Source: an uncultured Magnetospirillum sp.
Lineage (GTDB): Bacteria > Pseudomonadota > Alphaproteobacteria > Rhodospirillales > Magnetospirillaceae
DNA length: 64,000 bases
Assembly (NCBI RefSeq): GCF_903853455.1
Contig: NZ_CAINTR010000170.1
Span: 1 to 64,000, forward strand
Reading direction: 5' to 3'
Shown here piece after piece: positions 1 to 64,000 of the stretch (its first letter is position 1; every line of letters begins with the position of its first letter). Both the position numbers and the translations under genes were made by a program. Under the pieces are notes generated by a model. The model was not told the DNA's origin. It did not search any database and saw only the letters and a program-made list of their open reading frames with translations.

Positions 1-167
1 AATTACCGTAATTGTCGCTGCACTTCCTTATTGCTGAGCAATGCTTGCTTGTGATAGCGGTATAGGTGCTACTCGACGGTGTCTCATACCGGTCATCCTA
101 ATTGTCGCTGACCGGCCACCGTAATTGTCGCGCGCCACTTCCATGGTCATTTCCTCGTTTGTGTCGT
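1..167. repeat. Repeated TAATTGTCGC motif, possible insertion-sequence edge
   Basis: A short motif related to CCGTAATTGTCGC occurs three times in the first 135 bases, near 6-18, 97-110 and 119-131. I see no gene in this stretch. Clustered short repeats of this kind can be the terminal repeats of an insertion sequence lying left of the window, but no transposase is visible, so this is only a suggestion. Confidence 0.3.
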
Positions 168-710
168 TCAGGAACGCGTCGGGTAAACACCCTGGGTGCT
201 GATGTAGTAGGTCAGCACGCTGAATGGCTGCACGTTGTCGTGGCCGCCACCACCACCGACCGTGCTGACCGAGCCCGGATTCAGGGCCACCTGGGGAAGT
301 GCGGTGCCGTAAAGATTTTCGGCGGTAGGCTTGGCGACGGAAATGATGGGCTTGGCGAGGTAATTCTCGCTGCCGCCGCCAGCCACGGCATTGGTGGCGT
401 CGCCCTCCACGGTGTGGGTGTGCTGCGGCATGTTCGCCTGGGTCAAGACAACGGTTTCCGTCCCTCCAGCCGCCCCGACCGCATAGGAATTGGTGGATCC
501 GGTCGGGGTTCCTTGGCCGATGGGGACACGGCCGCGCATGTCCGGAAGATTGAACGTCTTCACCTTGTCGCCGCCAAAGGCAAAGCCAATCAGCGAATAC
601 AGCGCCTGATACGATGCGATTTGCAGAGATCTGCCATCACATGGCAGCCATTTGTCGAAGTCATAGCTGATCGGCATGGCTCTTATTTCGCCTAAATAGA
701 AGTCTCCCAT
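168..710 (-). CDS. Phage tail-collar / microcystin-dependent-protein (MdpB) family protein
   Basis: Encodes about 180 residues that begin MGDFYLGEIR and continue with a short beta-rich N-terminal collar domain (CDGRSL near residue 28, then LIGFAFGGD and FNLPDMRGRVPIG). This order is characteristic of the tail-collar family (PF07484). The C-terminal half is rich in Gly, Asn and Thr, as in tail-fibre-like proteins. The start was placed at 710 because GGAGG lies about 10 bases upstream; the longer open frame to 839 has no ribosome site. Family members occur both in phages and as chromosomal genes of unclear role. No other phage genes are nearby, so a lone structural or adhesion protein is as likely as a prophage remnant. 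Confidence 0.8.
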   Translation of the reverse strand: MGDFYLGEIRAMPISYDFDKWLPCDGRSLQIASYQALYSLIGFAFGGDKVKTFNLPDMRGRVPIGQGTPTGSTNSYAVGAAGGTETVVLTQANMPQHTHTVEGDATNAVAGGGSENYLAKPIISVAKPTAENLYGTALPQVALNPGSVSTVGGGGGHDNVQPFSVLTYYISTQGVYPTRS

Positions 711-978
711 GATACGTATGCCTCCTTCAGGTCGTAATGTGCGATATAGCTTCCGTTGAGATAGCGAAGCAGACGACACACACGCTGTCAATGGCAATGA
801 GTAAAAAATAAAACGTTGAGGTTGTATACACCCGGTCAATGCGCCGCGGTTATTTCTTATATTAACTCGTAAAAGTTTAAGGGGGTGGCGGGGGCGAAGA
901 CGATGGCAGAGTCCCGCGCTCCGCCCTGGGGGCCGAGGCAGGGCAATGGGGGGAAGGGATCTCGTCCCCTGTATTTTT
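711..978. other. AT-rich upstream region, no gene seen
   Basis: This stretch is clearly AT-richer than its surroundings (roughly 780-880) and lies upstream of the minus-strand collar gene, so it probably holds that gene's promoter. I could not place a convincing -35/-10 pair. The rightmost 80 bases are GC-rich and grade into the palindromic repeat that follows. Open frames across 857-1257 translate repeat DNA and do not look like genes. Confidence 0.4.
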
Positions 979-1082
979 CGTCACCCCCGCGAAAGCGGGG
1001 GGCCATGGCTGGGGCAAACGGAATCCAAGGCCGGAAATCGTGTCTGCGGCAGCATGGATTCCCGCCTTCGCGGGAATGACGG
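979..1082. repeat. Two-armed palindromic intergenic repeat (family 1)
   Basis: The left arm CGTCACCCCCGCGAAAGCGG and the right arm CCCGCCTTCGCGGGAATGAC are each hairpins and are inverted relative to each other. The same arm type recurs at 32437-32544, and related two-arm copies occur at 34228-34320, 43147-43250 and 49100-49161. These are REP/BIME-like elements of the sort common in alphaproteobacterial genomes. Confidence 0.75.
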
Positions 1083-1232
1083 CCATGATTGTTGGGCCGC
1101 TCTCCTTCACCCGATTGCCCCACCGGAGCCGAGGAAGAGACTTTTCCCGTCGCGGTGAAATATGGTATAGGCGGAGACACGCGAGGCGAGGATCCTTGCC
1201 CTCATGCGTCAGGTCTTGATCGAGGTCCGTAG

Positions 1233-1391
1233 ATGAACGACGAATCCAATCCGTCATCGCCCCCCGCCGCCGGTGTCGAGGCCTCGCGCAAGCCGTGGAC
1301 GAAGCCGCAGGTCACCATGCTGGCCGTCGAGGAGACGGCGACCGCCGCGACCTCCAACAATGACGGTCAAGGCCCTCTAACCAGTTCCTGA
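1233..1391 (+). CDS. Candidate RiPP (lasso-peptide-like) precursor peptide
   Basis: A 52-residue reading frame that starts with ATG, has GAGG seven bases upstream, and ends 23 bases before the cyclase-like gene. The N-terminal part is hydrophilic. Residues 20-30 read KPWTKPQVTML, which resembles the aromatic-x-x-Pro leader motif bound by PqqD-type recognition domains in lasso systems. The tail from residue 35 is small and polar (Thr, Ala, Ser, Asn, Gly) with a single acidic residue, Asp44. Taking Thr35 as the usual -2 Thr gives a 16-residue core starting at Thr37 with Asp44 at core position 8, a legal ring size, although Gly is the commoner first residue. Position and motif support the call; the product is inferred. 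Confidence 0.6.
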   Translation: MNDESNPSSPPAAGVEASRKPWTKPQVTMLAVEETATAATSNNDGQGPLTSS

Positions 1392-1414
1392 GCGTGGTGT
1401 AAGGGTGTCACCGT

Positions 1415-3343
1415 GTGAGTGATTTTGCCGGGCTGTGGCGGCTGGATGGGCGGCCGGTGGACGGCGCCGACCTCAACCGGTTGGCCCAGGGACTGGACGG
1501 TCGCGATGCCGTCGCCGCCCGCGTCTGGCGATCCGGCCCGGTGGGGATGGTCCACCGCCAACATCGCTTCACCCTCGAGGATTGGGCCGAACGGTTGCCG
1601 CTGGTCGGGCCGTCGGGGGCGGTTCTGGTCGCCGATGTTCGGCTGAACGACCGCATCGGCCTGCTCCGTGCCCTTGATCTTTCCGAAGACGCCCGCGACC
1701 GGCCCGACGGCGCCCTGATCCTTCAGGCCCTGGAGCGCTGGGATGCCGAGAGCGCGGTGGCCCGGCTGCAGGGCGACTTCGCCTTCGCCCTGTGGGAGCC
1801 CCAGGCCCGACGCCTGATCCTGGCTCGCGATCCGACCGGCTTTCGCCCCCTGTTCATCCATCGAAGTGAAAGACTGGTGGCCTTCTCCACCCGTCTGCGG
1901 GCGCTGCTGGCCCTGCCCGAGGTGCCGCGCGACCTGGATGACCGGGTCGTGGCCGATGAGCTGATCCTCAACCCAAGCCACCCCGCTCGCACCCTCTACC
2001 AGGCTGTCGACCGCATTCCCATGGGCCATCTGGCGGTTGTCACGGCCGAGGAGACGCGGGTAAGGGCCTATTGGTCGTTGCCCCGGCCGGGGAGCCTGCG
2101 CCATGCCGGCGACGCCGAGGTCGAGGAGCAGGCACGCGAGGTGCTGGACCGCGCGGTGGCCGACGCCCTGCGTTCCCGCAAGGCGGTGACGGTGGCGCTG
2201 ACCGGCGGGCTGGACAGTTCCGCCATCGCCGCCAGCGCCGCCGCCCGGCTGGCTCCGGCACCGCTGCTGGCGGTCACCCGCGCCCCCGGCGGCCCCATCC
2301 CCGCCGCCGATGCCGGGCGCTATCACGACGAGACCCCTCGGGCGGCGGCGCTGGCGGCGCTTCATCCCAACCTGGACTGGCATGCGGTCGGCGACGATGG
2401 CGGCGATTGGGGCGAGAACGACCGTCGCCGCTGGTTCCTGGAAAGCGGCACGGCCAGCCGGGCGGCCTTGAACATCGCCTGGTTCTTCCCGGTCTACCGT
2501 TTCATGGCGGCGCGCGGCAGCAACGTGGCGCTGGGGGGCGAGATGGGCAATGCCTTCTTCAGCGATTCCGGCCTCGGCCTGCTGCCGGAATTGTTCCTTG
2601 GCTTGCGCTGGCGGGCGCTGGCCGGCCATCTGCGAGCGTTGGCGCGGGTGGACGGGAAGGCGGCGGCGATTCAGTTCAAGACCCATGTGTTGCGTCCGTT
2701 GGAGCCCGTGGCCCTGCGGCTGTGGCGGTTGGGTCGCCCGGCCTTGCCCTGGGCCGGCCACAGCCCCCTTCATCCCGGTTTCGCCGCCGAGCTCGGCTTG
2801 GACCGGGGGCTGGACCGGGCGCGCTATCGCATGCGCCTGGGCGCCGGCCATCGTTCGGTCATGGCGATGCGCCGCTGGCTGTGGCACGACGAGGTCGCGC
2901 GCGACGCGTACGGCGTGATCCGCGCCCTGAACGGGGTGGACTGGCGGCTGCCCTTGGCCGACCGGCGGGTGGTCGAGTTCTTCGGGGCCTTGCCGTTGGA
3001 TCAGTTCCTCAGGAACGGCATTACCCGCTCCCTGGCGCGCCGCGTGCTGGCCGGTCGCGCTCCGCCGGAGACGGTCGCCAATCGCGCCACCGGCTGGCAG
3101 AACGGCGACTGGTTCGCCATCATGAGCGCCCGGCGCTCCGCCATGCTGGCCGAGTTGGAGCGGCTACGCGCCTCGCCGCCGGCCCGGCGGGTGGTGGACC
3201 TGGACCGGCTGCAATCCCTGCTCGACCACTGGCCGGCGGATGCGGCGGCGGCGGAGATCCGGCGGCCGGAATATTACCAGATGCTCAGTCGCGGCATGGA
3301 GATGGCCGGCTTCCTCGCCTGGCACGACGGCGGCAATCGCTGA
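1415..3343 (+). CDS. Asparagine-synthetase-like protein, probable lasso-peptide cyclase (McjC type)
   Basis: A 642-residue protein with a degenerate glutaminase-like N-terminal half (GDFAFALWE near residue 120, LARDPTGFRPLF near 135) and a C-terminal ATP-pyrophosphatase domain carrying LTGGLDSSAIA near residue 263. Residue 2 is Ser instead of the catalytic Cys of true glutamine-dependent enzymes, as in lasso cyclases, which adenylate an Asp/Glu side chain and close a macrolactam. The GTG start is preceded by a weak AAGGG. It follows the 52-aa candidate precursor by 23 bases and precedes a PqqD-like gene, which fits a precursor-cyclase-leader-binder order. An ordinary asparagine synthetase is unlikely given this context and the N-terminus. 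Confidence 0.8.
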   Translation: MSDFAGLWRLDGRPVDGADLNRLAQGLDGRDAVAARVWRSGPVGMVHRQHRFTLEDWAERLPLVGPSGAVLVADVRLNDRIGLLRALDLSEDARDRPDGALILQALERWDAESAVARLQGDFAFALWEPQARRLILARDPTGFRPLFIHRSERLVAFSTRLRALLALPEVPRDLDDRVVADELILNPSHPARTLYQAVDRIPMGHLAVVTAEETRVRAYWSLPRPGSLRHAGDAEVEEQAREVLDRAVADALRSRKAVTVALTGGLDSSAIAASAAARLAPAPLLAVTRAPGGPIPAADAGRYHDETPRAAALAALHPNLDWHAVGDDGGDWGENDRRRWFLESGTASRAALNIAWFFPVYRFMAARGSNVALGGEMGNAFFSDSGLGLLPELFLGLRWRALAGHLRALARVDGKAAAIQFKTHVLRPLEPVALRLWRLGRPALPWAGHSPLHPGFAAELGLDRGLDRARYRMRLGAGHRSVMAMRRWLWHDEVARDAYGVIRALNGVDWRLPLADRRVVEFFGALPLDQFLRNGITRSLARRVLAGRAPPETVANRATGWQNGDWFAIMSARRSAMLAELERLRASPPARRVVDLDRLQSLLDHWPADAAAAEIRRPEYYQMLSRGMEMAGFLAWHDGGNR

Positions 3344-3429
3344 TCGCCGCGCCACAACCAAACCGGACGGTGGCATGGTGGAGCATGGCTTGTTATAACA
3401 AGGCCAGCCACCCCGAGGAGAGTGTTTCC

Positions 3430-3711
3430 ATGCCCGTCCGCCTCGACGACACCGTCGCCCAGTCCCCCACCTGCCTGGCGGCCGACATGGGCGGCGAGGT
3501 GGTGGTGATGAGCGTGGAGCGCGGCCTCTATCTGGCGCTCGACCCCGTCGGCCGCGACATCTGGAACCGGGTCGCCGCGCCGTGCACGGTCAAGAGCCTG
3601 TGCGGCACCCTGCTGGCCGAATACGACGCCTCCGCCGCCATCATCGAGTCCGACGTGCTGGACTTGCTCGACACGCTGGTCGAGGCCGGCGTGATCGAAG
3701 TCAGGGCCTGA
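3430..3711 (+). CDS. PqqD-like peptide-recognition (RRE) protein
   Basis: A 93-residue protein whose centre reads LYLALDPVGRDIWNRV (about residues 37-52). That is the hallmark of PqqD-family RiPP recognition elements: a three-stranded sheet and helices that clasp leader peptides. GAGGAG lies about ten bases before the ATG. In lasso systems this protein (B1) presents the precursor to the peptidase and the cyclase, which fits the two genes upstream. The usual partner, a transglutaminase-like leader peptidase (B2), is not encoded after it or anywhere in the window. The 3' end overlaps the convergent sulfotransferase gene by 11 bases. Confidence 0.85.
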   Translation: MPVRLDDTVAQSPTCLAADMGGEVVVMSVERGLYLALDPVGRDIWNRVAAPCTVKSLCGTLLAEYDASAAIIESDVLDLLDTLVEAGVIEVRA

Positions 3712-4348
3712 TGTCGCGGTAATAAGCCAACAGGCGCGGACACAGGCTGCGCAGGCGCTCCTCGACCTCGGGTAAGCGCGGCTTGTCGCGGTAGCTTTCC
3801 GACACGGCGCGCCCCTGGACATTGCCGAAATTGAGCTCCAGACGTTCGAACAGGTCGGGCATGTGCTGCCACAACGCCCCGATCACCTCGTCATGGCGTC
3901 GCTGGTAGGTGTAGAAGCTGTCCTCCACCGGCCAGCCCAGCCGCGCCATGGTCGTTGGAATCGAGGGGTCGCGGGCGACGAAATCCTCGTAGCGGATCAC
4001 GGCGTCGAAGGTGTCGCGCTCGGCGAAGACCTGATCCAGGATCAGGAATTTCTCCTCCATCAGCCCCGAGTGGTTGCGATAGTTCTTGGTCCGCAGACTC
4101 TGGTAGTTGTCATGGGGATCCCGCAGCAGCAAGACGACGCGGTCCGGCCGGAACCGCTCCATATGGACCGCCAGCGGATAGGCGGTGGTCATCTGAACCT
4201 TCATCACCATGTCCATGTCCGTGCTGACACGTGGCGCGGCGTAGTTGTTGAGGACGTCCACCAGGGCCAGACAGTCCGGCCGTTGCGCCAGGAACAGGGT
4301 GAAAGCGGTTGCACCGCTTGATTGCATTCCATAGATCAAAATCCGCAT
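3701..4348 (-). CDS. Sulfotransferase-like P-loop protein
   Basis: A 215-residue protein. Its N-terminus, ILIYGMQSSGATAFTLFLA, matches the 5'-phosphosulfate-binding loop of PAPS-dependent sulfotransferases. RDPHDNYQS near residue 77 matches the 3'-phosphate-binding region (RDPxDxxxS type). There is no signal peptide, so it should act in the cytoplasm on an unknown acceptor. It converges on, and overlaps by 11 bases, the PqqD-like gene. A role in tailoring the peptide product is possible but unproven, because it is transcribed from its own upstream region. That region (4349-4450) is AT-rich and holds nested inverted repeats. Confidence 0.75.
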   Translation of the reverse strand: MRILIYGMQSSGATAFTLFLAQRPDCLALVDVLNNYAAPRVSTDMDMVMKVQMTTAYPLAVHMERFRPDRVVLLLRDPHDNYQSLRTKNYRNHSGLMEEKFLILDQVFAERDTFDAVIRYEDFVARDPSIPTTMARLGWPVEDSFYTYQRRHDEVIGALWQHMPDLFERLELNFGNVQGRAVSESYRDKPRLPEVEERLRSLCPRLLAYYRDIRP

Positions 4349-4350
4349 GA

Positions 4351-4401
4351 ATAACCCCGTTACGCAGTTATTTAACGCATAACTGCATTAACACGGGTTA
4401 T
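4351..4401. promoter_or_regulatory. Nested inverted repeats upstream of the sulfotransferase gene
   Basis: The outer arms ATAACCC (4351-4357) and GGGTTAT (4395-4401) enclose a perfect inner repeat, GCAGTTAT (4364-4371) and ATAACTGC (4379-4386). The block starts two bases upstream of the start codon at 4348 and lies in an AT-rich stretch. It could be an operator or a 5'-leader hairpin that controls the sulfotransferase gene. Confidence 0.45.
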
Positions 4402-4567
4402 GATGTCTGTCTCTATCCATTAAAGTGGTGGTGCCATCCGCGTCGCCCGGGTGCTGCCCGGCGACAGGATTTCCGGAAGGTCGCCGACGGCTGGGCGAGA
4501 CGAGCCGCTTGGCTTGCCGGCCGATTGGCTTCACAATGAAAGGGCGTCAGAAAAAAGGACAGAGACG

Positions 4568-5335
4568 ATGGCGAAACTGCTGACCTGGATTATTTCCATC
4601 TGCTTGTGGTCATCCGGCGTGTTCGCCGCCGAGACCATCCGGGCCGCCTATGAGGACAAGTCTCTGCCTCCCTATTACACCGGCACCTCGGAGGATATCG
4701 ATCCGGTATCTCCGGGCGTCTCGGTGGAGTTGATGCAGGAAGCCGCCAAGGCGGCGGGCATCGAGATCAAGTTCGTCCGGATGCCATGGCTGCGCTGCCT
4801 CAAATCCCTGCAACGGGGCGAGGTGGACGTGATTTTCAACGCCTCCTTCAAGGAGGATCGGCTGGAAAGCGGGGTCTACCCCATGGCTGGCGGCAAGCTC
4901 GACCCCTCGCGGCGGATCGCCACCATCTCCTATGTCCTCTACCGGCTCAAGGGAACGTCCGTGGCGTTCACGGGAACATCGGTCACCGGGCTCGACGGCC
5001 CGGTCGGGGCGTCCTCGGGCTACTCCATCGTCGAGGATCTCACCCGCATGGGGGTGAAGACCGAGGAGGCCGCCGACGTCACGATCAACTTCAAGAAGCT
5101 GGCGTCGAAGCGCATTCCGGCGGTGGCGGGCCTGGAGGTCCAGGGCGACGTGCTGCTGCCGGACTTCCCCGCCATCGAGAAGGTGTCGCCGCCCCTGGTC
5201 TCCAAGGATTATTTCGTGATGGCCAGCCACCAGCTCTACGACAGCCGGCGGGATGTGGTCGAGCGGCTGTGGGCCAAGCTGGCCGAGGTGCGCGAGGCCC
5301 GTGCCGCCGCCATCTACGCCAAATATGCCCGCTGA
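4568..5335 (+). CDS. Periplasmic solute-binding protein, family 3 (amino-acid type)
   Basis: A 255-residue protein with a clear Sec signal peptide (hydrophobic stretch then GVFA-AET near residue 20). It has the typical two-lobed family-3 layout: IRAAYEDKSLPPYY at the start of the mature protein, GVSVELMQEAAKAAG, then RGEVDVIFNASFKEDR. The start at 4568 has AGGA about nine bases upstream. No transporter permease or ATPase is adjacent. It may therefore be an orphan binding protein or a sensor partner; the next genes, on the other strand, form a phosphatase/STAS regulatory module. The ligand cannot be read from the sequence. The 3' end overlaps the convergent phosphatase gene by 22 bases. Confidence 0.75.
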   Translation: MAKLLTWIISICLWSSGVFAAETIRAAYEDKSLPPYYTGTSEDIDPVSPGVSVELMQEAAKAAGIEIKFVRMPWLRCLKSLQRGEVDVIFNASFKEDRLESGVYPMAGGKLDPSRRIATISYVLYRLKGTSVAFTGTSVTGLDGPVGASSGYSIVEDLTRMGVKTEEAADVTINFKKLASKRIPAVAGLEVQGDVLLPDFPAIEKVSPPLVSKDYFVMASHQLYDSRRDVVERLWAKLAEVREARAAAIYAKYAR

Positions 5336-6987
5336 GGCTCCGTCCCCTCGACCTGCTTGAAGACGATGAGGGTCAGGTCGTCGTACAGCGGCTGGGCACC
5401 GATATGGGTCTTCACGTCGGCGATGATGGCGTCCTTGATGACCTCGGACGCGTCCTGCCAATGGTCGGCGATCACCCCGCACAGCCGCTCCAGGCCGTAG
5501 AGGCGGTGCTGGTCGTCCGCCGCCTCGGTGATCCCGTCGGTATAGAGGATCACCGTGTCGCCGGGGCGCAGCAGGACGGTGACCTCGGCGACGAAGCTCC
5601 CGATCTCGTCGACCAGACCCAACGGCAGCCCCAGGTCCATGGTGTCGATCAACTCGATCCGGCCGCCATGGCGGGCCACGATGATGGATTCATGCTGGCC
5701 GCTGATGCGCATGTGGCTGGTGACGCTGGTGTCGCCTTCGCCCTCGGGCGGGCCGGGACGGTAGTCGAGCAGGGCCAGGGTCAGGTTCTTGTCGCTGCCC
5801 ATGCGCTGGATGTTGTGGAAGATGGTGCGGTTGAGGATGTCCAGCACCCGCACGGCGCTGCCCTCGTCGCCGGTGACCATGGTCCGCACCGCGCTTTGGG
5901 TCATCAACATGACCACGCCGCTTTCCAGGCCGTGCCCGGTGACGTCGCCGATGCCGAACCGCACCCGCCCGTCCTCGCCATGCAGGATGTCGTAATAGTC
6001 GCCGCCCACTTCGTTGGCGGGCTCCATGTAGGTGGCCACGTCGAGCCCGCCGATCCCCGCCAGTTCCGCGGCGGTGGGCAGGACCATCTGCTGGATGCGG
6101 CGCGAGACGTCCAACTCGGTGCCCATGCGCACATTCTCGGCCTTGAGGATGCGGTTGAGCGAGCGGATTTCCTCGTTGGCCACCTCGACCTCGCGGGTGC
6201 GCTCGGCCACCCGGCGCTCCAGGTCGTGGGTCAGCGCCATCAGCTCGGCCTGCGCCGTGTCGCGCTCGTTCAGCCCGCGCTGCGACGAGGCCAGCAGGGC
6301 ATTCAGGCTGTCCACCAGCTCGCCCAACTCGTCATGGCCGTGACCGGCAAGCGTGGGGACCAGCCCGGCACCGGGCCGGCTGGGATCGACCCATGACACC
6401 GCCTGGGCCAGCCGCAGCAGCGGCCGGGTGATCATGGCGTAGAAGATGCCGACCACCAGGGCGACGATGCCCAGGGCGCGCAGCAGCCCCAAGGCGGCGT
6501 TGACCATGGCGCGGTCGTAGAAGTCGTGCGCCACGGCCAGGGGCGACAGTTGGATCTCCAGCCGGCCCACCTCGGTCTTGCCCGCGCCCTCCACCCGCAC
6601 CAGATCGCGGCGATAGGTCAGGATGTCGCCGAACAGGAACTCGGCCAGCCCGGATTTCGCCGCGGCTTCCTGGTCGCGCCGGCGCTCGGCCAGCAGGTCG
6701 CCGAAATTGTCCAGCAGCCGCGCCGTCCGGATGATCTCGTAATCCAGCAGGCCCTCGACCACCTTGGCCGCCAATTGGGGGCTCAGCTGATAGGCGGCCT
6801 CCACCGACGAGCCGTCGATGGCGCCGATGATCTGGGAGACCTGGGCCTGGACCTGGTCGCGCTTGGCGTGCCAGTCGAAGAACAGTTCCACGAACCCGCC
6901 CGCGACGCTGAGCGCCACGACGACGACGACCGTGACCATGGCCTGCTTGGCGGTCAGTCCCCGGAAGCGTGACGCGGCGGGACTCAA
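5314..6987 (-). CDS. Membrane-anchored PP2C/SpoIIE (RsbU-like) serine phosphatase
   Basis: About 557 residues. An N-terminal membrane segment (VTVVVVVALSVAGGFVELFF) and a second one near residue 170 bracket a periplasmic region. They are followed by a HAMP-like linker, a coiled coil with RRVAERTREVE, and a C-terminal SpoIIE/PP2C domain with EVGGDYYDI, GDVTGHGLESG and LYTDGITEA metal-binding motifs. A TTG start overlapping the TGA stop of the STAS gene (TTGA) is the likely coupled start; an internal ATG at 6939 is the alternative. It should dephosphorylate a Ser/Thr-phosphorylated STAS protein, most simply the one encoded just upstream. Confidence 0.85.
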   Translation of the reverse strand: MSPAASRFRGLTAKQAMVTVVVVVALSVAGGFVELFFDWHAKRDQVQAQVSQIIGAIDGSSVEAAYQLSPQLAAKVVEGLLDYEIIRTARLLDNFGDLLAERRRDQEAAAKSGLAEFLFGDILTYRRDLVRVEGAGKTEVGRLEIQLSPLAVAHDFYDRAMVNAALGLLRALGIVALVVGIFYAMITRPLLRLAQAVSWVDPSRPGAGLVPTLAGHGHDELGELVDSLNALLASSQRGLNERDTAQAELMALTHDLERRVAERTREVEVANEEIRSLNRILKAENVRMGTELDVSRRIQQMVLPTAAELAGIGGLDVATYMEPANEVGGDYYDILHGEDGRVRFGIGDVTGHGLESGVVMLMTQSAVRTMVTGDEGSAVRVLDILNRTIFHNIQRMGSDKNLTLALLDYRPGPPEGEGDTSVTSHMRISGQHESIIVARHGGRIELIDTMDLGLPLGLVDEIGSFVAEVTVLLRPGDTVILYTDGITEAADDQHRLYGLERLCGVIADHWQDASEVIKDAIIADVKTHIGAQPLYDDLTLIVFKQVEGTEPQRAYLA

Positions 6988-7328
6988 ATGATGTCCATCC
7001 GCAGTGTCGGCATCAGCTTGCAGAGGTTGACCAGGGACTTGCCCTGCCAGGACACCGCCTTGGAGCCCACCACCCTCAGGTCCACCGTTTTCCGGTTGCG
7101 GATCTCGATGGTGAACTTCGACAGCATGGCGATGCCCGAGCTGTTGAGAAATTCCAGCCCCTGGAGGTCGAGGGTCATGGAGCCGGCCGGGACCGCGCCG
7201 GAGAGGAATTGGGCGATAGGCGCGTATTCCAGCAATCCGTTGAGGCGCAAGATCCCCTTCAATGCCGCCGTGCGCGTTGTGGGGTCCCACTCGACCGAGT
7301 AATTTTCCCCTTCGATGACGGTTTGCAT
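6984..7328 (-). CDS. STAS-domain antagonist-like regulator (slr1659-type)
   Basis: A 114-residue protein containing DLQGLEFLNSSGIAMLSKF (about residues 54-72), the helix-turn of STAS anti-anti-sigma-like proteins with the phosphorylatable Ser-Ser region. It lies between an ATPase-like regulator gene upstream and a PP2C phosphatase gene downstream, and its stop codon overlaps the likely start of the phosphatase. AAGGAT lies eight bases before the ATG. By family it should be the switch protein whose phosphorylation decides partner binding. The downstream output is not visible here. Confidence 0.8.
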   Translation of the reverse strand: MQTVIEGENYSVEWDPTTRTAALKGILRLNGLLEYAPIAQFLSGAVPAGSMTLDLQGLEFLNSSGIAMLSKFTIEIRNRKTVDLRVVGSKAVSWQGKSLVNLCKLMPTLRMDII

Positions 7329-7342
7329 GTCTTATCCTTAGC

Positions 7343-7909
7343 CTAAATATCCAGCCGGACTTGGGTGGTGATCCGCATGGTGCCGTCGTGCAGATCCTGG
7401 AACTGCCACGCCAGTCTGGCGCCGTAATCGTTGACCATCGTCAGCAGTCCCAGCCCCGATCCGCCGCTCTCCGCCGAGCGTTCCAGTTGCCGGAGGTACA
7501 TCTCCGAAGGGTCCGAGGCCGCCAATTCGCGGACGAAGCCAAGGAAGGTCGCTCCGCGTCCGGCGCCGGTGCAGTTGGATTCCGAAAACAGGACGGCGTC
7601 CGCGGCAAGCACCAGCTTGATGGTCGTCGGGCTGGCAATGGCTTCCTCGCTGTACTTCATGGCGTTTTCGAGCAGTTCGTTGGCGATGTAGGCGACCGCG
7701 CCGCGGATCTCCTGCTGCCGCGAAAGGCTGGCGGGGTCGTCTTCGTCCTTGGGGAAGAACGTGGTCACGTAGTCGGCCAGGAAGTCGGCGGACAGCCCGT
7801 TGTTGCGCCAGCGATGCTTGAGCGGAATCGAGCTGGCGGAAAAGGTCAGCGTCAGGCCGTCATCGACCCCGCTCATCCCCTCGGAGAATTCACCAATGAC
7901 CTCTGCCAT
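7343..7909 (-). CDS. HATPase-like regulator of a partner-switch module (slr1658-type)
   Basis: About 188 residues. YIANELLENAMKYSEEA (near residue 95) matches the N-box of GHKL ATPases, and SGGSGLGLLTMVNDYG (near 150) matches the G2 region. That makes it a serine-kinase/anti-sigma-like protein. ATG at 7909 with GGGAG eight bases upstream is preferred over the adjacent GTG at 7912. It is the first gene of a three-gene unit with STAS and PP2C partners, separated by 14 bases from the STAS gene. No sigma factor gene is nearby, so its target is unknown. Confidence 0.75.
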   Translation of the reverse strand: MAEVIGEFSEGMSGVDDGLTLTFSASSIPLKHRWRNNGLSADFLADYVTTFFPKDEDDPASLSRQQEIRGAVAYIANELLENAMKYSEEAIASPTTIKLVLAADAVLFSESNCTGAGRGATFLGFVRELAASDPSEMYLRQLERSAESGGSGLGLLTMVNDYGARLAWQFQDLHDGTMRITTQVRLDI

Positions 7910-8147
7910 CACCCTCGCTCCCGATGCGTAAGACTGCGCATTGAGGACCGGATAGTGCCACCCTTCTGATGCACCGGCAAGTCAAGCATCTCGCCAACAG
8001 GACACCAAATCCAGGGTGAGGTTCCGTCGAGGGCGGGACCGGTTCTTCCCGCAATACGAACGAACACGGATAGGATGTTTTACTTCTCCGGGTTCAATCA
8101 TTCGCACTGGTCCGCCCCTGTCGTCGTCTCATTTAATTCTAACGGCC

Positions 8148-10352
8148 CTACTCTCTTAAGCTCGCCTGTCCTCGGGCATGAGCGGTGGGCAATTGGCCGG
8201 CCAATTTCAGCGCGTCGTCGAGGCGTCCCTCGCGCAGGGCCACCTGGATGGCCTGGCACCGCTGATGGACGCCGAGCAGTCCCATTTGTCCCGAGCAGCT
8301 GCTGAGGCTGTGGGAGGCTTCCACCAGGGCCTTGCCGTCGCGCATGGTGGCCGCCCGGGCGATGTCGGCCAGCAGGGTCCGTGAGACGATCCGGTATTCC
8401 TGGATCATCTCGCCCACACCGGCGTCCCCCATCTGACCGCGCAGCGCCGTCAGGACCGTGCCGTCGAAATCGGCGGCCTCGCGCCGGCCCATCTGGCGCT
8501 CGATGACCTCGGTCAGCTGTTCGGGGGTGAAGGGCTTGGGGACGAAGTCGTTCATGCCGGCGGCGAGGCATTCCTGCAGCTCCTCCTGGGTCGCCGCCGC
8601 AGTCAGGGCCACCACCGGCAGGTTGCAGGCCGGCGGCGGCATGGCCCGGATGGCCCGGACGGACTGCACGCCGTCCATCACCGGCATGTGCCGGTCCATG
8701 AGGACAAGGTCGATGGCATGGGACTGGATCATCTCCAGCGCCTGGGCGCCGTTCTCGGCCATCACCACGGTGTGGCCCTGGCGGGTCAGGAAGCCGGAGG
8801 CCACCCGCCGGTTGACCGGGTTGTCCTCGACCACCAGCACCGTGAACCCCGCCGGCGCCACCTGGGGGGCGGCGCTCTCTCCGGTCTGGGCGCCGTTTTG
8901 CCGGTCCCGCCGTTCCGCCGCCGGAACGGTGAAGTCGTCGAGGGCCTCCGCCAGGGCGCCTTCCCGCACCGGCTCCGGCAGCATCACGATCCCCTCGCTG
9001 CCGTCGGCGGGGGGCAAGGTTCCCATGGGAGACAGGATGATGGCGGGCAGGCCGCGCGCCAGGGCCAGGTCGCGCAGCCCGGAATGGGCCTGCCGGCCGC
9101 CGATGATCAGGATGTCTCCCGGCCGCTGGAGCCCTGCGATGGTTTCGGCCGTGGCCTTCACCGCCTCGACGCCCCAGCCGCTCAGGATCGCCGCCAGGGC
9201 GCGACGGACGGACTCCTCGGATTCCACCAGCAACACCCGCGCCGGCGGATGGGAGGGCCGGAGTCGGGAACCGGCTTCAAGCGCCGGAACCAGCGGCACG
9301 CGGAACCAGAACACGCTGCCCCGGCCCGGAACGCTGGTCACGCCGATTTCGCCGCCCATCAGTTCGACCAGTTGCCGGCTGATGGACAATCCCAGGCCGG
9401 TTCCGCCGAACTTGCGCGACACCCAGGCCGCCGCCTGGACATAGCGGTTGAACAGACGCTCCTGCGCCTCCTCGGCAATGCCGATTCCGGTGTCGGCGAC
9501 GGCGAAGTGCAGGCTTTCGTCGCCGGTGGTCTTGTCCCGGATCCGCTCCACCCTCAGGGTGATGCTGCCCTTCTCGGTGAATTTGATGGCGTTGCCGATC
9601 AGGTTGAGCAGCACCTGGCGCAGGCGCGAGGGATCGCCCCGGACAACGGCCGGCACGTCCGGGGCGACGGCATGGGCCACCGCCAGGCCGCGCTCGGTCG
9701 CGCGCATGCTCATCAAGGCGAAGCTTTCCTCCACCAACTCGACGACCTTGACGTCCAACTGCTCGATCTGCAGCTTGCCGGCCTCGATCTTGGACAGGTC
9801 GAGAAGCTCGTCGAGGATGTTGAGCAGCAGCCGGCCCGAGGACAGAACGGTGTTGGCGATGTCGCGCTGCTCGTGGGTCAGCGGGGTGTCGAGCAGCAGC
9901 TGCGTCATTCCCAGCAGGCCGTTCATGGGCGTGCGCACTTCGTGCGAGACGACCGCGACGAATTCCGTCTTGGCCCGCGCCAGGCTTTCCGCCTGTTCCT
10001 TGGCCAGGCGGATGCGTTCGTTTTCCAGCCGGAGTTGCTCGTTGGCAAGCTCCGCCTCGATGTCGATTTCGTCGCTGTGTTCCGTGATGGTGTGGACCAG
10101 CAGTTCGAGGTCGGTCTTCTGCTCGCTGAGGGCGACCAGAAGGCGCTGCAACTTGACCTCGGCCCTGATGCGCTCGGCGATCTCGGCGCGCATCTGGTCG
10201 TTGGCCAGCGCCAGTTCCGCCTCGATGGCGTCTCCGTGCTCGATGGCCGCCTGAAGTTCGATCTCCAGGTCGGAGCGTTCCAGCTCGTTTTTGCCGAGGG
10301 CCGCGCGGAGAGACGCAAGCTCATCCCGCAGCACCAGTTCCTGTCCACCCAT
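8148..10352 (-). CDS. Soluble hybrid histidine kinase (HisKA-HATPase-REC-REC-HPt)
   Basis: About 734 residues and no membrane segment. Order: an N-terminal coiled coil (1-125); HisKA with VVSHEVRTPMNGLLGM; HATPase with LLNLIGNAIKF, DTGIGIAEE and GGTGLGLSIS; a degenerate receiver that lacks the phospho-acceptor Asp signature; a good receiver (VLVVEDNPVNR, LVLMDRHMPVMDG, ALTAA, PKPF); and a C-terminal HPt domain with ASHSLSSCSGQMG. This is a full internal phosphorelay. ATG at 10352 follows AAGGGGGCGGGG; GTG at 10370 is possible. The input is probably cytoplasmic or comes through a partner. Its output regulator is not encoded next to it. Confidence 0.9.
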   Translation of the reverse strand: MGGQELVLRDELASLRAALGKNELERSDLEIELQAAIEHGDAIEAELALANDQMRAEIAERIRAEVKLQRLLVALSEQKTDLELLVHTITEHSDEIDIEAELANEQLRLENERIRLAKEQAESLARAKTEFVAVVSHEVRTPMNGLLGMTQLLLDTPLTHEQRDIANTVLSSGRLLLNILDELLDLSKIEAGKLQIEQLDVKVVELVEESFALMSMRATERGLAVAHAVAPDVPAVVRGDPSRLRQVLLNLIGNAIKFTEKGSITLRVERIRDKTTGDESLHFAVADTGIGIAEEAQERLFNRYVQAAAWVSRKFGGTGLGLSISRQLVELMGGEIGVTSVPGRGSVFWFRVPLVPALEAGSRLRPSHPPARVLLVESEESVRRALAAILSGWGVEAVKATAETIAGLQRPGDILIIGGRQAHSGLRDLALARGLPAIILSPMGTLPPADGSEGIVMLPEPVREGALAEALDDFTVPAAERRDRQNGAQTGESAAPQVAPAGFTVLVVEDNPVNRRVASGFLTRQGHTVVMAENGAQALEMIQSHAIDLVLMDRHMPVMDGVQSVRAIRAMPPPACNLPVVALTAAATQEELQECLAAGMNDFVPKPFTPEQLTEVIERQMGRREAADFDGTVLTALRGQMGDAGVGEMIQEYRIVSRTLLADIARAATMRDGKALVEASHSLSSCSGQMGLLGVHQRCQAIQVALREGRLDDALKLAGQLPTAHARGQASLRE

Positions 10353-10646
10353 CCCCGCCCCCTTCGTCACGAGCCCCCCCCATTTTCCTGGGATTTGCGG
10401 TTTCGACCTCCCGCCAGGATCATCGGCACCTCATAATGGCAGTGATGGCAGAAAACGGAGCTAATGATCAAGAAGGTCGTGTGGCAATCGCCTCTCCGGC
10501 GGCCAGAATGTTTCCAGGGTAGGCGAGGCGCCCCCCCCCTTGTCAGCCGGGCCTCGTTTAACAATATCTCGCAAGTTGTATTCTTTCCGTCGGGCAAATT
10601 ATGAGACGATCAGCGCCCGGTCATCGGGTGCAAGCGGGAGGACGGG

Positions 10647-11096
10647 ATGACGACTCTGAGCGTTAACGGCAAAACGTATAAGGTCGATGTGGATCCTCAA
10701 ACGCCCTTGCTCTGGGTGTTGCGCGACACGCTCGGGCTGACCGGCACCAAGTATGGCTGCGGCATCGGCCAATGCGGCTCCTGCACCGTCCATGTGGATG
10801 GCGAGGCGATGCGCTCCTGCGTGGTGCAGGTCGGGGCCGTCGCCGGCCGTCACGTCACCACCATCGAGGCCCTGGCCAAGGGGCACGTCCTGCACCGGGT
10901 GCAGCAGGCCTGGATCGACCACGACGTGCCGCAATGCGGCTATTGCCAGAGCGGCATGATCATGGCGGTGGTGGCCCTGCTCAAGGAAAAGCCGCAGCCG
11001 ACCGACGCCGACATCGACGATGCCATCACCAATATCTGCCGCTGCGGGACGTTCCAGCAGGTCCGGGCGGCGATTCACGCCGCCGCCAAGGCGTGA
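10647..11096 (+). CDS. [2Fe-2S] small subunit of a xanthine-dehydrogenase-family molybdenum hydroxylase
   Basis: A 149-residue ferredoxin-type subunit with both cluster motifs of the family: [22 protein letters not shown] (about residues 36-59), and CGYCQSG followed by NICRCGT near residues 100-135. It passes electrons from the molybdenum subunit to an acceptor. The large subunit follows 13 bases later, so the two form one operon. Homologues are annotated as isoquinoline 1-oxidoreductase alpha or aldehyde oxidoreductase small subunit. The true substrate cannot be told from the sequence. Upstream, 10353-10646 holds AT-rich patches near 10556-10600 that probably include the promoter. Confidence 0.9.
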
Positions 11097-11109
11097 GGAG
11101 AGGCGAATC

Positions 11110-13293
11110 ATGACCGTCAAAGCCCGAACTGCCGCTTCCGCTCTCAGCCGGCGGGCCTTCCTGGTGGAAACCACCGCCGTGGTCGGCGGGCTCTCGCTCG
11201 GCTTCAACATTCCCTTCCTCGGCGCCGCCCAGGCCGCCGACGGCGCCGCCGCCGAAATCAACGCCTGGGTGGTGATCCGTCCCGACGACACCGTGGTGAT
11301 CCGCATCGCCCGGTCCGAGATGGGGCAGGGCACCCTGACCGGCCTCGCCCAACTGGTCGCCGAGGAGCTTCAGTGCGACTGGTCGAAGGTGACCACCGAA
11401 TTTCCCACTCCGGGCCAGAGTCTGGCTCGCCAGCGGGCCTGGGGCAACTTCTCCACCGGCGGCAGCCGGGGCATCCGCGAGTCCCATAAATATGTCCGCG
11501 AGGGCGGGGCCGCCGCCCGCGAGATGCTGATCCAGGCCGCCGCCACCGCCTGGAAGGTGCCGGCCGCCGAATGCGCCGCCGCCAACAGCGTCATCACCCA
11601 CCAGCCGTCCGGGCGCAAGACCAGCTATGGCAAGGTGGCGGCCAAGGCGGCCAAGCTCGCCCCGCCGGCGACGGTGACGCTGAAGGATCCCAAGGACTGG
11701 ACCATCGCCGGCAAGGGGCTGAAGCGCCTCGACACGGCGCCCAAGGTCACCGGGGAACAGGTCTACGGCATCGATCTCAAGCTGCCCGGAATGCTGGTGG
11801 CGGTGATCCGCGACTGCCCGGTCAATGGCGGCGTGGTCAAGAGCTTCGACGCCGCCAAGGTGGCCGGCATGCCGGGGGTCAAGCGGGTGGTCGCGGTGGA
11901 CCAGTCTGGGGTGGCGGTGGTGGCCGACACCTTCTGGAACGCCAAGACCGCCGTCGAGGCGCTGCCCGTCGAATGGGATCCGGGCGAGGGCGCGACGGTG
12001 TCCAGCGCCAGTATCGCCGCCCTGCTGAAGGAAGGCCTCGACGCCGACAAGGCCTATGTCGGCAACAAGGCCGGCGACGCCGCGGCCGCCATCGCCGGGG
12101 CGGCGAAAAAGGTGGAGGCGGTGTTCAGCTATCCCTTCCTCAATCACGCCACCATGGAGCCCATGAACGCCACCGCGCTCTATACGCCGGAGCGGTGCGA
12201 GGTCTGGGCTCCGACCCAGAACGGCGAGGCGGCGCTGGCCGCCACGGCGGACGCGGCGGAACTTCCCGTGGCGCGGTGCGACGTCCACAAGATGATCCTG
12301 GGCGGCGGCTTCGGGCGGCGGGGGCGGACCGACTATGTCCGTCAGGCCGTCCTCATCGCCAAGCAGATGCCGGGAACCCCGATCAAGCTGATCTGGACGC
12401 GGGAAGAGGACATGACCCATTGCGGCTTCCATCCCATCAGCCAATGCAAATTGACCGGGGGGCTGGACGCGGCGGGCAATCTGGTCGGGCTCCATATGCG
12501 CCTGTCCGGCCAGTCGATCCTGGCCTCGCTGATGCCGCAGAACCTTCAGAACGGCATGGACCCGGTCACCTTCCAGGGCCTTAACCCGGGCGGCGCCGAA
12601 TCGGCGTTCGGCTACGACGTTCCGAATCTGCTGATCGACCACGCCATGCGCAACACCCATCTGACGGCGGGGTTCTGGCGCGGGGTCAACACCAACCACA
12701 ACGCCATCTATGTGGAATGCTTCATGGACGAACTGGCCCATGCGGCCGGCGTGGATCCGCTGGAGTTCCGCCGCAAGCTGCTGAAGCCGAAGCATCGGGC
12801 GGTGCTCGACGCCGTGGCCGAGCGCGCCCACTGGGGCAATCCGCCGCCCGGCCGCCATCAGGGTCTGGCCCAGATCATGGGCTTCGGCTCCTATGTGGCG
12901 GCCTGCGCCGAAGTCTCGGTGAGCCCCGAGGGCAAGCTCACCATCCACAAGATCGTCGCCGCCACCAATCCCGGCGTGGTGGTCAATCCGGCCCAGATCG
13001 AACGTCAGGTCGCCGGCTCCTTCGTCTATGGCCTGTCGGCTTTGCTCTACGGCGAGATCACGGTGAAGGACGGCGCCGTCGAGCAGACCAATTTCGACAC
13101 CTACAATTCCCTGCGCATGGCGGAGATGCCCGAGGTCGAGGCGCTGATCGTGCCCACCGGCGATTTCTGGGGCGGCGTCGGCGAGCCGACCATCGCGGTG
13201 GCGGCGCCGGCGGTCCTGAACGCCATCTTCCAGGCCACCGGCAAGCGCATCCGCTCGGTGCCGTTGATGCATCACGATCTCCGGCCGGCCTGA
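11110..13293 (+). CDS. Molybdopterin-binding large subunit of a periplasmic xanthine-dehydrogenase-family enzyme
   Basis: A 727-residue protein with a twin-arginine signal (SRRAFLVETTAVVGG, then cleavage near AAQA-AD), so it is exported folded with its cofactor. The body carries typical molybdenum-subunit motifs: SEMGQGTLTGLAQLVAEEL, GGGFGRRGRTDY, GFWRGVNTNHNA, and the C-terminal GVGEPTIAVAAPAVLNA with the likely active-site Glu. GAGGAGAGG precedes the ATG at 11110. It pairs with the [2Fe-2S] gene before it (IorAB-like architecture). It is followed directly by the fcc/sox genes, an unusual association that may supply a c-type cytochrome as electron acceptor. Confidence 0.9.
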   Translation: MTVKARTAASALSRRAFLVETTAVVGGLSLGFNIPFLGAAQAADGAAAEINAWVVIRPDDTVVIRIARSEMGQGTLTGLAQLVAEELQCDWSKVTTEFPTPGQSLARQRAWGNFSTGGSRGIRESHKYVREGGAAAREMLIQAAATAWKVPAAECAAANSVITHQPSGRKTSYGKVAAKAAKLAPPATVTLKDPKDWTIAGKGLKRLDTAPKVTGEQVYGIDLKLPGMLVAVIRDCPVNGGVVKSFDAAKVAGMPGVKRVVAVDQSGVAVVADTFWNAKTAVEALPVEWDPGEGATVSSASIAALLKEGLDADKAYVGNKAGDAAAAIAGAAKKVEAVFSYPFLNHATMEPMNATALYTPERCEVWAPTQNGEAALAATADAAELPVARCDVHKMILGGGFGRRGRTDYVRQAVLIAKQMPGTPIKLIWTREEDMTHCGFHPISQCKLTGGLDAAGNLVGLHMRLSGQSILASLMPQNLQNGMDPVTFQGLNPGGAESAFGYDVPNLLIDHAMRNTHLTAGFWRGVNTNHNAIYVECFMDELAHAAGVDPLEFRRKLLKPKHRAVLDAVAERAHWGNPPPGRHQGLAQIMGFGSYVAACAEVSVSPEGKLTIHKIVAATNPGVVVNPAQIERQVAGSFVYGLSALLYGEITVKDGAVEQTNFDTYNSLRMAEMPEVEALIVPTGDFWGGVGEPTIAVAAPAVLNAIFQATGKRIRSVPLMHHDLRPA

Positions 13294-13310
13294 TCGCGGA
13301 GAGAACCGCC

Positions 13311-13628
13311 ATGGAACCGGTGAAAGCAGCCCTGGCCGTCGTGGTTCTCCTGGTCCTCGCCGGGGGGGACGCGGCGGCATCCGGCCCGCCGCCGCCGCCG
13401 GGGGCCACCGCCTGTTCCGGCTGCCATGCCGCCACTGCCGGAATCGTTACCCCGGTGCCCCGGCTGGTCGGGCGCAAGCCGGCGGATCTGGTGGCGGCAC
13501 TTCAGGATTTCAAGGCCGGCCGCCGACCGGCGACGGTGATGGATCGCATCGCCAAGGGCTTTTCCGACGCGGAGATCGCGGCCATCGCCGTCTGGTATGG
13601 CGAGCAGCGGCCAGAGAGGAGGCGGTGA
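13311..13628 (+). CDS. Monohaem cytochrome c, sulfide dehydrogenase FccA-like
   Basis: A 105-residue protein with a Sec signal peptide and one haem motif, CSGCH (near residue 37). Near the C-terminus it has TVMDRIAKGFSDAEI, which supplies the distal Met and closely fits the cytochrome subunit of flavocytochrome c sulfide dehydrogenase. It ends at the first base of the next gene, the flavin subunit (TGATG overlap), which supports an FccAB-type pair. Because it also follows a molybdenum hydroxylase by 17 bases, it might serve that enzyme as acceptor too. Confidence 0.8.
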   Translation: MEPVKAALAVVVLLVLAGGDAAASGPPPPPGATACSGCHAATAGIVTPVPRLVGRKPADLVAALQDFKAGRRPATVMDRIAKGFSDAEIAAIAVWYGEQRPERRR

Positions 13629-14899
13629 TGGTGGATCGCCGCGAAATCCTCAAATTGGCCGGCGCCGCCGCCCTGGCCGCCGCCTTGCCGGCCCCGGCCC
13701 TTGCTCAGAGCAAAGGACGTGGGCAGGTGGTCGTCATCGGCGGCGGCTTCGCCGGGGCCAGTTGCGCCCGGGCGCTGAAGCGTTTCGATCCGCGTCTGGC
13801 GGTCACCCTGGTGGAGGCGGAGCGGGTCTTCACCGCCTGCCCGTTCAGCAACGGCGTCATCGTCGGGCTGCGGTCCATGGCCGATCAGCGCTTCGGCTAC
13901 CAAGGACTGGCCCAGGACGGCATCGCCCTGCGCTTCGCCGCCGCCACGGCGGTGGATCCCCAGGCCCGCCGGGTCACCCTCGCCGATGGCGGTATCCTGG
14001 GCTATGACCGGCTGGTGGTGGCGCCCGGCATCGACCTTCGCTGGGACGCCCTGCCCGGCTACACGGAAGAGGCCGCCCAGCGCATGCCCCATGCCTGGAA
14101 GGCCGGCGAGCAGACGCTGCTGCTGCAACGCCAGCTCGCCGCCATGGAGGATGGCGGCGTGGTGGTGATCGCCGCCCCGGCCAATCCTTTCCGCTGTCCG
14201 CCGGGGCCGTATGAGCGGGCCAGTCTGATCGCCTGGTACCTCAAGACCCATAAGCCGCGTTCGAAGCTGCTCATCCTCGATGCCAAGGACGCCTTTTCCA
14301 AGCAGCGGCTGTTCCAGGGCGCCTGGACGGAGCTTTACCCCGATCTGATCGAATGGGTGCCGCTGTCCCAGGGCGGCAAGGTCACCTCGGTGGACGCCGC
14401 CAGCCTGACCCTGGTCACCGACTTCGCCACCCACAAGGCCGCCGTCGCCAATGTCATTCCGCCGCAGCAGGCCGGCCGCGTCGCCCAACGGGCGGGGGTC
14501 GCCGATCGCAGCGGCTGGTGCCCGATCGAGCCGGTGAGCTTCCAATCGACGTTGCAGCCCGGCATCCATGTGATCGGCGATGCCGCCATCGCCGGCGCCA
14601 TGCCCAAATCGGCCTTTGCCGCCAATGCCCAGGCCAAGGCCTGCGCCGCCGCCATTGCCGGACTGCTGGCCGGCCGGCCGCTGGAGGAGCCCCGTCTGAT
14701 CAATACCTGCTACAGTCTGGTCGCCCCCGATTACGGCATCTCCATCGCCGGGGTCTACCACCCGGCCGGCGGCCAACTGATCGACGTGGAGGGGGCCGGC
14801 GGCATCAGCCCGCTGGAGGCGCCACGCTCGGTCCGCCAACAGGAGGCCCAATACGCCGATGGCTGGTTCAAGACCATCACCGCCGAAGTGTTCGGCTAG
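13628..14899 (+). CDS. fccB: Flavocytochrome c sulfide dehydrogenase flavin subunit
   Basis: About 423 residues with a twin-arginine-type leader (DRREILKLAG). It has a Rossmann FAD motif (VVVIGGGFAGASCARAL near residue 36), FTACPFSN near residue 73 with one redox Cys, and INTCYSLVAPDYGISI near the C-terminus, a signature of FccB/SoxF. It oxidises sulfide in the periplasm and passes electrons to the partner cytochrome. AGGAGG lies five bases before the ATG at 13628, which overlaps the stop of the cytochrome gene. Its 3' end overlaps soxX by 41 bases. SoxF is the alternative name because it sits inside a sox cluster. Confidence 0.9.
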   Translation: MVDRREILKLAGAAALAAALPAPALAQSKGRGQVVVIGGGFAGASCARALKRFDPRLAVTLVEAERVFTACPFSNGVIVGLRSMADQRFGYQGLAQDGIALRFAAATAVDPQARRVTLADGGILGYDRLVVAPGIDLRWDALPGYTEEAAQRMPHAWKAGEQTLLLQRQLAAMEDGGVVVIAAPANPFRCPPGPYERASLIAWYLKTHKPRSKLLILDAKDAFSKQRLFQGAWTELYPDLIEWVPLSQGGKVTSVDAASLTLVTDFATHKAAVANVIPPQQAGRVAQRAGVADRSGWCPIEPVSFQSTLQPGIHVIGDAAIAGAMPKSAFAANAQAKACAAAIAGLLAGRPLEEPRLINTCYSLVAPDYGISIAGVYHPAGGQLIDVEGAGGISPLEAPRSVRQQEAQYADGWFKTITAEVFG

Positions 14900-15329
14900 C
14901 GTCGCCGTCGTGGCCCTGGTCCTCGCCGCGGCGTTGCCCTGTCTGGCCGGGGAGGAGCCCCGTGACGCCATCCCGGACTCACTGACCGGTCGGTCTGGTG
15001 ATCCCCAGCGCGGTCGGGCCATCGTCCTGGACCGCCAGCACGGGCTGTGTCCGCTCTGCCATGGCGGTCTCGCCACTGGCCGCCTCGCCACTGGCCGCTC
15101 GCCGCAGGGCGATCTGGGGCCGGACCTGTCCGGGGTGGGGCGGCGCTGGACGGCGGGGCAGCTGCGTCTCAGGATCGTCGATCCCAGCCGGTTGGATCCC
15201 GGCACCATCATGCCGTCCTACGCCCGGACCGAGGGGCTGGCGCGGGTGGCGCCGGCCTTCTCCGGCCGGCCGATCCTGACGGCGGAGCAGATCGAGGATG
15301 TGGTGGCCTTTCTCACCACCTTGCAGTGA
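14859..15329 (+). CDS. soxX: Sulfur-oxidation cytochrome SoxX
   Basis: A 156-residue periplasmic cytochrome with an N-terminal signal (VAVVALVLAAALPCLAG), one haem site CPLCHGG, and the late Met ligand region GTIMPSYAR. The domain ends in the usual ILTAEQIEDVVAFLTTL. The ATG at 14859 lies inside the end of fccB and has AGGAGG 12 bases upstream; starting later would cut the signal peptide and has no ribosome site. SoxX pairs with SoxA to form the SoxXA haem enzyme that attaches thiosulfate to the SoxY cysteine. soxY follows after 19 bases. Confidence 0.9.
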   Translation: MAGSRPSPPKCSASVAVVALVLAAALPCLAGEEPRDAIPDSLTGRSGDPQRGRAIVLDRQHGLCPLCHGGLATGRLATGRSPQGDLGPDLSGVGRRWTAGQLRLRIVDPSRLDPGTIMPSYARTEGLARVAPAFSGRPILTAEQIEDVVAFLTTLQ

Positions 15330-15348
15330 CCGGAGTCCAAGACCGCCC

Positions 15349-15801
15349 ATGACCCAGGACCTGTCACGCCGCCGCTTTCTGATCGCCGGCATCGCCTCGG
15401 TGGCGATGGTGCGGCCGGCCGGGGCGACGCCCGAGGCCATGCGGGAGGCCATCCATAAGCTGGTCGGGACGGCGGTGGTGCGGCCGGGCCGGGTCAAGCT
15501 GGTGGTGCCGCCCCTGGTGGAGAACGGCAACACGGTGTCGGTGAGCGTCTCGGTCGACAGTCCGATGACGGCGGCGGACCACGTCACCGCCATCCATCTG
15601 TTCAACGAGAAGAACCCGCAGCCCTATGTGATCGGCGTGGCGCTGGGGCCACGGGCCGGCCGGGCGGCGCTGTCCACCCGCATCAAGCTGGCCGATACTC
15701 AGACGGTGATCGCCATCGCCCGCATGAGCGACGGCTCGCTGTGGAGCGACAGCGCCGACGTGATCGTCACCATCGCCGCCTGCGTCGAGGACGTGCACTG
15801 A
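15349..15801 (+). CDS. soxY: Sulfur-carrier subunit SoxY with a divergent C-terminus
   Basis: A 150-residue protein with a twin-arginine signal (SRRRFLIAGIASVAM). The body matches SoxY (VVPPLVENGNTVSVSVSVDSP, HLFNEKNPQPYV). SoxY normally ends in a flexible GGCG(G) tail whose Cys carries the sulfur substrate. Here the chain ends IAACVEDVH, with Cys145 six residues from the end and no glycines. The Cys is kept, but the swinging arm is altered. It overlaps soxZ by one base (TGATG), so SoxYZ are probably co-translated. The call is secure; the function of the altered tail is open. Confidence 0.88.
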   Translation: MTQDLSRRRFLIAGIASVAMVRPAGATPEAMREAIHKLVGTAVVRPGRVKLVVPPLVENGNTVSVSVSVDSPMTAADHVTAIHLFNEKNPQPYVIGVALGPRAGRAALSTRIKLADTQTVIAIARMSDGSLWSDSADVIVTIAACVEDVH

Positions 15802-16121
15802 TGGCCCGCGCCCTGATCAACGTGCCGCCGACCGCCAAGCCGGGCGCGATCATCGAGATCAAGACCCTGATCTCCCATCCCATGGAGAGCGGCTACCGGG
15901 TCGGGCTGAACGGCCAGATCATCCCGCGCGACATCATCACCACCTTCGTCTGCACCTATAATGGCGAGGAGATCTTCCGGGCCGAGCTGTCGCCGGCCAT
16001 CGCCGCCAATCCCTTCCTGTCCTTCTTCACGCGGGCCACCGTCAGCGGCACCATCGCCTTCCGCTGGACCGGCGACAACGGCTTCTCGGTCAGCGAATCG
16101 GCCGAGATCGTGGTGGAGTGA
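15801..16121 (+). CDS. soxZ: Sulfur-carrier partner SoxZ
   Basis: A 106-residue protein that begins MARALINVPPTAKPGAIIEI and contains IKTLISHPMESGYR, the most conserved stretch of SoxZ, followed by an immunoglobulin-like sheet. It has no signal peptide of its own and is exported as a complex with the Tat-dependent SoxY. The ATG overlaps the soxY stop. The 3' end overlaps the possible GTG start of soxA (GTGA). Confidence 0.93.
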   Translation: MARALINVPPTAKPGAIIEIKTLISHPMESGYRVGLNGQIIPRDIITTFVCTYNGEEIFRAELSPAIAANPFLSFFTRATVSGTIAFRWTGDNGFSVSESAEIVVE

Positions 16122-16129
16122 GCGCCGGG

Positions 16130-16897
16130 ATGTGCCGCCTCCTCGTCGCCGGTCTGTTGCTGTGGAGCCTCGCCGCCGCCGCCGAGATCCCCCTGGCGGA
16201 GCGCCGCTCGGGCGCGGCCATGATGGGGCCGGACTTGCGGGCCATGCAGGAGGATGACAGCGCCAATCCGGCCGGTCTGTGGCTGCTGGACGGCGCGGCG
16301 CTGTGGAGCCGGAGGCTGGGCGAGGCGGGCCAATCCTGCGCCGATTGTCACGGCGACGTCACCACCTCCATGGCGGGGGTGGCGGCCCGCTATCCGGTCG
16401 TCGATCTGGCCGGCGGCCCGCCCATGGATCTGGAGCAGCGCATCAATCTCTGCCGGACGACCCGACAGCAGGCGCCGGCCCTGGCGCTCGAGAGTCGGGA
16501 CCTGCTGGCGTTGACCGGTCTGGTGGCGCGCCAGTCGCGCGGCCTTGCCATCGCCATCGACGACGGGCCGGCGGCCCAGCCGTTCATCGCGGCCGGCCGG
16601 GCGCTGTTCCTGCGCCGCCAGGGCCAGCTCAACCTCTCCTGCGCCCAGTGCCACGACGACAATTGGGGCCGGCATCTAGGCGGCGCCGTCATTCCCCAGG
16701 GTCATCCCACCGGCTACCCGCTCTATCGCCTGGAATGGCAGGGCCTGGGCTCGTTGCAGCGCCGCCTGCGCAACTGCATGACGGGAATGCGGGCGGAACC
16801 CTACGCCTATGGCTCGGCCGAGGCGGTGCTGCTCGAACTCTATCTCCGGTGGCGGGCGCGGGGCATGCCGATGGATGCCCCGGCGGTGCGGCCATGA
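16130..16897 (+). CDS. soxA: Dihaem-type sulfur-oxidation cytochrome SoxA
   Basis: About 255 residues with a signal peptide (LLVAGLLLWSLAAAA) and two haem motifs: CADCHG in the N-terminal half and CAQCHDDNWG in the C-terminal half. RNCMTGMRAEPY supplies the Cys that forms the persulfide-type ligand in SoxXA. Both haems are present, so this is the dihaem form. ATG at 16130 with GGAG 11 bases upstream is preferred; a GTG at 16118 overlapping soxZ would add four residues. It is the last gene of the run; no soxB or soxCD follows. Confidence 0.9.
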   Translation: MCRLLVAGLLLWSLAAAAEIPLAERRSGAAMMGPDLRAMQEDDSANPAGLWLLDGAALWSRRLGEAGQSCADCHGDVTTSMAGVAARYPVVDLAGGPPMDLEQRINLCRTTRQQAPALALESRDLLALTGLVARQSRGLAIAIDDGPAAQPFIAAGRALFLRRQGQLNLSCAQCHDDNWGRHLGGAVIPQGHPTGYPLYRLEWQGLGSLQRRLRNCMTGMRAEPYAYGSAEAVLLELYLRWRARGMPMDAPAVRP

Positions 16898-17023
16898 GAT
16901 ACGGCTTTGACCCTAGACCATAGGTAATACGTAAAGACCCCTATGCACTCCGGGATGGCGTGCACACATGTGTAAAGCGCCGTTCGCACCTGCGGGAGCG
17001 CTACACCTTTGGGGAGTGTCGTC

Positions 17024-19033
17024 ATGCCATCCATCTCTTTGACCGTCAAAACACGGATTTTCATCGCTGTCGGCCTGGTGGGGCTGGCGGCGGTGGTCAT
17101 GGCCGTCATCGGCATCCGCTCCATGACGACCTATCACGACCACGTCATCGAAATGGAAAGTGCCTCCAAGCGCGCGGTTCTCGGCGAGCGGGTCAACGGG
17201 CTGATCAACGCGGTGGTGATGGATTCGCGCGGCGTCTATATGAGCCGGGACGCCAAGGAGGCGGAAAAGTTCGCGCCGGCCATCCTAGGGAACGTGGCCG
17301 AGATCCGCCGCCTGATGGGGGAATGGACGGCGATGCTGCCCGAGGCCGAGCGCCAGAGCACCGCCGCCGCCGCCGCCCGCGCCGCCGAATTCGCCGACTT
17401 CCGCGCCGAGCTGGTGCGCCTGGGGCGCGAGACCGGAACTGCCGAGGCGCGGGCCTTCGGCGACAACGACGCCAACCGCGCCAACCGGCAGGCCTTGAAC
17501 GTGGAGATCGAGGCCTTGGCCGCCGCCAACACCGTCCATGTCTCGGCGGTGACCCAGGGGTTGGAGGGGTTCTATTCCGACCGTCTCCAGGCCATGATCT
17601 GGACGGCGGTCATCGGTCTGACCGCCGGCTGGGGCTGGGCCTTCTGGACGGCGCAGCGGCGGGTGTGCGGCCCCATCGCCCGGTTGACGGCGACCATGAA
17701 GCGTCTGGCGGCCGGCGATCTAGCGGTGGAGATCCCGTCGGCGACCGCCCGTGACGAGATCGGCGACATGGCCCGCACCATCCGGGTGTTCCGCGACGCC
17801 ATGCAAGACGCCGAGGGGCTGCGCCGCGCCCAGGAGGACGAACGCCGTCGGGCCGAGGTGGAAAAGGTCTCCGCCCTGCGCAACATGGCGGAAACCGTCG
17901 AGTTGGAAACCCGTGCCGCCGTCGAGCAGGTGGCGGCCCAGACCACGTTGATGTCGGAGAATGCGGGACACATGGCCACCTCCGCCGCCGCCGTCGGCGA
18001 CAACAGCCAGAATGTCGCCGCCGCCGCCGGCCAGGCGCTCAGCAATGTTCAGACGGTGGCCTCCGCCGCCGAACAGCTCAGCGCCTCCATCCGCGAGATC
18101 GGCAACCAGATCGCCGCCGCCGGCCGCATCACCGGCGGCGCCGTCGCCGCCGCCGGCCGGGCGCAGGACACCATTTCCCGACTGGCCTCGGCGGTGAACC
18201 GCATCGGCGAGGTCGCCCATCTGATCAACGACATCGCGTCACAGACCAATCTTCTCGCCCTCAACGCCACCATCGAGGCGGCAAGAGCGGGTGACGCAGG
18301 AAAAGGCTTCGCCGTGGTGGCCAACGAGGTCAAGCATCTGGCCAGTCAGACCGCCAAGGCCACCGAGGAGATTTCGGGCCAGATCGCCGAGGTCCAGGCC
18401 GCCACCGCCGAGGCGGTGGCGTCGGTGACCGACATCACCTCCGCCATCCGCGACGTGGAAAGCGTGTCCACCGCCGTCGCCGGGGCCATCCAGCAGCAGG
18501 AAGCCGCCACCGCCGACATCGCCCGCAACGTGGCGGAGACCTCCTCCGCCGCCCATGACGTGGCGGCAAGCATCGCCAACGTTTCGGGCGAGGCCAGCGC
18601 CACCGGCCAGCGCGCCGCCGAGGTCAACGGCATTTCGGAGGACGTGGCCCGCAGCATCGACGACCTGCGCGGCGTCATCATCCGGGTGGTGCGGACCGCC
18701 ACCAAGGAGGTGGACCGCCGGCATCAGCCCCGCTACGGCCTGGGCCTTGCGGGAACCCTCACCATGGACGGCCAGAGCATCCCGGTGGTGCTGGACGAGA
18801 TCGCCGAGGACGGATTGACGGTCAGCGGCGCCGATGTCTGCCCCACCACTCCCGGTATCCGGGTCGAGGTCGCCATCGAAGGCTGCCCGGTGCCGCTTTC
18901 CATGATCGCCAAGGAATGCGACAAGGGCCGCCTGCATGGCCACCTGGATCTGTCCGCCGAAGTGGCGGAGCGCTGGCACGCTGAATTCCTGCGCCTCACC
19001 GCCGGTCATCTGCCGGAGCGGGAGGCGGCCTAA
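17024..19033 (+). CDS. Methyl-accepting chemotaxis protein with C-terminal PilZ domain
   Basis: About 669 residues. Order: TM1 (residues 10-34); a helical periplasmic sensor of about 160 residues; TM2 ([16 protein letters not shown]); HAMP ([21 protein letters not shown]); and a cytoplasmic coiled coil with the signalling hairpin around [23 protein letters not shown]. It then adds a PilZ domain that starts at RRHQPRY and continues with a short beta barrel. The Arg-x3-Arg motif of c-di-GMP-binding PilZ proteins is present, so receptor output may respond to c-di-GMP. GGGGAG lies seven bases before the ATG. The 3' end overlaps the convergent cheB by four bases. Confidence 0.92.
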
Positions 19034-20169
19034 CCGCCCACCGTCTTGCGGATCAGGGTGCCGATCTCGGGCAGGGGCAGGATGGCCTTGCACAATCCGG
19101 TGGCCGCCGCCGCCGCCGGCATGCCGTAGACGACGCAGGTCGCCTCGTCCTGGGCGTAGAGCAGGCCGCCGGCCTTGGCGATGACGGCGCCGCCCTTGCC
19201 GCCGTCGCTGCCCATGCCGGTCAGCACGATGGCCATCACCTTGGCGCCATAGGCGGCGGAGACGCTGCGGAACAGGGGGTCCACCGCCGGCTTGCAGAAA
19301 TTCTCCGGCGGGTCGTCGGTGATCTTGATGAAGCGGTCGGCGCCGCGCTTTTCCACCAGCATGTGCTTGCCGCCCGGCGCGATGTAGATGTGACCGGCCT
19401 CCACCTTCTCGCCGTCCTTGCCTTCGGCGGCGGGCAAGCCGCTGGAACTGGCCATGTGCTCGGCCAGGATGCCGGTGAAGGTGGGCGGCATGTGCTGGGT
19501 GATCAGGATGGGGATGCGCGGACGCACGCCCTTGAGCTTGGTGGCGATGTCGAACAGGGCCTGCGGCCCGCCGGTGCTCGATCCGATGACCAGGACCTCC
19601 ACCGCGCCCATGGCCGGGGCGGTGGCGGTGGTCGGGGCGGCGGGGCGCGGCGGCGGCGCGGGGATGGCGGGGCGAGCCGGCAGGCCCGGTGCCGCTGGAG
19701 GCGGCGGCGGGCGCAGCCGCCGGGCGGCCAGGCTCTTGATCTTGTCGATCAGCTCGCGCTTGAAGCTGCCGGTTCCCGACATGTCGGAACTGGCCGAGGG
19801 CTTGGGAATGTAGTCGGCGGCGCCGGCCTTCAGTGCCTGGAAGGTGAAGGTGGCGCCGCGCTGGGTCAGCGACGACAGCATGATCACCTTGATCCCTGGC
19901 ACGGCCCGCAGGATTCCGGGCAGGGCGGTGATGCCGTCCATCACCGGCATCTCGATGTCGAGGACCACCACGTCCACCGGAGTGCGCGCCAGGGTGGCGA
20001 TGGCCTGCTCGCCGTTGGAGGCCTGGGCCGCCACCGTGATGAGCGGTTCCTCCGCCAGGATGCGGGCCACCAGTCCCCGCACGATGGCGGAATCATCGAC
20101 CAGCATCACCTTGATGGAGCCAGGAGGAGCGGAGCCGGCGGAAAAGGAGGGCGATGGCCCGAGACTCAT
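19030..20169 (-). CDS. cheB: Chemoreceptor methylesterase/deamidase CheB
   Basis: A 379-residue protein. The N-terminal receiver ([36 protein letters not shown]) is joined by a long Pro/Ala linker to the catalytic domain with [21 protein letters not shown] and LTGMGSDGG, which give the Ser-His-Asp triad. It demethylates receptor glutamates when phosphorylated. It converges on the chemoreceptor gene next door, a probable substrate. No cheA, cheW or cheR is visible in the window, so the main chemotaxis operon is elsewhere or this is an isolated copy. Confidence 0.93.
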
Positions 20170-20305
20170 GATGCTCCGTCCAGATTTTACTTTTCTTAGG
20201 TGTGATGGTAGACGCGGCAATGGCCGCTTGTCCATCCGCTCCTATGCCGGTGGGACGGTTTATCGCGATTGACTCTATGACTTTGGTCGGTAACCATCCT
20301 CAATC

Positions 20306-20719
20306 ATGAAGATCGAATGGACCGATGCGTTCGAGACCGGAATCGCCGAGGTCGACCATGACCACCGGCGGTTGGTCGAACTGATCAACGAGCTTGACGC
20401 TATTTTGTCGGGCGGCGGCGATCTCGGCCGGGTGGGCGCCATCATCGATGCGCTGGTGGACTACGCCGATTACCACTTCCATCGGGAAGAGCGGCTGCTG
20501 GCGAGCGTCGGCTATGGCGAGGTTCAGGCTCACGCGGAGATCCACGCCCGGTTCGGTCAGTTCCTGGGCGAGATGATCGGCGCCTGCATGCTGGACCCGG
20601 CGCCCGAGACGGCGCGCAAGCTGAACGATTATCTGCGGTCCTGGCTGGTCGATCACATCCTGGTGGAAGACATGAAGTTCGCCGCCTTCATGCGCGGCCG
20701 AGCAGCGCCCCAGGGTTGA
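20306..20719 (+). CDS. Bacteriohaemerythrin
   Basis: A 137-residue four-helix protein with the full set of diiron ligands in order: HDHRRLV (first His/Asp helix), YHFHREERL, HAEIHARF, and WLVDHILVED near the C-terminus. It binds O2 at a non-haem diiron site and in magnetospirilla-like organisms is often tied to O2 sensing or storage. It is a free-standing single domain, transcribed alone on the plus strand. The C-terminal tail is short and basic. Confidence 0.92.
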   Translation: MKIEWTDAFETGIAEVDHDHRRLVELINELDAILSGGGDLGRVGAIIDALVDYADYHFHREERLLASVGYGEVQAHAEIHARFGQFLGEMIGACMLDPAPETARKLNDYLRSWLVDHILVEDMKFAAFMRGRAAPQG

Positions 20720-20731
20720 CCGCCCCTTTCC

Positions 20732-20902
20732 CTACATTTTCGGAAAAAAGGCGAAGCGTAGCGACGCGCGAATGAAGAATTCGCAGCTGTCGTTGGAATC
20801 CGGCCCGTGTGACCGCAGCGATATTTCGAGGGCTTTGCATGCATGCCCGACGCGATAGTAGCAGTCGGCACATTGGCGATGCATCTGATGAGCGCCGGAC
20901 AT
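20732..20902 (-). CDS. Cys-rich miniprotein, tandem copy 1
   Basis: A 56-residue protein. ATG at 20902 has AAGGAG six bases upstream; the ATG at 20908 is too close to it. It contains RQCADCYYRVGHAC (about residues 9-22) and then CEFFIRASLRFAFF near the C-terminus. It is clearly paralogous to the next gene on the same strand, with the shared pattern R-Q-C-A-D-C-Y-x3-G-H-x-C and a terminal C-x-x-F-I-R-x-S-L. The Cys/His arrangement could bind a metal. I do not recognise a named family. The clear ribosome site and the paralogue support a real gene. Confidence 0.7.
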   Translation of the reverse strand: MSGAHQMHRQCADCYYRVGHACKALEISLRSHGPDSNDSCEFFIRASLRFAFFPKM

Positions 20903-21010
20903 CCGCATCTCCTTTCTGCGAGGACGGCGGGAGCATAGCGATCTTTTCGGCAAGTGGTATGACAAGGCGGTTAAGATCAGGAGCCAGAGCGGAATCGCTT
21001 CGGTATCTTT

Positions 21011-21208
21011 CTACCAGGGGGTGGCCGGAAACGGCCGGCGGTCGCGATCTTGGAAAAAGTTGAACAGCGAGCCGCGAATGAAGGCCTTGCAGGTCAAGGT
21101 CTCGCCGCCGGATCGCCGCACCGGCGGCTGTGGCCGGATCTGGCAGCTATGGCCGATCCAGTGATAGCAGTCGGCGCATTGCCGATATGTCTGGGGGTGC
21201 CTGCCCAT
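21011..21208 (-). CDS. Cys-rich miniprotein, tandem copy 2
   Basis: A 65-residue protein with GAGGAGGGG just upstream of the ATG at 21208. It contains RQCADCYHWIGHSC near residues 9-22 and TCKAFIRGSLFNFF near residue 40, matching copy 1 in both blocks while the linker differs. Four Cys and a conserved His suggest a small zinc- or iron-binding knuckle. The two copies are about 110 bases apart on the same strand, between a haemerythrin gene and YceI/cytochrome b561 genes. Function unknown. Confidence 0.72.
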   Translation of the reverse strand: MGRHPQTYRQCADCYHWIGHSCQIRPQPPVRRSGGETLTCKAFIRGSLFNFFQDRDRRPFPATPW

Positions 21209-21324
21209 CTGCCCCTCCTCGGGTGCCATGACGGGACAGGTATAGCATGTTGCGGTGCAGCATGCCTTGCAGCGCGATGAAGCTTTGATGATGTTGGCGG
21301 AGGGGCGTTTTTTCCCCCCTCCTG

Positions 21325-21885
21325 TCAGGGCTTGCTGGTGGCGACGAGGTCGATGGTGACCGCCACGTTCAGCGCCACCATGTCGGCGGCCTTCCACGGT
21401 CCCTGGCCGACACCGTAATCGGTGCGGACCAGGTCGAGCTTGCCCTTGGCGTGGGCGGCGGGACCGGCGACGTCCAGGGTGAAGGGCAGAACCACGTCCT
21501 TCTTGACGCCGCGAATGCTGAGGCTGCCCACCGCCTCGAAGGCGTTGCCGCCCTTGGGGCGGAAGCTGGTGGCTTCGAACCGGGCCTGGGGGAAGGTCTT
21601 GGCGTCGAACCAATCGGCCTGGGGCAGCGACTCGTCTTTTTGCAGGTCGCCGGTGGCGGCGCTGGCCATGTCGATCTCGACCACCGCCGTGCCGGCGGTG
21701 GGGTTGGCCGGGTCGAAGACGATCCGGGCGGTCCAGCGGCTGAACCGGCCTTCGAAGGGGCTGCCCGCCTGGCTGCCGGTGAAGCCCAGCCGGCTTTTGG
21801 CCGGGTCCACCGTCCAATCGGCGGCCTGGGCGGCGCCGGCTCCCAGCAGGGCGGCGGCGAGGGCGAGGGTCGGAACGAGCTTCAT
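21325..21885 (-). CDS. YceI-family periplasmic protein (copy 1)
   Basis: A 186-residue protein with a signal peptide (LALAAALLGAGAAQA-AD). The mature part has the YceI lipocalin-like pattern: WTVDPAKSRLGFTGSQ, FEGRFSRW, and near the end RTDYGVGQGPW. The family forms a beta barrel that binds isoprenoid chains. It starts six bases after the cytochrome b561 gene, so the two are co-transcribed, a common pairing that suggests a quinone-linked redox role. Confidence 0.88.
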   Translation of the reverse strand: MKLVPTLALAAALLGAGAAQAADWTVDPAKSRLGFTGSQAGSPFEGRFSRWTARIVFDPANPTAGTAVVEIDMASAATGDLQKDESLPQADWFDAKTFPQARFEATSFRPKGGNAFEAVGSLSIRGVKKDVVLPFTLDVAGPAAHAKGKLDLVRTDYGVGQGPWKAADMVALNVAVTIDLVATSKP

Positions 21886-21890
21886 CGTGG

Positions 21891-22442
21891 TCACTTTCTT
21901 CCGAAGTGGGGCAGCATGCGGCGCAGCACGTCGTCGCCCAGCAGGTGATGGTGGCGCAACGCCGCTCCCACATGCCCCACCAGGGTAAGGATGATGATCC
22001 AGGCGCCGGTGGCGTGCAGCAGTTTGGCCGTGTCGTTCAAGTTGCGCGGCAGCGGCAGGTGGGGGAGCGGGATCGTTCCGTAAAGGACGGTGGGGATGTT
22101 GAAGGGCGAGGTGGAGACCACCGCCCATCCCAGCAGCGGCATGACGAACATCAGGACGTACAGGGCGGCGTGGCCGGCATGGGCCGCCAGCTTTTCCCAG
22201 GGCGGCATGGTGTCGGGCAGGGGCGGCGGCCGGTGGGCCAGCCGCCAGCCCAGCCGCAGCAGCGCCAGCGCCAGCACGGTGATGCCCACCGACTTGTGGC
22301 CCTGGTAGAGCTGGAACTGCAACGGCGAACCGGGCTTCAAGGCGGTCATGGTGAAGCCGACCGCCAGCAGTCCCAGGATCATGGCCGCCATCGCCCAATG
22401 CAGGGTGATGGCGACCGCGTCATAGCGTTTGGGTGAGACCAT
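21891..22442 (-). CDS. Cytochrome b561-family membrane protein
   Basis: A 183-residue membrane protein with four hydrophobic segments. The haem-ligand histidines of the family are present: ITLHWAMAAM in TM1, QGHKSVG before TM2, and GHVGAALRHH in TM4. It probably carries electrons between quinol and a periplasmic acceptor. It sits just upstream of, and is co-transcribed with, a YceI protein. The start at 22442 is 14 bases from a perfect 11-bp inverted repeat that may act as an operator or leader hairpin. Confidence 0.9.
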   Translation of the reverse strand: MVSPKRYDAVAITLHWAMAAMILGLLAVGFTMTALKPGSPLQFQLYQGHKSVGITVLALALLRLGWRLAHRPPPLPDTMPPWEKLAAHAGHAALYVLMFVMPLLGWAVVSTSPFNIPTVLYGTIPLPHLPLPRNLNDTAKLLHATGAWIIILTLVGHVGAALRHHHLLGDDVLRRMLPHFGRK

Positions 22443-22456
22443 GTTTCCAATCCGAC

Positions 22457-22482
22457 GGTCGGATGAAATCGTTCATCCGACC
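22457..22482. promoter_or_regulatory. Perfect 11-bp inverted repeat upstream of cytochrome b561
   Basis: GGTCGGATGAA and TTCATCCGACC are exact reverse complements with a four-base loop, ATCG. The repeat lies 14 bases upstream of the minus-strand cytochrome b561 start and abuts the next repeat element on its right. It may be an operator, a 5'-UTR hairpin, or the outer stem of that repeat element. Confidence 0.45.
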
Positions 22483-22562
22483 GGAGGCAAGGCCGAGGGC
22501 CGCCGCCACGCGTGTGGCGAAAGCCAAGGGATGCGCAGCCATCCCGCCCGGCGATTGAGGGG
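22482..22562 (+). repeat. Intergenic structured element, copy A (GCCAAG-hairpin-CGCCCGGCGA)
   Basis: Contains GGAGGCAAGGCCG, a hairpin GCCAC/GTGGC, then GCCAAG (22523-22528), a stem GGATG/CATCC (22529-22533 with 22540-22544), the box CGCCCGGCGA (22545-22554) and TTGAGGGG. Copies B, C and D share the boxes, but each has a different stem sequence that still pairs. Confidence 0.7.
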
Positions 22563-22573
22563 CAAGCAAGGGA

Positions 22574-23185
22574 TTACGGCTGGCGGATGAATTCGCCGCT
22601 GATGGTCAGCGTCACTTCGTCGCCCACCATCGGCGCGGCGTAGCTGACGCCGAAGTCGGTCCGCTTCAGCTTGGCGGTGGCGTTGAAGCCGATCTCGTAG
22701 TTCTTGCTCATGGGATTGACGCCGCCGCCGTTGAAGGTGGTGTCCAGCGTCACCGCCTTGGTCACGCCGTGCAGGGTCAATTCGCCGGTGACCTTGCCGG
22801 TGGTGGGGCCGGTGACCTCGATGGCGGTGCTCTTGAAGGTGGCGGTGGGGAACTTGGCGACGTCGAACATCTCGGCCGACTTCATATGGGCGTCCAGCTT
22901 GGGCACGAAGGTGTCGATGTGGTCCAGGTTGACGGTGACGTTCAGGGCGCTCTTGGCGGGGGCCTTGGGATCGAAGTCCAGCTTGGCGTCGAAGTCGCTG
23001 AACAGACCGTAGGAGGTGGAGAAGCCGAGATGGTTGAACGAGAAGATCACCTTGGCGTGGTTCTTGTCCACGGCGAAGTGGCCGCCTTCGACGGTGGCGA
23101 GGTCGGTGGAGGCCGCCGAGGCCGGAGTGGCGGCGGCAAGGGCGAAGACGACGGCGGCGGCAAAGGCGAAGGGCGCGGACTTCAT
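22574..23185 (-). CDS. YceI-family periplasmic protein (copy 2)
   Basis: A 203-residue protein with a signal peptide ending TPASA-AS. The body reads FAVDKNHAKVIFSFNHLGFS near residue 37, then FDAKLDFDP, LTLHGVTKAVTLD and KRTDFGVSYAAPMVGDEV. These are typical of the YceI barrel and closer to the Escherichia coli type than the first copy. It is separated from the cytochrome b561/YceI pair by a repeat element, so it is probably its own transcript. Start at 23185 by the signal peptide. Confidence 0.9.
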   Translation of the reverse strand: MKSAPFAFAAAVVFALAAATPASAASTDLATVEGGHFAVDKNHAKVIFSFNHLGFSTSYGLFSDFDAKLDFDPKAPAKSALNVTVNLDHIDTFVPKLDAHMKSAEMFDVAKFPTATFKSTAIEVTGPTTGKVTGELTLHGVTKAVTLDTTFNGGGVNPMSKNYEIGFNATAKLKRTDFGVSYAAPMVGDEVTLTISGEFIRQP

Positions 23186-23297
23186 GGTGGGAACCTCGTG
23201 AATAGGGAGAGTTGGCGGAAGTCTATACGTGAACCACTGTGGGACAATTAGGCATGATCGAAACATATTGTTTCGTCATGCGAGACAGCCAGGGCGC

Positions 23298-23693
23298 TCA
23301 CGCGATCTGGCCGTTGAGATGAAGATGAAAGGCGTGGTCGTCGGTGCGGATGTGATCGACCAGCCACTGCTTGAGCAGCAGCAAATCGGCCGAGATGGTG
23401 GAAAGTTCGCCCGAGGCGAAATCCGCCGTGACGCGGCGGGACTGTTGCATCAGCTTGTCGTGGGCGGCCTCGTGGGTGCCGATCTCGGGGTAGGCGTACA
23501 GCCGCATCAGCAGCTGTTCCGACATGAAGTGAACGTTGGTGTAGTCCACCAGCTGATACAGGATCGCCCGCAGCTGATCGTGGCTCTTGCCCAGGGCCAA
23601 TCCCTGCTCCAAGGCGAGGATCAGGCCCATCTGCACCTGGTGTTCGCGGTCCATGCCGGTGTTTCCGGCATCGAGATCGCTGTCTTGAGCCAT
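23298..23693 (-). CDS. Haemerythrin-like diiron protein
   Basis: A 131-residue four-helix protein with DREHQVQMGL, NVHFMSEQLLMRL, HEAAHDKLM and WLVDHIRTDDHAF. These supply most of the expected diiron ligands (HxxxE, HxxxH and HxxxxD patterns). GGGAGGG lies four bases before the ATG. It is more divergent than the haemerythrin at 20306. It may bind O2 or act as a redox-responsive regulator. It forms the right edge of a small block of redox genes. Confidence 0.82.
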   Translation of the reverse strand: MAQDSDLDAGNTGMDREHQVQMGLILALEQGLALGKSHDQLRAILYQLVDYTNVHFMSEQLLMRLYAYPEIGTHEAAHDKLMQQSRRVTADFASGELSTISADLLLLKQWLVDHIRTDDHAFHLHLNGQIA

Positions 23694-23942
23694 GGTTCCC
23701 TCCCTGCCGACCCGTTGCAGATATCTGGCCACGGCAAGGCAGGGTTTCAATGGGCGGAGGGTTTGCTCCAATTGGTCAAATAGCGGTCGAGGGCGGCAAT
23801 AAGCTCGATCAGAAGATACAAAGGCCCCTCCTGCGGGCGATGGTGCGGCGCAGCATAAATAAACAGGAGCGCTGGGATTTTCGTATGCAATGACCGCTCC
23901 CCACCCATGCAGGGTGGGAAATAGCAACCCGAAAGGGCTGGT

Positions 23943-25946
23943 TCAGACCTTTTTGTGAGGGCGTTTGGTGGAATGACGGCGGCTGCCGTCGTCGGGTGGC
24001 GGCAGCAGGATCGGTCGGCGCGGCAGAGTCTGCGCGTCCATGGCCCGCTCGATCAACTGGGCGGTGGCCAGCACTTCCGCCAGTTTGGCCCGCAGCATCT
24101 CCGTCGACAGGGCGGTGTCGTCCGATGGCCCGGCCGTCCGCTTCCTGCGCGGAGACGGCGACAGGGCACCGGCGCCGGCGGTGATGAAGGCATCGACCCA
24201 TTCGTCCAGCTTGGACTCGCGGATGCCCAGCGTGGCGGCGACGGAGGCTGCCGATTCGCCGCGCAGGACCTTGAGGACCGATTGGCGCTTGATCGCCTGG
24301 GTGATGGGGATGCGCTTGGATTTGGGCACCACCGTCAGGGCGGTGACCGACGCCTTGGCTTCGGCGGGCGGCGACGGCGGCCGTGCCGGTGGAATGACGA
24401 TCCGGCCGGTGGCGGTGGGCATGGGGGGCTTGGGAGCCGCGGCCGGCTGACCCGGTGGCGGCAGGGTGATCCGGCCGGTGACGGTGGTGGCGGTGGGCGT
24501 CGCGGCGGCCGGTGGCGGCGGCGCAGCCTGGGCCAGGACCGGCAGCGGGTTCATGGCGACACTCGGCAGCGGCGCCCGTGATCCGGGCGGAAGCTGCCGG
24601 GCGGCGGTGCCGACCATGGGCGGAACCTCGCGGGTGGCGACGGTGCCGATCCCGCCGGGGCTTTGGAACGGCGGCGTGCCGGACCTCAGGTGTTGGCTGG
24701 GCGCGATGGCGCGGCGGCCGGTCGGGGGGGCGGCGATCTGCTGCCGTGGCGGCGCGAGGGGGGGCGGCGCGAGGGGAGCTGGCACCGGCGCGGCTTGTAC
24801 CGGCGCGACCGCCGCTGCCATGGCCGCGATCTCCGCTTCGGTGGCGGGGCGCCGGACCGGCGTGATGCGGGCGAGAGGCTGCTCCGCTTCCGCCGGATTG
24901 GCGGGGGGCGGCGGCTGCAGCTTCTCGGCGATCTTCTTCACCTCCTCGAGGGCGGTGGTGGCCGCCTCGATGATGGGAGGGTAGCCATGGCTGGCGGCGA
25001 CGCGGTCGAGCAGCGTCCGGTTCGCCTCCACCGTGGCGAGGGTGTCGGCGCCACGGCCGCCGGCATCCTGGACGAATTTGCGCATGCGATGAGGGATGCG
25101 GCGCAAGATGCCCTGGCGGCGATTGGACAGGACCTTGAAGTTCAGGACGTCGCACAAGATGTCGGAGTGGCGGGCGGGCGGCAGCGATTCGAACAGGAAC
25201 TCGATCAGTTCGACCTCGCCGAACTCCAGGCACAGGAAGGTTTGCTGGCTTCTCTGCCAATTGGTGATGAATTGAGAGACCGCCGCCAGCTGCGCCGCCA
25301 TCTCGTCCTCGAACATCACCGGGTCGAGCATGCGCCAGGCGCGGACCGTCGCCAGCGGCAGATGGGCGGGGGTTCCGAAACGGTCGGCCAGGTGCCGGGC
25401 GACAGCCAGCAGGGCGCGACTGCTCTGGGCGTCGGCTCCCAGCGAGGCGAAGCAATCCCTCACCATGTCCGCGACCTTGAAGTCGTTGGCCGGCGGCGGC
25501 GTGCTCAGCAGCACCGCCAGGGCGGCCGTGTCGTCGGGCCGAGTGTCGTGGCCCTTGGCGGGCATGTTCGCCATGGCCCGCTCGACGACGGCCGCCACTT
25601 CGTCGGCGGGCATGGCCGCCGACGCTGTCGGCGCGGGCTTGGCCGGAGGGGCGTGGAAGACGCCGTCGGCAAGGCGGCCGTGGCTGGGGGCTTCGGGGTG
25701 CAGGGTGACAAGCCGCGCCATGGCCGACCCCGGGCGGCGGCGCAGACGACCAAGCAATCCGACGCCGAGGACCAATCCTTCGATCACCAGGATCGCGGCA
25801 CGGCCAAGGGCGGTCAGGCCGCCCGAGACGACGGCCGTCGCCGTCATGACCAGGACGAGCAGGGGAGCCCATATCCAGACGCCGAAACCGGTGGGATGGG
25901 CGACATCCGCCAGGCGTTCCGCCGCCGGTGACAGGTTCGGCGCCAT
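23943..25946 (-). CDS. Membrane protein with long Pro/Ala-rich region and C-terminal helix-turn-helix-like segment
   Basis: A 667-residue protein of no family I recognise. Residues 20-65 hold two membrane segments. Residues 115-310 form a helical domain (DILCDVLNFKVLSNRRQGIL, HRMRKFVQDAGG). Residues 330-540 are low-complexity Pro/Ala/Thr with repeated VTGRI and ATGRI motifs. Residues 555-600 read IKRQSVLKVLRGESAASVAA and LGIRESKLDEWVDAF, very like a transposase-type helix-turn-helix. No ribosome site is seen before the ATG, so the start is uncertain. It could tether a DNA-binding or oligomerising head to the membrane, but that is speculation. Confidence 0.7.
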   Translation of the reverse strand: MAPNLSPAAERLADVAHPTGFGVWIWAPLLVLVMTATAVVSGGLTALGRAAILVIEGLVLGVGLLGRLRRRPGSAMARLVTLHPEAPSHGRLADGVFHAPPAKPAPTASAAMPADEVAAVVERAMANMPAKGHDTRPDDTAALAVLLSTPPPANDFKVADMVRDCFASLGADAQSSRALLAVARHLADRFGTPAHLPLATVRAWRMLDPVMFEDEMAAQLAAVSQFITNWQRSQQTFLCLEFGEVELIEFLFESLPPARHSDILCDVLNFKVLSNRRQGILRRIPHRMRKFVQDAGGRGADTLATVEANRTLLDRVAASHGYPPIIEAATTALEEVKKIAEKLQPPPPANPAEAEQPLARITPVRRPATEAEIAAMAAAVAPVQAAPVPAPLAPPPLAPPRQQIAAPPTGRRAIAPSQHLRSGTPPFQSPGGIGTVATREVPPMVGTAARQLPPGSRAPLPSVAMNPLPVLAQAAPPPPAAATPTATTVTGRITLPPPGQPAAAPKPPMPTATGRIVIPPARPPSPPAEAKASVTALTVVPKSKRIPITQAIKRQSVLKVLRGESAASVAATLGIRESKLDEWVDAFITAGAGALSPSPRRKRTAGPSDDTALSTEMLRAKLAEVLATAQLIERAMDAQTLPRRPILLPPPDDGSRRHSTKRPHKKV

Positions 25947-26341
25947 GGCGGAGCGGCGGGCGCGGTCCCCGGTCCGCCGCGGCTGAAGCGGGTCGCGCCC
26001 TTCCGCCCAGTGCAGCCGGTATGCCTGGTAGCGGGGGGGGGGACGTGCGTTTCATGTCGCCTTTGATACGCATCCGCTCAATATGACCTACAATCGCTGG
26101 AGGATGCAACCTAGTCAGGAGGCTTGGTCCTGCTCGTTGAATCCGCCTTAAGTCGTCACGGAAGACGCGATCTCGGCATCCTGGCAGACGACGGCCAAGA
26201 CATAATCTCGATCAGACAAGACTTCCATGCTCCGGCCGATGTCCATCTCCCCGGATTCGATTGTGGCCGATCCTGCCGGTCCGATGGTTGATGCTTTCTG
26301 TCATCATATGTTAATCTGTCGGGGACGCTTGGGGACGGAAA
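25947..26341. other. 395-bp intergenic region with a G10 tract
   Basis: This region lies between divergently transcribed genes and has no convincing reading frame. A run of ten G (26033-26042) sits about 90 bases upstream of the minus-strand gene. The right part (26100-26330) has mixed composition and should hold the promoter of the PhnD-like/kinase pair. No clear -35/-10 was identified. Confidence 0.45.
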
Positions 26342-27202
26342 ATGGTCGCGCGGGTCGCGGGGAAACTCTGCTTTGTCGTTTTGGTTTTGATCGCGCTGGT
26401 TCTGCCGGCGCGGGCCATGGCGGTGGACGACATGCGGCCGGTACGGGTCGGGCTGTTGCCCACCGTCGCCACCCTCAGCCTGCTGCGGCTTTACGACCCG
26501 TTGCGGCTTCATTTGCAGCAGGCGCTGGGGCGGCCGGTGGAGCTTTATACCTCCGCCAATTTCCGCGCCTATGTGGACGACATCGCCAGCCAGGAATTCG
26601 ACGTCCTGGTCACCGCGCCGCATTTCGGGGTGATGGCGGTGGACCTGGGCTATGTGCCGCTGGTCCGCTACAAACCGGAACTCCGGCCCATGGTCATCGT
26701 CATCAAGGGCAGCCCCATCACCCAGGCGGGACAGCTGGCCGGCAAGCGGGTGCTGACCGCCAACCGGCTGGCGGCGCTGTCGGTGGTGGCGGAGCGCTGG
26801 CTGGAGCAAGATTACGGCATGATCGCCGGGCGGGACTACGCCCTGGTGGACGCCTCCAACCATTCCACCGGGATCCGGGCGGTGGTCATGGGCGACGCCG
26901 ACGCCGTCTTCAGCGCTCAGTCGGCGTTGCGGCAGATGCCGCCCGAGATCCGCGACAAGGTCGACAACTTCGAAAGCCGCCTGTCGATCCCGCATCAGTT
27001 CACCCTGGCCCATCCCCGCCTGGGGGTCGATACCATCGCGGCGCTGCGCGCCGCCCTGGCCGCCTTTCCCGACACCGCCCGGGGCAAGGCCTTTTTCGCG
27101 GCCGGGGGGTTCCAGGGCTACATCGCCTTGACCGCGGCCGACGTGGAAGAAGCCCGCCCCTACGCCGAACTGGTCGCCAAGACCATCCGGAGCGCGCCAT
27201 GA
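26342..27202 (+). CDS. PhnD/SsuA-type periplasmic binding protein
   Basis: A 286-residue protein with a signal peptide (CFVVLVLIALVLPARAMA). The mature protein reads VRVGLLPTVATLSLLRLYDP, then FDVLVTAPHFGVMAVDLGYVPL, GKRVLTANRLAALS and VVMGDADAVFSAQSALR. This is the layout of phosphonate/phosphite-type binding proteins (PhnD-like, PF12974). The ligand is unknown. The stop overlaps the start of the histidine kinase gene (ATGA), so the two are coupled; the protein probably acts as a sensory subunit and not as part of a transporter. Confidence 0.85.
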   Translation: MVARVAGKLCFVVLVLIALVLPARAMAVDDMRPVRVGLLPTVATLSLLRLYDPLRLHLQQALGRPVELYTSANFRAYVDDIASQEFDVLVTAPHFGVMAVDLGYVPLVRYKPELRPMVIVIKGSPITQAGQLAGKRVLTANRLAALSVVAERWLEQDYGMIAGRDYALVDASNHSTGIRAVVMGDADAVFSAQSALRQMPPEIRDKVDNFESRLSIPHQFTLAHPRLGVDTIAALRAALAAFPDTARGKAFFAAGGFQGYIALTAADVEEARPYAELVAKTIRSAP

Positions 27203-28980
27203 GCCTCTATCCCTCGTCGGTCCGGCCGCTTCAATCCCTGCGCCTGCGCTTGCTGATGGTCAGCGTCGTGGTCGAGATGGTGATGCTGACCCTGCTGGTC
27301 GCCAACGGCGCCCGCCTGATCCACGACCATCTGACGCGCAACACCATGGTTCGGCTGGCGGCGCAGGAAGCCTCGTTCAACATCACGCTGGCGGGGCAGT
27401 TGGCCGAGCGCGACTACGCCTCGATCCAGAGCATTCTCGAAGGCTGGAGCGCCGGCAAGAGCATCACCTACATGCTGGTGGTCGATGCCGCCGGGCGGGT
27501 GGTGGCCTTCACCGGCCGCAATCCGACCGAGCCGCTGCTGGAGCCCGATCCGGGGCTGGACGACGACGCCAAGGTCTATAACGGCGCCTTCGACATCACC
27601 TTCCTGGGGCAGCGTTACGGCCGCGCCCATTACGGCCTCGACACCGCCTTCCTCGGCGAGGCGCGGCGCGAGCTGATCCAGCAAAGCGTCGGTATCGCCG
27701 TGGTCGAGGTGGTGCTGACCCTGGGATTGCTGGCCGCCATCGGCTATTGGCTGACCCGTCATCTCGGGCTGTTGACGCGGGCGTCGCTGCGGGTGGCCGG
27801 CGGCGATTTCTCCCGGCGGCTGGAACCCAAGGGCCACGACGAGATTTCGGTTCTGACCCGGGCCTTCAACACCATGGCCGGCGCGGTCGATTCACGGATT
27901 TCCGAGTTGGAGGACAGCCAGCGGCGGTTCCGCGCCATCGCCGACTACACCTATGCCTGGGAGAACTGGTTCGACGTGGACGGCCGGCTGCGCTGGGTCA
28001 ACCCGGCGGTGGAGCGCGTCACCGGCTACAGCGTGGCGGACTGCCATGCCATGGCCGACTTTCCCCTGCCGCTGGTGGCCGACGACGACCGGGCGCGCAT
28101 GGAAGGGCATCTGGACGCGGCCAAGGCCGGCGGCTCCGGCCGGGATGTGGAATTCCGGGTGCGGCGGCGCGACGGCGAGGTGATCTGGGTGGCCATGTCG
28201 TGGCAGCCCATCTTCGATCCGGCGGGGGGGGCGCTGGGGACGCGCTCCTCCATCCGCGACATCGACCTTCAGAAGCACGGCGCCGACCTGCTGGTGGAGG
28301 CCAAGGCCGAGCTGGAGAGCATGCTGTTCGCCGCCTCGCACGATCTGCAGGAGCCGGTTCGCTACATCCTGTCCTATGCCCAGCGGCTGGAGCGCGATCT
28401 CGGCCTCGACCTGTCCGAGCGGGCGCAAATCAGCCTCCAGATCATTTACGAAGCCGCCGAACAGATGAACCTGCTGGTCAAGGGCCTGACCAACTACAAC
28501 CGCAGCATCCGGTCCATGGTGGCGTTCGCTCCGGTGGACCTGAAGGCCTTGGTCGACCGGGCGGCGGCGGAGTGCTGCTCTCGCGCCGGCGACCGGGTGC
28601 TGGCCTTCGAGATCGGCGCCCTGCCCATTGTTCACGGCGACGCCGCCATGCTGCTGATCCTGTTCGAGAACGTCATCGGCAACGCGGTCAAGTTCGTCCG
28701 TCCCGAGGTGGCGCCGGTGGTCACGATCTCCGCCACGCCCGAGGATCAGGGCTGGCGCGTCGATGTCGCCGACAACGGCATCGGGATCGAGCCGCAGGAT
28801 CTGGAAACGGTGATCCGGCCGTTCTCGCGGCTGCATTCCCGCTCGACCTTCCCCGGCGCCGGCCTGGGTCTGGCCTCGGCCCAGAAAGTGGCCCGGCTGC
28901 ATGGCGGCCGGCTGTGGCTCGATTCGGTGGCCGGCCAGGGAACCACCGTCCATCTGTGGCTGCCGAACGAGGCGGGGTAG
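27199..28980 (+). CDS. Membrane histidine kinase with HAMP and PAS domains
   Basis: A 593-residue protein. TM1 lies near residues 18-40, a periplasmic domain of about 130 residues follows, TM2 is near 165-185, then HAMP (RHLGLLTRASLRVAGGDFSRRLEPKG, with DEISVLTRAFNTMA). A PAS domain runs from WENWFDVDGRLRWVNPAVERVTGYS. The kinase core has FAASHDLQEPVRYILSYAQRL, ENVIGNAVKFV, DNGIGIEPQDLE and GAGLGLASAQKVARLHGG. The SHDLQEPVR motif is the phytochrome/CikA-like HisKA subtype. It is coupled to the PhnD-like gene. No response regulator is adjacent. Confidence 0.92.
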   Translation: MSLYPSSVRPLQSLRLRLLMVSVVVEMVMLTLLVANGARLIHDHLTRNTMVRLAAQEASFNITLAGQLAERDYASIQSILEGWSAGKSITYMLVVDAAGRVVAFTGRNPTEPLLEPDPGLDDDAKVYNGAFDITFLGQRYGRAHYGLDTAFLGEARRELIQQSVGIAVVEVVLTLGLLAAIGYWLTRHLGLLTRASLRVAGGDFSRRLEPKGHDEISVLTRAFNTMAGAVDSRISELEDSQRRFRAIADYTYAWENWFDVDGRLRWVNPAVERVTGYSVADCHAMADFPLPLVADDDRARMEGHLDAAKAGGSGRDVEFRVRRRDGEVIWVAMSWQPIFDPAGGALGTRSSIRDIDLQKHGADLLVEAKAELESMLFAASHDLQEPVRYILSYAQRLERDLGLDLSERAQISLQIIYEAAEQMNLLVKGLTNYNRSIRSMVAFAPVDLKALVDRAAAECCSRAGDRVLAFEIGALPIVHGDAAMLLILFENVIGNAVKFVRPEVAPVVTISATPEDQGWRVDVADNGIGIEPQDLETVIRPFSRLHSRSTFPGAGLGLASAQKVARLHGGRLWLDSVAGQGTTVHLWLPNEAG

Positions 28981-29005
28981 GCGGAGTTTGGAACTGCGCA
29001 GGGCC

Positions 29006-29030
29006 GGCGGAGGATCGAAGACCCTCCGCC
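29006..29030. terminator. Hairpin between convergent genes
   Basis: GGCGGAGG (29006-29013) pairs with CCTCCGCC (29023-29030) in the short gap between the histidine kinase and mrp. It has no strong U-tract, so it is a possible bidirectional terminator rather than a classical one. Confidence 0.5.
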
Positions 29031-29037
29031 GTGGTTG

Positions 29038-30159
29038 CTACTCCATCACGATGCGCGGACCCTTGCGGCCGCCGGCGCCCTGGATGGCCTGGACCTTGTC
29101 CCAGATCTTGGCCGCGATGTCGCGGTAGGCCTTGGCGTGGGGGCCGTTGGGCTTGGACACCACGATGGGCTCGCCGGCATCGGAGGTCTGGCGGATGGCG
29201 ATGTCCAGCGGGATCTCGCCCAGGAACTCGGTGGACAGCCGCGCCGCTTCGGCCTTGGCGCCGCCATGGCCGAAGATATGGGCCTCGTCGCCGCATTTGG
29301 GGCAGATGTAATAGCTCATGTTCTCGATGATGCCGAGCACCGGCACGTCCACCTTGCGGAACATGTTCAGGCCCTTGGTGGCGTCCAGCAGGGCGATGTC
29401 CTGCGGTGTCGAGACAATGACCGCGCCGGTCAGCGGCACCCGCTGGGTTATGGTCAGTTGGGTGTCGCCGGTGCCGGGCGGCATGTCGATCACCATGACG
29501 TCGAGCTCGCCCCAGTGGACGTCGCGCAGCAACTGTTCCAGGGCGCCCATGACCATGGGGCCGCGCCAGATGATCGGCGAGTCCTCGGGCACCAGGAAGC
29601 CCATGGACATGCACTTGACGCCGTAATTCTCCATGGGCAGCAGGCTCTGGCCGTCGGGGCTGACCGGTTCGCCGGTGATGCCCAGCATGCGCGGCATGGA
29701 GGGGCCGAAGATGTCGGCGTCGAACAGGGCGGTCTTGAGGCCCATCTGCGACAGCGCCATGGCCAGGTTGGTGGCGGTGGTGGACTTGCCGACGCCACCC
29801 TTGCCCGAGGCCACCGCGATGATCGCCTTGACGTGGGGCAGCAGCGGCGCTTCCGCCTGTCCCGCGCCGTGACCATGGCCGTGTCCGCCCTTGGGGCCGC
29901 CCTGGACGTTGCGCTCGGCGGTCAGCACCGCCGAAACCGACAGCACTCCCGGCAGATCGTGAACCGCTTTCTCGGCGGCCTTGCGCAGCGGCTCCAGATG
30001 GGGGCCGCGCGAGGCTTCGACCTCGATGGCGAAGGCGACGTGGCCGTTCTTGACGGCGATCCCCGAGACCATGCCGAGGCTGACGATGTCGGCTTTCTTG
30101 TCGGGATCAAGGATGTGCTTCAGCGTCTCGATGATCTGCTGCTCGGTGACCTCGGCCAT
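29038..30159 (-). CDS. mrp: Mrp/ApbC-type Fe-S cluster carrier ATPase
   Basis: A 373-residue protein. The N-terminal MIP18-like domain (residues 1-85) is followed by a Gly/His linker and a P-loop NTPase domain with VASGKGGVGKSTTATNLA, DADIFGPSMPRMLG, VIDMPPGTGD and the CPKC cluster-binding pair near residue 280. It assembles and delivers Fe-S clusters in the cytoplasm. The ATG at 30159 has GAGG six bases upstream and is preferred over the ATG at 30171. The many Fe-S proteins of the Dsr system would be plausible clients, though the gene is a general housekeeping factor. Confidence 0.93.
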   Translation of the reverse strand: MAEVTEQQIIETLKHILDPDKKADIVSLGMVSGIAVKNGHVAFAIEVEASRGPHLEPLRKAAEKAVHDLPGVLSVSAVLTAERNVQGGPKGGHGHGHGAGQAEAPLLPHVKAIIAVASGKGGVGKSTTATNLAMALSQMGLKTALFDADIFGPSMPRMLGITGEPVSPDGQSLLPMENYGVKCMSMGFLVPEDSPIIWRGPMVMGALEQLLRDVHWGELDVMVIDMPPGTGDTQLTITQRVPLTGAVIVSTPQDIALLDATKGLNMFRKVDVPVLGIIENMSYYICPKCGDEAHIFGHGGAKAEAARLSTEFLGEIPLDIAIRQTSDAGEPIVVSKPNGPHAKAYRDIAAKIWDKVQAIQGAGGRKGPRIVME

Positions 30160-30396
30160 GGACGTCCTCATGCTGATGAAAAGGCTTACAAACGTTAGGG
30201 TTTTTGCGACGCTGAATGCTCACAAGCATCACCTCATATATGACGCCCGCCCCGGTTTGCAAAGGCGGAAAGGCTTTGGGAACATTGAAAACGGGTAATC
30301 CGCACCGCCCCGCGTTGCGCGAGGGGGAATCCTGCCCTATGTTCCGAATGGCGGAGAATGCTCCGAGCCCGGACGGACTACGATAGGGGACGATGT

Positions 30397-31542
30397 ATGC
30401 CTTGGAATCCTCGCGGCGGCGGCGGTGGCGGCCCTTGGGGCGGCGGCGGTGGTAACGGCCCGTGGGGCCGGCCCGGCGGCGGCAATGGCGGCGGCAACGG
30501 CGGCATGCCCGGCGGTCCCGACATCGAGGACTTCATCCGGCGCGGCCAGGAAACGCTGCGGCGCATCATGCCCGGCCATGGCGCCGGCGCCGGCGGCCAG
30601 GGATTGATGCTGGTGGCGGCGCTGGTGGTGGCGGCCTGGGCCTTCACCGGCATCTACAAGGTCAGCCCGGACGAGCAGGGCGTGGTCATGCGCTTCGGCA
30701 AGTGGGTCGACACCACCGAGCCCGGCCTGCATTACCGTCTGCCCTATCCGGTCGAGACGGTGCTGCTGCCCAAGGTCACCAAGATCAACCAGTTGCAGTT
30801 GGGCTACCGCTCCACCGGCGAGACCCGGGGCGAGCGCGGCTCCACCTCGCGCAACGTGCCCGAGGAAAGCCGCATGCTGACCGGCGACGAGAACATCGTC
30901 GAGGCCGATGCCGCCGTGTTCTGGCGCATCAAGGACGCCGGCAAGTTCCTGTTCAACATCCGCGATCCCGAGGCCACCGTGAAGGTGGCGGCGGAAAGCT
31001 CGCTGCGCGAGGTGGTGGGCCGCAATCCCATCCAGGCCGCGCTGTCGGACAAGCGCGAGCAGATCGCCATCCAGGCTCAGGAAGAATTGCAAAAGCTGCT
31101 CGACGCTTACGGCGCCGGCATCCAGATCCAGCAGGTGCAGTTGCAGAAGGTGGACCCGCCGGGCGCGGTGATCGACGCCTTCAACGACGTCCAGCGCGCC
31201 CGCGCCGATCAGGAGCGCGCCCGCAACGAGGCCGAGGCCTACCGCAACGACATCATCCCGCGTGCGCGTGGCGAGGTCGAGCGCATCACCCAGGAGGCTC
31301 AGGCCTACCGCGAGCAGGTGGTCGACCTGGCCCAGGGCGACGCCAAGCGCTTCCTGTCGGTTCTCGGCGTCTACAAGCAGGCCGAGGACGTCACCGCGCG
31401 GCGGCTCTATATCGAGACCATGGAAGACATCCTCAAGACCGCCACCAAGATCATCATCGATCCGTCGGCCAAGGGGGGGCAGGGCGTGGTGCCTTATCTG
31501 CCGCTGCCCGAACTTAGAAAGAATGCGGGAGTCGCCAAATGA
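30397..31542 (+). CDS. hflK: Membrane protease regulator HflK
   Basis: A 381-residue protein. The first 40 residues are Gly/Trp/Pro-rich (PWGGGG repeats), typical of HflK. One TM segment follows (LMLVAALVVAAWAFTGIYKV), then an SPFH/band-7 domain with VSPDEQGVVMRFGKW and a long charged helix (RARADQERARNEAEAYRND). AGGGGA lies about eight bases upstream of the ATG. It forms a large periplasm-facing complex with HflC that controls FtsH. The hflC start overlaps the stop (ATGA). Confidence 0.95.
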   Translation: MPWNPRGGGGGGPWGGGGGNGPWGRPGGGNGGGNGGMPGGPDIEDFIRRGQETLRRIMPGHGAGAGGQGLMLVAALVVAAWAFTGIYKVSPDEQGVVMRFGKWVDTTEPGLHYRLPYPVETVLLPKVTKINQLQLGYRSTGETRGERGSTSRNVPEESRMLTGDENIVEADAAVFWRIKDAGKFLFNIRDPEATVKVAAESSLREVVGRNPIQAALSDKREQIAIQAQEELQKLLDAYGAGIQIQQVQLQKVDPPGAVIDAFNDVQRARADQERARNEAEAYRNDIIPRARGEVERITQEAQAYREQVVDLAQGDAKRFLSVLGVYKQAEDVTARRLYIETMEDILKTATKIIIDPSAKGGQGVVPYLPLPELRKNAGVAK

Positions 31543-32411
31543 GCCGCGGTCTGGTGATATCGGTCGTCCTGGCCGTGGCCGTGCTGGTTCTCGCCAGTTC
31601 GTCGCTGTTCATCGTCAATCAGGCCGAGCAGGCGCTGGTGCTGCGCTTCGGCGCTCACCGCGCCACCATCAAGGAGCCCGGCCTGCACGTGAAGCTGCCG
31701 TTCATCGAGGATGTGGTGTTCTACGACCTGCGCCTGCTGGGCCTCGACCCGCCCGACGAGCAGATCATCCTGGGCGACCAGAAGCGCATCGTGGTGGACA
31801 CCTTCACCCGCTATCGCATCTCCGATCCGCTGAAGTTCTATCAGTCGGTCCGCACCGAGACCCTGGCGCGGGCTCAGTTGGCCCAGATCGTGTCCTCGGC
31901 CATGCGCCGGGTGATGGGTCAGGTCATGCTGCCCTCCATCCTGTCGGACGAGCGCGCCCGCATCATGCAGCAGATCCAGCAGGAAGTGGCCGAACGCGCC
32001 GACAGCGAACTGGGCATCCAGGTGGTGGACGTGCGGCTGCGCCGCGCCGACCTGCCCGAGGAGACCAGCCAGTCCATCTACGACCGCATGAAGTCCGAAC
32101 GCGAGCGTCAGGCCAAGGAGGCCCGCGCCCAGGGTTACGAGTGGGGCCAGCAGATCCGCGCCCGCGCCGACCGCGAACGCACGGTGATTCTGGCCGAGGC
32201 CCAGCGTCAGGCCCAGATCGAACGCGGCCAGGGCGACGCCGAGGCCAATCGCATCTTCGCCGACGCCTTCGGCAAGGACCCGCAGTTCTTCGCTTTGTAT
32301 CGCTCGTTGCAGGCCTATCGGACCGCCCTGGGCGACGGCAACACCACCTTGGTGCTGTCGCCGGACAATGAATTCCTCAAGGCGTTCGGCAGTGGTCCCA
32401 AAGGGCACTAG
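31539..32411 (+). CDS. hflC: Membrane protease regulator HflC
   Basis: A 290-residue protein with an N-terminal TM anchor and an SPFH domain (SSLFIVNQAEQALVLRFGAH, VDTFTRYRISDPLKFYQSV). It continues with the family-typical IYDRMKSERERQAKEARAQG and the C-terminal FFALYRSLQAYRTAL. The start overlaps the end of hflK by four bases, so the pair is translationally coupled. A palindromic repeat and then degP follow, a common alphaproteobacterial arrangement. Confidence 0.95.
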   Translation: MSRGLVISVVLAVAVLVLASSSLFIVNQAEQALVLRFGAHRATIKEPGLHVKLPFIEDVVFYDLRLLGLDPPDEQIILGDQKRIVVDTFTRYRISDPLKFYQSVRTETLARAQLAQIVSSAMRRVMGQVMLPSILSDERARIMQQIQQEVAERADSELGIQVVDVRLRRADLPEETSQSIYDRMKSERERQAKEARAQGYEWGQQIRARADRERTVILAEAQRQAQIERGQGDAEANRIFADAFGKDPQFFALYRSLQAYRTALGDGNTTLVLSPDNEFLKAFGSGPKGH

Positions 32412-32436
32412 GGTTTGATGGATCGTCGTTTTTTCT

Positions 32437-32544
32437 CGTCATTCCCGCGAAAGCGGGAATCCATGTGTCCGGTGGCGCAATGTTGAATACCCAACATCAA
32501 ACCCCGGTTTGGCATGGACCCCCGCCTTCGCGGGGGTGACGAAA
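32437..32544. repeat. Two-armed palindromic intergenic repeat (family 1)
   Basis: The left arm CGTCATTCCCGCGAAAGCGG and the right arm CCCGCCTTCGCGGGGGTGAC are hairpins in inverted order, like the copy at 979-1082. It lies between hflC and degP. Confidence 0.75.
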
Positions 32545-32609
32545 TGAAAGCGGGCTCGGAGAGGTCTTCCGTAGCCGGCGAGGACATCCTTTAAGGAGGA
32601 TTTGGTCAG

Positions 32610-34169
32610 GTGTTCATCTCGAAGATAAAGACCCAAGCTGCCGGCCCGCGCGCGCTGTTCGCCGGCCCGCGTCTTCTGATCACAGGATTGGCGCTGTTCG
32701 CCGTTCTGTTCGCCGCCGACGCTCGGGCCACGACGCCGCCGGACAGCTTCGCCGATCTGGCGGAGCGGCTGTTGCCCAGCGTGGTCAACATCTCCACCAC
32801 CCAGACCATCAAGAACCCCCAGGCGGGGTTGGAGATGCCGCAATTCCCGCCGGGCTCGCCGCTGGAGGAATTCTTCAAGGAGTTCCTCGAGCGTCAGCAG
32901 AACGGCGGCGGCGGCGGTGGCGGCGGTAACCACCCCGACGCGCCGTCCCGCAAGGCCACCTCGCTGGGCTCGGGCTTCATCGTCGATCCCGCCGGCTATA
33001 TCGTGACCAACAACCACGTCATCGCCGACGCCGACGAGATCAGCATCAAGCTGCACGACGATTCGGTGTTCTCCGCCACGGTGGTGGGGCGCGACCTCAA
33101 GGTCGATCTCGCCCTGCTGAAGATCGATCCCGGCAAGAAGACCCTGGTGGCGGTCGCGTTCGGCAGTTCCGACGAGGCGCGGGTGGGCGACTGGGTGCTG
33201 GCCATCGGCAATCCGTTCGGCTTCGGCGGCACCGTCACCGCCGGCATCGTCTCGGCGCGGGCGCGCGACATCAACGCCGGCCCCTATGACGACTTCATCC
33301 AGACCGACGCCCCCATCAACCGGGGCAATTCCGGCGGCCCCATGTTCAACATGAAGGGCGAGGTCATCGGCATCAACTCCGCCATCATCTCGCCGTCGGG
33401 CGGCTCCATCGGCATCGGCTTCGCCATTCCGTCCTCACTGGCCAGCCCGGTGCTGGACGACCTGCGCAAATACGGCAAGGTGCGGCGCGGCTGGCTGGGA
33501 GTTCGCATCCAGTCGCTGGATGCCGACATGGCCGAGAATATCGGCCTGGCCGACCAGCACGGCGCCCTGGTGGCCTCGGTCGATCCCAACGGCCCCGGCC
33601 TCAAGGCCGGCCTCAAGAACGGCGACGTGGTGCTGAAATTCGACGGCAAGGACATCACCGAGATGCGCCGCCTGCCCCGTTACGTCGCCGGCACCGCCAT
33701 CGGCAAGAAGGTGGACATGCTGATCTGGCGCGACGGCAAGAAGCAGACCGTGTCGGTGACGGTGGGCGAGATGCCGGAAGATCCCGCCGAGCAACTGGCC
33801 AAGGGCGGCAAGACCGAGCAGCCCAAGCCCGCCCAGGCCAAGGACGGGATTCTGGCCATCCCCGGCACCGGCATGACCGTGTCGCCGTTGACGCCGCAGG
33901 CGCGTGAGCGGTTCGGCGTCGACGACGAGGCCAAGGGCGTGGTGGTGATCGAGGTCAAGAGCGACAGTCCCGCCGCCGAAAAGGGCCTGCGCCCCGGCGA
34001 CCTCATCATCGAGGCCGACCACAAGCCGGTGCGGGCGCCCCAGGATCTGGCCAAGGCGGTGGACGACGCCCGCCACGCCGACGCCAAGTCGCTGCTGCTG
34101 CGGGTGGAAAACCCCCAGCAACTGCGCTACGTGGCGCTGTCCCTGGCCGAGGGCAAGGGCAAGAAGTAG
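32610..34169 (+). CDS. degP: DegP/HtrA-type periplasmic serine protease
   Basis: A 519-residue protein with an N-terminal signal (LLITGLALFAVLFAADARA). The trypsin-like domain has all three catalytic residues: IVTNNHVIADADE (His), KVDLALLKID (Asp) and NRGNSGGPMFN (Ser). Two PDZ domains follow (from VRRGWLGVRIQ and from VTPQ-like LTPQARERFGV). A Gly8 stretch lies in the variable loop near residue 100. GTG at 32610 has AAGGAGG ten bases upstream. It degrades or refolds envelope proteins. A good hairpin terminator follows. Confidence 0.95.
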   Translation: MFISKIKTQAAGPRALFAGPRLLITGLALFAVLFAADARATTPPDSFADLAERLLPSVVNISTTQTIKNPQAGLEMPQFPPGSPLEEFFKEFLERQQNGGGGGGGGNHPDAPSRKATSLGSGFIVDPAGYIVTNNHVIADADEISIKLHDDSVFSATVVGRDLKVDLALLKIDPGKKTLVAVAFGSSDEARVGDWVLAIGNPFGFGGTVTAGIVSARARDINAGPYDDFIQTDAPINRGNSGGPMFNMKGEVIGINSAIISPSGGSIGIGFAIPSSLASPVLDDLRKYGKVRRGWLGVRIQSLDADMAENIGLADQHGALVASVDPNGPGLKAGLKNGDVVLKFDGKDITEMRRLPRYVAGTAIGKKVDMLIWRDGKKQTVSVTVGEMPEDPAEQLAKGGKTEQPKPAQAKDGILAIPGTGMTVSPLTPQARERFGVDDEAKGVVVIEVKSDSPAAEKGLRPGDLIIEADHKPVRAPQDLAKAVDDARHADAKSLLLRVENPQQLRYVALSLAEGKGKK

Positions 34170-34190
34170 GCTTGTTTACCGGACAGGACC

Positions 34191-34224
34191 AAGGCGCGGA
34201 ATCGCAAGGTTCCGCGCCTTTTTT
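34191..34224 (+). terminator. Rho-independent terminator of degP
   Basis: AAGGCGCGGAA pairs with TTCCGCGCCTT around a short loop and is followed by a run of T, 22 bases after the degP stop. This is the clearest classical terminator in the window. Confidence 0.88.
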
Positions 34225-34227
34225 CAT

Positions 34228-34320
34228 CGTCATCACCGGGCTCGTCCCGGTGATCCACGTCGGATGGCACCGCGTGGATGCCCGGAACACGTCCACGGCT
34301 TTCCGGCCACGTCATCCCAG
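34228..34320. repeat. Palindromic intergenic repeat (family 1 relative)
   Basis: CATCACCGGGCTCGTCCCGG and a second arm ending at CCACGTCATCCCAGAC form inverted hairpins. Arm layout and the flanking GTCATC match the other family-1 elements, although the stem sequences differ. Confidence 0.55.
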
Positions 34321-34336
34321 ACGGACACGGATTTCT

Positions 34337-34481
34337 CACCACCAAGACACCAAGGACACCAAGAGAGCTTCGCGGCGGCATCGCTTCACGTTTCATCGAC
34401 GCTTTGATCAATTTTTGGCCCGCTTCGCGGACGGAGAGCGGAGCGGCGCCACTCAGGAGACCTCTTGGTGTCTTGGTGGTG
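34337..34481. repeat. 145-bp element bounded by perfect 18-bp inverted repeats
   Basis: CACCACCAAGACACCAAG (34337-34354) is the exact reverse complement of CTTGGTGTCTTGGTGGTG (34464-34481), with 109 bases between. No transposase is encoded inside. Ends rich in ACCAAGACACC recur as dispersed repeats in many bacterial genomes. The rest of the degP-gmk gap (34482-34575) shows no gene. Confidence 0.65.
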
Positions 34482-34575
34482 AATAACGATGGAAGCCCCA
34501 AACAAAGCTGTCTGAATTCAAACCGGACAGCCGTGGAACATGCGACATAACGTCATTCAAGGGACGAGATGTTGC

Positions 34576-34601
34576 CCCCCTCTCCCTGGAGGGAGAGGGG
34601 G
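34576..34601. terminator. Strong hairpin after gmk
   Basis: CCCCCTCTCCCT and AGGGAGAGGGGG form a perfect 12-bp stem eight bases beyond the gmk stop. There is no T-run, so it may be a half-copy of the CCCTCTCCC repeat family acting as a transcript end. Confidence 0.5.
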
Positions 34602-34608
34602 CAAGGTG

Positions 34609-35247
34609 CTACTCCATGCCCCTCAGGCGGGTGACGAAGTCGGGCAGGCCGATCTGGCGGTCGCGTCGGAGGCGTTCGGCGGTCAGGATGGCCTGGACGC
34701 TGGCGATGGAGCGTTCCAGGGTCTCGTTGACGATGATGTAGTCGTATTCCGGCCAGTGGCTCATTTCGTCGCCGGCCTTGGCCATGCGCTTGGCCACCAC
34801 CTCGGCGCTGTCCTGGGCGCGGGTGTGGAGGCGCCGTTCCAGTTCCCCCACCGACGGCGGCAGCACGAACACCGAGACCAGATCGGCGCGGGCGGCGTCG
34901 CGCAGTTGCTGGGTGCCCTGCCAGTCGATGTCGAACAGCACGTCGCGGCCCTGGCGCAGCACGTTTTCCACCGGCTCCCGGGGGGTGCCGTAGTAATTGT
35001 CGAACACCCGGGCGTGTTCCAAAAATTCGCGCGCCTCCACCATCTTCTGGAAGCGGTCGACCGCGACGAAGTAGTAGTCCTTGCCGTCGACCTCGCCCGG
35101 ACGCGGTGGCCGCGTGGTGGCCGAGACCGACATGGAAATACCGGCATCCCGTTCCAGCAGGGCGCGCGAGATGGTGCTCTTGCCGGCGCCGGAGGGTGAG
35201 GACATCACCAGCATCAGGCCCCGGCGGCCGATGGTCGAATGGATCAT
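34609..35247 (-). CDS. gmk: Guanylate kinase
   Basis: A 212-residue protein, the usual length. It has the P-loop MSSPSGAGKSTISRALL near residue 15, the GMP-binding TTRPPRPGEVDGKDYYFV, and LFDIDWQGTQQL. It phosphorylates GMP to GDP. The gene follows yicC by six bases on the same strand, the standard yicC-gmk arrangement. Confidence 0.97.
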   Translation of the reverse strand: MIHSTIGRRGLMLVMSSPSGAGKSTISRALLERDAGISMSVSATTRPPRPGEVDGKDYYFVAVDRFQKMVEAREFLEHARVFDNYYGTPREPVENVLRQGRDVLFDIDWQGTQQLRDAARADLVSVFVLPPSVGELERRLHTRAQDSAEVVAKRMAKAGDEMSHWPEYDYIIVNETLERSIASVQAILTAERLRRDRQIGLPDFVTRLRGME

Positions 35248-35253
35248 GCTGCG

Positions 35254-36153
35254 CTACTCGATGTTCTGGACCTGCTCTTTGAACTGGTCGATCACGGATT
35301 TGAGGTCGAGGCCGACACGGGTCAGCTCCACATCCGAGGATTTGGAGCACAGCGTATTGGCCTCGCGATTGAATTCCTGGGCCAGGAAGTCGAGCTTGCG
35401 CCCGATGGCGCCGCCCTGGCCCAGCATCTCGCGCGCCGCCGTCACATGGGCGTTGAGGCGGTCCAGTTCTTCCCGCACATCGGCCTTGAGCACCAGCAGC
35501 GCCACTTCCTGGGCGACGCGGTCCTCGGCCAGGCTGGGGGCGGCTTCCAGCACCGCCGTCAACTGGGTGCGGAAGCGGTCGCGGATGGCGTCGGGGCGCA
35601 GCGCGGCGCAGGCGCCGGCCTTGGCCGCCAGGGTGGCGACCTCGTCCAGTTGGGATGTCAGCACGGCGGCGATGCGAGCGCCCTCGTCGCGGCGCATGGT
35701 GGCCAACTGGTCGAGCATGCTGTCCAGCGTCGTCTTCATGGCGGTTTCGCGGGTCTGGCGGTCGGCCTCGGAATCGCCGGCCTCGGCATCGACCACCGGC
35801 TCCAGCACGCCGCGAATGGCCAGCAAGCCGTCGAGGCGGGCGGGGGCCACGCCGGGGAAGCGTCCCTCCCATTCCTTGCACATGGACAGCAACTGGCCCA
35901 GCAGCGGGGTGTTGACCTGCAACAGCGATTGCTCGCCGACGCGGGTGACCGTCAGCGACAGCTGGATGTTGCCGCGCTTCAGGCGCTTGGCGGCGGCGTC
36001 GCGGGCCACCACTTCCAGGGCGTCGTGGCCGGAGGCCAACCGGCAGCGCACTTCCAGCCCACGGCCGTTGACGCTCTTGGCTTCCCACACCCAGGCGGTT
36101 TGGGCGTCGCGCCCTTCGGCGCGGGCATAGCCGGTCATGCTGGCAACGGTCAC
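35254..36153 (-). CDS. yicC: YicC-family endoribonuclease
   Basis: A 299-residue protein that starts with VASMTGYARAEG and ends with NREANTLCSKSSD and ELTRVGLDLKSVIDQFKEQVQNIE, the highly conserved termini of the YicC family. GTG at 36153 gives the usual N-terminus and has GAGG eight bases upstream; the longer open frame is not supported. The family has been linked to RNA cleavage and stationary-phase survival. It is co-transcribed with gmk. Confidence 0.93.
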   Translation of the reverse strand: MTVASMTGYARAEGRDAQTAWVWEAKSVNGRGLEVRCRLASGHDALEVVARDAAAKRLKRGNIQLSLTVTRVGEQSLLQVNTPLLGQLLSMCKEWEGRFPGVAPARLDGLLAIRGVLEPVVDAEAGDSEADRQTRETAMKTTLDSMLDQLATMRRDEGARIAAVLTSQLDEVATLAAKAGACAALRPDAIRDRFRTQLTAVLEAAPSLAEDRVAQEVALLVLKADVREELDRLNAHVTAAREMLGQGGAIGRKLDFLAQEFNREANTLCSKSSDVELTRVGLDLKSVIDQFKEQVQNIE

Positions 36154-36240
36154 GGGCGGTACCTCACTGTGTTGGTCGGGCTGTTTATAGCCCTCTCCAA
36201 CCACCTTTCACAAGCCGGGTGGAGGCGCTATCCTTTCGGA

Positions 36241-36684
36241 ATGACCGAGCGCCGCCAGCCGCAACGCGGCCGTCCCAATGTGGTCGAGATCGTCGTCCGC
36301 GTTCCCGCCGACAAGGCCGACGCGGTGCGGACCTATGCCGGGCGGATCTCGCGCCGGCGGCAGCCCATCACCCGTGACGAGGTGGTGGAGCGATTGCGCC
36401 ATCATGCCGACGTGCTGGAGCGGTTCGGGGTGCGGTCGCTGGCCCTGTTCGGCTCGGTGGTGCGCGACGAGGCCAAGCCCACCAGCGACATCGACCTGAT
36501 GGTGGAGTTCCATCCCGGCCAGCCCGGCGGCCTGTTCCGCTATGTGGAGCTGAAGCAGGCGCTGGAAGGTCTGCTGGGCCGCCCGGTCGATCTGATCACC
36601 TCGGGCAACATCAAGCCGCGCCTGAAGAAACGCATCCTGGCGGAGTGCCTCCAGGTCTATTGCCAGGAGGATTGCAAGACGTGA
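36241..36684 (+). CDS. MNT-type nucleotidyltransferase (MntA-like antitoxin) with N-terminal extension
   Basis: A 147-residue protein. The C-terminal part has LFGSVVRDEAKPTSDIDLMVEF, the GSx10DxD motif of minimal nucleotidyltransferases. The first 45 residues (VVEIVVRVPADKADAVRTYAGRI) look like a short strand and helix of the ribbon-helix-helix type, longer than in the simplest MntA proteins. The GTGA overlap with the next, HEPN-type gene supports a MntA-HepT toxin-antitoxin pair in which the nucleotidyltransferase AMPylates and silences the RNase. Confidence 0.82.
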   Translation: MTERRQPQRGRPNVVEIVVRVPADKADAVRTYAGRISRRRQPITRDEVVERLRHHADVLERFGVRSLALFGSVVRDEAKPTSDIDLMVEFHPGQPGGLFRYVELKQALEGLLGRPVDLITSGNIKPRLKKRILAECLQVYCQEDCKT

Positions 36685-37028
36685 CGTTCAAGGATTGGCG
36701 GGTTCGGATCGAGGACATCCTGGAGGCCATCGAGCGCATCCGCCGTTACACCACCGGTATGAGCGACAGCCAGTTCGTCGCCGACGACCGCACGGTGGAC
36801 GCGGTGATCCGCAATCTGGAGATCGTCGGCGAGGCCGCCAAGCGGGTGCCGCAAGCCATCGTGGAGCGCCACCCCGAAATCCCGTGGAGCCGCATGACCG
36901 AGATGCGCAACATCCTGGTTCACGAATACCACTCGGTCGATCCCTCCATCGTGTTCGATTCCGCCCGTCACGACCTGCCGCCGCTGGTGGGGCCGCTCCG
37001 GGCGCTGCTCCAGGACGAGGGGCGATGA
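36681..37028 (+). CDS. HEPN-domain RNase-like toxin (HepT-like, DUF86)
   Basis: A 115-residue helical protein with the catalytic HEPN motif RNILVHEYHSVD (R-x4-H) near residue 74. IRNLEIVGEAAKRVP lies upstream, the common DUF86 pattern. The GTG start overlaps the stop of the MNT gene. The Tyr that MNT partners modify lies next to the motif (HEY). It is probably inactive in the complex and an RNase when free. The stop overlaps the start of an unrelated SDR gene (ATGA). Confidence 0.85.
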   Translation: MTFKDWRVRIEDILEAIERIRRYTTGMSDSQFVADDRTVDAVIRNLEIVGEAAKRVPQAIVERHPEIPWSRMTEMRNILVHEYHSVDPSIVFDSARHDLPPLVGPLRALLQDEGR

Positions 37029-37777
37029 CGACCTCCCTTCTCCTGACCGGCGCGTCGTCCGGCCTCGGCGCCGGCTTGGCCCGGGCCTATGCCCGCCCCG
37101 GCGCCACCCTTCACCTGTCCGGGCGCGATGTCGCCCGCCTGGAGGCGGTGGCCTCGTCCTGCCGGAGCCAGGGGGCCGAGGTCTTCGCCACGCCGCTCGA
37201 CGTCACCGATGGCGACGCCATGGCCGATTGGGTGGCGGAATCCGAACGCCGCCGCCCGCTGGAGCTGGTGATCGCCAATGCCGGCATTTCGGCCGGCACC
37301 CATGGCGGCGGCGAAAGCGTCGCGCAGGTTCGGGCCATTTTCGCGGTCAATGTGGACGGCGTCGTCAACACGGTGATGCCGGCGCTGGCTCCCATGCGGG
37401 GCCGCGGCCAAGGCCGCGTCGCCCTCATGAGTTCGCTGGCCGGCTTTCGCGGCTTTCCCGGCGCGCCGGCCTATTGCGCCTCCAAGGCGGCGGTCAGGGT
37501 GTGGGGCGAGGCGCTGCGGGGCGAACTGGCGGCCGAGGGGGTGTCGGTCTCGGTGATCTGTCCCGGTTTCATCCGCACCCCCATGACGGCGGTGAACCGC
37601 TTCAAGATGCCGTTCCTGATGGAGGTGGACACCGCCGCCGCGATCATCCGGCGCGGGTTGGAGCGGGGCCGGGACCGCATCGCCTTTCCCTGGCCGCTAC
37701 ATGTGGCGGCCCGTCTTGCCGGCTGCCTGCCCAGCGCATTGATGGACCGGTTGGCGGAAAATATGCCTCGAAAGTAG
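37025..37777 (+). CDS. Short-chain dehydrogenase/reductase
   Basis: A 250-residue classical SDR: the cofactor motif LTGASSGLGAG at residues 7-17, NAGIS near 90, the catalytic Ser in LMSSLAGF near 138, and YCASKAAVRVW for the Tyr-Lys pair. The NADP/NAD preference and the substrate are not clear. Its start overlaps the HEPN gene, so it is transcribed with the toxin-antitoxin pair, perhaps only by chance. The C-terminal tail has a hydrophobic stretch (WPLHVAARLAGCLP). Confidence 0.88.
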   Translation: MTTSLLLTGASSGLGAGLARAYARPGATLHLSGRDVARLEAVASSCRSQGAEVFATPLDVTDGDAMADWVAESERRRPLELVIANAGISAGTHGGGESVAQVRAIFAVNVDGVVNTVMPALAPMRGRGQGRVALMSSLAGFRGFPGAPAYCASKAAVRVWGEALRGELAAEGVSVSVICPGFIRTPMTAVNRFKMPFLMEVDTAAAIIRRGLERGRDRIAFPWPLHVAARLAGCLPSALMDRLAENMPRK

Positions 37778-37848
37778 CGGGACGGCCTTGCTCCTTGGTC
37801 GCGAGCATTATACTTTAGTTTGAGGAATTCCAGGAAAGAGGTGTCCCG

Positions 37849-38778
37849 ATGTCCGGCGAGAAGTTCCGTCTGGTGACGCGGTCAGATTTCGATGGCTTGG
37901 TCTGCGCCACCCTTCTGCGCGAATTGGACCTGATCGACGACATCCTGTTCGTCCACCCCAAGGACATGCAGGACGGCAGGATCGCGGTCACCGCCAGGGA
38001 CATCACCACCAACCTGCCCTATGTGGAGGGCGTCCACCTGTGCTTCGACCACCATGCCAGCGAAATGCTGCGGGTGACGTCGCGATCCAACCACGTGATC
38101 GACCCCAGCGCGGCGTCGGCGGCGCGGGTGGTCTATCGCCATTACGGCGGCAAGGAGCGCTTTCCCCAGATCTCGGACGAGATGATGGCGGCGGTCGACC
38201 AGGCCGATTCCGCCCAGTATGCCGAGGACGACATCCTGGCGCCCACCGACTGGACGCTGTTGAACTTCATCATGGACCCGCGCACCGGCCTGGGGCGGTT
38301 CCGCGACTTCGGCATTTCCAACACCCAGCTCATGCTCGACCTGATCGGCTATTGCCGCAATCACAGCATCGCCGAGATCCTGGCCCTGCCCGACGTGGCC
38401 GAGCGGGTGCGGCTGTACGAGGACCATGCCGAGCGGGCCGAGCATCAGCTGAAGCGCTGCACCACCCTGCACGACAAGCTGGCGGTGCTGGATCTGCGGG
38501 CGGAAGAGACCATCTATGCCGCCAACCGCTTCATGATCTACGCGCTGTTTCCCCACTCCAACATCTCCATGCATGTGATGTGGGGGGCCAAGAAGCTCAA
38601 CACCGTGTTCGCGGTGGGCAAGTCCATCCTCGACCGCTCGTCCCGGACCGATATCGGGCGGCTGATGCTGACCCATGGCGGCGGCGGCCACGAAGCGGCG
38701 GGAACCTGTCAGGTGGAGAACGAGCGGGCGGAAGCGGTCAAGGCCGAACTGGTCGCCCGCATCCGCGCCGACGGATAG
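37849..38778 (+). CDS. DHH-family phosphoesterase
   Basis: A 309-residue protein. It has RSDFDGLVCATLL near residue 12, LCFDHHASEM near 64 (the DHH metal site), DQADSAQY near 116, and a C-terminal DHHA1-type GGGGHEAAGTCQV. These place it with exopolyphosphatase/nanoRNase-like enzymes that cleave short phosphodiesters. The exact substrate (polyphosphate, pAp or small RNAs) is not clear. It is a single gene. Confidence 0.82.
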   Translation: MSGEKFRLVTRSDFDGLVCATLLRELDLIDDILFVHPKDMQDGRIAVTARDITTNLPYVEGVHLCFDHHASEMLRVTSRSNHVIDPSAASAARVVYRHYGGKERFPQISDEMMAAVDQADSAQYAEDDILAPTDWTLLNFIMDPRTGLGRFRDFGISNTQLMLDLIGYCRNHSIAEILALPDVAERVRLYEDHAERAEHQLKRCTTLHDKLAVLDLRAEETIYAANRFMIYALFPHSNISMHVMWGAKKLNTVFAVGKSILDRSSRTDIGRLMLTHGGGGHEAAGTCQVENERAEAVKAELVARIRADG

Positions 38779-38781
38779 GGG

Positions 38782-40242
38782 TTAGGCGGGCGGGGGCGGC
38801 GCGGGAGAGGTGGCGGCCTTCGCCGCGTCCTTGGCCTTCTCTTCCTCGCGGACCAGGACTTCGTTCTCGGCCTGGATGGTCAGGCGGCGACGGCCGGCGA
38901 AACGCTGGTCCAGCCGCACCGCGCCCACCACCGAGGTGAACAGCGCCAGCCAGACCACCCGGTTCTGATAGCGGTCGTGGGGGTTGGACAGCGCCCCGCA
39001 GACAAAGGCATTGCCGAGGATGGCCAAGGTGACCAGCATGGCCAGACCGGTGGTGGTGCGGTCGCGGCGCCGCCACGCCACCGCCAGCAGGACCAGGGTC
39101 ACGATCTCGGCGGCCTGATTGATGGGGATCTGAAAGCCGTTCAACGCCTCGAAGTTCAGCGCCGGCCGCCGTTGCTGGCGGGCGAAGCGGAATCCCTTGA
39201 ACTCGTCGGGATAGCGCCGCAGCACCGTCTTGACGAAGTGCCAGGTCATGGGCACCAGGTCCTCGCCGCTGTCGATGGAATCGATCTGCTCGATGAAATT
39301 GTCCGTCGCCGCTTCCAGCACATCCAGCGGGAAGCGCTTGATGGCGCCGCTGACGATGAGGCCGGCCTCGTCATGCATGGCCTTCCAGCCGCCCATCTCG
39401 TCGAACGGGCTGTCGCCCCACAGGAATTCGTCGGCGGTGCGCGGCAGCTCGTCCTTGTGGTCGCACATCTCCAGCTCGACGCCGGTGGGGCAGACCTCGT
39501 CCAGGTACTTCTTGGCGATGCCGTTCTGGACGAACAGGGCCAGTTGCAGCACCTGGCCGGATTCGGTGAACACGAAGCGGCCCATGGTGAAGTAGTGGGT
39601 GACCGGCACCAGCAGGATGCCGGCGACGACCGCCGCCGAGCTCAGGGTCAGGCGCGGACGCGGCATGCGGCGCAGGAAGCGCGACAGGCCCCACATGGCG
39701 GCCAGGACGATCAGCAGGCCGGCGGCCACCGCCACATGGGACATGTGGACGCAGATCGCCAGCGCGGTGATGACGGCGAGGGCGATCCGCCGCCAGCGTT
39801 GCAGCCCCTCGGCGAAGGCCAGGGCGGCGATGCCGAGTACGGCGGTGCCGGCGAAAACGTCGGCCAGCACCTGCGACGCCACCCAGGGCAGGCCGGTGAA
39901 CAGCACCAGGGCCAGCCCGACCCCCAGGAACACCACGTGGCGCCAGCGGCCGATGAAGCCCATGACCGCCTCATGCAGCACCCAGGTGGTGAGGATGGCG
40001 TGCAGCAGCGGCATGGCCCACAGCGTGCCGAACAGCCGGGCCACCGTGCACATCACGCCGTAGGTCATGATGCGCCAGACGATGGGCTGGAACGTGAAGG
40101 CCATCTCCACGTAGTCCTCGCTGTCGTAATAGATCAGCGGGAAGCCGTTCCAGATGGCCGGCGCCATCAGCAACAGCACCACCAACACGAAGGTCAGGGT
40201 GTGCCATCCCAATTTCCAGCCGGAGAGAGGGATACGGCTCAT
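38782..40242 (-). CDS. Polytopic inner-membrane protein, possibly GT-C glycosyltransferase-like
   Basis: A 486-residue protein with about nine to ten membrane segments. After TM1 comes a periplasmic loop with YYDSEDYVEMA, reminiscent of the acidic first-loop motif of GT-C glycosyltransferases. A large soluble loop (about residues 235-345) sits in the middle, and a charged cytoplasmic tail ends in Pro-rich sequence. I cannot assign a substrate. It ends next to the convergent DHH gene and begins five bases after cysS ends, so it is co-transcribed with cysS. Confidence 0.65.
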   Translation of the reverse strand: MSRIPLSGWKLGWHTLTFVLVVLLLMAPAIWNGFPLIYYDSEDYVEMAFTFQPIVWRIMTYGVMCTVARLFGTLWAMPLLHAILTTWVLHEAVMGFIGRWRHVVFLGVGLALVLFTGLPWVASQVLADVFAGTAVLGIAALAFAEGLQRWRRIALAVITALAICVHMSHVAVAAGLLIVLAAMWGLSRFLRRMPRPRLTLSSAAVVAGILLVPVTHYFTMGRFVFTESGQVLQLALFVQNGIAKKYLDEVCPTGVELEMCDHKDELPRTADEFLWGDSPFDEMGGWKAMHDEAGLIVSGAIKRFPLDVLEAATDNFIEQIDSIDSGEDLVPMTWHFVKTVLRRYPDEFKGFRFARQQRRPALNFEALNGFQIPINQAAEIVTLVLLAVAWRRRDRTTTGLAMLVTLAILGNAFVCGALSNPHDRYQNRVVWLALFTSVVGAVRLDQRFAGRRRLTIQAENEVLVREEEKAKDAAKAATSPAPPPPA

Positions 40243-40247
40243 GGAGG

Positions 40248-41621
40248 TCAGGCCCGCTTCCAGGACGTGCCGGCGGCACTGTCCTCCAGCACGACGCCCT
40301 GCTCCAGCAAGGCGGCGCGGATGCGGTCGGATTCGGCGAAGTTCCGGGCCTTGCGGGCCTCGGCGCGGGCGGTGATCATGGCGTCGATCTCGGCATCGGA
40401 GGGGCCACCGGTCGCCGCCGCCTGAAACCAGCCCTCGGGGGATTGGGCGAGCAGGCCGAGCAGACGGCCGGCCGCCAGCAGGGCGCCCTTGCGCCGGGCC
40501 TTGTCCTCCAGCTCGGTGGCCTTGTTCAGCGCGCCGGCCAGTTCGTGCAGATGGCTGATGGCCTGGGGAGTGTTGAGGTCGTCCTTCAACGCCGCCAGCA
40601 CCGAGGTGGGAACCTCGTCATAGCCGTTGGCGTCGATGTCGGCGGTGGCGCGCAGCGCGGTATAGAGGCGGTCGAGGGTGGCCTTGGCCTGCTTCAGGGC
40701 GTCGTTGGTCCAGTCGAACGGCTGGTGGTAATGGGTGGACAGCATGGCCAGCCGGATCGCCTCGCCCGGCGCCTGCTCCAGCAAGTCGCGCACGGTGAAG
40801 AAGTTGCCGGCCGACTTGGACATCTTCTCGCCGTTGACCATCAGCCAGCCGTTGTGCAGCCAAGTGTGGGCGAAGGGGGCGCCGTTGGCGCAGGTGCTTT
40901 GGGCGATTTCGTTCTCGTGGTGGGGGAACACCAGATCCTGGCCGCCGCCGTGGATGTCGAAGCTGGCGCCCAGATGCTCCAGGCTCATGGCCGAACACTC
41001 GATATGCCAGCCCGGCCGGCCGCGGCCCCAGGGGCTGTCCCAGCCGGGCAGGTCGTCCGGCGACGGCTTCCACAGCACGAAATCGCCGGCATCGCGCTTA
41101 TAGGGGGCGACCTCGACCCGGGCGCCGGCGATCATCTCGTCCTTGGAGCGGCGCGACAGCATGCCGTAATCGGCCATGGCGCCCACCGCGAACAGCACAT
41201 GGCCCTCGGCCTCGTAGGCGAAGCCCTTGGCGACCAGCGTCTCGATCATCGCCACCATCTGGGCGATATGGGCGGTGGCGCGCGGCTCGACATCGGGGGG
41301 CAGACAGTTCAGCGCCGCCATGTCCTCGTGGAACAGGCGGGTGGTGCGCTCGGTGATGGCCGAAATCGGCTCGCCGGCATCCTTGGCGCGCTGGTTGATC
41401 TTGTCGTCCACGTCGGTGATGTTGCGCACGTAGCGCACCGACGGATACAGCGTCTTCAGCAGCCGGTACAGCACGTCGAACACGATCACCGGCCGGGCGT
41501 TGCCGATATGGGCGAGGTCGTAGACGGTGGGACCGCAGACATACATGCCCACATGACCGGGGGTCAGGGGTTCGAAGACGTCCTTGCTTCGCGTCAGCGT
41601 GTTGTAGAGAACCAGCGGCAC
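40248..41621 (-). CDS. cysS: Cysteinyl-tRNA synthetase
   Basis: A 457-residue protein of normal length. It has [19 protein letters not shown] (zinc Cys and HIGH-like motif), HIECSAMS and [11 protein letters not shown] (further zinc ligands), and [12 protein letters not shown] (the KMSKS loop). It charges tRNA-Cys. It lies 64 bases downstream of gltX on the same strand, so both probably share a transcript. Confidence 0.97.
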
Positions 41622-41685
41622 TCATCCGTCTCCCACTACCGAAAACCAGCCTGCGCCCGGGTTTGGCCCAAGCCTATGACTCAAG

Positions 41686-43017
41686 TCAAGCCAACCGGCC
41701 CGCCAGCCGCGCCTCGGCGCGTGCCCGTCCGATCAGAGGTAACAGACTCTTGAGTTCCGGTCCATTCTCGCGGCCGGTCAGCGCCAGCCGCAGCGGATGG
41801 AACAGCGCCTTGCCCTTGCGGCCGGTGGCCTGCTTGACCGCCTCGGTCCAGCCGCCCCAGGTGGTGGAATCCCACGGCTCCGGCGGCAGCAGGGCGGCGG
41901 CGGCGTCGGTGAAGGCGGCATCCTCGATCACCGGCGCCAGTTCGGCCCGGCAGATGGCCCACCATTGGGCGGCGTCGGACAACTGGGTGAGGTTGGCGCG
42001 CACCGCCAGCCAGAACGCCTCGTCGGCCTCGGGCAGGCCAAGGCGGTCCTGGACCTCGTCGAACGGGGCAGAGTGCAGCAGGCGGGCGTCGAGCCGCTCC
42101 AACTCGGCGACGTCGAATTTGGGGGTGCCACGCCCGAACTTGTCCCAGGCGAATTCCGCCGCCAGATCGGCCAGGGCGTGGCGGATCTCGACCGCGTCCG
42201 AGCTGCCCAGCTTGGCCAGCAGCGAATTCAGCGCCATGGCCTCGACGCCACGCTCGCGCAGGTCGCGCAGCGAGCCCGAGCCCAGCCGCTTGGACAAGCC
42301 CTCGCCGCCGGCGCCGGTCAGCAGCGGCAGATGGGCGAAGGCCGGCGGGGTGCCGCCCAGGGCCTGGAACAGTTGGATCTGCGGCGCGGTGTTGGTGACG
42401 TGGTCCTCGCCGCGCACGATGTGGCTGACGGCGAACTCCATGTCGTCCACCACGCTGGGCAGGGTGTAGAGGAAGCTGCCGTCGCCCCTGATCAGCACCG
42501 GATCGGACAGGTTGGCCCCGTGATAGTGGCTGGCGCCGCGCACCAGATCGTCCCAGCGCACGTCTTCATGGTTCAGCTTGAACCGCCAATGGGGTTTGCG
42601 GCCCTCGGCCTCCAGCGCGGCGATGGCGTCGGGTGACAGCGCCAGGGCCGAGCGGTCGTAGACCGGCGGGCGGCCGCGGGCCAACTGGCGCTTGCGCTTG
42701 TATTCCAGCTCCTCGGCGGTCTCCCAGCAGGGATACAGCCGGCCGGCGGCCTTCAAGGATTCGGCGGCGGCGGCATAGCGGTCCAGCCGAAGGGACTGGA
42801 ACTCCCGGCGGTCCCAGGCCAGACCCAGCCAGCCGAGGTCCTCCTCGATGGCGGCGACGTATTCGGGCTTGGAGCGCTCCAGATCGGTGTCGTCCAGGCG
42901 CAGGATGAAGCAGCCGCCGTTGGCCTTGGCGAACAGCCAGTTGATCAGGGCGACGCGGGCATTGCCCACATGCAGCAGGCCGGTGGGACTGGGGGCGAAA
43001 CGGACGGTGACGGTCAT
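41686..43017 (-). CDS. gltX: Glutamyl-tRNA synthetase
   Basis: A 443-residue class I synthetase. The N-terminus [20 protein letters not shown] carries the HIGH-type motif, [12 protein letters not shown] follows, and [10 protein letters not shown] replaces KMSKS, as is usual for many GluRS. Alphaproteobacteria often carry two GluRS paralogues, one of which can also charge tRNA-Gln, so specificity is not settled here. An intergenic region with palindromic repeats lies upstream. Confidence 0.93.
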
Positions 43018-43146
43018 TGATTACCCGTTGAAAGCGCTGGCGCCCCTCATACCATCCGCCGCCGGGAGCAACAAGCCCGCCGCGCATCTCAGGCCTCTTC
43101 CGGCCGAAGGGATGCGCCCGCATCTCGTCTCTCGAATCATATTATT

Positions 43147-43250
43147 TCGTCGTGCCCGGACGTGTTCCGGGCATCCACGCCGATCCGCACCTCGAACGTT
43201 GGTGTCGTGGCACGGCGTGGATGGCCGGGACTGGGCCCGGCCATGACGGT
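43147..43250. repeat. Palindromic intergenic repeat (family 1 relative)
   Basis: CGTCGTGCCCGGACGTGTTC with CGGGCATCCACG, and further right GGCGTGGATGGCCGGG with CCCGGCCATGACGG, form two hairpins in inverted order. It sits between gltX and the orphan gene that follows on the same strand. Confidence 0.65.
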
Positions 43251-43287
43251 TCTTGAGTTGTTCTTGCGGAACCAGAACAACCCCACC

Positions 43288-44547
43288 CTACCGTCGGCTG
43301 GGGGCCGAGTTCACCACCGCCGGAGCGCGCGAGGCGCGGTCGGGGCCGCTGGCCGATTTGGCTGCTGGGGCCGGCTTCTTGGCTGCCGGAGCCGGCTTGG
43401 CGGCGGCGCCGGTGGCCGAGGCCACCGGACCCGGATCGGGCGTCTTGAGCTTGTCCTTGGCCGGCAGGCCGCTGTCCAGGTCGATGGCGAAGGCCAAGGC
43501 CCGCTCCGACGCCTGCTTCATGCTGGGCAGCGCGCGCGGCCATGGCCGGCAGGTCTCCAGATGCTTGGCCAGCTTCTGCACCGCCCACATGGCGCCGTGG
43601 GGGCCGAAGGCCTGACGGAAGGCCTTTTCCCCCAACCGGACGAAGGCGGTGAACAGGAAGATGGCGACGCTTCTGAGATCGGTCTCCAGCGCCGGGATCA
43701 GCAACTGCGCCACGCGGGGATCCATGCAGGCGACCTGCGAGACGGCCCGGCGCAACTGGGTGTCGACCAGGGTCGGGAACACCGCCTCCAGGCCCAGCTT
43801 GGCGAACGCCTCGGTCAGGGTGTTGGCGTCGATGCCCTGGTCGGGACCGTGCAGCCGCTTGGCGTTGTCCAGAAGCAGCGGCAGGCGGCCCTCCGGGGTC
43901 AGCCCCTCTTCCGCCAGGATCTGGATTTGGGCCGGTTCGCGCAGGGCCAGGATGCGCGAGCCCAGCCGGGTCACGGTGGACACTTCCAGCGGCGTGTAGC
44001 AGGGGATCAGCGGCACCTGCCACTCGAACAGCAGGTTCTCGCGGAAGGCCCGGTAGAGGCGGTCGCCCTGGCCCAGCGGGGCCTTCGGGGGTTTGGGCGG
44101 CAGCGGCGCTTCCTTCAGCCCCAGGCGGATGGCCGCCATGTTCAGCAGGCTGGGAGAGGGCGGCGGCGGCGGCGCCTTGGGGCGCGGGGCCGGCGGCAGG
44201 GTGGCGCGGAAATAGCGCTTGGCCGAGGCTCGGACCACCAGCTTGACCACGTCGGCGACGGTACGGCCGCACGACAGCGGATCCTGGTCGGAGGCGACCG
44301 GGCGCTTGTCCGCGCGCACCACCACCCGCTTGAACAGATCCGGTTGCAGGCGGAAGACCTGGAAGCATTCGTGGAGCAATTGGGGGGTGTTGAGGATGCG
44401 GTCATAGACCACGTCCGGCGGAAGCGTCGACAACTGAGTGATGTTGAGGCGCAGGATGTCCGAGACTTGCGTCTTCAACACGTTGCGGATGGCGTCGAGG
44501 CTGTCGTGCGATGATCTGCCGCTATGGGCCAGGCTGAGACTCGTCAC
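43288..44547 (-). CDS. Conserved-looking protein of unknown function
   Basis: A 419-residue cytoplasmic protein I do not recognise. GTG at 44547 has GGGGGG just upstream; the longer open frame from a TTG has no ribosome site. The protein is mainly helical, with a Pro-rich linker (residues 120-140) and an Ala/Pro/Lys-rich C-terminal tail. Local stretches (ILNTPQLLHECFQVFRLQPD, AVSQVACMDPRVAQLLIPAL) look like HEAT-type or HDOD-like helices, but no motif is decisive. It lies just downstream of the dsr operon on the same strand. Confidence 0.65.
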   Translation of the reverse strand: MTSLSLAHSGRSSHDSLDAIRNVLKTQVSDILRLNITQLSTLPPDVVYDRILNTPQLLHECFQVFRLQPDLFKRVVVRADKRPVASDQDPLSCGRTVADVVKLVVRASAKRYFRATLPPAPRPKAPPPPPSPSLLNMAAIRLGLKEAPLPPKPPKAPLGQGDRLYRAFRENLLFEWQVPLIPCYTPLEVSTVTRLGSRILALREPAQIQILAEEGLTPEGRLPLLLDNAKRLHGPDQGIDANTLTEAFAKLGLEAVFPTLVDTQLRRAVSQVACMDPRVAQLLIPALETDLRSVAIFLFTAFVRLGEKAFRQAFGPHGAMWAVQKLAKHLETCRPWPRALPSMKQASERALAFAIDLDSGLPAKDKLKTPDPGPVASATGAAAKPAPAAKKPAPAAKSASGPDRASRAPAVVNSAPSRR

Positions 44548-44638
44548 TTTCCCCCCAAAGAAACTGCCGTCTTGTACCCTTCTCCCCGCTGACAATGTGA
44601 CACAATTTTTAGGGATATATCAACGAACGGTTAATGTC

Positions 44639-44656
44639 CCCATACCTCAGTATGGG
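44639..44656 (-). terminator. Hairpin downstream of dsrP
   Basis: CCCATAC and GTATGGG form a perfect 7-bp stem with a four-base loop, 18 bases after the dsrP stop. There is no T-run. It may end the dsr transcript or regulate the next gene. Confidence 0.4.
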
Positions 44657-44673
44657 TTTGTGACGAATTGTAT

Positions 44674-45882
44674 CTAGTGACGATCCTCGGCCGCCTCCAC
44701 AGTATCGGCCAGCCCGGCGGGAAGGAATCGCAGCGCCGTGACTCCCAGCAGGACAATAAAGCCGGCGATGGCGACTCCGCCCAGTCCCAGCACGGTCTCG
44801 GCCAGGGTGGGGACATAGGTGTGGACGCGGCCGTCGGCGAAGCTGGACGCCACCTCCATGCCGGGGAACAGGTCCAGAGGCCAGGCCTGGCCTCCGACGA
44901 TCAGGACATAGACCTGGGCGAGGCCGCCGACCACCACCAAAGCCGACGCCATGGTGGCGCGCCGCCGCGCCGCGTGGCCGCAGCCGGCGAAGGCGATCAC
45001 CAACGGCAGGATGCCGCCCAGGCCGATCTGGGCCACCCAGAACAGGGTGGTGTAGACGCCGCCTTGGGCCAGCACGAAGCTCTCGACCCCGCCGCGCCCG
45101 GCGAAATACAGCTGGGTGACGTGGTGCAGCGCCACGAAATACAGATTGGCGGCGACGAACAGGCCCAGCAGCCGCACCAGCCGGGTCAGCATCTGCTCAC
45201 CCAGCGGCCGTCCGGTGCTCTTGGCGGCGAACAGCAGCACCAGGATGAACACCGCCAGCCCGTCGGCAAAGGACATGGCGATGAACAGCGGCGCCATCAC
45301 GGCGGCGCCATAGGCCTCGCGCGCCACCAGGAAGCCGAAGATGGAGCCGGTGCCAGTGGTGAGGACCAGCCGCCACAGGAAGGCGCCCAGCGCCGCCGGC
45401 CGGTAGAAGCGCTTCAGGCGCCAGTCCATCATGGTCCACAGATAGACCGCCACCACCGCGAAGAAACCGGAATACAGGATGACGTTCCAGGCGAAGATGG
45501 ACTTGAAGTTGAAATGGGTCATGGCGACGGCCAGACGGTCGGGTCGGCCGAGATCCAGCACCAGCACGGCGAGGCCGCCGGCCAGCAGGGCCATGGCCAC
45601 CAGACCGGACAGGCGGCCCAGCGGCCGGTAGGGCTCGCGGCCGAACACCGAGCCGATGGAGGCGATGTTCAAGGCGCCCGAGGCGGCGACGATCAGGAAC
45701 ACCGCGAAGACATGCGGCAGGCCCCACACCACCTGATTGGTCATGCCGGTGACCCAATGGCCCTCGTGCTCCATGTGCCAGACGGCGGCCAGCGCCGCCA
45801 CGATCACCACGCCGAGGCCGCCGGCCAGGGCCAGCCAGCCGGGGGTGTAGGCGCGGATTTCGGAGTATGTGGTCTTCACCAT
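44674..45882 (-). CDS. dsrP: DsrP, NrfD-type quinone-interacting membrane subunit
   Basis: A 402-residue protein with about ten membrane segments of the NrfD/PsrC type (TPGWLALAGGLGVVIVAAL at the start, WGLPHVFAVFLIVAASGALN). It follows dsrO by three bases in the order dsrL-J-O-P. As part of the DsrMKJOP transmembrane complex it exchanges electrons with the quinone pool; in the oxidative direction, electrons released from DsrC trisulfide handling enter here. The last dsr gene in the operon as seen. Confidence 0.93.
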   Translation of the reverse strand: MVKTTYSEIRAYTPGWLALAGGLGVVIVAALAAVWHMEHEGHWVTGMTNQVVWGLPHVFAVFLIVAASGALNIASIGSVFGREPYRPLGRLSGLVAMALLAGGLAVLVLDLGRPDRLAVAMTHFNFKSIFAWNVILYSGFFAVVAVYLWTMMDWRLKRFYRPAALGAFLWRLVLTTGTGSIFGFLVAREAYGAAVMAPLFIAMSFADGLAVFILVLLFAAKSTGRPLGEQMLTRLVRLLGLFVAANLYFVALHHVTQLYFAGRGGVESFVLAQGGVYTTLFWVAQIGLGGILPLVIAFAGCGHAARRRATMASALVVVGGLAQVYVLIVGGQAWPLDLFPGMEVASSFADGRVHTYVPTLAETVLGLGGVAIAGFIVLLGVTALRFLPAGLADTVEAAEDRH

Positions 45883-45885
45883 GGC

Positions 45886-46722
45886 TCAGATCCTCTGATA
45901 GCGCACGGAGGGCAGCAGTCCGAGATCGGCGCGGATGCGGGTGGTGGCCTCGGTGGCCACCCGGCGGGCGATCTCGCTGTTGGGGTCGTTGAGGTCGCCG
46001 AACAGCATGGCGCCCTTGGCCCTGGTGGCGCAGGCCTCGACGCAGACCGGCACTTGGCCGGCATCGATGCGGTGGACGCACAGCGTGCAGCCCTCGACGG
46101 TGCCCTTGCCGCGCGGAAGGTAAGGCTGCTGGCCGGTCTGCTCCTCATGGGCGAAGCTGCGCGCCTTGTAGGGGCAGGCCATCATGCAATAGCGGCAGCC
46201 GATGCAGATGTGGCGGTCCACCAGGACGATGCCGTCGGCCCGCTTCATGGAGGCGCCGGTGGGGCAGACATCGACGCAGGCCGGCTTGTCGCAATGCTGG
46301 CACATCACCGGCAGCGAATGGGTGTTGCCGGTGGCGGGGTCCTTGACGTCGATCTTGCGGACATATTGGGCGTCGGTCAGCGGCCGGTCGTGGCCCTTCA
46401 GCCCCATCTCGGCCTTGCAGGCCTCGACGCATGTGGTGCAGCCCTCGCTGCATTTGCCGGTGTCGATCAGCAGGCCCCAGTGCTGGGCGGAACTGGCCGG
46501 CTGGCCCTTGTCGCGGGCGAGTGCCGGGGCGGCGATCAGCACCGCGCCGGAGGCCAGCAGCAGGTGACGGCGGGAAAGTTTTGTTTCCCTCGCCCGCTTG
46601 CGGGAGAGGGGGCCGAGTGTAAGCGAGGCGGATGGCGCGAGGCCCGCACTGACGTGCGAGCCGCCCTCACCCCGACCCTCTCCCGCAAGCGGGAGAGGGG
46701 GATAAAGAGACGCGTCGGTCAT
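45886..46722 (-). CDS. dsrO: DsrO, periplasmic ferredoxin subunit with a repeat-encoded N-terminal extension
   Basis: A 278-residue protein. The ferredoxin part has at least three clusters: CSEGCTTCVEAC, CQHCDKPACVDVCP and CIGCRYCMMACP, plus CTLCVHRID. It has a twin-arginine signal (KLSRRHLLLASGAVLIAAP). The only usable start in frame is ATG at 46722, which overlaps the dsrJ stop (ATGA). The 45 residues between that ATG and the twin arginines are encoded by a palindromic intergenic-type repeat (46588-46701), so the Tat n-region is greatly lengthened. DsrO passes electrons between DsrJ and DsrP in the periplasm. Confidence 0.93.
   Translation of the reverse strand: MTDASLYPPLPLAGEGRGEGGSHVSAGLAPSASLTLGPLSRKRARETKLSRRHLLLASGAVLIAAPALARDKGQPASSAQHWGLLIDTGKCSEGCTTCVEACKAEMGLKGHDRPLTDAQYVRKIDVKDPATGNTHSLPVMCQHCDKPACVDVCPTGASMKRADGIVLVDRHICIGCRYCMMACPYKARSFAHEEQTGQQPYLPRGKGTVEGCTLCVHRIDAGQVPVCVEACATRAKGAMLFGDLNDPNSEIARRVATEATTRIRADLGLLPSVRYQRI
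46588..46701. repeat. Palindromic repeat (family 2) inside dsrO
   Basis: CGCCCGCTTGCGGGAGAGGG at the left and CCCTCTCCCGCAAGCGGGAG at the right form inverted hairpin arms. The same arms bound 51461-51586 and 61482-61617. Here the element lies in the 5' part of the dsrO reading frame and stays open through its whole length. Confidence 0.85.
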
Positions 46723-47093
46723 CGGGCGGCCTCCTTGACCGGGGCCGGCGTGGTGGCGTGGCAGTCGAAGCAGTCGGGCGTCACCGCGGCATAGGCGTGG
46801 CAGGACTGGCAGAACTGCCCCGGTGCGTTGACCGGGACCGGCGTGCCGTCGGCGGCACGGGTGGCGTGGCAGGCGACGCAGTCCCTGAGCGACGCCGTGC
46901 CGCCCCGGATGCCGAGCCGTAGCGTGTCGTCGCGCTGATGCTTCAGCATGTCGGGATGGTCGCGCCGCATGACCTCCGCCGCCGCGACGCAGGTGGTCCC
47001 CGCCTTGGCCTTGGGCGGTGCAGGCAGGTCGGCGGCCAGGGCCGCCGCCGTAATCCCGAACATCAGCAGTAAGACCAGCAGACGCGCCAGCAT
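46719..47093 (-). CDS. dsrJ: DsrJ, triheme cytochrome c
   Basis: A 124-residue protein with an N-terminal signal or anchor (LLVLLLMFGITAAALAA) and three haem sites: CVACH (72-76), CQSCH (95-99) and CFDCH (108-112). Cys35 could supply the unusual Cys haem ligand known for DsrJ. GGGAGAAT precedes the ATG. It is the periplasmic haem subunit of DsrMKJOP. It starts three bases after dsrL ends and overlaps the start of dsrO. Confidence 0.95.
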   Translation of the reverse strand: MLARLLVLLLMFGITAAALAADLPAPPKAKAGTTCVAAAEVMRRDHPDMLKHQRDDTLRLGIRGGTASLRDCVACHATRAADGTPVPVNAPGQFCQSCHAYAAVTPDCFDCHATTPAPVKEAAR

Positions 47094-47095
47094 GC

Positions 47096-49051
47096 CTATT
47101 CTCCCAGGCCCATCTGGATGTAACCGGTGGGGCAGACGTCGTGGCAGATGTGGCAGCCAATGCACTTGGAATAGTCGGTCTCCACATAGCGGCCGGTGGT
47201 GCGCTCGGCCTTGGCGACCCGGCTGACGGCGCCCTGGGGGCAGAACACCACGCAATTGTCGCATTCGAAGCACAGGCCGCAGGACATGCAGCGCTTGGCC
47301 TCGTCCACCATCTGCTTTTCATCGAGCGGGATGAGGCGTTCCTGGAAGTTGCCGATCACCTGGTCGGCGGCGATATGGACCTCGTCGCGATGATGGCGGG
47401 CGGTGCGGGTGAAGTGCCCCAGGAACAGGTCGTCATGGGGAATGATCTCGTTGACCGAGCGGTTCTCGAAATTGTGCACGGCGAACTTGGCCTTGTCGGT
47501 GCCGCGAACGCCGCCGGCCTCGCACTGGGTCGGCTCCAGATGGCTTTCGCGCAGCTTGGCCAGCAGGTCGAACTGGTGGACGTCCACCTTGGGCCGCTTG
47601 CCGACGTCGCCTCGCTCGAGGAACTCCTCGATGCTGGCCGCCGCGACGCGGCCGTGGCCGATGGCGGTGGTCAGCAGATGGGGGCGCACCACGTCGCCGC
47701 CGACGAAGTGCTTGGGCTTGCCCGGCACCCGCATGGTCTTGTCGGCGTTGATGAAGCCCCTGCCATTGTCGATTTCGGGCAGGTCGCCCAACTCGCCGGT
47801 CTGGCCGATGGCCGAGACGATCAGGTCGGCGTCGAGCACGTATTCGGTGCCGGCGATGGGGGTGGGGGTCATGCCGTCCATGGTGCACTGGCACAGCTTA
47901 AGGCCGGTGGCGCGGCCGTCGGCGCCCTTGATCACCTCCAGCGGCATGATGCCGCCCTTGATGTCGACGCCTTCGCGCTTGGCGTCGTCGATCTCGCGGC
48001 TCGCGGCGAACATCTTTTCCACCGGGAACAGCGAGGTCAGGGTGACGTCGGCGCCCTCGCGCGACGCGCTGGCCGCCACGTCGTGGGCGACCTGGCCGAG
48101 GATGACGTGGTCGACCCGGTCCTGCTCCGACACCTGCTTGATATGACCGAGGCGCCGCGCCACCGAGGCCACGTCGATGGAGGTGTCGCCGCCGCCGACC
48201 ACGATGATGCGGCCGGGAACGTGCTTGAGGCGGCCCTCGTTGAAGGCCTTGAGGAAGGCGACGCCCGACACGCAGTTGGCGGTGTCCGTCCAGCCGGGGA
48301 TGGGCAGGCCACGGCCGGAATGGGTGCCGACGCCCCAGAAGATGGCGTCGTACTGGGCTTCCAGTTCGGCGACGGTGACGTCGCGGCCGACCCGGCAATT
48401 GGTCCTGACGGTAATCCCGAGGTCGATGATGCGGTTGATCTCGGCGTCCAGCACCTCTCGGGGCGTGCGGTAGCCGGGAATGCCGTAGCGCACATAGCCG
48501 CCCAGCTCGGCCTTCTCTTCCAGCAGGGTGACGGCGTGGCCCTTGCGGCGCAGCTGATAGGCCGCCGACAGGCCGGCGGGGCCGCCGCCGATCACCACCA
48601 CGCTCTTGCCGGTTTCGGTCGTGGGCTTGGGGAAGGCGATCTTGTTGGCGATGGCCCATTCGCCGATGGAGTGTTCCACCGAATTGATGCCGACGTGTTC
48701 CTCGACCATGTTGCGGTTGCAGCCCTGCTCGCACGGCGCCGGGCAGACGCGGCCCATCACGGCGGGGAAGGGATTGGCCTCGGTCATGCGGCGGAAGGCG
48801 TATTCCTGCATTTGCATGCCGGCCGGCGGCTTCTCGACGCCGCGCACGATGTCCAGCCAGCCGCGGATGTCGTGACCCGACGGGCACGATCCCGAGCAGG
48901 GCGGGGTGCGCAGCACATAGGTCGGGCATTTATGCGACCAACTGGCCTTGAAGATTTCGTCCTGCCAGGCGCCGGGGGTGTGGTCGCCGTCCTTGTAACG
49001 GCGATAATTCATGCCCTCGGTGGTGGCCTTGGCGGTGGTCTTGGCAGCCAT
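47096..49051 (-). CDS. dsrL: DsrL, NAD(P)H:acceptor flavoprotein
   Basis: A 651-residue iron-sulfur flavoprotein of the GltD-like type. N-terminal Cys motifs are CSGSCPSGHDIRGW and CPAPCEQGCNR. The FAD fold has VVVIGGGPAGLSAAYQLRRKG, and the NAD(P) fold has IIVVGGGDTSIDVASVARRLG. Two C-terminal [4Fe-4S] sites are CMSCGLCFECDNCVVFCP and CIGCHICHDVCPTGY. DsrL is essential for oxidative Dsr systems and takes electrons from DsrAB to NAD(P). Its presence marks the operon as sulfur-oxidising. A palindromic repeat separates it from dsrK. Confidence 0.95.
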   Translation of the reverse strand: MAAKTTAKATTEGMNYRRYKDGDHTPGAWQDEIFKASWSHKCPTYVLRTPPCSGSCPSGHDIRGWLDIVRGVEKPPAGMQMQEYAFRRMTEANPFPAVMGRVCPAPCEQGCNRNMVEEHVGINSVEHSIGEWAIANKIAFPKPTTETGKSVVVIGGGPAGLSAAYQLRRKGHAVTLLEEKAELGGYVRYGIPGYRTPREVLDAEINRIIDLGITVRTNCRVGRDVTVAELEAQYDAIFWGVGTHSGRGLPIPGWTDTANCVSGVAFLKAFNEGRLKHVPGRIIVVGGGDTSIDVASVARRLGHIKQVSEQDRVDHVILGQVAHDVAASASREGADVTLTSLFPVEKMFAASREIDDAKREGVDIKGGIMPLEVIKGADGRATGLKLCQCTMDGMTPTPIAGTEYVLDADLIVSAIGQTGELGDLPEIDNGRGFINADKTMRVPGKPKHFVGGDVVRPHLLTTAIGHGRVAAASIEEFLERGDVGKRPKVDVHQFDLLAKLRESHLEPTQCEAGGVRGTDKAKFAVHNFENRSVNEIIPHDDLFLGHFTRTARHHRDEVHIAADQVIGNFQERLIPLDEKQMVDEAKRCMSCGLCFECDNCVVFCPQGAVSRVAKAERTTGRYVETDYSKCIGCHICHDVCPTGYIQMGLGE

Positions 49052-49099
49052 CGGATTTCTCCCTGTTGATTTCTGTCCGGTTGTCGCCGTTCCCCCTCT

Positions 49100-49161
49100 T
49101 CGTCATGCCCGGGCTTGACCCGGGCATCCATGGACCCCCGGATCAAGTCCGGGGGTGACGA
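49100..49161. repeat. Palindromic repeat between dsrK and dsrL
   Basis: CATGCCCGGGCTTGACCCGG paired with CGGGCAT, and CCCCCGGATCAAGTCCGGGG after it, form two hairpins flanked by GTCA and TGACG. Family-1-like layout with its own stem sequences. Confidence 0.7.
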
Positions 49162-49208
49162 TCAAGGGAGGCGGTTAGAGCTTGTCCGGGCAGCCCTCTT
49201 CGTTGTTG

Positions 49209-50708
49209 TCAGTCGTTGTCGCCGAGAACGATGGCGTTGCTCACCAGTTGGTGAACCGACACCACCATCTCGCGGTCGTGGCCGAAATACGGCAGGATCT
49301 TGGTGAACTGGGCCTTGCAGATGGCGCACATGGCGGCCATGTGGGTGACGCCGTCCTGCTCGACCACCGCCTTCAAGGCTTCCATGCGCGGCACCGAGCC
49401 CTTGACCCGCAACTCGATCAGCTCGTCGGTCAGCAATCCGCCGCCGCCGCCGCAGCAGAAGGTCTTGTCGCAGATGGTGTCGGGGTGCATGTCGACGAAT
49501 TTCGGCACGCTGGCCCGGATCACGTCGCGCGGGATGGTGAACTGGCCGCCGGGCTTGTCACCCATGCGGGCGCCGCGCGCCACGTTGCAGGAATCGTGGA
49601 CGGTCAGCACCATGCCGTCATTGCCCGACTTGTCCAGCTTGATGCCCTTGCGGCTGATCAGGTCGTTGGTGAATTCCAAGATGTGCTGCGGCACCGGATA
49701 GCGGGGGTCGAGGAAGTCCCACGGCCCCGCCAGGGTGTTGAGGAAGGAATAGGCGACGCGCCAGGCATGGCCGCATTCGCCGAAGATGATGCGCTTGACG
49801 CCCAGCTCCAGGGCGGCCTCGCGGATGCGCAAGCTGATCTTGCGCATCTGCTCGTAATTGCCGATGAACATGCCGAAATTGCCGGCTTCCGAGGCCTTGG
49901 TGGACAGGGTCCACGAGGTGCCGGCGGCGTGGAACACCTTGGCATAGCCGATCAGCCCCAGCACATGCGGCTCGGCGAAGAAGTCGGCCGAGGGGGTGAC
50001 CAGCAGCACCTCGGCGCCGTGGACGTCGATGGGCATCTTGACCGCCACGCCGGTGTCGGCCTCCATGTCCTCCTCCAGCCCCTCCAGTGTGTCCAGCAGG
50101 GCGGGGGGCGGCAGGCCGAGATTGTTGCCGATCCTGTGGACCTTGCCGATGATCTCGTTGCAGTACTTCTGGCCCTGGCCGATGGCATCCATGATGTCGC
50201 GGGCTGCCATGGAAATCTCGGCGGTGTCGATGCCATAGGGGCAGAACACCGAGCAGCGGCGGCATTGCGAGCACTGGTGGAAGTAGTTGAACCACTCGTC
50301 CAGCGTTTCCTTGTTCATCTCGCGCGCCCCCACCAGACCGGGGGCCAGCTTACCGGCGGCGGTGAAATAGCGGCGGTAGACCGAGCGGAACAGGTCGGCG
50401 CGGGCCACCGGCATGTTCTTGGGGTCGGAGGTGCCGAGGAAGAAGTGGCACTTGTCGGTGCAGGCGCCGCACTTGACGCAGATATCCATGAACACCTGGA
50501 GCGAGCGGTACTTGCCCAGCAGCTCGCCCATATGGCCGATGGCCTTCTTCTCCCAGCCGTCCTCCAGCACACCGGGGAAGCCCAGCGGCTCCTGATGGGC
50601 GGCGGCGGCGACATAGGGCTTGGAGCCGGCCATGGCGCCGGCCTTCAACGCCGGAATGCCGCGCTCCGTCACGTCGCCGAGGACGGGGGTGTCGAAAGGG
50701 GCTGCCAT
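49209..50708 (-). CDS. dsrK: DsrK, heterodisulfide-reductase-like Fe-S subunit
   Basis: A 499-residue protein. Two ferredoxin-type sites (CVKCGACTDKCHFF and CSQCRRCSVFCPYG) are followed by two Cys-rich CCG-type regions (GECGHAWRVAYSF near 335 and CCGGGGGLLTD near 430) that hold the catalytic noncubane cluster of the HdrD family. It is cytoplasmic and is thought to reduce or oxidise the DsrC disulfide/trisulfide. It begins one base after dsrM ends, so the two are tightly coupled. Confidence 0.95.
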   Translation of the reverse strand: MAAPFDTPVLGDVTERGIPALKAGAMAGSKPYVAAAAHQEPLGFPGVLEDGWEKKAIGHMGELLGKYRSLQVFMDICVKCGACTDKCHFFLGTSDPKNMPVARADLFRSVYRRYFTAAGKLAPGLVGAREMNKETLDEWFNYFHQCSQCRRCSVFCPYGIDTAEISMAARDIMDAIGQGQKYCNEIIGKVHRIGNNLGLPPPALLDTLEGLEEDMEADTGVAVKMPIDVHGAEVLLVTPSADFFAEPHVLGLIGYAKVFHAAGTSWTLSTKASEAGNFGMFIGNYEQMRKISLRIREAALELGVKRIIFGECGHAWRVAYSFLNTLAGPWDFLDPRYPVPQHILEFTNDLISRKGIKLDKSGNDGMVLTVHDSCNVARGARMGDKPGGQFTIPRDVIRASVPKFVDMHPDTICDKTFCCGGGGGLLTDELIELRVKGSVPRMEALKAVVEQDGVTHMAAMCAICKAQFTKILPYFGHDREMVVSVHQLVSNAIVLGDND

Positions 50709-50709
50709 C

Positions 50710-51450
50710 TCAGCTCTTCCTGTCTTCAAGCTTGGCCGCCCAGTCGCAGAGATGGCGGTGTTCGCGCGGGTTGTCGGTCTGGTTGCGGGTCGGGCTGAAG
50801 AACAGGCCCGGCGCATGCAGCAGTTTGGAGAACGGAAAGACCAGCATCAGCGCCGCGACCAGCAGCAGATGGACCACCAGCAGCGGGTCGGCCGGCAGCG
50901 GCCGGATCTCCAGGCCCAGCAGGCCGGTGAAGAACGCCTTGACCGCCACGATGTCGGTATGGACCAGCCCGTTCATGGCCAGCCCGGTGGTGCCGATGCC
51001 CAGCAGCAGCAGCAGCATCAGGATGTCCGAGCGGCCGGTGATATAGCGGATGCGCTCGATCATCACGCGGCGCGCCAGCAGCAGGGTCAGACCGGCCACC
51101 ATGGCCAGACCGGCATAGAGCGCCAGCGGCTGGACCAGGGCGACCAGCGGCCCGACCTCGGTCTCGAAATAGCGCGCATGGCGGATCAGTACCACCGCCA
51201 GACCGAAATGGAATAGGGCGGCGAAGATCCACAGCGGCTTGTTGGCCCGGAACAGGCTTTCGAACCCCACGGCTTCGCGGGCGAGGCGGAACGCCACCCC
51301 CGGCCGGGTCAGCGGCGCCGGGGTGGTGGGAATCTTCAACGGCGCCGGGGTGCGGGCGTATCGGGCGATCCTGAGCCCCAGCCCGACCACCAGCACCAGC
51401 GTGGCGACGGTGAAGAGTATGGCGAAAAAGGTCGTCACGACGCCACCCAT
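50710..51450 (-). CDS. dsrM: DsrM, haem b membrane subunit
   Basis: A 246-residue protein with five to six membrane segments of the NarI type. Candidate haem ligands are HFGLAVVLIRHARYF near residue 85 and HLLLVAALMLVFPFSKLLH near the end. ATG at 51450 has GAGGGG about ten bases upstream, and that sequence belongs to the edge of the palindromic repeat lying between dsrC and dsrM. DsrM links DsrK to the quinone pool. Confidence 0.93.
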   Translation of the reverse strand: MGGVVTTFFAILFTVATLVLVVGLGLRIARYARTPAPLKIPTTPAPLTRPGVAFRLAREAVGFESLFRANKPLWIFAALFHFGLAVVLIRHARYFETEVGPLVALVQPLALYAGLAMVAGLTLLLARRVMIERIRYITGRSDILMLLLLLGIGTTGLAMNGLVHTDIVAVKAFFTGLLGLEIRPLPADPLLVVHLLLVAALMLVFPFSKLLHAPGLFFSPTRNQTDNPREHRHLCDWAAKLEDRKS

Positions 51451-51460
51451 CCGCGGATTG

Positions 51461-51586
51461 CCCCTCGCCCGCTTGCGGGAGAGGGAGGAGGCCCAACGGG
51501 CCGGAGGGTGAGGGTTCTTCAGGTTCGAAAGAGCCCTCACCCGGCTCGCATGCGCTCGCCACCCTCTCCCGCAAGCGGGCGAGGGG
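51461..51586. repeat. Palindromic repeat (family 2) between dsrC and dsrM
   Basis: Bounded by CCCCTCGCCCGCTTGCGGGA and ACCCTCTCCCGCAAGCGGGC, with GCCCAACGGGCCGGAGGGTG in the middle. Same arms as in dsrO and at 61482-61617. The left edge supplies the GAGGGG before dsrM. Confidence 0.85.
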
Positions 51587-51596
51587 ACTTGCGGTC

Positions 51597-51929
51597 CTAC
51601 ACGCAGCCGGTGGGCTTGGGCAGGCCGGCGATCTTGCAGGCCTGCTTGCCGGGGCCGTAGGGGAACAGCTCGTAGAGATATTTGTTGTTGCCCTTGTCGG
51701 GTCCCATCTTCTTGGCGATGGCCTTGGTCAGCACGCGCACCGCCGGAGCGATCTGGTATTCGGAATAATATTCGCGCAGGAAGTTGACCACTTCCCAGTG
51801 CTCGGGGCTCATGGTGATGCCCTCGTCCTTGGCGATCTGGTCGGCCAGTCCCTCGTCCCACTCGGTGATGTTGATGAGGTAGCCCTCTTCATCGGCCTCG
51901 ATGGTGGCGCCGTTGCTGGTGTAAGCCAT
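51597..51929 (-). CDS. dsrC: DsrC, sulfur-carrier protein
   Basis: A 110-residue protein, the usual length. WEVVNFLREYYSEYQIAPAV and LYELFPYGPGKQACKIAGLP are typical. The mobile C-terminal arm keeps both redox cysteines, Cys98 and the penultimate Cys109, spaced by ten residues as required for trisulfide formation. It carries sulfur from DsrEFH to DsrAB and its oxidised form is handled by DsrK. Confidence 0.97.
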   Translation of the reverse strand: MAYTSNGATIEADEEGYLINITEWDEGLADQIAKDEGITMSPEHWEVVNFLREYYSEYQIAPAVRVLTKAIAKKMGPDKGNNKYLYELFPYGPGKQACKIAGLPKPTGCV

Positions 51930-51970
51930 GGTCGAACCTCTCCTCTCTTGATTTTCCGATATCCCGATGG

Positions 51971-52279
51971 TCACAGCCAGGCGTTGACCGCCTTGTTCCG
52001 TGCCGCCAAATCCACGAATCCGGTGTAGTCCACCACGGTGACGCCCGCGACCACCTTGGCCGGGTCGCCGCCGCGCGCCTTGAGATCCGGCCCCAGCACA
52101 TGGACCCGGAAGGTCTTGGCGGCGTCGGCGATCTTGCCGGCCATGGCGGTGCCGGCCATGGCGGCGTAGACGGCGTCCTCGATCAACAAGATGGCGTCGC
52201 CGGGCTGGGCATGGCCCAGGCAGCTGTCCAGATTGTTGCGCTCGAAGGGCGACTTGTTGACGGTATGCAGCATGCTCAT
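51971..52279 (-). CDS. dsrH: DsrH, sulfur-relay subunit
   Basis: A 102-residue protein of the TusB/DsrH family. With ATG at 52279, Cys20 falls in the position of the conserved DsrH cysteine. DAILLIEDAVYAAMAG and DYTGFVDLAARNKAVNAWL follow. It forms a hexamer with DsrE and DsrF. A second ATG at 52273 is possible but would shift the Cys numbering. Confidence 0.93.
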   Translation of the reverse strand: MSMLHTVNKSPFERNNLDSCLGHAQPGDAILLIEDAVYAAMAGTAMAGKIADAAKTFRVHVLGPDLKARGGDPAKVVAGVTVVDYTGFVDLAARNKAVNAWL

Positions 52280-52295
52280 GTTTGCCAGTCCCCTT

Positions 52296-52676
52296 CTAAG
52301 CCGTCAGAACCACGTCCATCTCGGCCATCAGCCTGCCCATCTCGGCGCGGCTGACGACTTCGACCGGAACCAGCAGGTCGTCCTCGGTCAGGCCGCGTTC
52401 GGCCAGTCCCTCGGCTTCCACGTACAGCTTCTCGATGTCGTAGCCTTCCAGCGCCCGGTAGGTGGGCGAGAAGTTCTTGCAGCCGATCTCGGCCGGGGCC
52501 TGGCCCTTCTTGATCTGGTAGATGCCGTCGTCGATGAAGGCCAGGTGGACGTCCTGGTCGAACGCCGCCGAGATCAGCACCATCTCCAGCACTTCCAGCG
52601 CGTAGACGGTGCCGTGGGGGGCCTTGCGGTTGACGAACATGAACTTCTTGACGATGCCGCTTTCCATCTCGTCCAT
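52296..52676 (-). CDS. dsrF: DsrF, sulfur-relay subunit
   Basis: A 126-residue TusC/DsrF-type protein: KKFMFVNRKAPHGTVYALEV at the start, then LEMVLISAAFDQDVHLAFIDDGIY. It starts three bases after dsrE ends and is part of the DsrEFH hexamer that passes sulfur to DsrC. Confidence 0.95.
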   Translation of the reverse strand: MDEMESGIVKKFMFVNRKAPHGTVYALEVLEMVLISAAFDQDVHLAFIDDGIYQIKKGQAPAEIGCKNFSPTYRALEGYDIEKLYVEAEGLAERGLTEDDLLVPVEVVSRAEMGRLMAEMDVVLTA

Positions 52677-52679
52677 GGT

Positions 52680-53039
52680 CTAATCTCCGAATGCCACGAC
52701 GCGGTCGGCCTGGATGCCGGCCTCGATCAACTGCCCCAGCCCCGAGATGCGAAAGCCCGGCGCCAGATTGCCCTCGGTGATGCCGCGGCGCAGGCCGGCG
52801 GCGACGCAGACCACCAGATCGACCTTGTGGTCCTCGGCCAGCTTCTGCCAGTTCCGGGTCACGTTGCGGTCGTCGCTGGGCGGCTGGCCCAGGCTGGTGG
52901 CGTTGTTGACGCCGTCGTAATAGAAGAAGACCCGGAAGATCTCGTGCCCCATCTCCAGCGCCGCCTTGGTGAACTGGTAGGCGGAGTCGGAAGCCTGGTG
53001 GTTATAGGGGCCTTCGTTGACCAGAATGCCGAATTTCAT
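52680..53039 (-). CDS. dsrE: DsrE, sulfur-transfer subunit
   Basis: A 119-residue TusD/DsrE-type protein. Cys78 in VDLVVCVAAGLRRG matches the essential persulfide-carrying cysteine at the same position in characterised DsrE. DGVNNATSLGQPP is also typical. It receives sulfur and hands it to DsrC. The presence of DsrEFH indicates a sulfur-oxidising Dsr pathway. Confidence 0.96.
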   Translation of the reverse strand: MKFGILVNEGPYNHQASDSAYQFTKAALEMGHEIFRVFFYYDGVNNATSLGQPPSDDRNVTRNWQKLAEDHKVDLVVCVAAGLRRGITEGNLAPGFRISGLGQLIEAGIQADRVVAFGD

Positions 53040-53050
53040 GATCCGATACC

Positions 53051-54121
53051 CTAGAAGTGCAGGTGGCTGGAGGCGTTGAGATTGGCGCGGCCGCCGCGCC
53101 AGGTGTCCACATGGTACTTGGTGAACGGCAGTTCGGTCATTTCGAAGAAGCGCGGCCAGCCGATGCGCTCGATCCACTCGCCCATGCGCTCCCAGGCCCT
53201 GGCGTCGGCCTTGTAGGTGGCGAGGATCGTCTTGACCACCTCGGCCACTTCCGGCCAGCGCGGCGCGTTGTTGGGCAGGCCGGCGGCCACCAGCTTGTGG
53301 AACATGGGCTTGGAGCGGGTGGAGGAATGCTTGCCGCCGACCCAGATGGCGATCTTGGAATGAACCGGGTCGTTGATCTGCATGGGCGGGCAGGGCGGGA
53401 AGCAGGCGCCGCAGCACACGCATTTTTTCTCGTCCACTTCCAGGCTCGGCTTGCCGTCCACCAGCGCCGGGCGGATGGCGGCCACCGGGCAACGGGCGAT
53501 CACGGCGGGGCGTTCGCAGACGCCGGACACCAGGGCGTGGTTGATCACCGGCGGCTTGGTGTGCTGGACGTTGATGGCGATGTCGCCCTGGCCGCCGCAA
53601 TTGATCTGGCAGCAGCTGGTGGTGATCTTGACCCGGTTGGGCATGTCCTCGTTTTTGAACTCGTCGTAGAGCTGGTCCATCATCGCCTTGACCACGCCGG
53701 AAGCGTCGGTGCCGGGGATGTCGCAGTGCAGCCAGCCCTGGGTGTGGCTGATGAAGCCCACCGAATTGCCGGTGCCGCCGACGGGGAAGCCCTCGGCCTC
53801 CAGGCGGTCGATCAGCGGCTGGACCTTGCTCTCGTCGGGCGTCATGAACTCCACCGACGAGCGGATGGTGAAGCGGATATGGCCGTCGCAATGCTGGTCG
53901 GCGATGTCGCACAGCTTGCGGATGGTGAAGACATCCATCTGGCGCTGGGTGCCGGCCTTGACGGTGAACACCGCCTCGCCGTTGGCGGCCACATGGCGCA
54001 GCACGCCGGGCCGGGGCCGGTCATGGTAAGCCCAGGTGCCGTAATTCTTGACCAGCGCCGGGTGCATGAACTGCTTGGAATCCGGCACGCCGCTTTCGAT
54101 GGGACGACGAAGTTCGCTCAT
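53051..54121 (-). CDS. dsrB: Dissimilatory sulfite reductase beta subunit (oxidative type)
   Basis: A 356-residue protein with the sirohaem/[4Fe-4S] Cys set TTSCCQINCGGQGDIAI and a ferredoxin insert CVCCGACFPPCPPMQI. ATG at 54121 is used; the upstream TTG adds one residue. It pairs with DsrA to oxidise DsrC-bound sulfur to sulfite. Unusually, about 190 bases holding a structured repeat lie between dsrA and dsrB. Confidence 0.97.
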   Translation of the reverse strand: MSELRRPIESGVPDSKQFMHPALVKNYGTWAYHDRPRPGVLRHVAANGEAVFTVKAGTQRQMDVFTIRKLCDIADQHCDGHIRFTIRSSVEFMTPDESKVQPLIDRLEAEGFPVGGTGNSVGFISHTQGWLHCDIPGTDASGVVKAMMDQLYDEFKNEDMPNRVKITTSCCQINCGGQGDIAINVQHTKPPVINHALVSGVCERPAVIARCPVAAIRPALVDGKPSLEVDEKKCVCCGACFPPCPPMQINDPVHSKIAIWVGGKHSSTRSKPMFHKLVAAGLPNNAPRWPEVAEVVKTILATYKADARAWERMGEWIERIGWPRFFEMTELPFTKYHVDTWRGGRANLNASSHLHF

Positions 54122-54171
54122 CAAATTTCTCCCACATTCTTTTTCGTTACCGGGGCCGCTGGCTTTTTCAG

Positions 54172-54311
54172 CCCCTCAGTCGCCGGGCGGCGGACCTCCG
54201 TCCGCCTTGGCTTTCGCGCCATGCACGCGCAGGCGTGCAGTCGTATGTTTGCCAGCAAAGCTGGCGAGGCGCGGCAGCCCTTGGCCTTGTCTCCGGGCTG
54301 ACGCCCGTCGG
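54172..54311 (-). repeat. Intergenic structured element, copy B (between dsrA and dsrB)
   Basis: Read on the minus strand: GCCAGC/GCTGGC hairpin, GCACGC/GCGTGC hairpin, GCCAAG (54211-54206), stem GCGGAC/GTCCGC (54205-54200 with 54195-54190), the box CGCCCGGCGA, then CTGAGGGG. It is in the dsr transcript, 50 bases before the dsrB start. The constant boxes match copies A, C and D. Confidence 0.75.
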
Positions 54312-54313
54312 AG

Positions 54314-55564
54314 CTACTCGGCCGCGCCGGCCTTGATTTCGTTCCACTTGCGCACTTCCTCGTCCCAGCCGTCGGTGCGGACATAGGAGTTGGTGCGCGG
54401 CTGGCTGATCATGTTGAGGTCCAGCGGCAGGTCCAGGCCTTCCAGGTAGTTGGCGAGGCCGATCCGCTCGATCATCTCGCCGGTGCGCTCGTGCTCCAGG
54501 GCGTTGTCGGCGAAGAAGTCCAGCATGCGGTGGCACAGGTCGACCAGCGCGGCGAAGTCGTCCTCGCTCTCCAGGGGCATGAACGGCACCACCACGGTCC
54601 CCAGCAGGTCGCCGATCTTCAGGGTGCGCTTGCCGCCGACCAGGATGCAGATGCCGCGCTGCTTGCCCGGCTTCAGCGCCTTGGTGCAGACGTTGATGCA
54701 GTGCATGCACCGCACGCAGGACTTGTTGTCCACGTCCAGGGTGTCGTCGTCGTTGAGGCCCAGCGCCTGGGTCGGGCACATGCGGACGACCTGATTGATG
54801 AACTCCTTGCGGCCCAACTGCTTGACCTTGGCCTGGACCTCGGCCTGGTCGACCTGCATGTCGTCCTTCCAGGTCCCCAAGATGGCGACATCGGCGCGCT
54901 GGGTGGCGTTGGCGCAGTCGTTGGCGCAGCCCGAGAACTTGAACTTCATCTTGTAGGGCAGCGAGGGGCGGTGGATGTCGTCGGTGAAGTCGTTGATGAC
55001 GGCGCGGTGGGCGGCCAGGGTGTCGTAGCAGGCCTGTTCGCAGCGGGCGGGGCCGATGCAGGAGGCGGCGGTACGCACGCCGGCGCCGGCGCCGCCCATG
55101 TCGAAGCCCATCTCGTTGAGCTTGTCCCAGGCGGGCTGGACCTGATCGGTGCGGCAGCCCTGGAACATGATGTCGCCGCTCTGGCCGTGCAGGGCGATCA
55201 GCCCCGAGCCGTGTTCCTCCCAGATGTCGCACATCTGGCGCAGCGTCTTGGTGTCGTAGAAGAAGCCGGGAGCCGGCATGATGCGGATGGTGTGGAATTC
55301 CGACGATTCGGGGAACTGCCCGGCCACCTCGGAAAAGCGCGGGATGACGCCGGCGCCATAGCCGAACACGCCGACCGTGCCGCCCTTCCAGTAGCCCTTG
55401 CGGGTCTGGTAGCTGTGCTCCAACTGGCCCAGCAGGCTTTTCATGATGGCGCCGTGAGGCTTGCCGTCAACTTCGGCCAGACGCTTCAAGCCGCTGACGA
55501 AGCTGGGCCAGGGGCCGCTTTCCAGCTCGTCGAGCATGGGCGTGGAGGGCATCTTCTTCGACAT
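54314..55564 (-). CDS. dsrA: Dissimilatory sulfite reductase alpha subunit (oxidative type)
   Basis: A 416-residue protein. The sirohaem-[4Fe-4S] ligands are in SCIGPARCEQACYDT and KFSGCANDCANATQ. The ferredoxin domain reads CVRCMHCINVCTKAL. With DsrB, DsrC, DsrEFH and DsrL all present, the enzyme most probably works in reverse, oxidising sulfane sulfur to sulfite. It is the first gene of the operon. The 230-base gap to the divergent dioxygenase holds a perfect 12-bp palindrome that may be an operator. Confidence 0.97.
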   Translation of the reverse strand: MSKKMPSTPMLDELESGPWPSFVSGLKRLAEVDGKPHGAIMKSLLGQLEHSYQTRKGYWKGGTVGVFGYGAGVIPRFSEVAGQFPESSEFHTIRIMPAPGFFYDTKTLRQMCDIWEEHGSGLIALHGQSGDIMFQGCRTDQVQPAWDKLNEMGFDMGGAGAGVRTAASCIGPARCEQACYDTLAAHRAVINDFTDDIHRPSLPYKMKFKFSGCANDCANATQRADVAILGTWKDDMQVDQAEVQAKVKQLGRKEFINQVVRMCPTQALGLNDDDTLDVDNKSCVRCMHCINVCTKALKPGKQRGICILVGGKRTLKIGDLLGTVVVPFMPLESEDDFAALVDLCHRMLDFFADNALEHERTGEMIERIGLANYLEGLDLPLDLNMISQPRTNSYVRTDGWDEEVRKWNEIKAGAAE

Positions 55565-55722
55565 CGCTTATGGCTCCCTAACCGTCGTTATTCACCGGCA
55601 CGCGGCAAAAGCCGGCGCGTTGGTCCTTCTTTGGGTCTGGTCAACGATCCTTGGGAAGCGGGCTTCCTGGATTTCGTCCCTGTCGTCGGGTCATTCTGCT
55701 GCGACCCATTACATTAACGTAT

Positions 55723-55734
55723 CATAATATTATG
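55723..55734. promoter_or_regulatory. Perfect palindrome in the dsrA upstream region
   Basis: CATAATATTATG is a perfect 12-bp palindrome in the AT-rich gap between divergent genes dsrA and the dioxygenase, with CGTA on the left and TACG on the right as an imperfect extension. It could be a regulator-binding site for either gene, or overlap the dioxygenase -10. Confidence 0.45.
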
Positions 55735-55795
55735 GAGTACGATGATCCAAGTGGATTCTTTAGGGAAGTTGCATGAAAATGCCGCAGGAGGAAAA

Positions 55796-56677
55796 ATGGC
55801 AGGGATTCCAGGGGCTTTCACTCTGACTGACCCGTCGGATTACCGGCGCTGGCGCGACGCCAAGCTGGAGTCTGCACCCAGGAATGTCGCCGAATTGGTG
55901 GTGGAGGTGGCCGACATCGCCGCCCTGACCGCGTCCGAGCACCAAGCCTTGCGGGACCGTATCCGGCGGGCCAGCATGGCGGTCTATGTGGAGTCTTCCC
56001 AGGCATCCGGCCGCGACGACAAGGCGGCGCTGAAGGCGTTGGGATCGCGGTTCGGCCTCGCCAGCCTCGACGTCAACGCGCTGGCCGACGCGGACGGCGT
56101 CACCCCGCTTGCCGTGCATCGCGAGGGAACGCGGGCGCGCTACATTCCCTATACCGAGCGGCCGATCACCTGGCACACCGACGGCTATTACAACGTGCCG
56201 GAGCGCACGGTGCGGGCGCTGCTGCTCCACTGCGCCCGCCCGGCTGCCGAGGGTGGGGCCAACCGGCTGATGGATCACGAGATCCTCTATATCCTGCTGC
56301 GCGACGAGGACCCGGAGCTGATCCGGGTGCTGACGCAGCCCGACGCCATGACCATTCCCGGCAATGACGAGGAGGGGATGCGCCGCCCCGCCACCGTCGG
56401 GCCGGTCTTCGCGGTGGATGGCGGCGGCCGGCTGCACATGCGCTATACCGCGCGGGGGCGCAATGTGGAGTGGTCGCCCGCCGCCCAGCCTGCCGCCGCC
56501 GTCCTCAAGCGGCTGCTGGAAACGCCCTCGCCCTACCGCTTCGAACATGTGCTCCAGCCCGGCCAGGGGCTGGTGTCCAACAACCCGCTGCACACCCGCG
56601 AGCCCTTCGCCGACGATCCCGCCCGTCCCCGGCTGCTGTACCGGGCGCGCTATCACGACCGGGTCGCCGGGAGTTGA
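55796..56677 (+). CDS. TauD/TfdA-family dioxygenase
   Basis: A 293-residue protein. The ATG at 55796 has AGGAGG five bases upstream and is preferred over the ATG at 55742, which lacks a site. The Fe(II) motif is WHTDGYYN (His-x-Asp) near residue 126, and the distal His is in SNNPLHTREPF near 265 with a following Arg. The family uses 2-oxoglutarate to hydroxylate or desulfonate substrates. Because it is divergent from dsrA and shares its regulatory gap, a link to organosulfur compounds is plausible but not shown. Confidence 0.78.
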   Translation: MAGIPGAFTLTDPSDYRRWRDAKLESAPRNVAELVVEVADIAALTASEHQALRDRIRRASMAVYVESSQASGRDDKAALKALGSRFGLASLDVNALADADGVTPLAVHREGTRARYIPYTERPITWHTDGYYNVPERTVRALLLHCARPAAEGGANRLMDHEILYILLRDEDPELIRVLTQPDAMTIPGNDEEGMRRPATVGPVFAVDGGGRLHMRYTARGRNVEWSPAAQPAAAVLKRLLETPSPYRFEHVLQPGQGLVSNNPLHTREPFADDPARPRLLYRARYHDRVAGS

Positions 56678-56693
56678 AGGCGGAACACCGACG

Positions 56694-56819
56694 AGCCTCG
56701 CTCGGAGGCAAGGCCGACGGCCGCCGCGCCAGCTTCGCTGGCAAATCTATGATTGCACGCCTGCGCGTGCACGGCGCGAGAGCCAAGTCCGCCGGAGGCG
56801 GACGCCCGGCGAATGAGGG
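56694..56819 (+). repeat. Intergenic structured element, copy C
   Basis: GGAGGCAAGGCCGACGGCC, hairpins GCCAGC/GCTGGC and GCACGC/GCGTGC, GCCAAG (56782-56787), stem TCCGCC/GGCGGA (56788-56793 with 56797-56802), box CGCCCGGCGA (56803-56812), then ATGAGGG. It precedes the 74-aa gene by 18 bases. Confidence 0.75.
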
Positions 56820-56837
56820 ACAACCAAAGGAACTTCC

Positions 56838-57062
56838 ATGACTGAAGAGATCAAGCCCCCGCAAGAGACGGTCTCCACCCTGGCCACCATCGCGGCGCCG
56901 TGGAGTCGCGAGATCCTGGCGCAGAAGGTCGAGCACGAGAGCGGCCTCCAGATTCTGCGGCTGCGCATCAAGGAGGGGCGGTCGCGCTTCACCATCATCG
57001 ACCTCGACGCGCCGACGGTGGAGGCGCTGATGGCGGTGATGACCAAGTGGTCAGAGGGGTAG
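56838..57062 (+). CDS. Small protein of unknown function
   Basis: A 74-residue protein with AAGGAA six bases upstream of the ATG. It has no signal peptide or membrane segment. The centre (ILRLRIKEGRSRFTIIDLDA) suggests a small beta-alpha fold. It follows the dioxygenase after a structured repeat and may be co-transcribed with it. I do not recognise the family. Confidence 0.65.
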   Translation: MTEEIKPPQETVSTLATIAAPWSREILAQKVEHESGLQILRLRIKEGRSRFTIIDLDAPTVEALMAVMTKWSEG

Positions 57063-57077
57063 GGAGGAGGCCATTAT

Positions 57078-57207
57078 ACCCCTCCCCCTGGCTTTGCCGG
57101 GGGGAGGTTGGGAGGGGGGCTGTCGCCGTCTGGCGCGACTGCTGAGACTGGGCAATGGGCGGAAACACCCCCACCCCAACCCTCCCCCGCTTCGCGGCGG
57201 GAGGGAG
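57078..57207. repeat. Palindromic repeat (family 2 variant)
   Basis: CCCCTCCCCCTGGCTTTGCC with GGGGGGAGGTTGGGAGGGG, and CCCCAACCCTCCCCCGCTTC with GCGGCGGGAGGGAG, form inverted arms like the CCCTCTCCC family but with shifted stems. It fills the gap between convergent genes. Confidence 0.65.
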
Positions 57208-57210
57208 TGG

Positions 57211-59220
57211 TCAGGGAACCTCCAGCCGCCGGGTCTTTCGTCCCGCGCAGGCCTCGGCCCACATCATCTCATAGGCCCGCTCCAGGTCGCGGACGAAGCC
57301 ATTGGTGTCGAACAGCGGCGCGGTGGCGCGGTTGGCGGCGAGGCGGGCTTTAATCCCGGCCAACTCGTCGGGCTGGGTGGCCAGCCGCACCGCCAATTCC
57401 TCGTAGGCGTCGAGGTCGGGGCAGATCAGGTCGTCCAGCCCCACATTCACCAGCAGGCTGGCCGCCACCCGCGCCGCGAAATTGCGTCCGGGGGCGGTGA
57501 TCACCGGCACTCCGGCCCACAGGGCGTCGCTGGCGGTGGTGTGGGCGTTGTAGAACAGGGTGTCGAGGAACAGGTCGGCGTGGCGGTGCCGCGCCAGATG
57601 ACGGTCCTTGGCCAGGCGGGTGGCGAAGATCAGCCGCTCGGGCGCCACCCCCCGCGCCTCGGCCTCGCGGCGCAGATTGGCCACCATCTCGGGCGAGCCG
57701 CCCAGCAGCCACAGCACCGAGCCCGGCACCCGGTCGAGGATGCGCATCCAGCGGCCGAACATCACCGGCTCGATCTTGAAGGCCTGGTTGAAGCAGCAGA
57801 ACACGAAGGCGCCGTCGGGCAGGGAGCATTCCACCCGGCTGGGGGCGGGCTCGGCGATGATCTGGTCGCGGTCGTTGGGCTGGTAGCAATGGGGCAGCAC
57901 CGCCAGGCGCTCGCAGAAATCGGCCTCAAAGCCCGGCGGGCAGGTCACCGAATCCACCAGCGCCCAATCCATGGCGGCGGCGCCGCTGGACCCCGGCAGG
58001 CCCAGCCAGTTGACCGTCACCGGTGCCGGCCGCAGCGCCGTCAACTGCAAGCGGTTGCCACGGGTATGAACGTTGATGTCCACCAGGATGTCCACCCCGG
58101 CGGCCATGATGGCCTGGGCGGCGTCGGCGGTGTCCAGCGGCCCCAGCTCCAGGAAGACGTCGCTGTTGTCCTGCACGAAGCGGCGGTAATCGCTGCCGTC
58201 GTCGGGCTCCAGCGCCAGCGTCGCCACCTTGAACCGGTCACGGTCATGGGCGGTGAACATGCCGCGCATCAGGTGGGTGGTGGGGTGGTCGTGGAAGTCG
58301 GCCGACAGATAGCCGATGGTCAGCCGCTGGCGCGGGCCCGGCCGGGGCGTTCTGATTCCGGCCTTCAACGGCGTCACCTCGGCCTGGATCGCTTCGGCGC
58401 GTTGGCGGGCGAAGACCAGCAATTCCTTGGGCGACAGCGCGAGCGGGAAGGTCAGCGCCATCAGCGGCCCCACCGCTCCCGGCGTTTTCAGGGCCGGCTC
58501 GATCAGGTCGTGGCGCAGTCCGGCCACGTCTTGCCAGTCGCACACCCCCAGCCGCGCCTCCGCCAGCCGCGCCCGGATGGCGAGGTCTTGGGGCCGAGCG
58601 GCGGCGGCCCGCTGGTAAAAGCCGATGGCGGCGCCGATCTCGCCCAGCTTGCGGGCGGCGTGGCCGGCGCCCAGCAGGGCCTCCGGCATGGCCGGCGCCG
58701 CCGCCAGGGCCTGGTCGAACAACCAGGTCGCCTCGGCCATGGCGCCGGCATCCGACAGCAGGTTGGCCAGATTGGTCAGGGTGGGGGCGGCATGGGGCGC
58801 CAGGGCCAGCGAGCGGCGCAGCAGCTCCTCGGCGTCCTTGCGAAAGCCCTGGGTGACGCGGACCCGGCCCAGGCTGGTCAGCAACTGCCAGGAGTCCGGC
58901 TTGGCGGCGAGGCCGCGCTCGAACGCCTGGGCGGCCTCGGTCCAGCGCCCGGACTCGCCCAGCAGGGTTCCCAGGTTGAGCCAGCCCTCGGCCATGGCCG
59001 GCGCCAGCGCCAGCGCCTTGCGCAGAGCGGTGGCGGCGGCATCGGTCTTGCGGCGGTCCTTGAGGACGCGGGCCAGATTGTAATGGACCATGGGGTTGTC
59101 GGGCAGCAGGCCGGCCAGCTTGCGGCAGGCGGCCTCGGCCTCGGCCAGTTGCCCGGCCCGGTACAGCGTCTCGGAGCGCGTCGCCAGCGCCTCGATATCC
59201 TGGGCTTTCGTCGAAATCAA
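57211..59220 (-). CDS. TPR-containing O-GlcNAc-transferase-like glycosyltransferase (GT41)
   Basis: A 669-residue protein. Residues 5-235 form about six TPR repeats. The catalytic part starts near RLTIGYLSADFHDHPTTHL (about 300) and includes VNWLGLPGSSGAAAMDW, FVFCCFNQAFKIEP and NAHTTASDALWAGVPVIT, the SPINDLY/OGT pattern (PF13844). It probably glycosylates proteins, for example flagellin or surface proteins. The start appears to be TTG at 59220, with AAGGG nine bases upstream, 18 bases after the small membrane protein. Confidence 0.88.
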   Translation of the reverse strand: MISTKAQDIEALATRSETLYRAGQLAEAEAACRKLAGLLPDNPMVHYNLARVLKDRRKTDAAATALRKALALAPAMAEGWLNLGTLLGESGRWTEAAQAFERGLAAKPDSWQLLTSLGRVRVTQGFRKDAEELLRRSLALAPHAAPTLTNLANLLSDAGAMAEATWLFDQALAAAPAMPEALLGAGHAARKLGEIGAAIGFYQRAAAARPQDLAIRARLAEARLGVCDWQDVAGLRHDLIEPALKTPGAVGPLMALTFPLALSPKELLVFARQRAEAIQAEVTPLKAGIRTPRPGPRQRLTIGYLSADFHDHPTTHLMRGMFTAHDRDRFKVATLALEPDDGSDYRRFVQDNSDVFLELGPLDTADAAQAIMAAGVDILVDINVHTRGNRLQLTALRPAPVTVNWLGLPGSSGAAAMDWALVDSVTCPPGFEADFCERLAVLPHCYQPNDRDQIIAEPAPSRVECSLPDGAFVFCCFNQAFKIEPVMFGRWMRILDRVPGSVLWLLGGSPEMVANLRREAEARGVAPERLIFATRLAKDRHLARHRHADLFLDTLFYNAHTTASDALWAGVPVITAPGRNFAARVAASLLVNVGLDDLICPDLDAYEELAVRLATQPDELAGIKARLAANRATAPLFDTNGFVRDLERAYEMMWAEACAGRKTRRLEVP

Positions 59221-59238
59221 AGTGATCGGGCCCTTCGA

Positions 59239-59583
59239 TCAGCCTCTGCTCGGGCGTGACGGCGCTCCGCCGCGTGCCGGCGGCGCGCCGGGGGGCGGAC
59301 CGGACGGACGAGCGGCGGGGATGGAATCCTCGTTGTCCTCCTCGACCACCCGTTGACGGATGACGAATCCCTGCATGGCCCAGCCGACCAGATAGCCGAC
59401 CGCGATGGGGCACCACACCCCCGACAGCGCGAAGACGATGGCGCGGTGGATGGCCTCGTCGGCGAAGCCGAAGCTGCCCAAGGCCCACAGCATGGGGGCG
59501 GAAAACAATACACCGGCCGCGCCGGCCAGTCCCAGGCGGGTCCAGCCGCTGGCCTTGATGAACGATACCCGGTATGCCGCCAT
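59239..59583 (-). CDS. Small membrane protein
   Basis: A 114-residue protein with two membrane segments (LGLAGAAGVLFSAPMLWALG and IVFALSGVWCPIAVGYLVGW) and a Pro/Gly/Arg-rich cytoplasmic tail. AGGGGG lies about nine bases before the ATG. It lies immediately upstream of the TPR glycosyltransferase on the same strand. No family recognised. Confidence 0.65.
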   Translation of the reverse strand: MAAYRVSFIKASGWTRLGLAGAAGVLFSAPMLWALGSFGFADEAIHRAIVFALSGVWCPIAVGYLVGWAMQGFVIRQRVVEEDNEDSIPAARPSGPPPGAPPARGGAPSRPSRG

Positions 59584-59777
59584 CTTGGTTTTCCCCCTGC
59601 GCTTGCACTCATGCCCACCGGAAGCGATTCTCCGCCTTCTTGGCAGCGGGCGCAACAGGTGACATATAGCAAGAAAGAAGTGACAACTTGTATCATTCGC
59701 GGGTATTTCTTTCCGCTGGCGTGGCTTTTGGGGAAAGGCGCGCGACGTTGAATCAGGTCGAATAGGGCGGCACCAGA

Positions 59778-61478
59778 ATGGTCGCGGATCGCGCTAGTTT
59801 CGAAGTACAGGTCTCGAAAGACGGCCGTTGGTCGATGGAAACCATCGTCTACAAAGAAGACGAGGCCCGCGCCCTGGCCAAGAAGTTCCTCGCCGACAAG
59901 AAGTGCGAGGGAGCCAAGATCGTGCGCAATTGGCTGCGCGCCGACGGCACCATGGTCGAGTCGGAAATATTCTGCGAGACCCGCACCGTCAAGGATGACG
60001 GTCCGCTTCACATCACCCCCATCGATTCCGTTCCCGCCGAGAAGTGCGAGACCCCGGAGGATTTCCTGGGCGACGACGCGCGCGGCGTGATGAACCGGGT
60101 GTTCCGCACCTATCTGGACAAGGCGTTCCTGACCCCCACCGAGCTGATGCACTCCTACAAGGAGCTGAAGCGTCTTCAGGACAAGGACACCCTGGTGCCG
60201 TCGGCGGTGGACCGGGTCGCCCAGTTGCAGACCAAGGACGGCGAGCAGGACGCCAAGAGCCGCGGCAAGGAAATCTTCAAGTCCATCGACGACATCTCGG
60301 CCCGGGCGCGGCGGGTGGAAAGCCTGAAACTGCCCAAGCTCGACGGCCATTTCAGCGAGGTGATCGCCAAGCTCGGCGCCATGGGCGAGGGCGAGGACCG
60401 CGACTATCTGGCCATGGTGGTGCTGTCGCGCGACCTGATGAACGTGCGCAACTGGGTCGGCAAGCTGGAGCGGTTGTGCAGTCTGGCGGTCGAGGATCCC
60501 GACCCCCATGCGGTCGAGCTGCTGGACGGCGTCATCGCCGACGTGCTGGGCTCCAACGTGGTGCAGGACGTGCTGGGCTGGCAGCCCGGCCTCGGCGCCG
60601 CCATCGTCGCCATGTTCGACCTCGCCGACGGCAAGATGCCGGCGGTCAAGAGCGACGCCGGCGAATCCGCCGAGGTGCTCAACCGCCTGTTCGCCGAGAA
60701 GAAGCTGCCCATCAGCCGGGGCATCCTGCTGGACCGGGCCCATCGCCAGATCCGTTCGCCCAATCCGCTGTTCCGCAATGAAAGCGAGAAGGAGCTGGAG
60801 GCGTTCAAGCACCTGATCGAGCGGACGCTGTGCCCCACCGGCCTCGTCTGCGGCAGCGAGACCGCCGAGGCGCTGACCATGCGGTGCACCCGCATGGTCG
60901 AGCAAGGCGGCGCCGCCGGCCGCAAGGCGGCCATCGAGATGCTCTACCGCATCATGCCCGATCCCGCCACCGGGCTGGTTTATCTCTGCGAACTGGCCTC
61001 CAGTTCCTTGGCCGCCGAGCACATGGCCGACATCCTGGGAACCATGGAACTGGTGTTCCGGTGCCGGGGAATCTCCGATCTGTGTTTGCGCACTCTGCCG
61101 CCCAAGGACCGGATGCTGCGCGCCACCAACGCCCACCGGGTGGCGATGGCCTCGGTTTTTTCGCAGGAGGTGAAAGCACGGCTGGCCGACTTCATCGACA
61201 CCATCCTCGAGCACTATCTGATCGACGAGCAGATCGTCGAGAAGCTGGACCACCAGGACTCGCCGCTGCGTGACCGCGCCGTTCGGTTGGTTCAGTTCTG
61301 CGCCGCCGGCGTCCTGCCCGAGGGCAAGGCCATGACGCGGGCACGCCATCGCATCCTGATGCTGCTGCGCCAGCCCAATTTCGACGCCCATTTCATCGAC
61401 GGCTTCACCGACCCGCTGCGGGCGCAAAAGGCCTTGCGCGATTTCCACCAGCTGCTGATCAAGGCCGGCTTCGGCTGA
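59778..61478 (+). CDS. Protein of unknown function, large and cytoplasmic
   Basis: A 566-residue protein of no family I recognise. There is no signal or membrane segment. The first 80 residues look like a separate small domain (FEVQVSKDGRWSMETIVYK, KKFLADKKCEGAKIVRNWLR). The rest is mainly helical, with several Cys. It is transcribed alone. A repeat and the convergent K+-channel gene follow. GC and codon use look like the neighbours, so recent transfer is not indicated. Confidence 0.7.
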   Translation: MVADRASFEVQVSKDGRWSMETIVYKEDEARALAKKFLADKKCEGAKIVRNWLRADGTMVESEIFCETRTVKDDGPLHITPIDSVPAEKCETPEDFLGDDARGVMNRVFRTYLDKAFLTPTELMHSYKELKRLQDKDTLVPSAVDRVAQLQTKDGEQDAKSRGKEIFKSIDDISARARRVESLKLPKLDGHFSEVIAKLGAMGEGEDRDYLAMVVLSRDLMNVRNWVGKLERLCSLAVEDPDPHAVELLDGVIADVLGSNVVQDVLGWQPGLGAAIVAMFDLADGKMPAVKSDAGESAEVLNRLFAEKKLPISRGILLDRAHRQIRSPNPLFRNESEKELEAFKHLIERTLCPTGLVCGSETAEALTMRCTRMVEQGGAAGRKAAIEMLYRIMPDPATGLVYLCELASSSLAAEHMADILGTMELVFRCRGISDLCLRTLPPKDRMLRATNAHRVAMASVFSQEVKARLADFIDTILEHYLIDEQIVEKLDHQDSPLRDRAVRLVQFCAAGVLPEGKAMTRARHRILMLLRQPNFDAHFIDGFTDPLRAQKALRDFHQLLIKAGFG

Positions 61479-61481
61479 TAA

Positions 61482-61617
61482 CCCCTCGCCCGCTTGCGGG
61501 AGAGGGAGGGGCCCGCCGCGAAGCGGTGGGAGGGTGAGGGGGCTTCTTTGTTCAGACAGACGAGCCCTCACCCGGCTCGCCATGCTCGCCACCCTCTCCC
61601 GCTTGCGGGAGAGGGGT
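61482..61617. repeat. Palindromic repeat (family 2)
   Basis: Bounded by CCCCTCGCCCGCTTGCGGGA and CCCTCTCCCGCTTGCGGGAG, with GGGAGGGTGAGGG and CCCTCACCCGGCTCGC inside. Same arms as in dsrO and between dsrC and dsrM. It separates two convergent genes. Confidence 0.85.
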
Positions 61618-61623
61618 TAAGCC

Positions 61624-62646
61624 TCACTCTTCCTCGGACCGCTGGTGCTGGCGCAGCGGCTGGTTGCAGTGGGGACAGAGGTGACCGGTCTCCACCGCCT
61701 GACGCAGGATCAGCGCCGCCTCGTCGTCGGACAATTGCAGCGTCCGCCGGGTCTGCTCCAGCAGGCGGCGTTCGTTGCGCTTGAGGCTGCCATCCTCCAG
61801 CGCCTTTTCCACCGCTTCCCGGTATTCCTCGCGGCGAATGCGCATCTGCTCGGAAAAGCCCGAGGCCAACACACCGGCGGGCAGGGCGATCATGCCCACG
61901 CCCAGGATGGCGGTCAGCGCTCCCAGCATGCGGCCCAACAGGGTGATCGGCACCATGTCGCCGTAGCCGAGCGTGGTCAGCGTCACCACCGCCCACCACA
62001 TGGAGGTGGGGATGTCGCTGAAGATGTGGGGCTGGGCGCGGTGTTCGAACAGGTAGATCAGGCTGGAGGCCAGCACCAGGATGACCATCATGACGAACAG
62101 GATGGAGCCGATGGAGCGCGCCTCCTGCCGCGCCACCGCTCCCATCACGCTCATGGCCATGGAATAACGGCCCAGCTTGAACACCCGGAGCACGCGCAGC
62201 ACCCGGATGGCGCGCAGGTCGATCTCGACCACGATGCCCAGATAGAACGGTAGCACCGACAGCAGGTCCACCACCGCCATGGGCGACACCGCCCAGCGCA
62301 GCCGTCCCCACACCGGGTGGCGGTAGCGCGGCTCGTCCATTTCGACCGCCGTCCACAGCCGCAGCAGATATTCGACGCTGAAGATCGCCACCGAAATCAG
62401 GTCGAAGGCGTGGAAGACCGGCCCATGGGCGATGGACAGGTGTTCCACCGATTCCATCACCACCGCCATCACGTTGAGGACCACCAGGGCGATCAGGACG
62501 AAGTCCACCACCTTGACCAGCAGGTCGGAATGGCCTTCCCCGCCCAGCATGTGGTAGACCGTCCGCCGCAACGTCCGGCGGCGGCGGACGTGGCGATGGC
62601 TGGGATGGGGGTGGGGATGGGGATGCGCGGCTGGGGCGATTGTCAC
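61624..62646 (-). CDS. Voltage-gated-type potassium channel
   Basis: A 340-residue ion-transport protein. It has four helices, an S4-like RAIRVLRVLRVFKLGRYS with regularly spaced Arg, and then a pore loop with the K+ filter TLTTLGYGD before the last TM. The N-terminus is His/Pro-rich. The C-terminal tail carries HLCPHCNQPL, half of a zinc-ribbon. GTG at 62646 lacks a clear ribosome site; ATG at 62550 is possible. It probably conducts K+ in response to voltage, as in KvAP-like channels. Confidence 0.88.
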   Translation of the reverse strand: MTIAPAAHPHPHPHPSHRHVRRRRTLRRTVYHMLGGEGHSDLLVKVVDFVLIALVVLNVMAVVMESVEHLSIAHGPVFHAFDLISVAIFSVEYLLRLWTAVEMDEPRYRHPVWGRLRWAVSPMAVVDLLSVLPFYLGIVVEIDLRAIRVLRVLRVFKLGRYSMAMSVMGAVARQEARSIGSILFVMMVILVLASSLIYLFEHRAQPHIFSDIPTSMWWAVVTLTTLGYGDMVPITLLGRMLGALTAILGVGMIALPAGVLASGFSEQMRIRREEYREAVEKALEDGSLKRNERRLLEQTRRTLQLSDDEAALILRQAVETGHLCPHCNQPLRQHQRSEEE

Positions 62647-62800
62647 GGAGCGGCCGGGATTAAAGAGGGATCATCGCCCCACCATATCCGAGCTTCGGCC
62701 CTTTGGGGAAGAGCTGCCGGCACGCGCCGGAATCCGGTGGCGCGGCCGGTCATCTCGTGATCATATTAGCGGTAATTAATAAATAGGGACGGGAGAGGCG

Positions 62801-63580
62801 ATGAGCAAGGTGGGACGAGTCGTCCTGGTCGGCGCCGGTCCGGGCGATCCCGATCTGTTGACCGTCAAGGCGGCGCGCCTGATCCAGGCCGCCGAGGTGG
62901 TGGTCTATGACCGACTGGTCAGCCCGGAAATCATGGCGTTGATTGCGCCGGCCGCCGAGCGGATCTACGCCGGCAAGGCGCTGGGTCACCACCATCTGGT
63001 CCAGGATGAGATCAACGCCCTGCTGGTCGATCTGGCGCAAGCCGGGCGCGACGTGGTGCGGCTCAAGGGCGGCGATTCCTTCATGTTCGGCCGCGGCAGC
63101 GAGGAGGCCCTGCATCTGGCCCGCCACGGCATCGCCTTCGAGGTGGTGCCGGGGATCAGCGCCGCCGCCGGCTGTTCCAGCTATGCCGGCATTCCGCTGA
63201 CCCATCGCGGTCTGGCCACCGGGGTGCAGTTCGTTCCCGGTCATCTGCGCGAAGGCCACCGCCTGGACCTGGACTGGGACAAGCTGGCCGATCCCGACAC
63301 CACCCTGGTGATCTATATGGGCCTGCACTCGCTGCCCGAGACCTCGACCCAGTTGATCGCCGCCGGCCTGCCGGCCGACACCCCCGCCGCCGCCATCGAG
63401 AACGGCACCACGCCGCGCCAGCGCCGGGTGGTCGGCACCCTGGCGACTTTGGTGGAGCTGACCCGCGCCGCCAAGCTGCAAGCCCCCACCCTGATCGTCA
63501 TCGGCCGGGTGGTGTCGCTGGCTGACGAGCTGGACTGGTTTTCCGGCGGGGGGCAGGACACCGAGGGGCCGAGTAAATGA
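62801..63580 (+). CDS. cobA: Uroporphyrinogen-III C-methyltransferase
   Basis: A 259-residue SAM-dependent methyltransferase of the SUMT family: VGAGPGDPDLLTVKAARLIQ at the N-terminus, VYDRLVSPEIM, then RLKGGDSFMFGRGSEEAL and YMGLHSLPET. It makes precorrin-2, the branch point to sirohaem and cobalamin. GGGAGAGGCG precedes the ATG. Sirohaem is the DsrAB cofactor, so this gene fits the sulfur-oxidising neighbourhood. An AT-rich stretch (62758-62790) upstream probably holds the promoter. Confidence 0.95.
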   Translation: MSKVGRVVLVGAGPGDPDLLTVKAARLIQAAEVVVYDRLVSPEIMALIAPAAERIYAGKALGHHHLVQDEINALLVDLAQAGRDVVRLKGGDSFMFGRGSEEALHLARHGIAFEVVPGISAAAGCSSYAGIPLTHRGLATGVQFVPGHLREGHRLDLDWDKLADPDTTLVIYMGLHSLPETSTQLIAAGLPADTPAAAIENGTTPRQRRVVGTLATLVELTRAAKLQAPTLIVIGRVVSLADELDWFSGGGQDTEGPSK

Positions 63581-63581
63581 T

Positions 63582-63680
63582 GCCAGCAAATGCCCGGTCA
63601 GACCTTCTGAGCGGGCGTTTGCTGGCCAGCCGCCATTGCGGCGGCGGCCAAGCGAGCGGATGCTCGCGCCCGGCGAGGGG
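63582..63680 (+). repeat. Intergenic structured element, copy D
   Basis: A long stem, GCCAGCAAATGCCCG with CGGGCGTTTGCTGGC, is followed by GCCAAG (63647-63652), stem CGAGC/GCTCG (63653-63657 with 63662-63666), box CGCCCGGCGA (63667-63676) and GGGG. It starts just after cobA and ends five bases before the next start codon, so its last bases act as the ribosome site. Confidence 0.75.
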
Positions 63681-63685
63681 CTAGT

Positions 63686-64000
63686 ATGATGAAAAACACG
63701 GCGCTGGTGTTGGTTGGCCATGGCTCGACCCGCCATCCCGACGGCGCCGCTCCGGTTCTTGCCCTGGCCGAGGACATCCGCCGCCGCGACCTGTTCGCCG
63801 AGGTGGTCGCGGTGTTCATGAAGCAGGACCCGCCGCTGGCGGCGGTGGACCGGCTGGTCTCCGCCCCCACCGTGGTGGTGGTCCCGGTGTTCGCCGGCAA
63901 GGGCTACTACACCGACACCCTGATCCCGCGCGAAATTGGACTGACCGGTCAGGTAACAGAGCGCGACGGCCGCCGGTTTCTCTATACCGCGCCGGCCGGA
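63686..64000 (+). CDS. Sirohydrochlorin chelatase/CbiX-like protein, cut by the window end
   Basis: The first 105 residues are visible, beginning MMKNTALVLVGHGSTRHPDG, which holds the first active-site His of the CbiX/SirB class, followed by FMKQDPPLAAVDRLV and VPVFAGKGYYTDTLIP. GAGGGG lies five bases before the ATG and belongs to the structured repeat. The family inserts iron or cobalt into sirohydrochlorin. With cobA just before it, this points to sirohaem or cobalamin synthesis. The 3' part lies outside the window. Confidence 0.85.
   Translation, partial: MMKNTALVLVGHGSTRHPDGAAPVLALAEDIRRRDLFAEVVAVFMKQDPPLAAVDRLVSAPTVVVVPVFAGKGYYTDTLIPREIGLTGQVTERDGRRFLYTAPAG

Follow-up and report, generated by a model that had tools for sequence, protein, structure and literature searches.

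Four copies of a hairpin element

The window, a 64,000-nt stretch of a genome of an uncultured Magnetospirillum sp., contains four copies of an element in which constant boxes are shared and the stem between them differs from copy to copy with pairing kept. This raises the questions of what kind of element it is and how its stems could change and still pair. Two covariance models were built, R1 (110 positions) and R2 (core, 73 positions); copy 1 is one of the 18 training sequences of R1, and copies 2 to 4 lie outside both training sets. The places, boxes and stems named in the original prediction were confirmed in the sequence and by both models, whose strong matches in the window were these four copies only. 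The E-values of copies 1 to 4 were 2.3e-28, 8.2e-16, 3e-13 and 8.5e-06 with R1 (next match 0.17) and 7.5e-15, 6.6e-14, 7.4e-13 and 1.5e-07 with R2 (next best 0.085). In this genome the element is ~100 nt long, with the hairpin order hp1-hpB-hp2-hp3 and the constant boxes GAAAGCCAA...GCCCGGCGAYTGAGGG.

Copy 1 (22453..22561, plus strand) is a whole short form, hp1-hpB-hp2-box-hp3-3' box. It was correctly located, but its true start lies 29 nt earlier than had been proposed, and it has one more long hairpin. Its hp1 was read in the sequence as a 12-bp stem at 22456..22483 (+). The R2 alignment placed hp2 at 22504..22519 (+) and, in agreement with the sequence, hp3 with the previously noted GGATG/CATCC stem at 22528..22545 (+) and the 3' box GCCCGGCGATTGAGGG at 22546..22561 (+). 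Copy 1 is antisense to both flanking genes, cytochrome b561 and YceI, which are on the minus strand.

Copy 2 (54173..54310, minus strand) lies between two sulfite-reductase-type genes (DsrA/DsrB by position), and copy 3 (56689..56819, plus strand) lies ahead of a DUF6967 gene. Both carry a 43-nt insert of two hairpins nested in hp2, seen in the sequence at 54223..54265 (-) and 56728..56770 (+). Their hp3 stems, supported by the sequence and the R2 alignment, are GGCGGAC/GTCCGCC (54189..54206, -) and GTCCGCC/GGCGGAC (56787..56803, +), respectively. Copy 4 (63582..63679, plus strand) is divergent; it was matched by R1 at 63587-63679 and by R2 at 63619-63679, and its start was extended by eye to the first hairpin, a long one with complementary arms of 15 nt in the sequence (63582..63626, +). 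Its hp3 (GCGAGC/GCTCGC) is at 63652..63667 (+) in the R2 alignment. As predicted, three copies end just before genes, at ~51 nt (copy 2), ~18 nt (copy 3) and ~6 nt (copy 4); these genes run in the same direction as the copies. The proposed dsrB and cbiX-like neighbours were borne out by matches to PF01077/PF03460 after copy 2 (DsrB by position) and to PF01903 after copy 4 (CbiX, 104 residues read within the window).

Copy number, distribution and insertion polymorphism

A covariance-model search of the genome and its relatives, which the original prediction had proposed, recovered a large family. With R1, all 150 scored candidates in the own genome matched (E from 3.6e-31 to 0.0022); since scoring covered 150 candidates and window copies 3 and 4 were outside that set, the copy number is at least 150. 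Matches to the exact pattern AAAGCCAAG-N6-30-CGCCCGGCGA numbered 55 in the own genome, against none for the reversed control. Among the 107 matches listed in a pattern scan of genome contigs, 48 had a TGAGG tail, and in 34 of these the stem was at least 4 long; the other 59, of which two had such a stem, were taken as chance matches. R1 matches in other genomes numbered 89 (G011), 59 (G005), 81 (G001), 33 (G003), 90 (G014) and 28 (G006). The family is patchy across the class, occurring in 23 of 289 genomes with the own one counted, and is present in named isolates such as Magnetospirillum fulvum DSM 13234 and Paramagnetospirillum kuznetsovii LBB-42. Box sequences differ from family to family. 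A blastn search of plasmids with copy 1 gave no match, and a viral pattern scan gave 13, of which two were genuine on pairing and context. The four window copies are only a small fraction of a large, mainly intergenic family found in a range of Alphaproteobacteria.

Copies 1 to 3, which the comparison covered, are absent at the matching gene junctions of relatives: the site of copy 1 is empty in G011, where a 19-nt spacer takes the place of copy 3, and the site of copy 2 lacks the element in the eight same-genus genomes listed. Insertion polymorphism of the kind expected of miniature transposable elements (MITEs) was also seen at further sites. Among 26 sites with both flanks in the 1.20 Mb of G011 covered, the own genome was 72-181 nt longer at 23, so that copies must be mobile or short-lived. 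Judged by eye, G011 was not cleanly empty at eight of the 26, where it had a shorter remnant (five), an orthologous copy, an inverted copy or a remnant of similar length (one each).

Termini and target-site duplication

The full-length form adds a fifth hairpin, hp4, and TACC...GGTA ends. A complete unit is 141-165 nt long and reads TNA / TACC-hp1-hpB-hp2-GAAAGCCAA-hp3-GCCCGGCGNYTGAGGG-hp4-GGTA / TNA, and its ends, TACC[AG]...[CT]GGTA, are terminal inverted repeats as in MITEs. A strict-end search returned 23 units, 17 of them with TNA on both sides. The two TNA flanks were identical in 14 of the 17 against 4.75 expected, a number reached in none of 5000 shuffles, and unequal in three. An earlier lax end search, superseded by the strict one, had returned 144 candidates, mostly spurious by eye (seven identical against 1.4 expected). 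The left-end pattern was also read in G000 (the own genome), G075 and G185, several times with no other end within 420 nt in these draft assemblies; the search looked at most 420 nt ahead, so that a gene-length unit would register only as having no end.

The majority form in the own genome is the shorter one without hp4, which has an A-rich 3' tail and lacks the right inverted repeat. An hp4-like motif occurs in 19 of 113 parsed copies, part of them spurious, and the parsed hp1 stem is shorter than 4 bp in 19 of 92. A short target-site duplication was seen for the full-length form only. In the flanks of short forms, direct repeats were at the level of chance (a shared word of at least 8 in 14 of 150 copies, ~13 in shuffles), and an offset scan for TNA duplication gave no clear offset. 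The longest words shared by these flanks came from tandem arrays and from a single site. None of the proteins read beside copies could be identified as a transposase, and their largest clusters (at least 60% identity) had two members. We observed that hp4 is a landing site for an insertion sequence; the single PF01548 match of the own genome, C135, is a transposon distinct from the one inside hp4.

Terminal inverted repeats with identical TNA flanks characterise MITEs that a cut-and-paste enzyme mobilises. The original prediction had read the stems as a mark of selection on structure or of an element copied as a folded unit. The mobile element at which it had only hinted was upheld, but copying of a folded strand was not, because the inverted repeats and 3-bp duplication of the full form point to ordinary DNA transposition.

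Placement at gene ends

Copies are sharply placed relative to genes, with gene ends taken from a simple in-house caller by which 23 of 150 copies fell inside called genes. They accumulate directly behind stop codons and shortly before start codons: the upstream stop codon lies exactly 3 nt before CGACG in 18 of 85 cases, and the downstream start lies exactly 9 nt after GAGGG in 14 of 64; every other distance occurs at most three times. The GAGGG of the element is thus positioned like a ribosome-binding site. Both orientations occur, and 25 copies have a gene of the opposite direction on each side. TAA and TGA are themselves TNA sites, so insertion there would duplicate the stop codon and leave the upstream gene whole. 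It should be noted that TAG, which does not fit TNA, makes up four of the 18 stop codons in the peak. GAGGG can probably act as the ribosome-binding site of the next gene.

The family has a high copy number, site-by-site polymorphism, TNA-flanked ends in its full form, near-perfect co-changing pairing and sharp placement at gene ends. We therefore consider the elements likely to form an alphaproteobacterial family of mobile DNA that is MITE-like and non-autonomous, each a chain of hairpins that would be moved in trans by a DDE-type, cut-and-paste transposase cutting at TNA. The hairpins are probably retained because folding is required, either for tolerance in transcripts or for recognition.

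Paired changes in the stems

The original prediction would have been contradicted by random, non-pairing sequence between the boxes of other copies, and these mostly pair. Stems were perfect in 125 of 140 copies for hp2 and in 110 of 128 for hp3. In two chosen 22-copy sets, 97.7% and 97.9% of cells were paired, against 79.3% and 81.7% after shuffling and 31-48% with slid partners. Covariation in these sets was 0.441 and 0.357, each reached by none of 500 shuffles. A measure of further pair types was not above shuffles in A2 (13 versus 13.3; 373 of 500 shuffles) and barely above in A3 (16 of 500).

One reading of the varied stems is that the element is an otherwise standard MITE in which selection for folding acts on plain compensatory point mutations and no special mechanism is involved. 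Half-changed and unpaired cells do occur, more frequently in the unselected count than in the two chosen alignments: across all parsed copies, hp3 (n = 127) had 161 two-sided changes, six one-sided changes and 23 unpaired cells, and hp2 (n = 140) had 92, eight and 37, respectively. The hairpin modules are only weakly linked, and orthologous copies differ by small paired changes (GGCC/GGCC versus GGGC/GCCC in the hpB of C216, a single pair in the hp2 of C18, and paired differences in C158), all as ordinary compensation would have it. However, 94 of the 115 two-sided changes in the two chosen alignments were flips from G-C to C-G, which require two transversions by way of a mismatch, and these alignments held a single one-sided change beside 17 unpaired cells; of the latter, 13 fall at one outer pair of hpB that is missing from one box type. 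We give plain compensation slightly less than even weight.

The rarity of half-changed stems suggests that some stems were probably rewritten or exchanged as entire hairpins rather than by base-by-base drift. Pairing may be kept by selection, by arm-on-arm templating or by hairpin exchange between copies. A fuller version, which we put forward tentatively and think rather unlikely as a whole, is an element of exchangeable hairpin cassettes: hairpins would be rewritten as units, either with one arm as template for the other through template switching in replication or by swaps of entire hairpins between copies, so that stems diversify and almost never lose pairing, and the element would land in stop codons and overlapping stop/start junctions, restore the stop and supply the next ribosome-binding site.

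The same covariation could be attributed to a cis-acting structured RNA that is inherited vertically, serves as a regulator, terminator or stabiliser of mRNA, and is repeated because many genes use it. The location behind stops and ahead of starts, the spacing of GAGGG as in a ribosome-binding site, and a GGA in the hp3 loop of 110 of 128 copies would suit such a role. However, most copies sit at different genes in relatives, the element occurs in both orientations, including between genes facing the opposite way, and Rfam has no match over it. The window gave no Rfam match at gathering scores. A search of 14 loci at E up to 0.1 gave nine matches, none on a located copy: seven to microRNA models, all at a single place in L066, and a tRNA and a serC leader, both above gathering scores. 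Mismatches in the stems (eight G.U, two A.C, eight other) provide too small a sample to establish that the element acts as RNA. We regard a structured RNA of this kind as improbable. The GGA loops of hp3 resemble CsrA/RsmA binding sites; binding of these proteins was considered and dropped, as some Rhodospirillaceae MAGs have hp3 loops without GGA.

Relation to known repeats

Nezha, Correia and RUP elements are small, non-coding and intergenic, with terminal inverted repeats, short target duplications and high copy numbers. As far as the available text of the sources goes, the element resembles them in these features (PMC10969869, PMC2229807). It differs from them in having short ends around a fixed five-hairpin chain with freely variable stems, and in its tight positioning next to stop and start codons; no parent transposon came to light within the reach of the end search.

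Membership of the CIR repeats of Caulobacter and other Alphaproteobacteria would account for several traits, since CIRs, in the available part of their description, are likewise ~110 bp long, intergenic and alphaproteobacterial, with two inverted-repeat arms (PMC2229807). However, that text describes two arms against the four or five hairpins here. Furthermore, the GANTC site expected in a CIR hairpin loop is not conserved: it occurs in 15 of 150 short copies, at 1.09 per kb and so below the 1.74 per kb of the flanks, and in six of 17 full-length units. The CIR assignment is decidedly improbable, the two being set apart by the CIR description, as far as available, rather than by sequence.

In rhizobia, RIME elements are clustered intergenic palindromes. 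The element resembles these, BIME/REP elements and Br-REP1 of Bradyrhizobium in its clustered palindromes between genes, but lacks the hallmarks of REP/RAYT systems. Br-REP1 is the middle palindrome of three, according to the part of its description available (PMC5082802). A REP-type family moved as single-stranded DNA by a Y1 (RAYT) transposase would share the high copy number, intergenic position, palindromes and both orientations; insertion sequences land in REP elements, as the accessible text has it (PMC3733652), as they do in hp4; and a Y1 match was found in 16 of 40 genomes, including G014 with its 90 copies. However, Y1 (PF01797) matches were absent from the own genome and from the copy-rich G011, G005, G001 and G003, in a search whose control was positive in five of 14 known genomes, and the full-length ends carry inverted repeats and a 3-bp duplication. 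Nor does the element consist of one short hairpin with GTAG or CGTC as its head; in the available description, CGTC REPs have a single 8-9 bp stem and a tail mostly fitting CCA (PMC3733652). The GTAG and CGTC types, the only described REP kinds compared, thus misfit on the features tested, the REP reading is largely refuted and we regard it as very unlikely. A retroelement copied via RNA is a weak and most implausible reading: the element is structured, its short form has the A-rich tail and no visible duplication, and 20 of 40 genomes have a reverse transcriptase match, but PF00078 (E 0.001) was found neither in the own genome nor in G011, G005 or G006, and the full-length ends are inverted repeats.

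Among the titles and abstract openings listed in literature searches, we recognised no description of the family.

Implications

Compensatory stem changes are commonly taken to prove that an RNA is functional. In this family they occur in a mobile element and intermediates are few, which allows a direct test of whether paired changes are due to selection or to a mutational process that copies hairpins. Landing in stop codons and carrying its own ribosome-binding site suggest a route by which mobile DNA may be harmless, and the presence of the family in named, isolated strains opens it to experiment.

Element copies and their distribution

All four copies in the window, at 22453-22561 (+), 54173-54310 (-), 56689-56819 (+), and 63582-63679 (+) (copies 1-4), carry the boxes and stems described in the original prediction. 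They were also the sole strong matches in the window of two covariance models, R1 for the whole short form (trained on 18 own-genome copies, among them copy 1) and R2 for the core (trained on 22 copies); copies 2-4 were in neither training set. The exact pattern AAAGCCAAG-N6-30-CGCCCGGCGA occurred 55 times in the 5.18-Mb own genome, versus 0 times for the reversed pattern. R1 matched all 150 scored own-genome candidates with E values of 0.0022 or better, and since copies 3 and 4 lie outside that list, the copy number is at least 150.

R1 matches were found in 29 of 40 genomes and, under strict filters, R2 matches in 23 of 289 genomes across the class, the own genome included in both counts. 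Paired stems followed by the tail were present in records of, among others, Magnetospirillum fulvum, Paramagnetospirillum kuznetsovii, and P. caucaseum, as well as Phaeospirillum MAGs, Azospirillum sp. B4, and Pontixanthobacter aquaemixtae. Two predicted viral contigs (IMG/VR; L496 and L493) also contained the element, L496 in an apparent full-length form readable up to TTTGGT.

Anatomy and pairing of the hairpins

In the short form, the order of parts is (T)NATACCGA-hp1-CGGAG-hpB-hp2-GAAAGCCAA-hp3-GCCCGGCGAYTGAGGG(A/G)CA, followed by an A-rich tail. hpB exists in two states, GGCC-AAG-GGCC or GGGC-AAG-GCCC, and the hp2 arms of 132 well-paired copies were mainly CGCGCC (73), CGCCGC (26), and CGCGGC (23); hp3 had 25 distinct perfect arms. 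For hp1, 57 distinct arms were counted in the 73 copies whose stem reached 4 bp or more. These modules combine almost freely: over 92 copies, six pairings of modules gave p values of 0.003 (hpB-hp3), 0.028 (hpB-hp1), 0.047 (hp2-hp3), and 0.065 to 0.69 (the other three). GGA, a motif known from CsrA/RsmA-binding hairpins, occurred in 110 of 128 hp3 loops of the own genome.

Pairing was measured in two gapless sets of 22 copies, drawn from the 31 and 28 copies of two hp3 lengths by excluding those that had an insert or a different hpB part, plus two whose hp3 was irregular (L185, L282). Paired cells made up 97.7% and 97.9% of these sets, for a structure picked from those very copies; shuffling lowered the share to 79.3% and 81.7%, and sliding the partners to 31-48%. 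None of 500 shuffles reached the observed covariation score in either set; further pair types did not clearly exceed shuffles (373 and 16 of 500 reached the observed value). The 770 cells of both sets included 115 two-sided changes, of which 94 were G-C to C-G flips, and a single one-sided change; of the 17 cells left unpaired, 13 fell at one outer hpB pair.

In an unselected count over all parsed copies, hp3 (127 copies, length 15-19) had 161 two-sided cells and 6 one-sided ones, with 23 unpaired; the corresponding numbers for hp2 (140 copies) were 92, 8, and 37. Half-changed stems are therefore rare, yet present. For the 132 hp2 copies with at least five of six pairs, these numbers were 90, 1, and 5. 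Stems were perfect in 125 of 140 copies for hp2 and 110 of 128 for hp3, and stems at least 70% paired held 1539 Watson-Crick cells versus 8 G.U, 2 A.C, and 8 other. A cruder all-pairs count for hp3, which includes loop-adjacent positions, gave 2890 two-arm versus 596 one-arm differences.

Full-length form and mobility

Some copies run past GAGGG into a further hairpin, hp4. The hp4 tail (GGTATNA) and the left border (TNATACC) are reverse complements of each other. A strict search for these ends in all DNA collected returned 23 rows, at least four of them second starts inside or across a unit. TNA stood on both sides in 17 rows and was identical in 14, versus 4.75 in shuffles, none of 5000 being as high. 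This 3-bp duplication presumably resembles that of part of the IS5 group. The own genome contained full-length units, as did its family (G074) and, elsewhere in the class, further families (G075, G185); hairpin order was identical throughout. The many G074 copies at L505-L518, with equal model scores and near-identical full-length sequences, form a pattern as after a recent burst.

When a 4.2-kb piece with copies 2 and 3 was compared with 18 genomes, the best relatives aligned in blocks that skipped the elements. The copy-2 junction lacked the element in the eight same-genus genomes shown; in the top match, G011, the stop codon directly abuts GGAGAAAT, and the copy-3 site has a 19-nt spacer instead of the element. 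Flanks of 150 own copies were mapped to 1.20 Mb of the ~4.2-Mb G011 genome, where both flanks were found in 26 rows, one in 26, and none in 98. The own genome was longer by 72-181 nt in 23 of the 26 two-flank rows. By eye, no trace of the element was seen in 18 of these rows and a shorter remnant in five (four sites); the remaining three held an orthologous copy with paired changes (C158), an inverted copy (C113), and a remnant (C99). For seven of 30 G014 copies, both flanks were found in own-genome regions around own copies. G014 copies were clearly orthologous at C216 and C18, with one paired flip each, in opposite orientation in a matching gap at C183:52821, of doubtful orthology to own copies at L410 and L417, and at sites without an own-genome element at L415 and L416.

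Placement at genes

According to a simple gene caller, both neighbouring genes run the same way as the element at 53 copies and the other way at 25; the neighbours converge at 32 copies and diverge at 11. A further 23 copies were placed within a called gene and six at edges. In 18 of 85 copies with a same-direction upstream gene, the distance from the stop codon (TAA 8, TGA 6, TAG 4) to the CGACG that follows was exactly 3 nt. In 14 of 64 with a same-direction downstream gene, the distance from GAGGG to the start codon behind it (ATGA 12, GTGA 1, ATGG 1) was exactly 9 nt; every other distance occurred at most three times. As TAA and TGA are themselves TNA sites, insertion there with TNA duplication would restore the stop, and an A-ended tail before TGA would rebuild ATGA. 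TAG stops do not fit this model, and TNA duplication around the short form was looked for and not seen; for these reasons the step is an inference.

Nested, tandem, and interrupted copies

A second unit of ~43-45 nt consists of two hairpins, GCCGGC..GCCGGC and, after a spacer, GCACGC..GCGTGC. It lies inside element hairpins at window positions 54223-54265 (-) and 56728-56770 (+), and was also found at L174, L176, L214, L216, L250, L255, L257, L285, and L286. In fetched own-genome regions, 11 of 12 matches were inside hp2 or hpB, a share biased because these regions were chosen around elements; fetched G011 DNA gave no match. The second unit is an element nested in the hairpin loops of another.

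An insertion sequence bounded by GTGGACGGCCCC...GGGGCCGTCCAC (left ends at L458, L459, L460, and L461; right ends at L190 and L224) interrupts hp4 of three copies and a related stretch at C161, always at the target GAGTCATG. The 17-residue start of the insertion-sequence protein may resemble IS110-family transposases. Tandem head-to-tail copies sharing an identical linker were seen at C145:87806-88013, C109:37995-38272, and C206:14924-15106 of the own genome and at L519. In the C145 tandem, hp1 is almost equal in the two units, and the hp2 and hp3 stems differ, all paired.

Candidate movers and standing of the family

A reverse transcriptase matched in 20 of 40 genomes, with 0 matches in the own genome, G011, G005, and G006. 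The REP/RAYT-type Y1 transposase matched in 16 of 40, with 0 matches in the own genome and the high-copy genomes G001, G003, G005, and G011. No recurrent neighbour protein beside copies exceeded two occurrences, and the search for a parent transposon reached only units below gene length. A putative trans-acting cut-and-paste transposase is the mover we best infer.

The element family is real, mobile, and structured, apparently undescribed in the literature searched, and a new form within the kind of MITEs (non-autonomous mobile elements) and intergenic palindromes. Its concerted stem arms and its placement at stop and start codons are the features surprising to a specialist.
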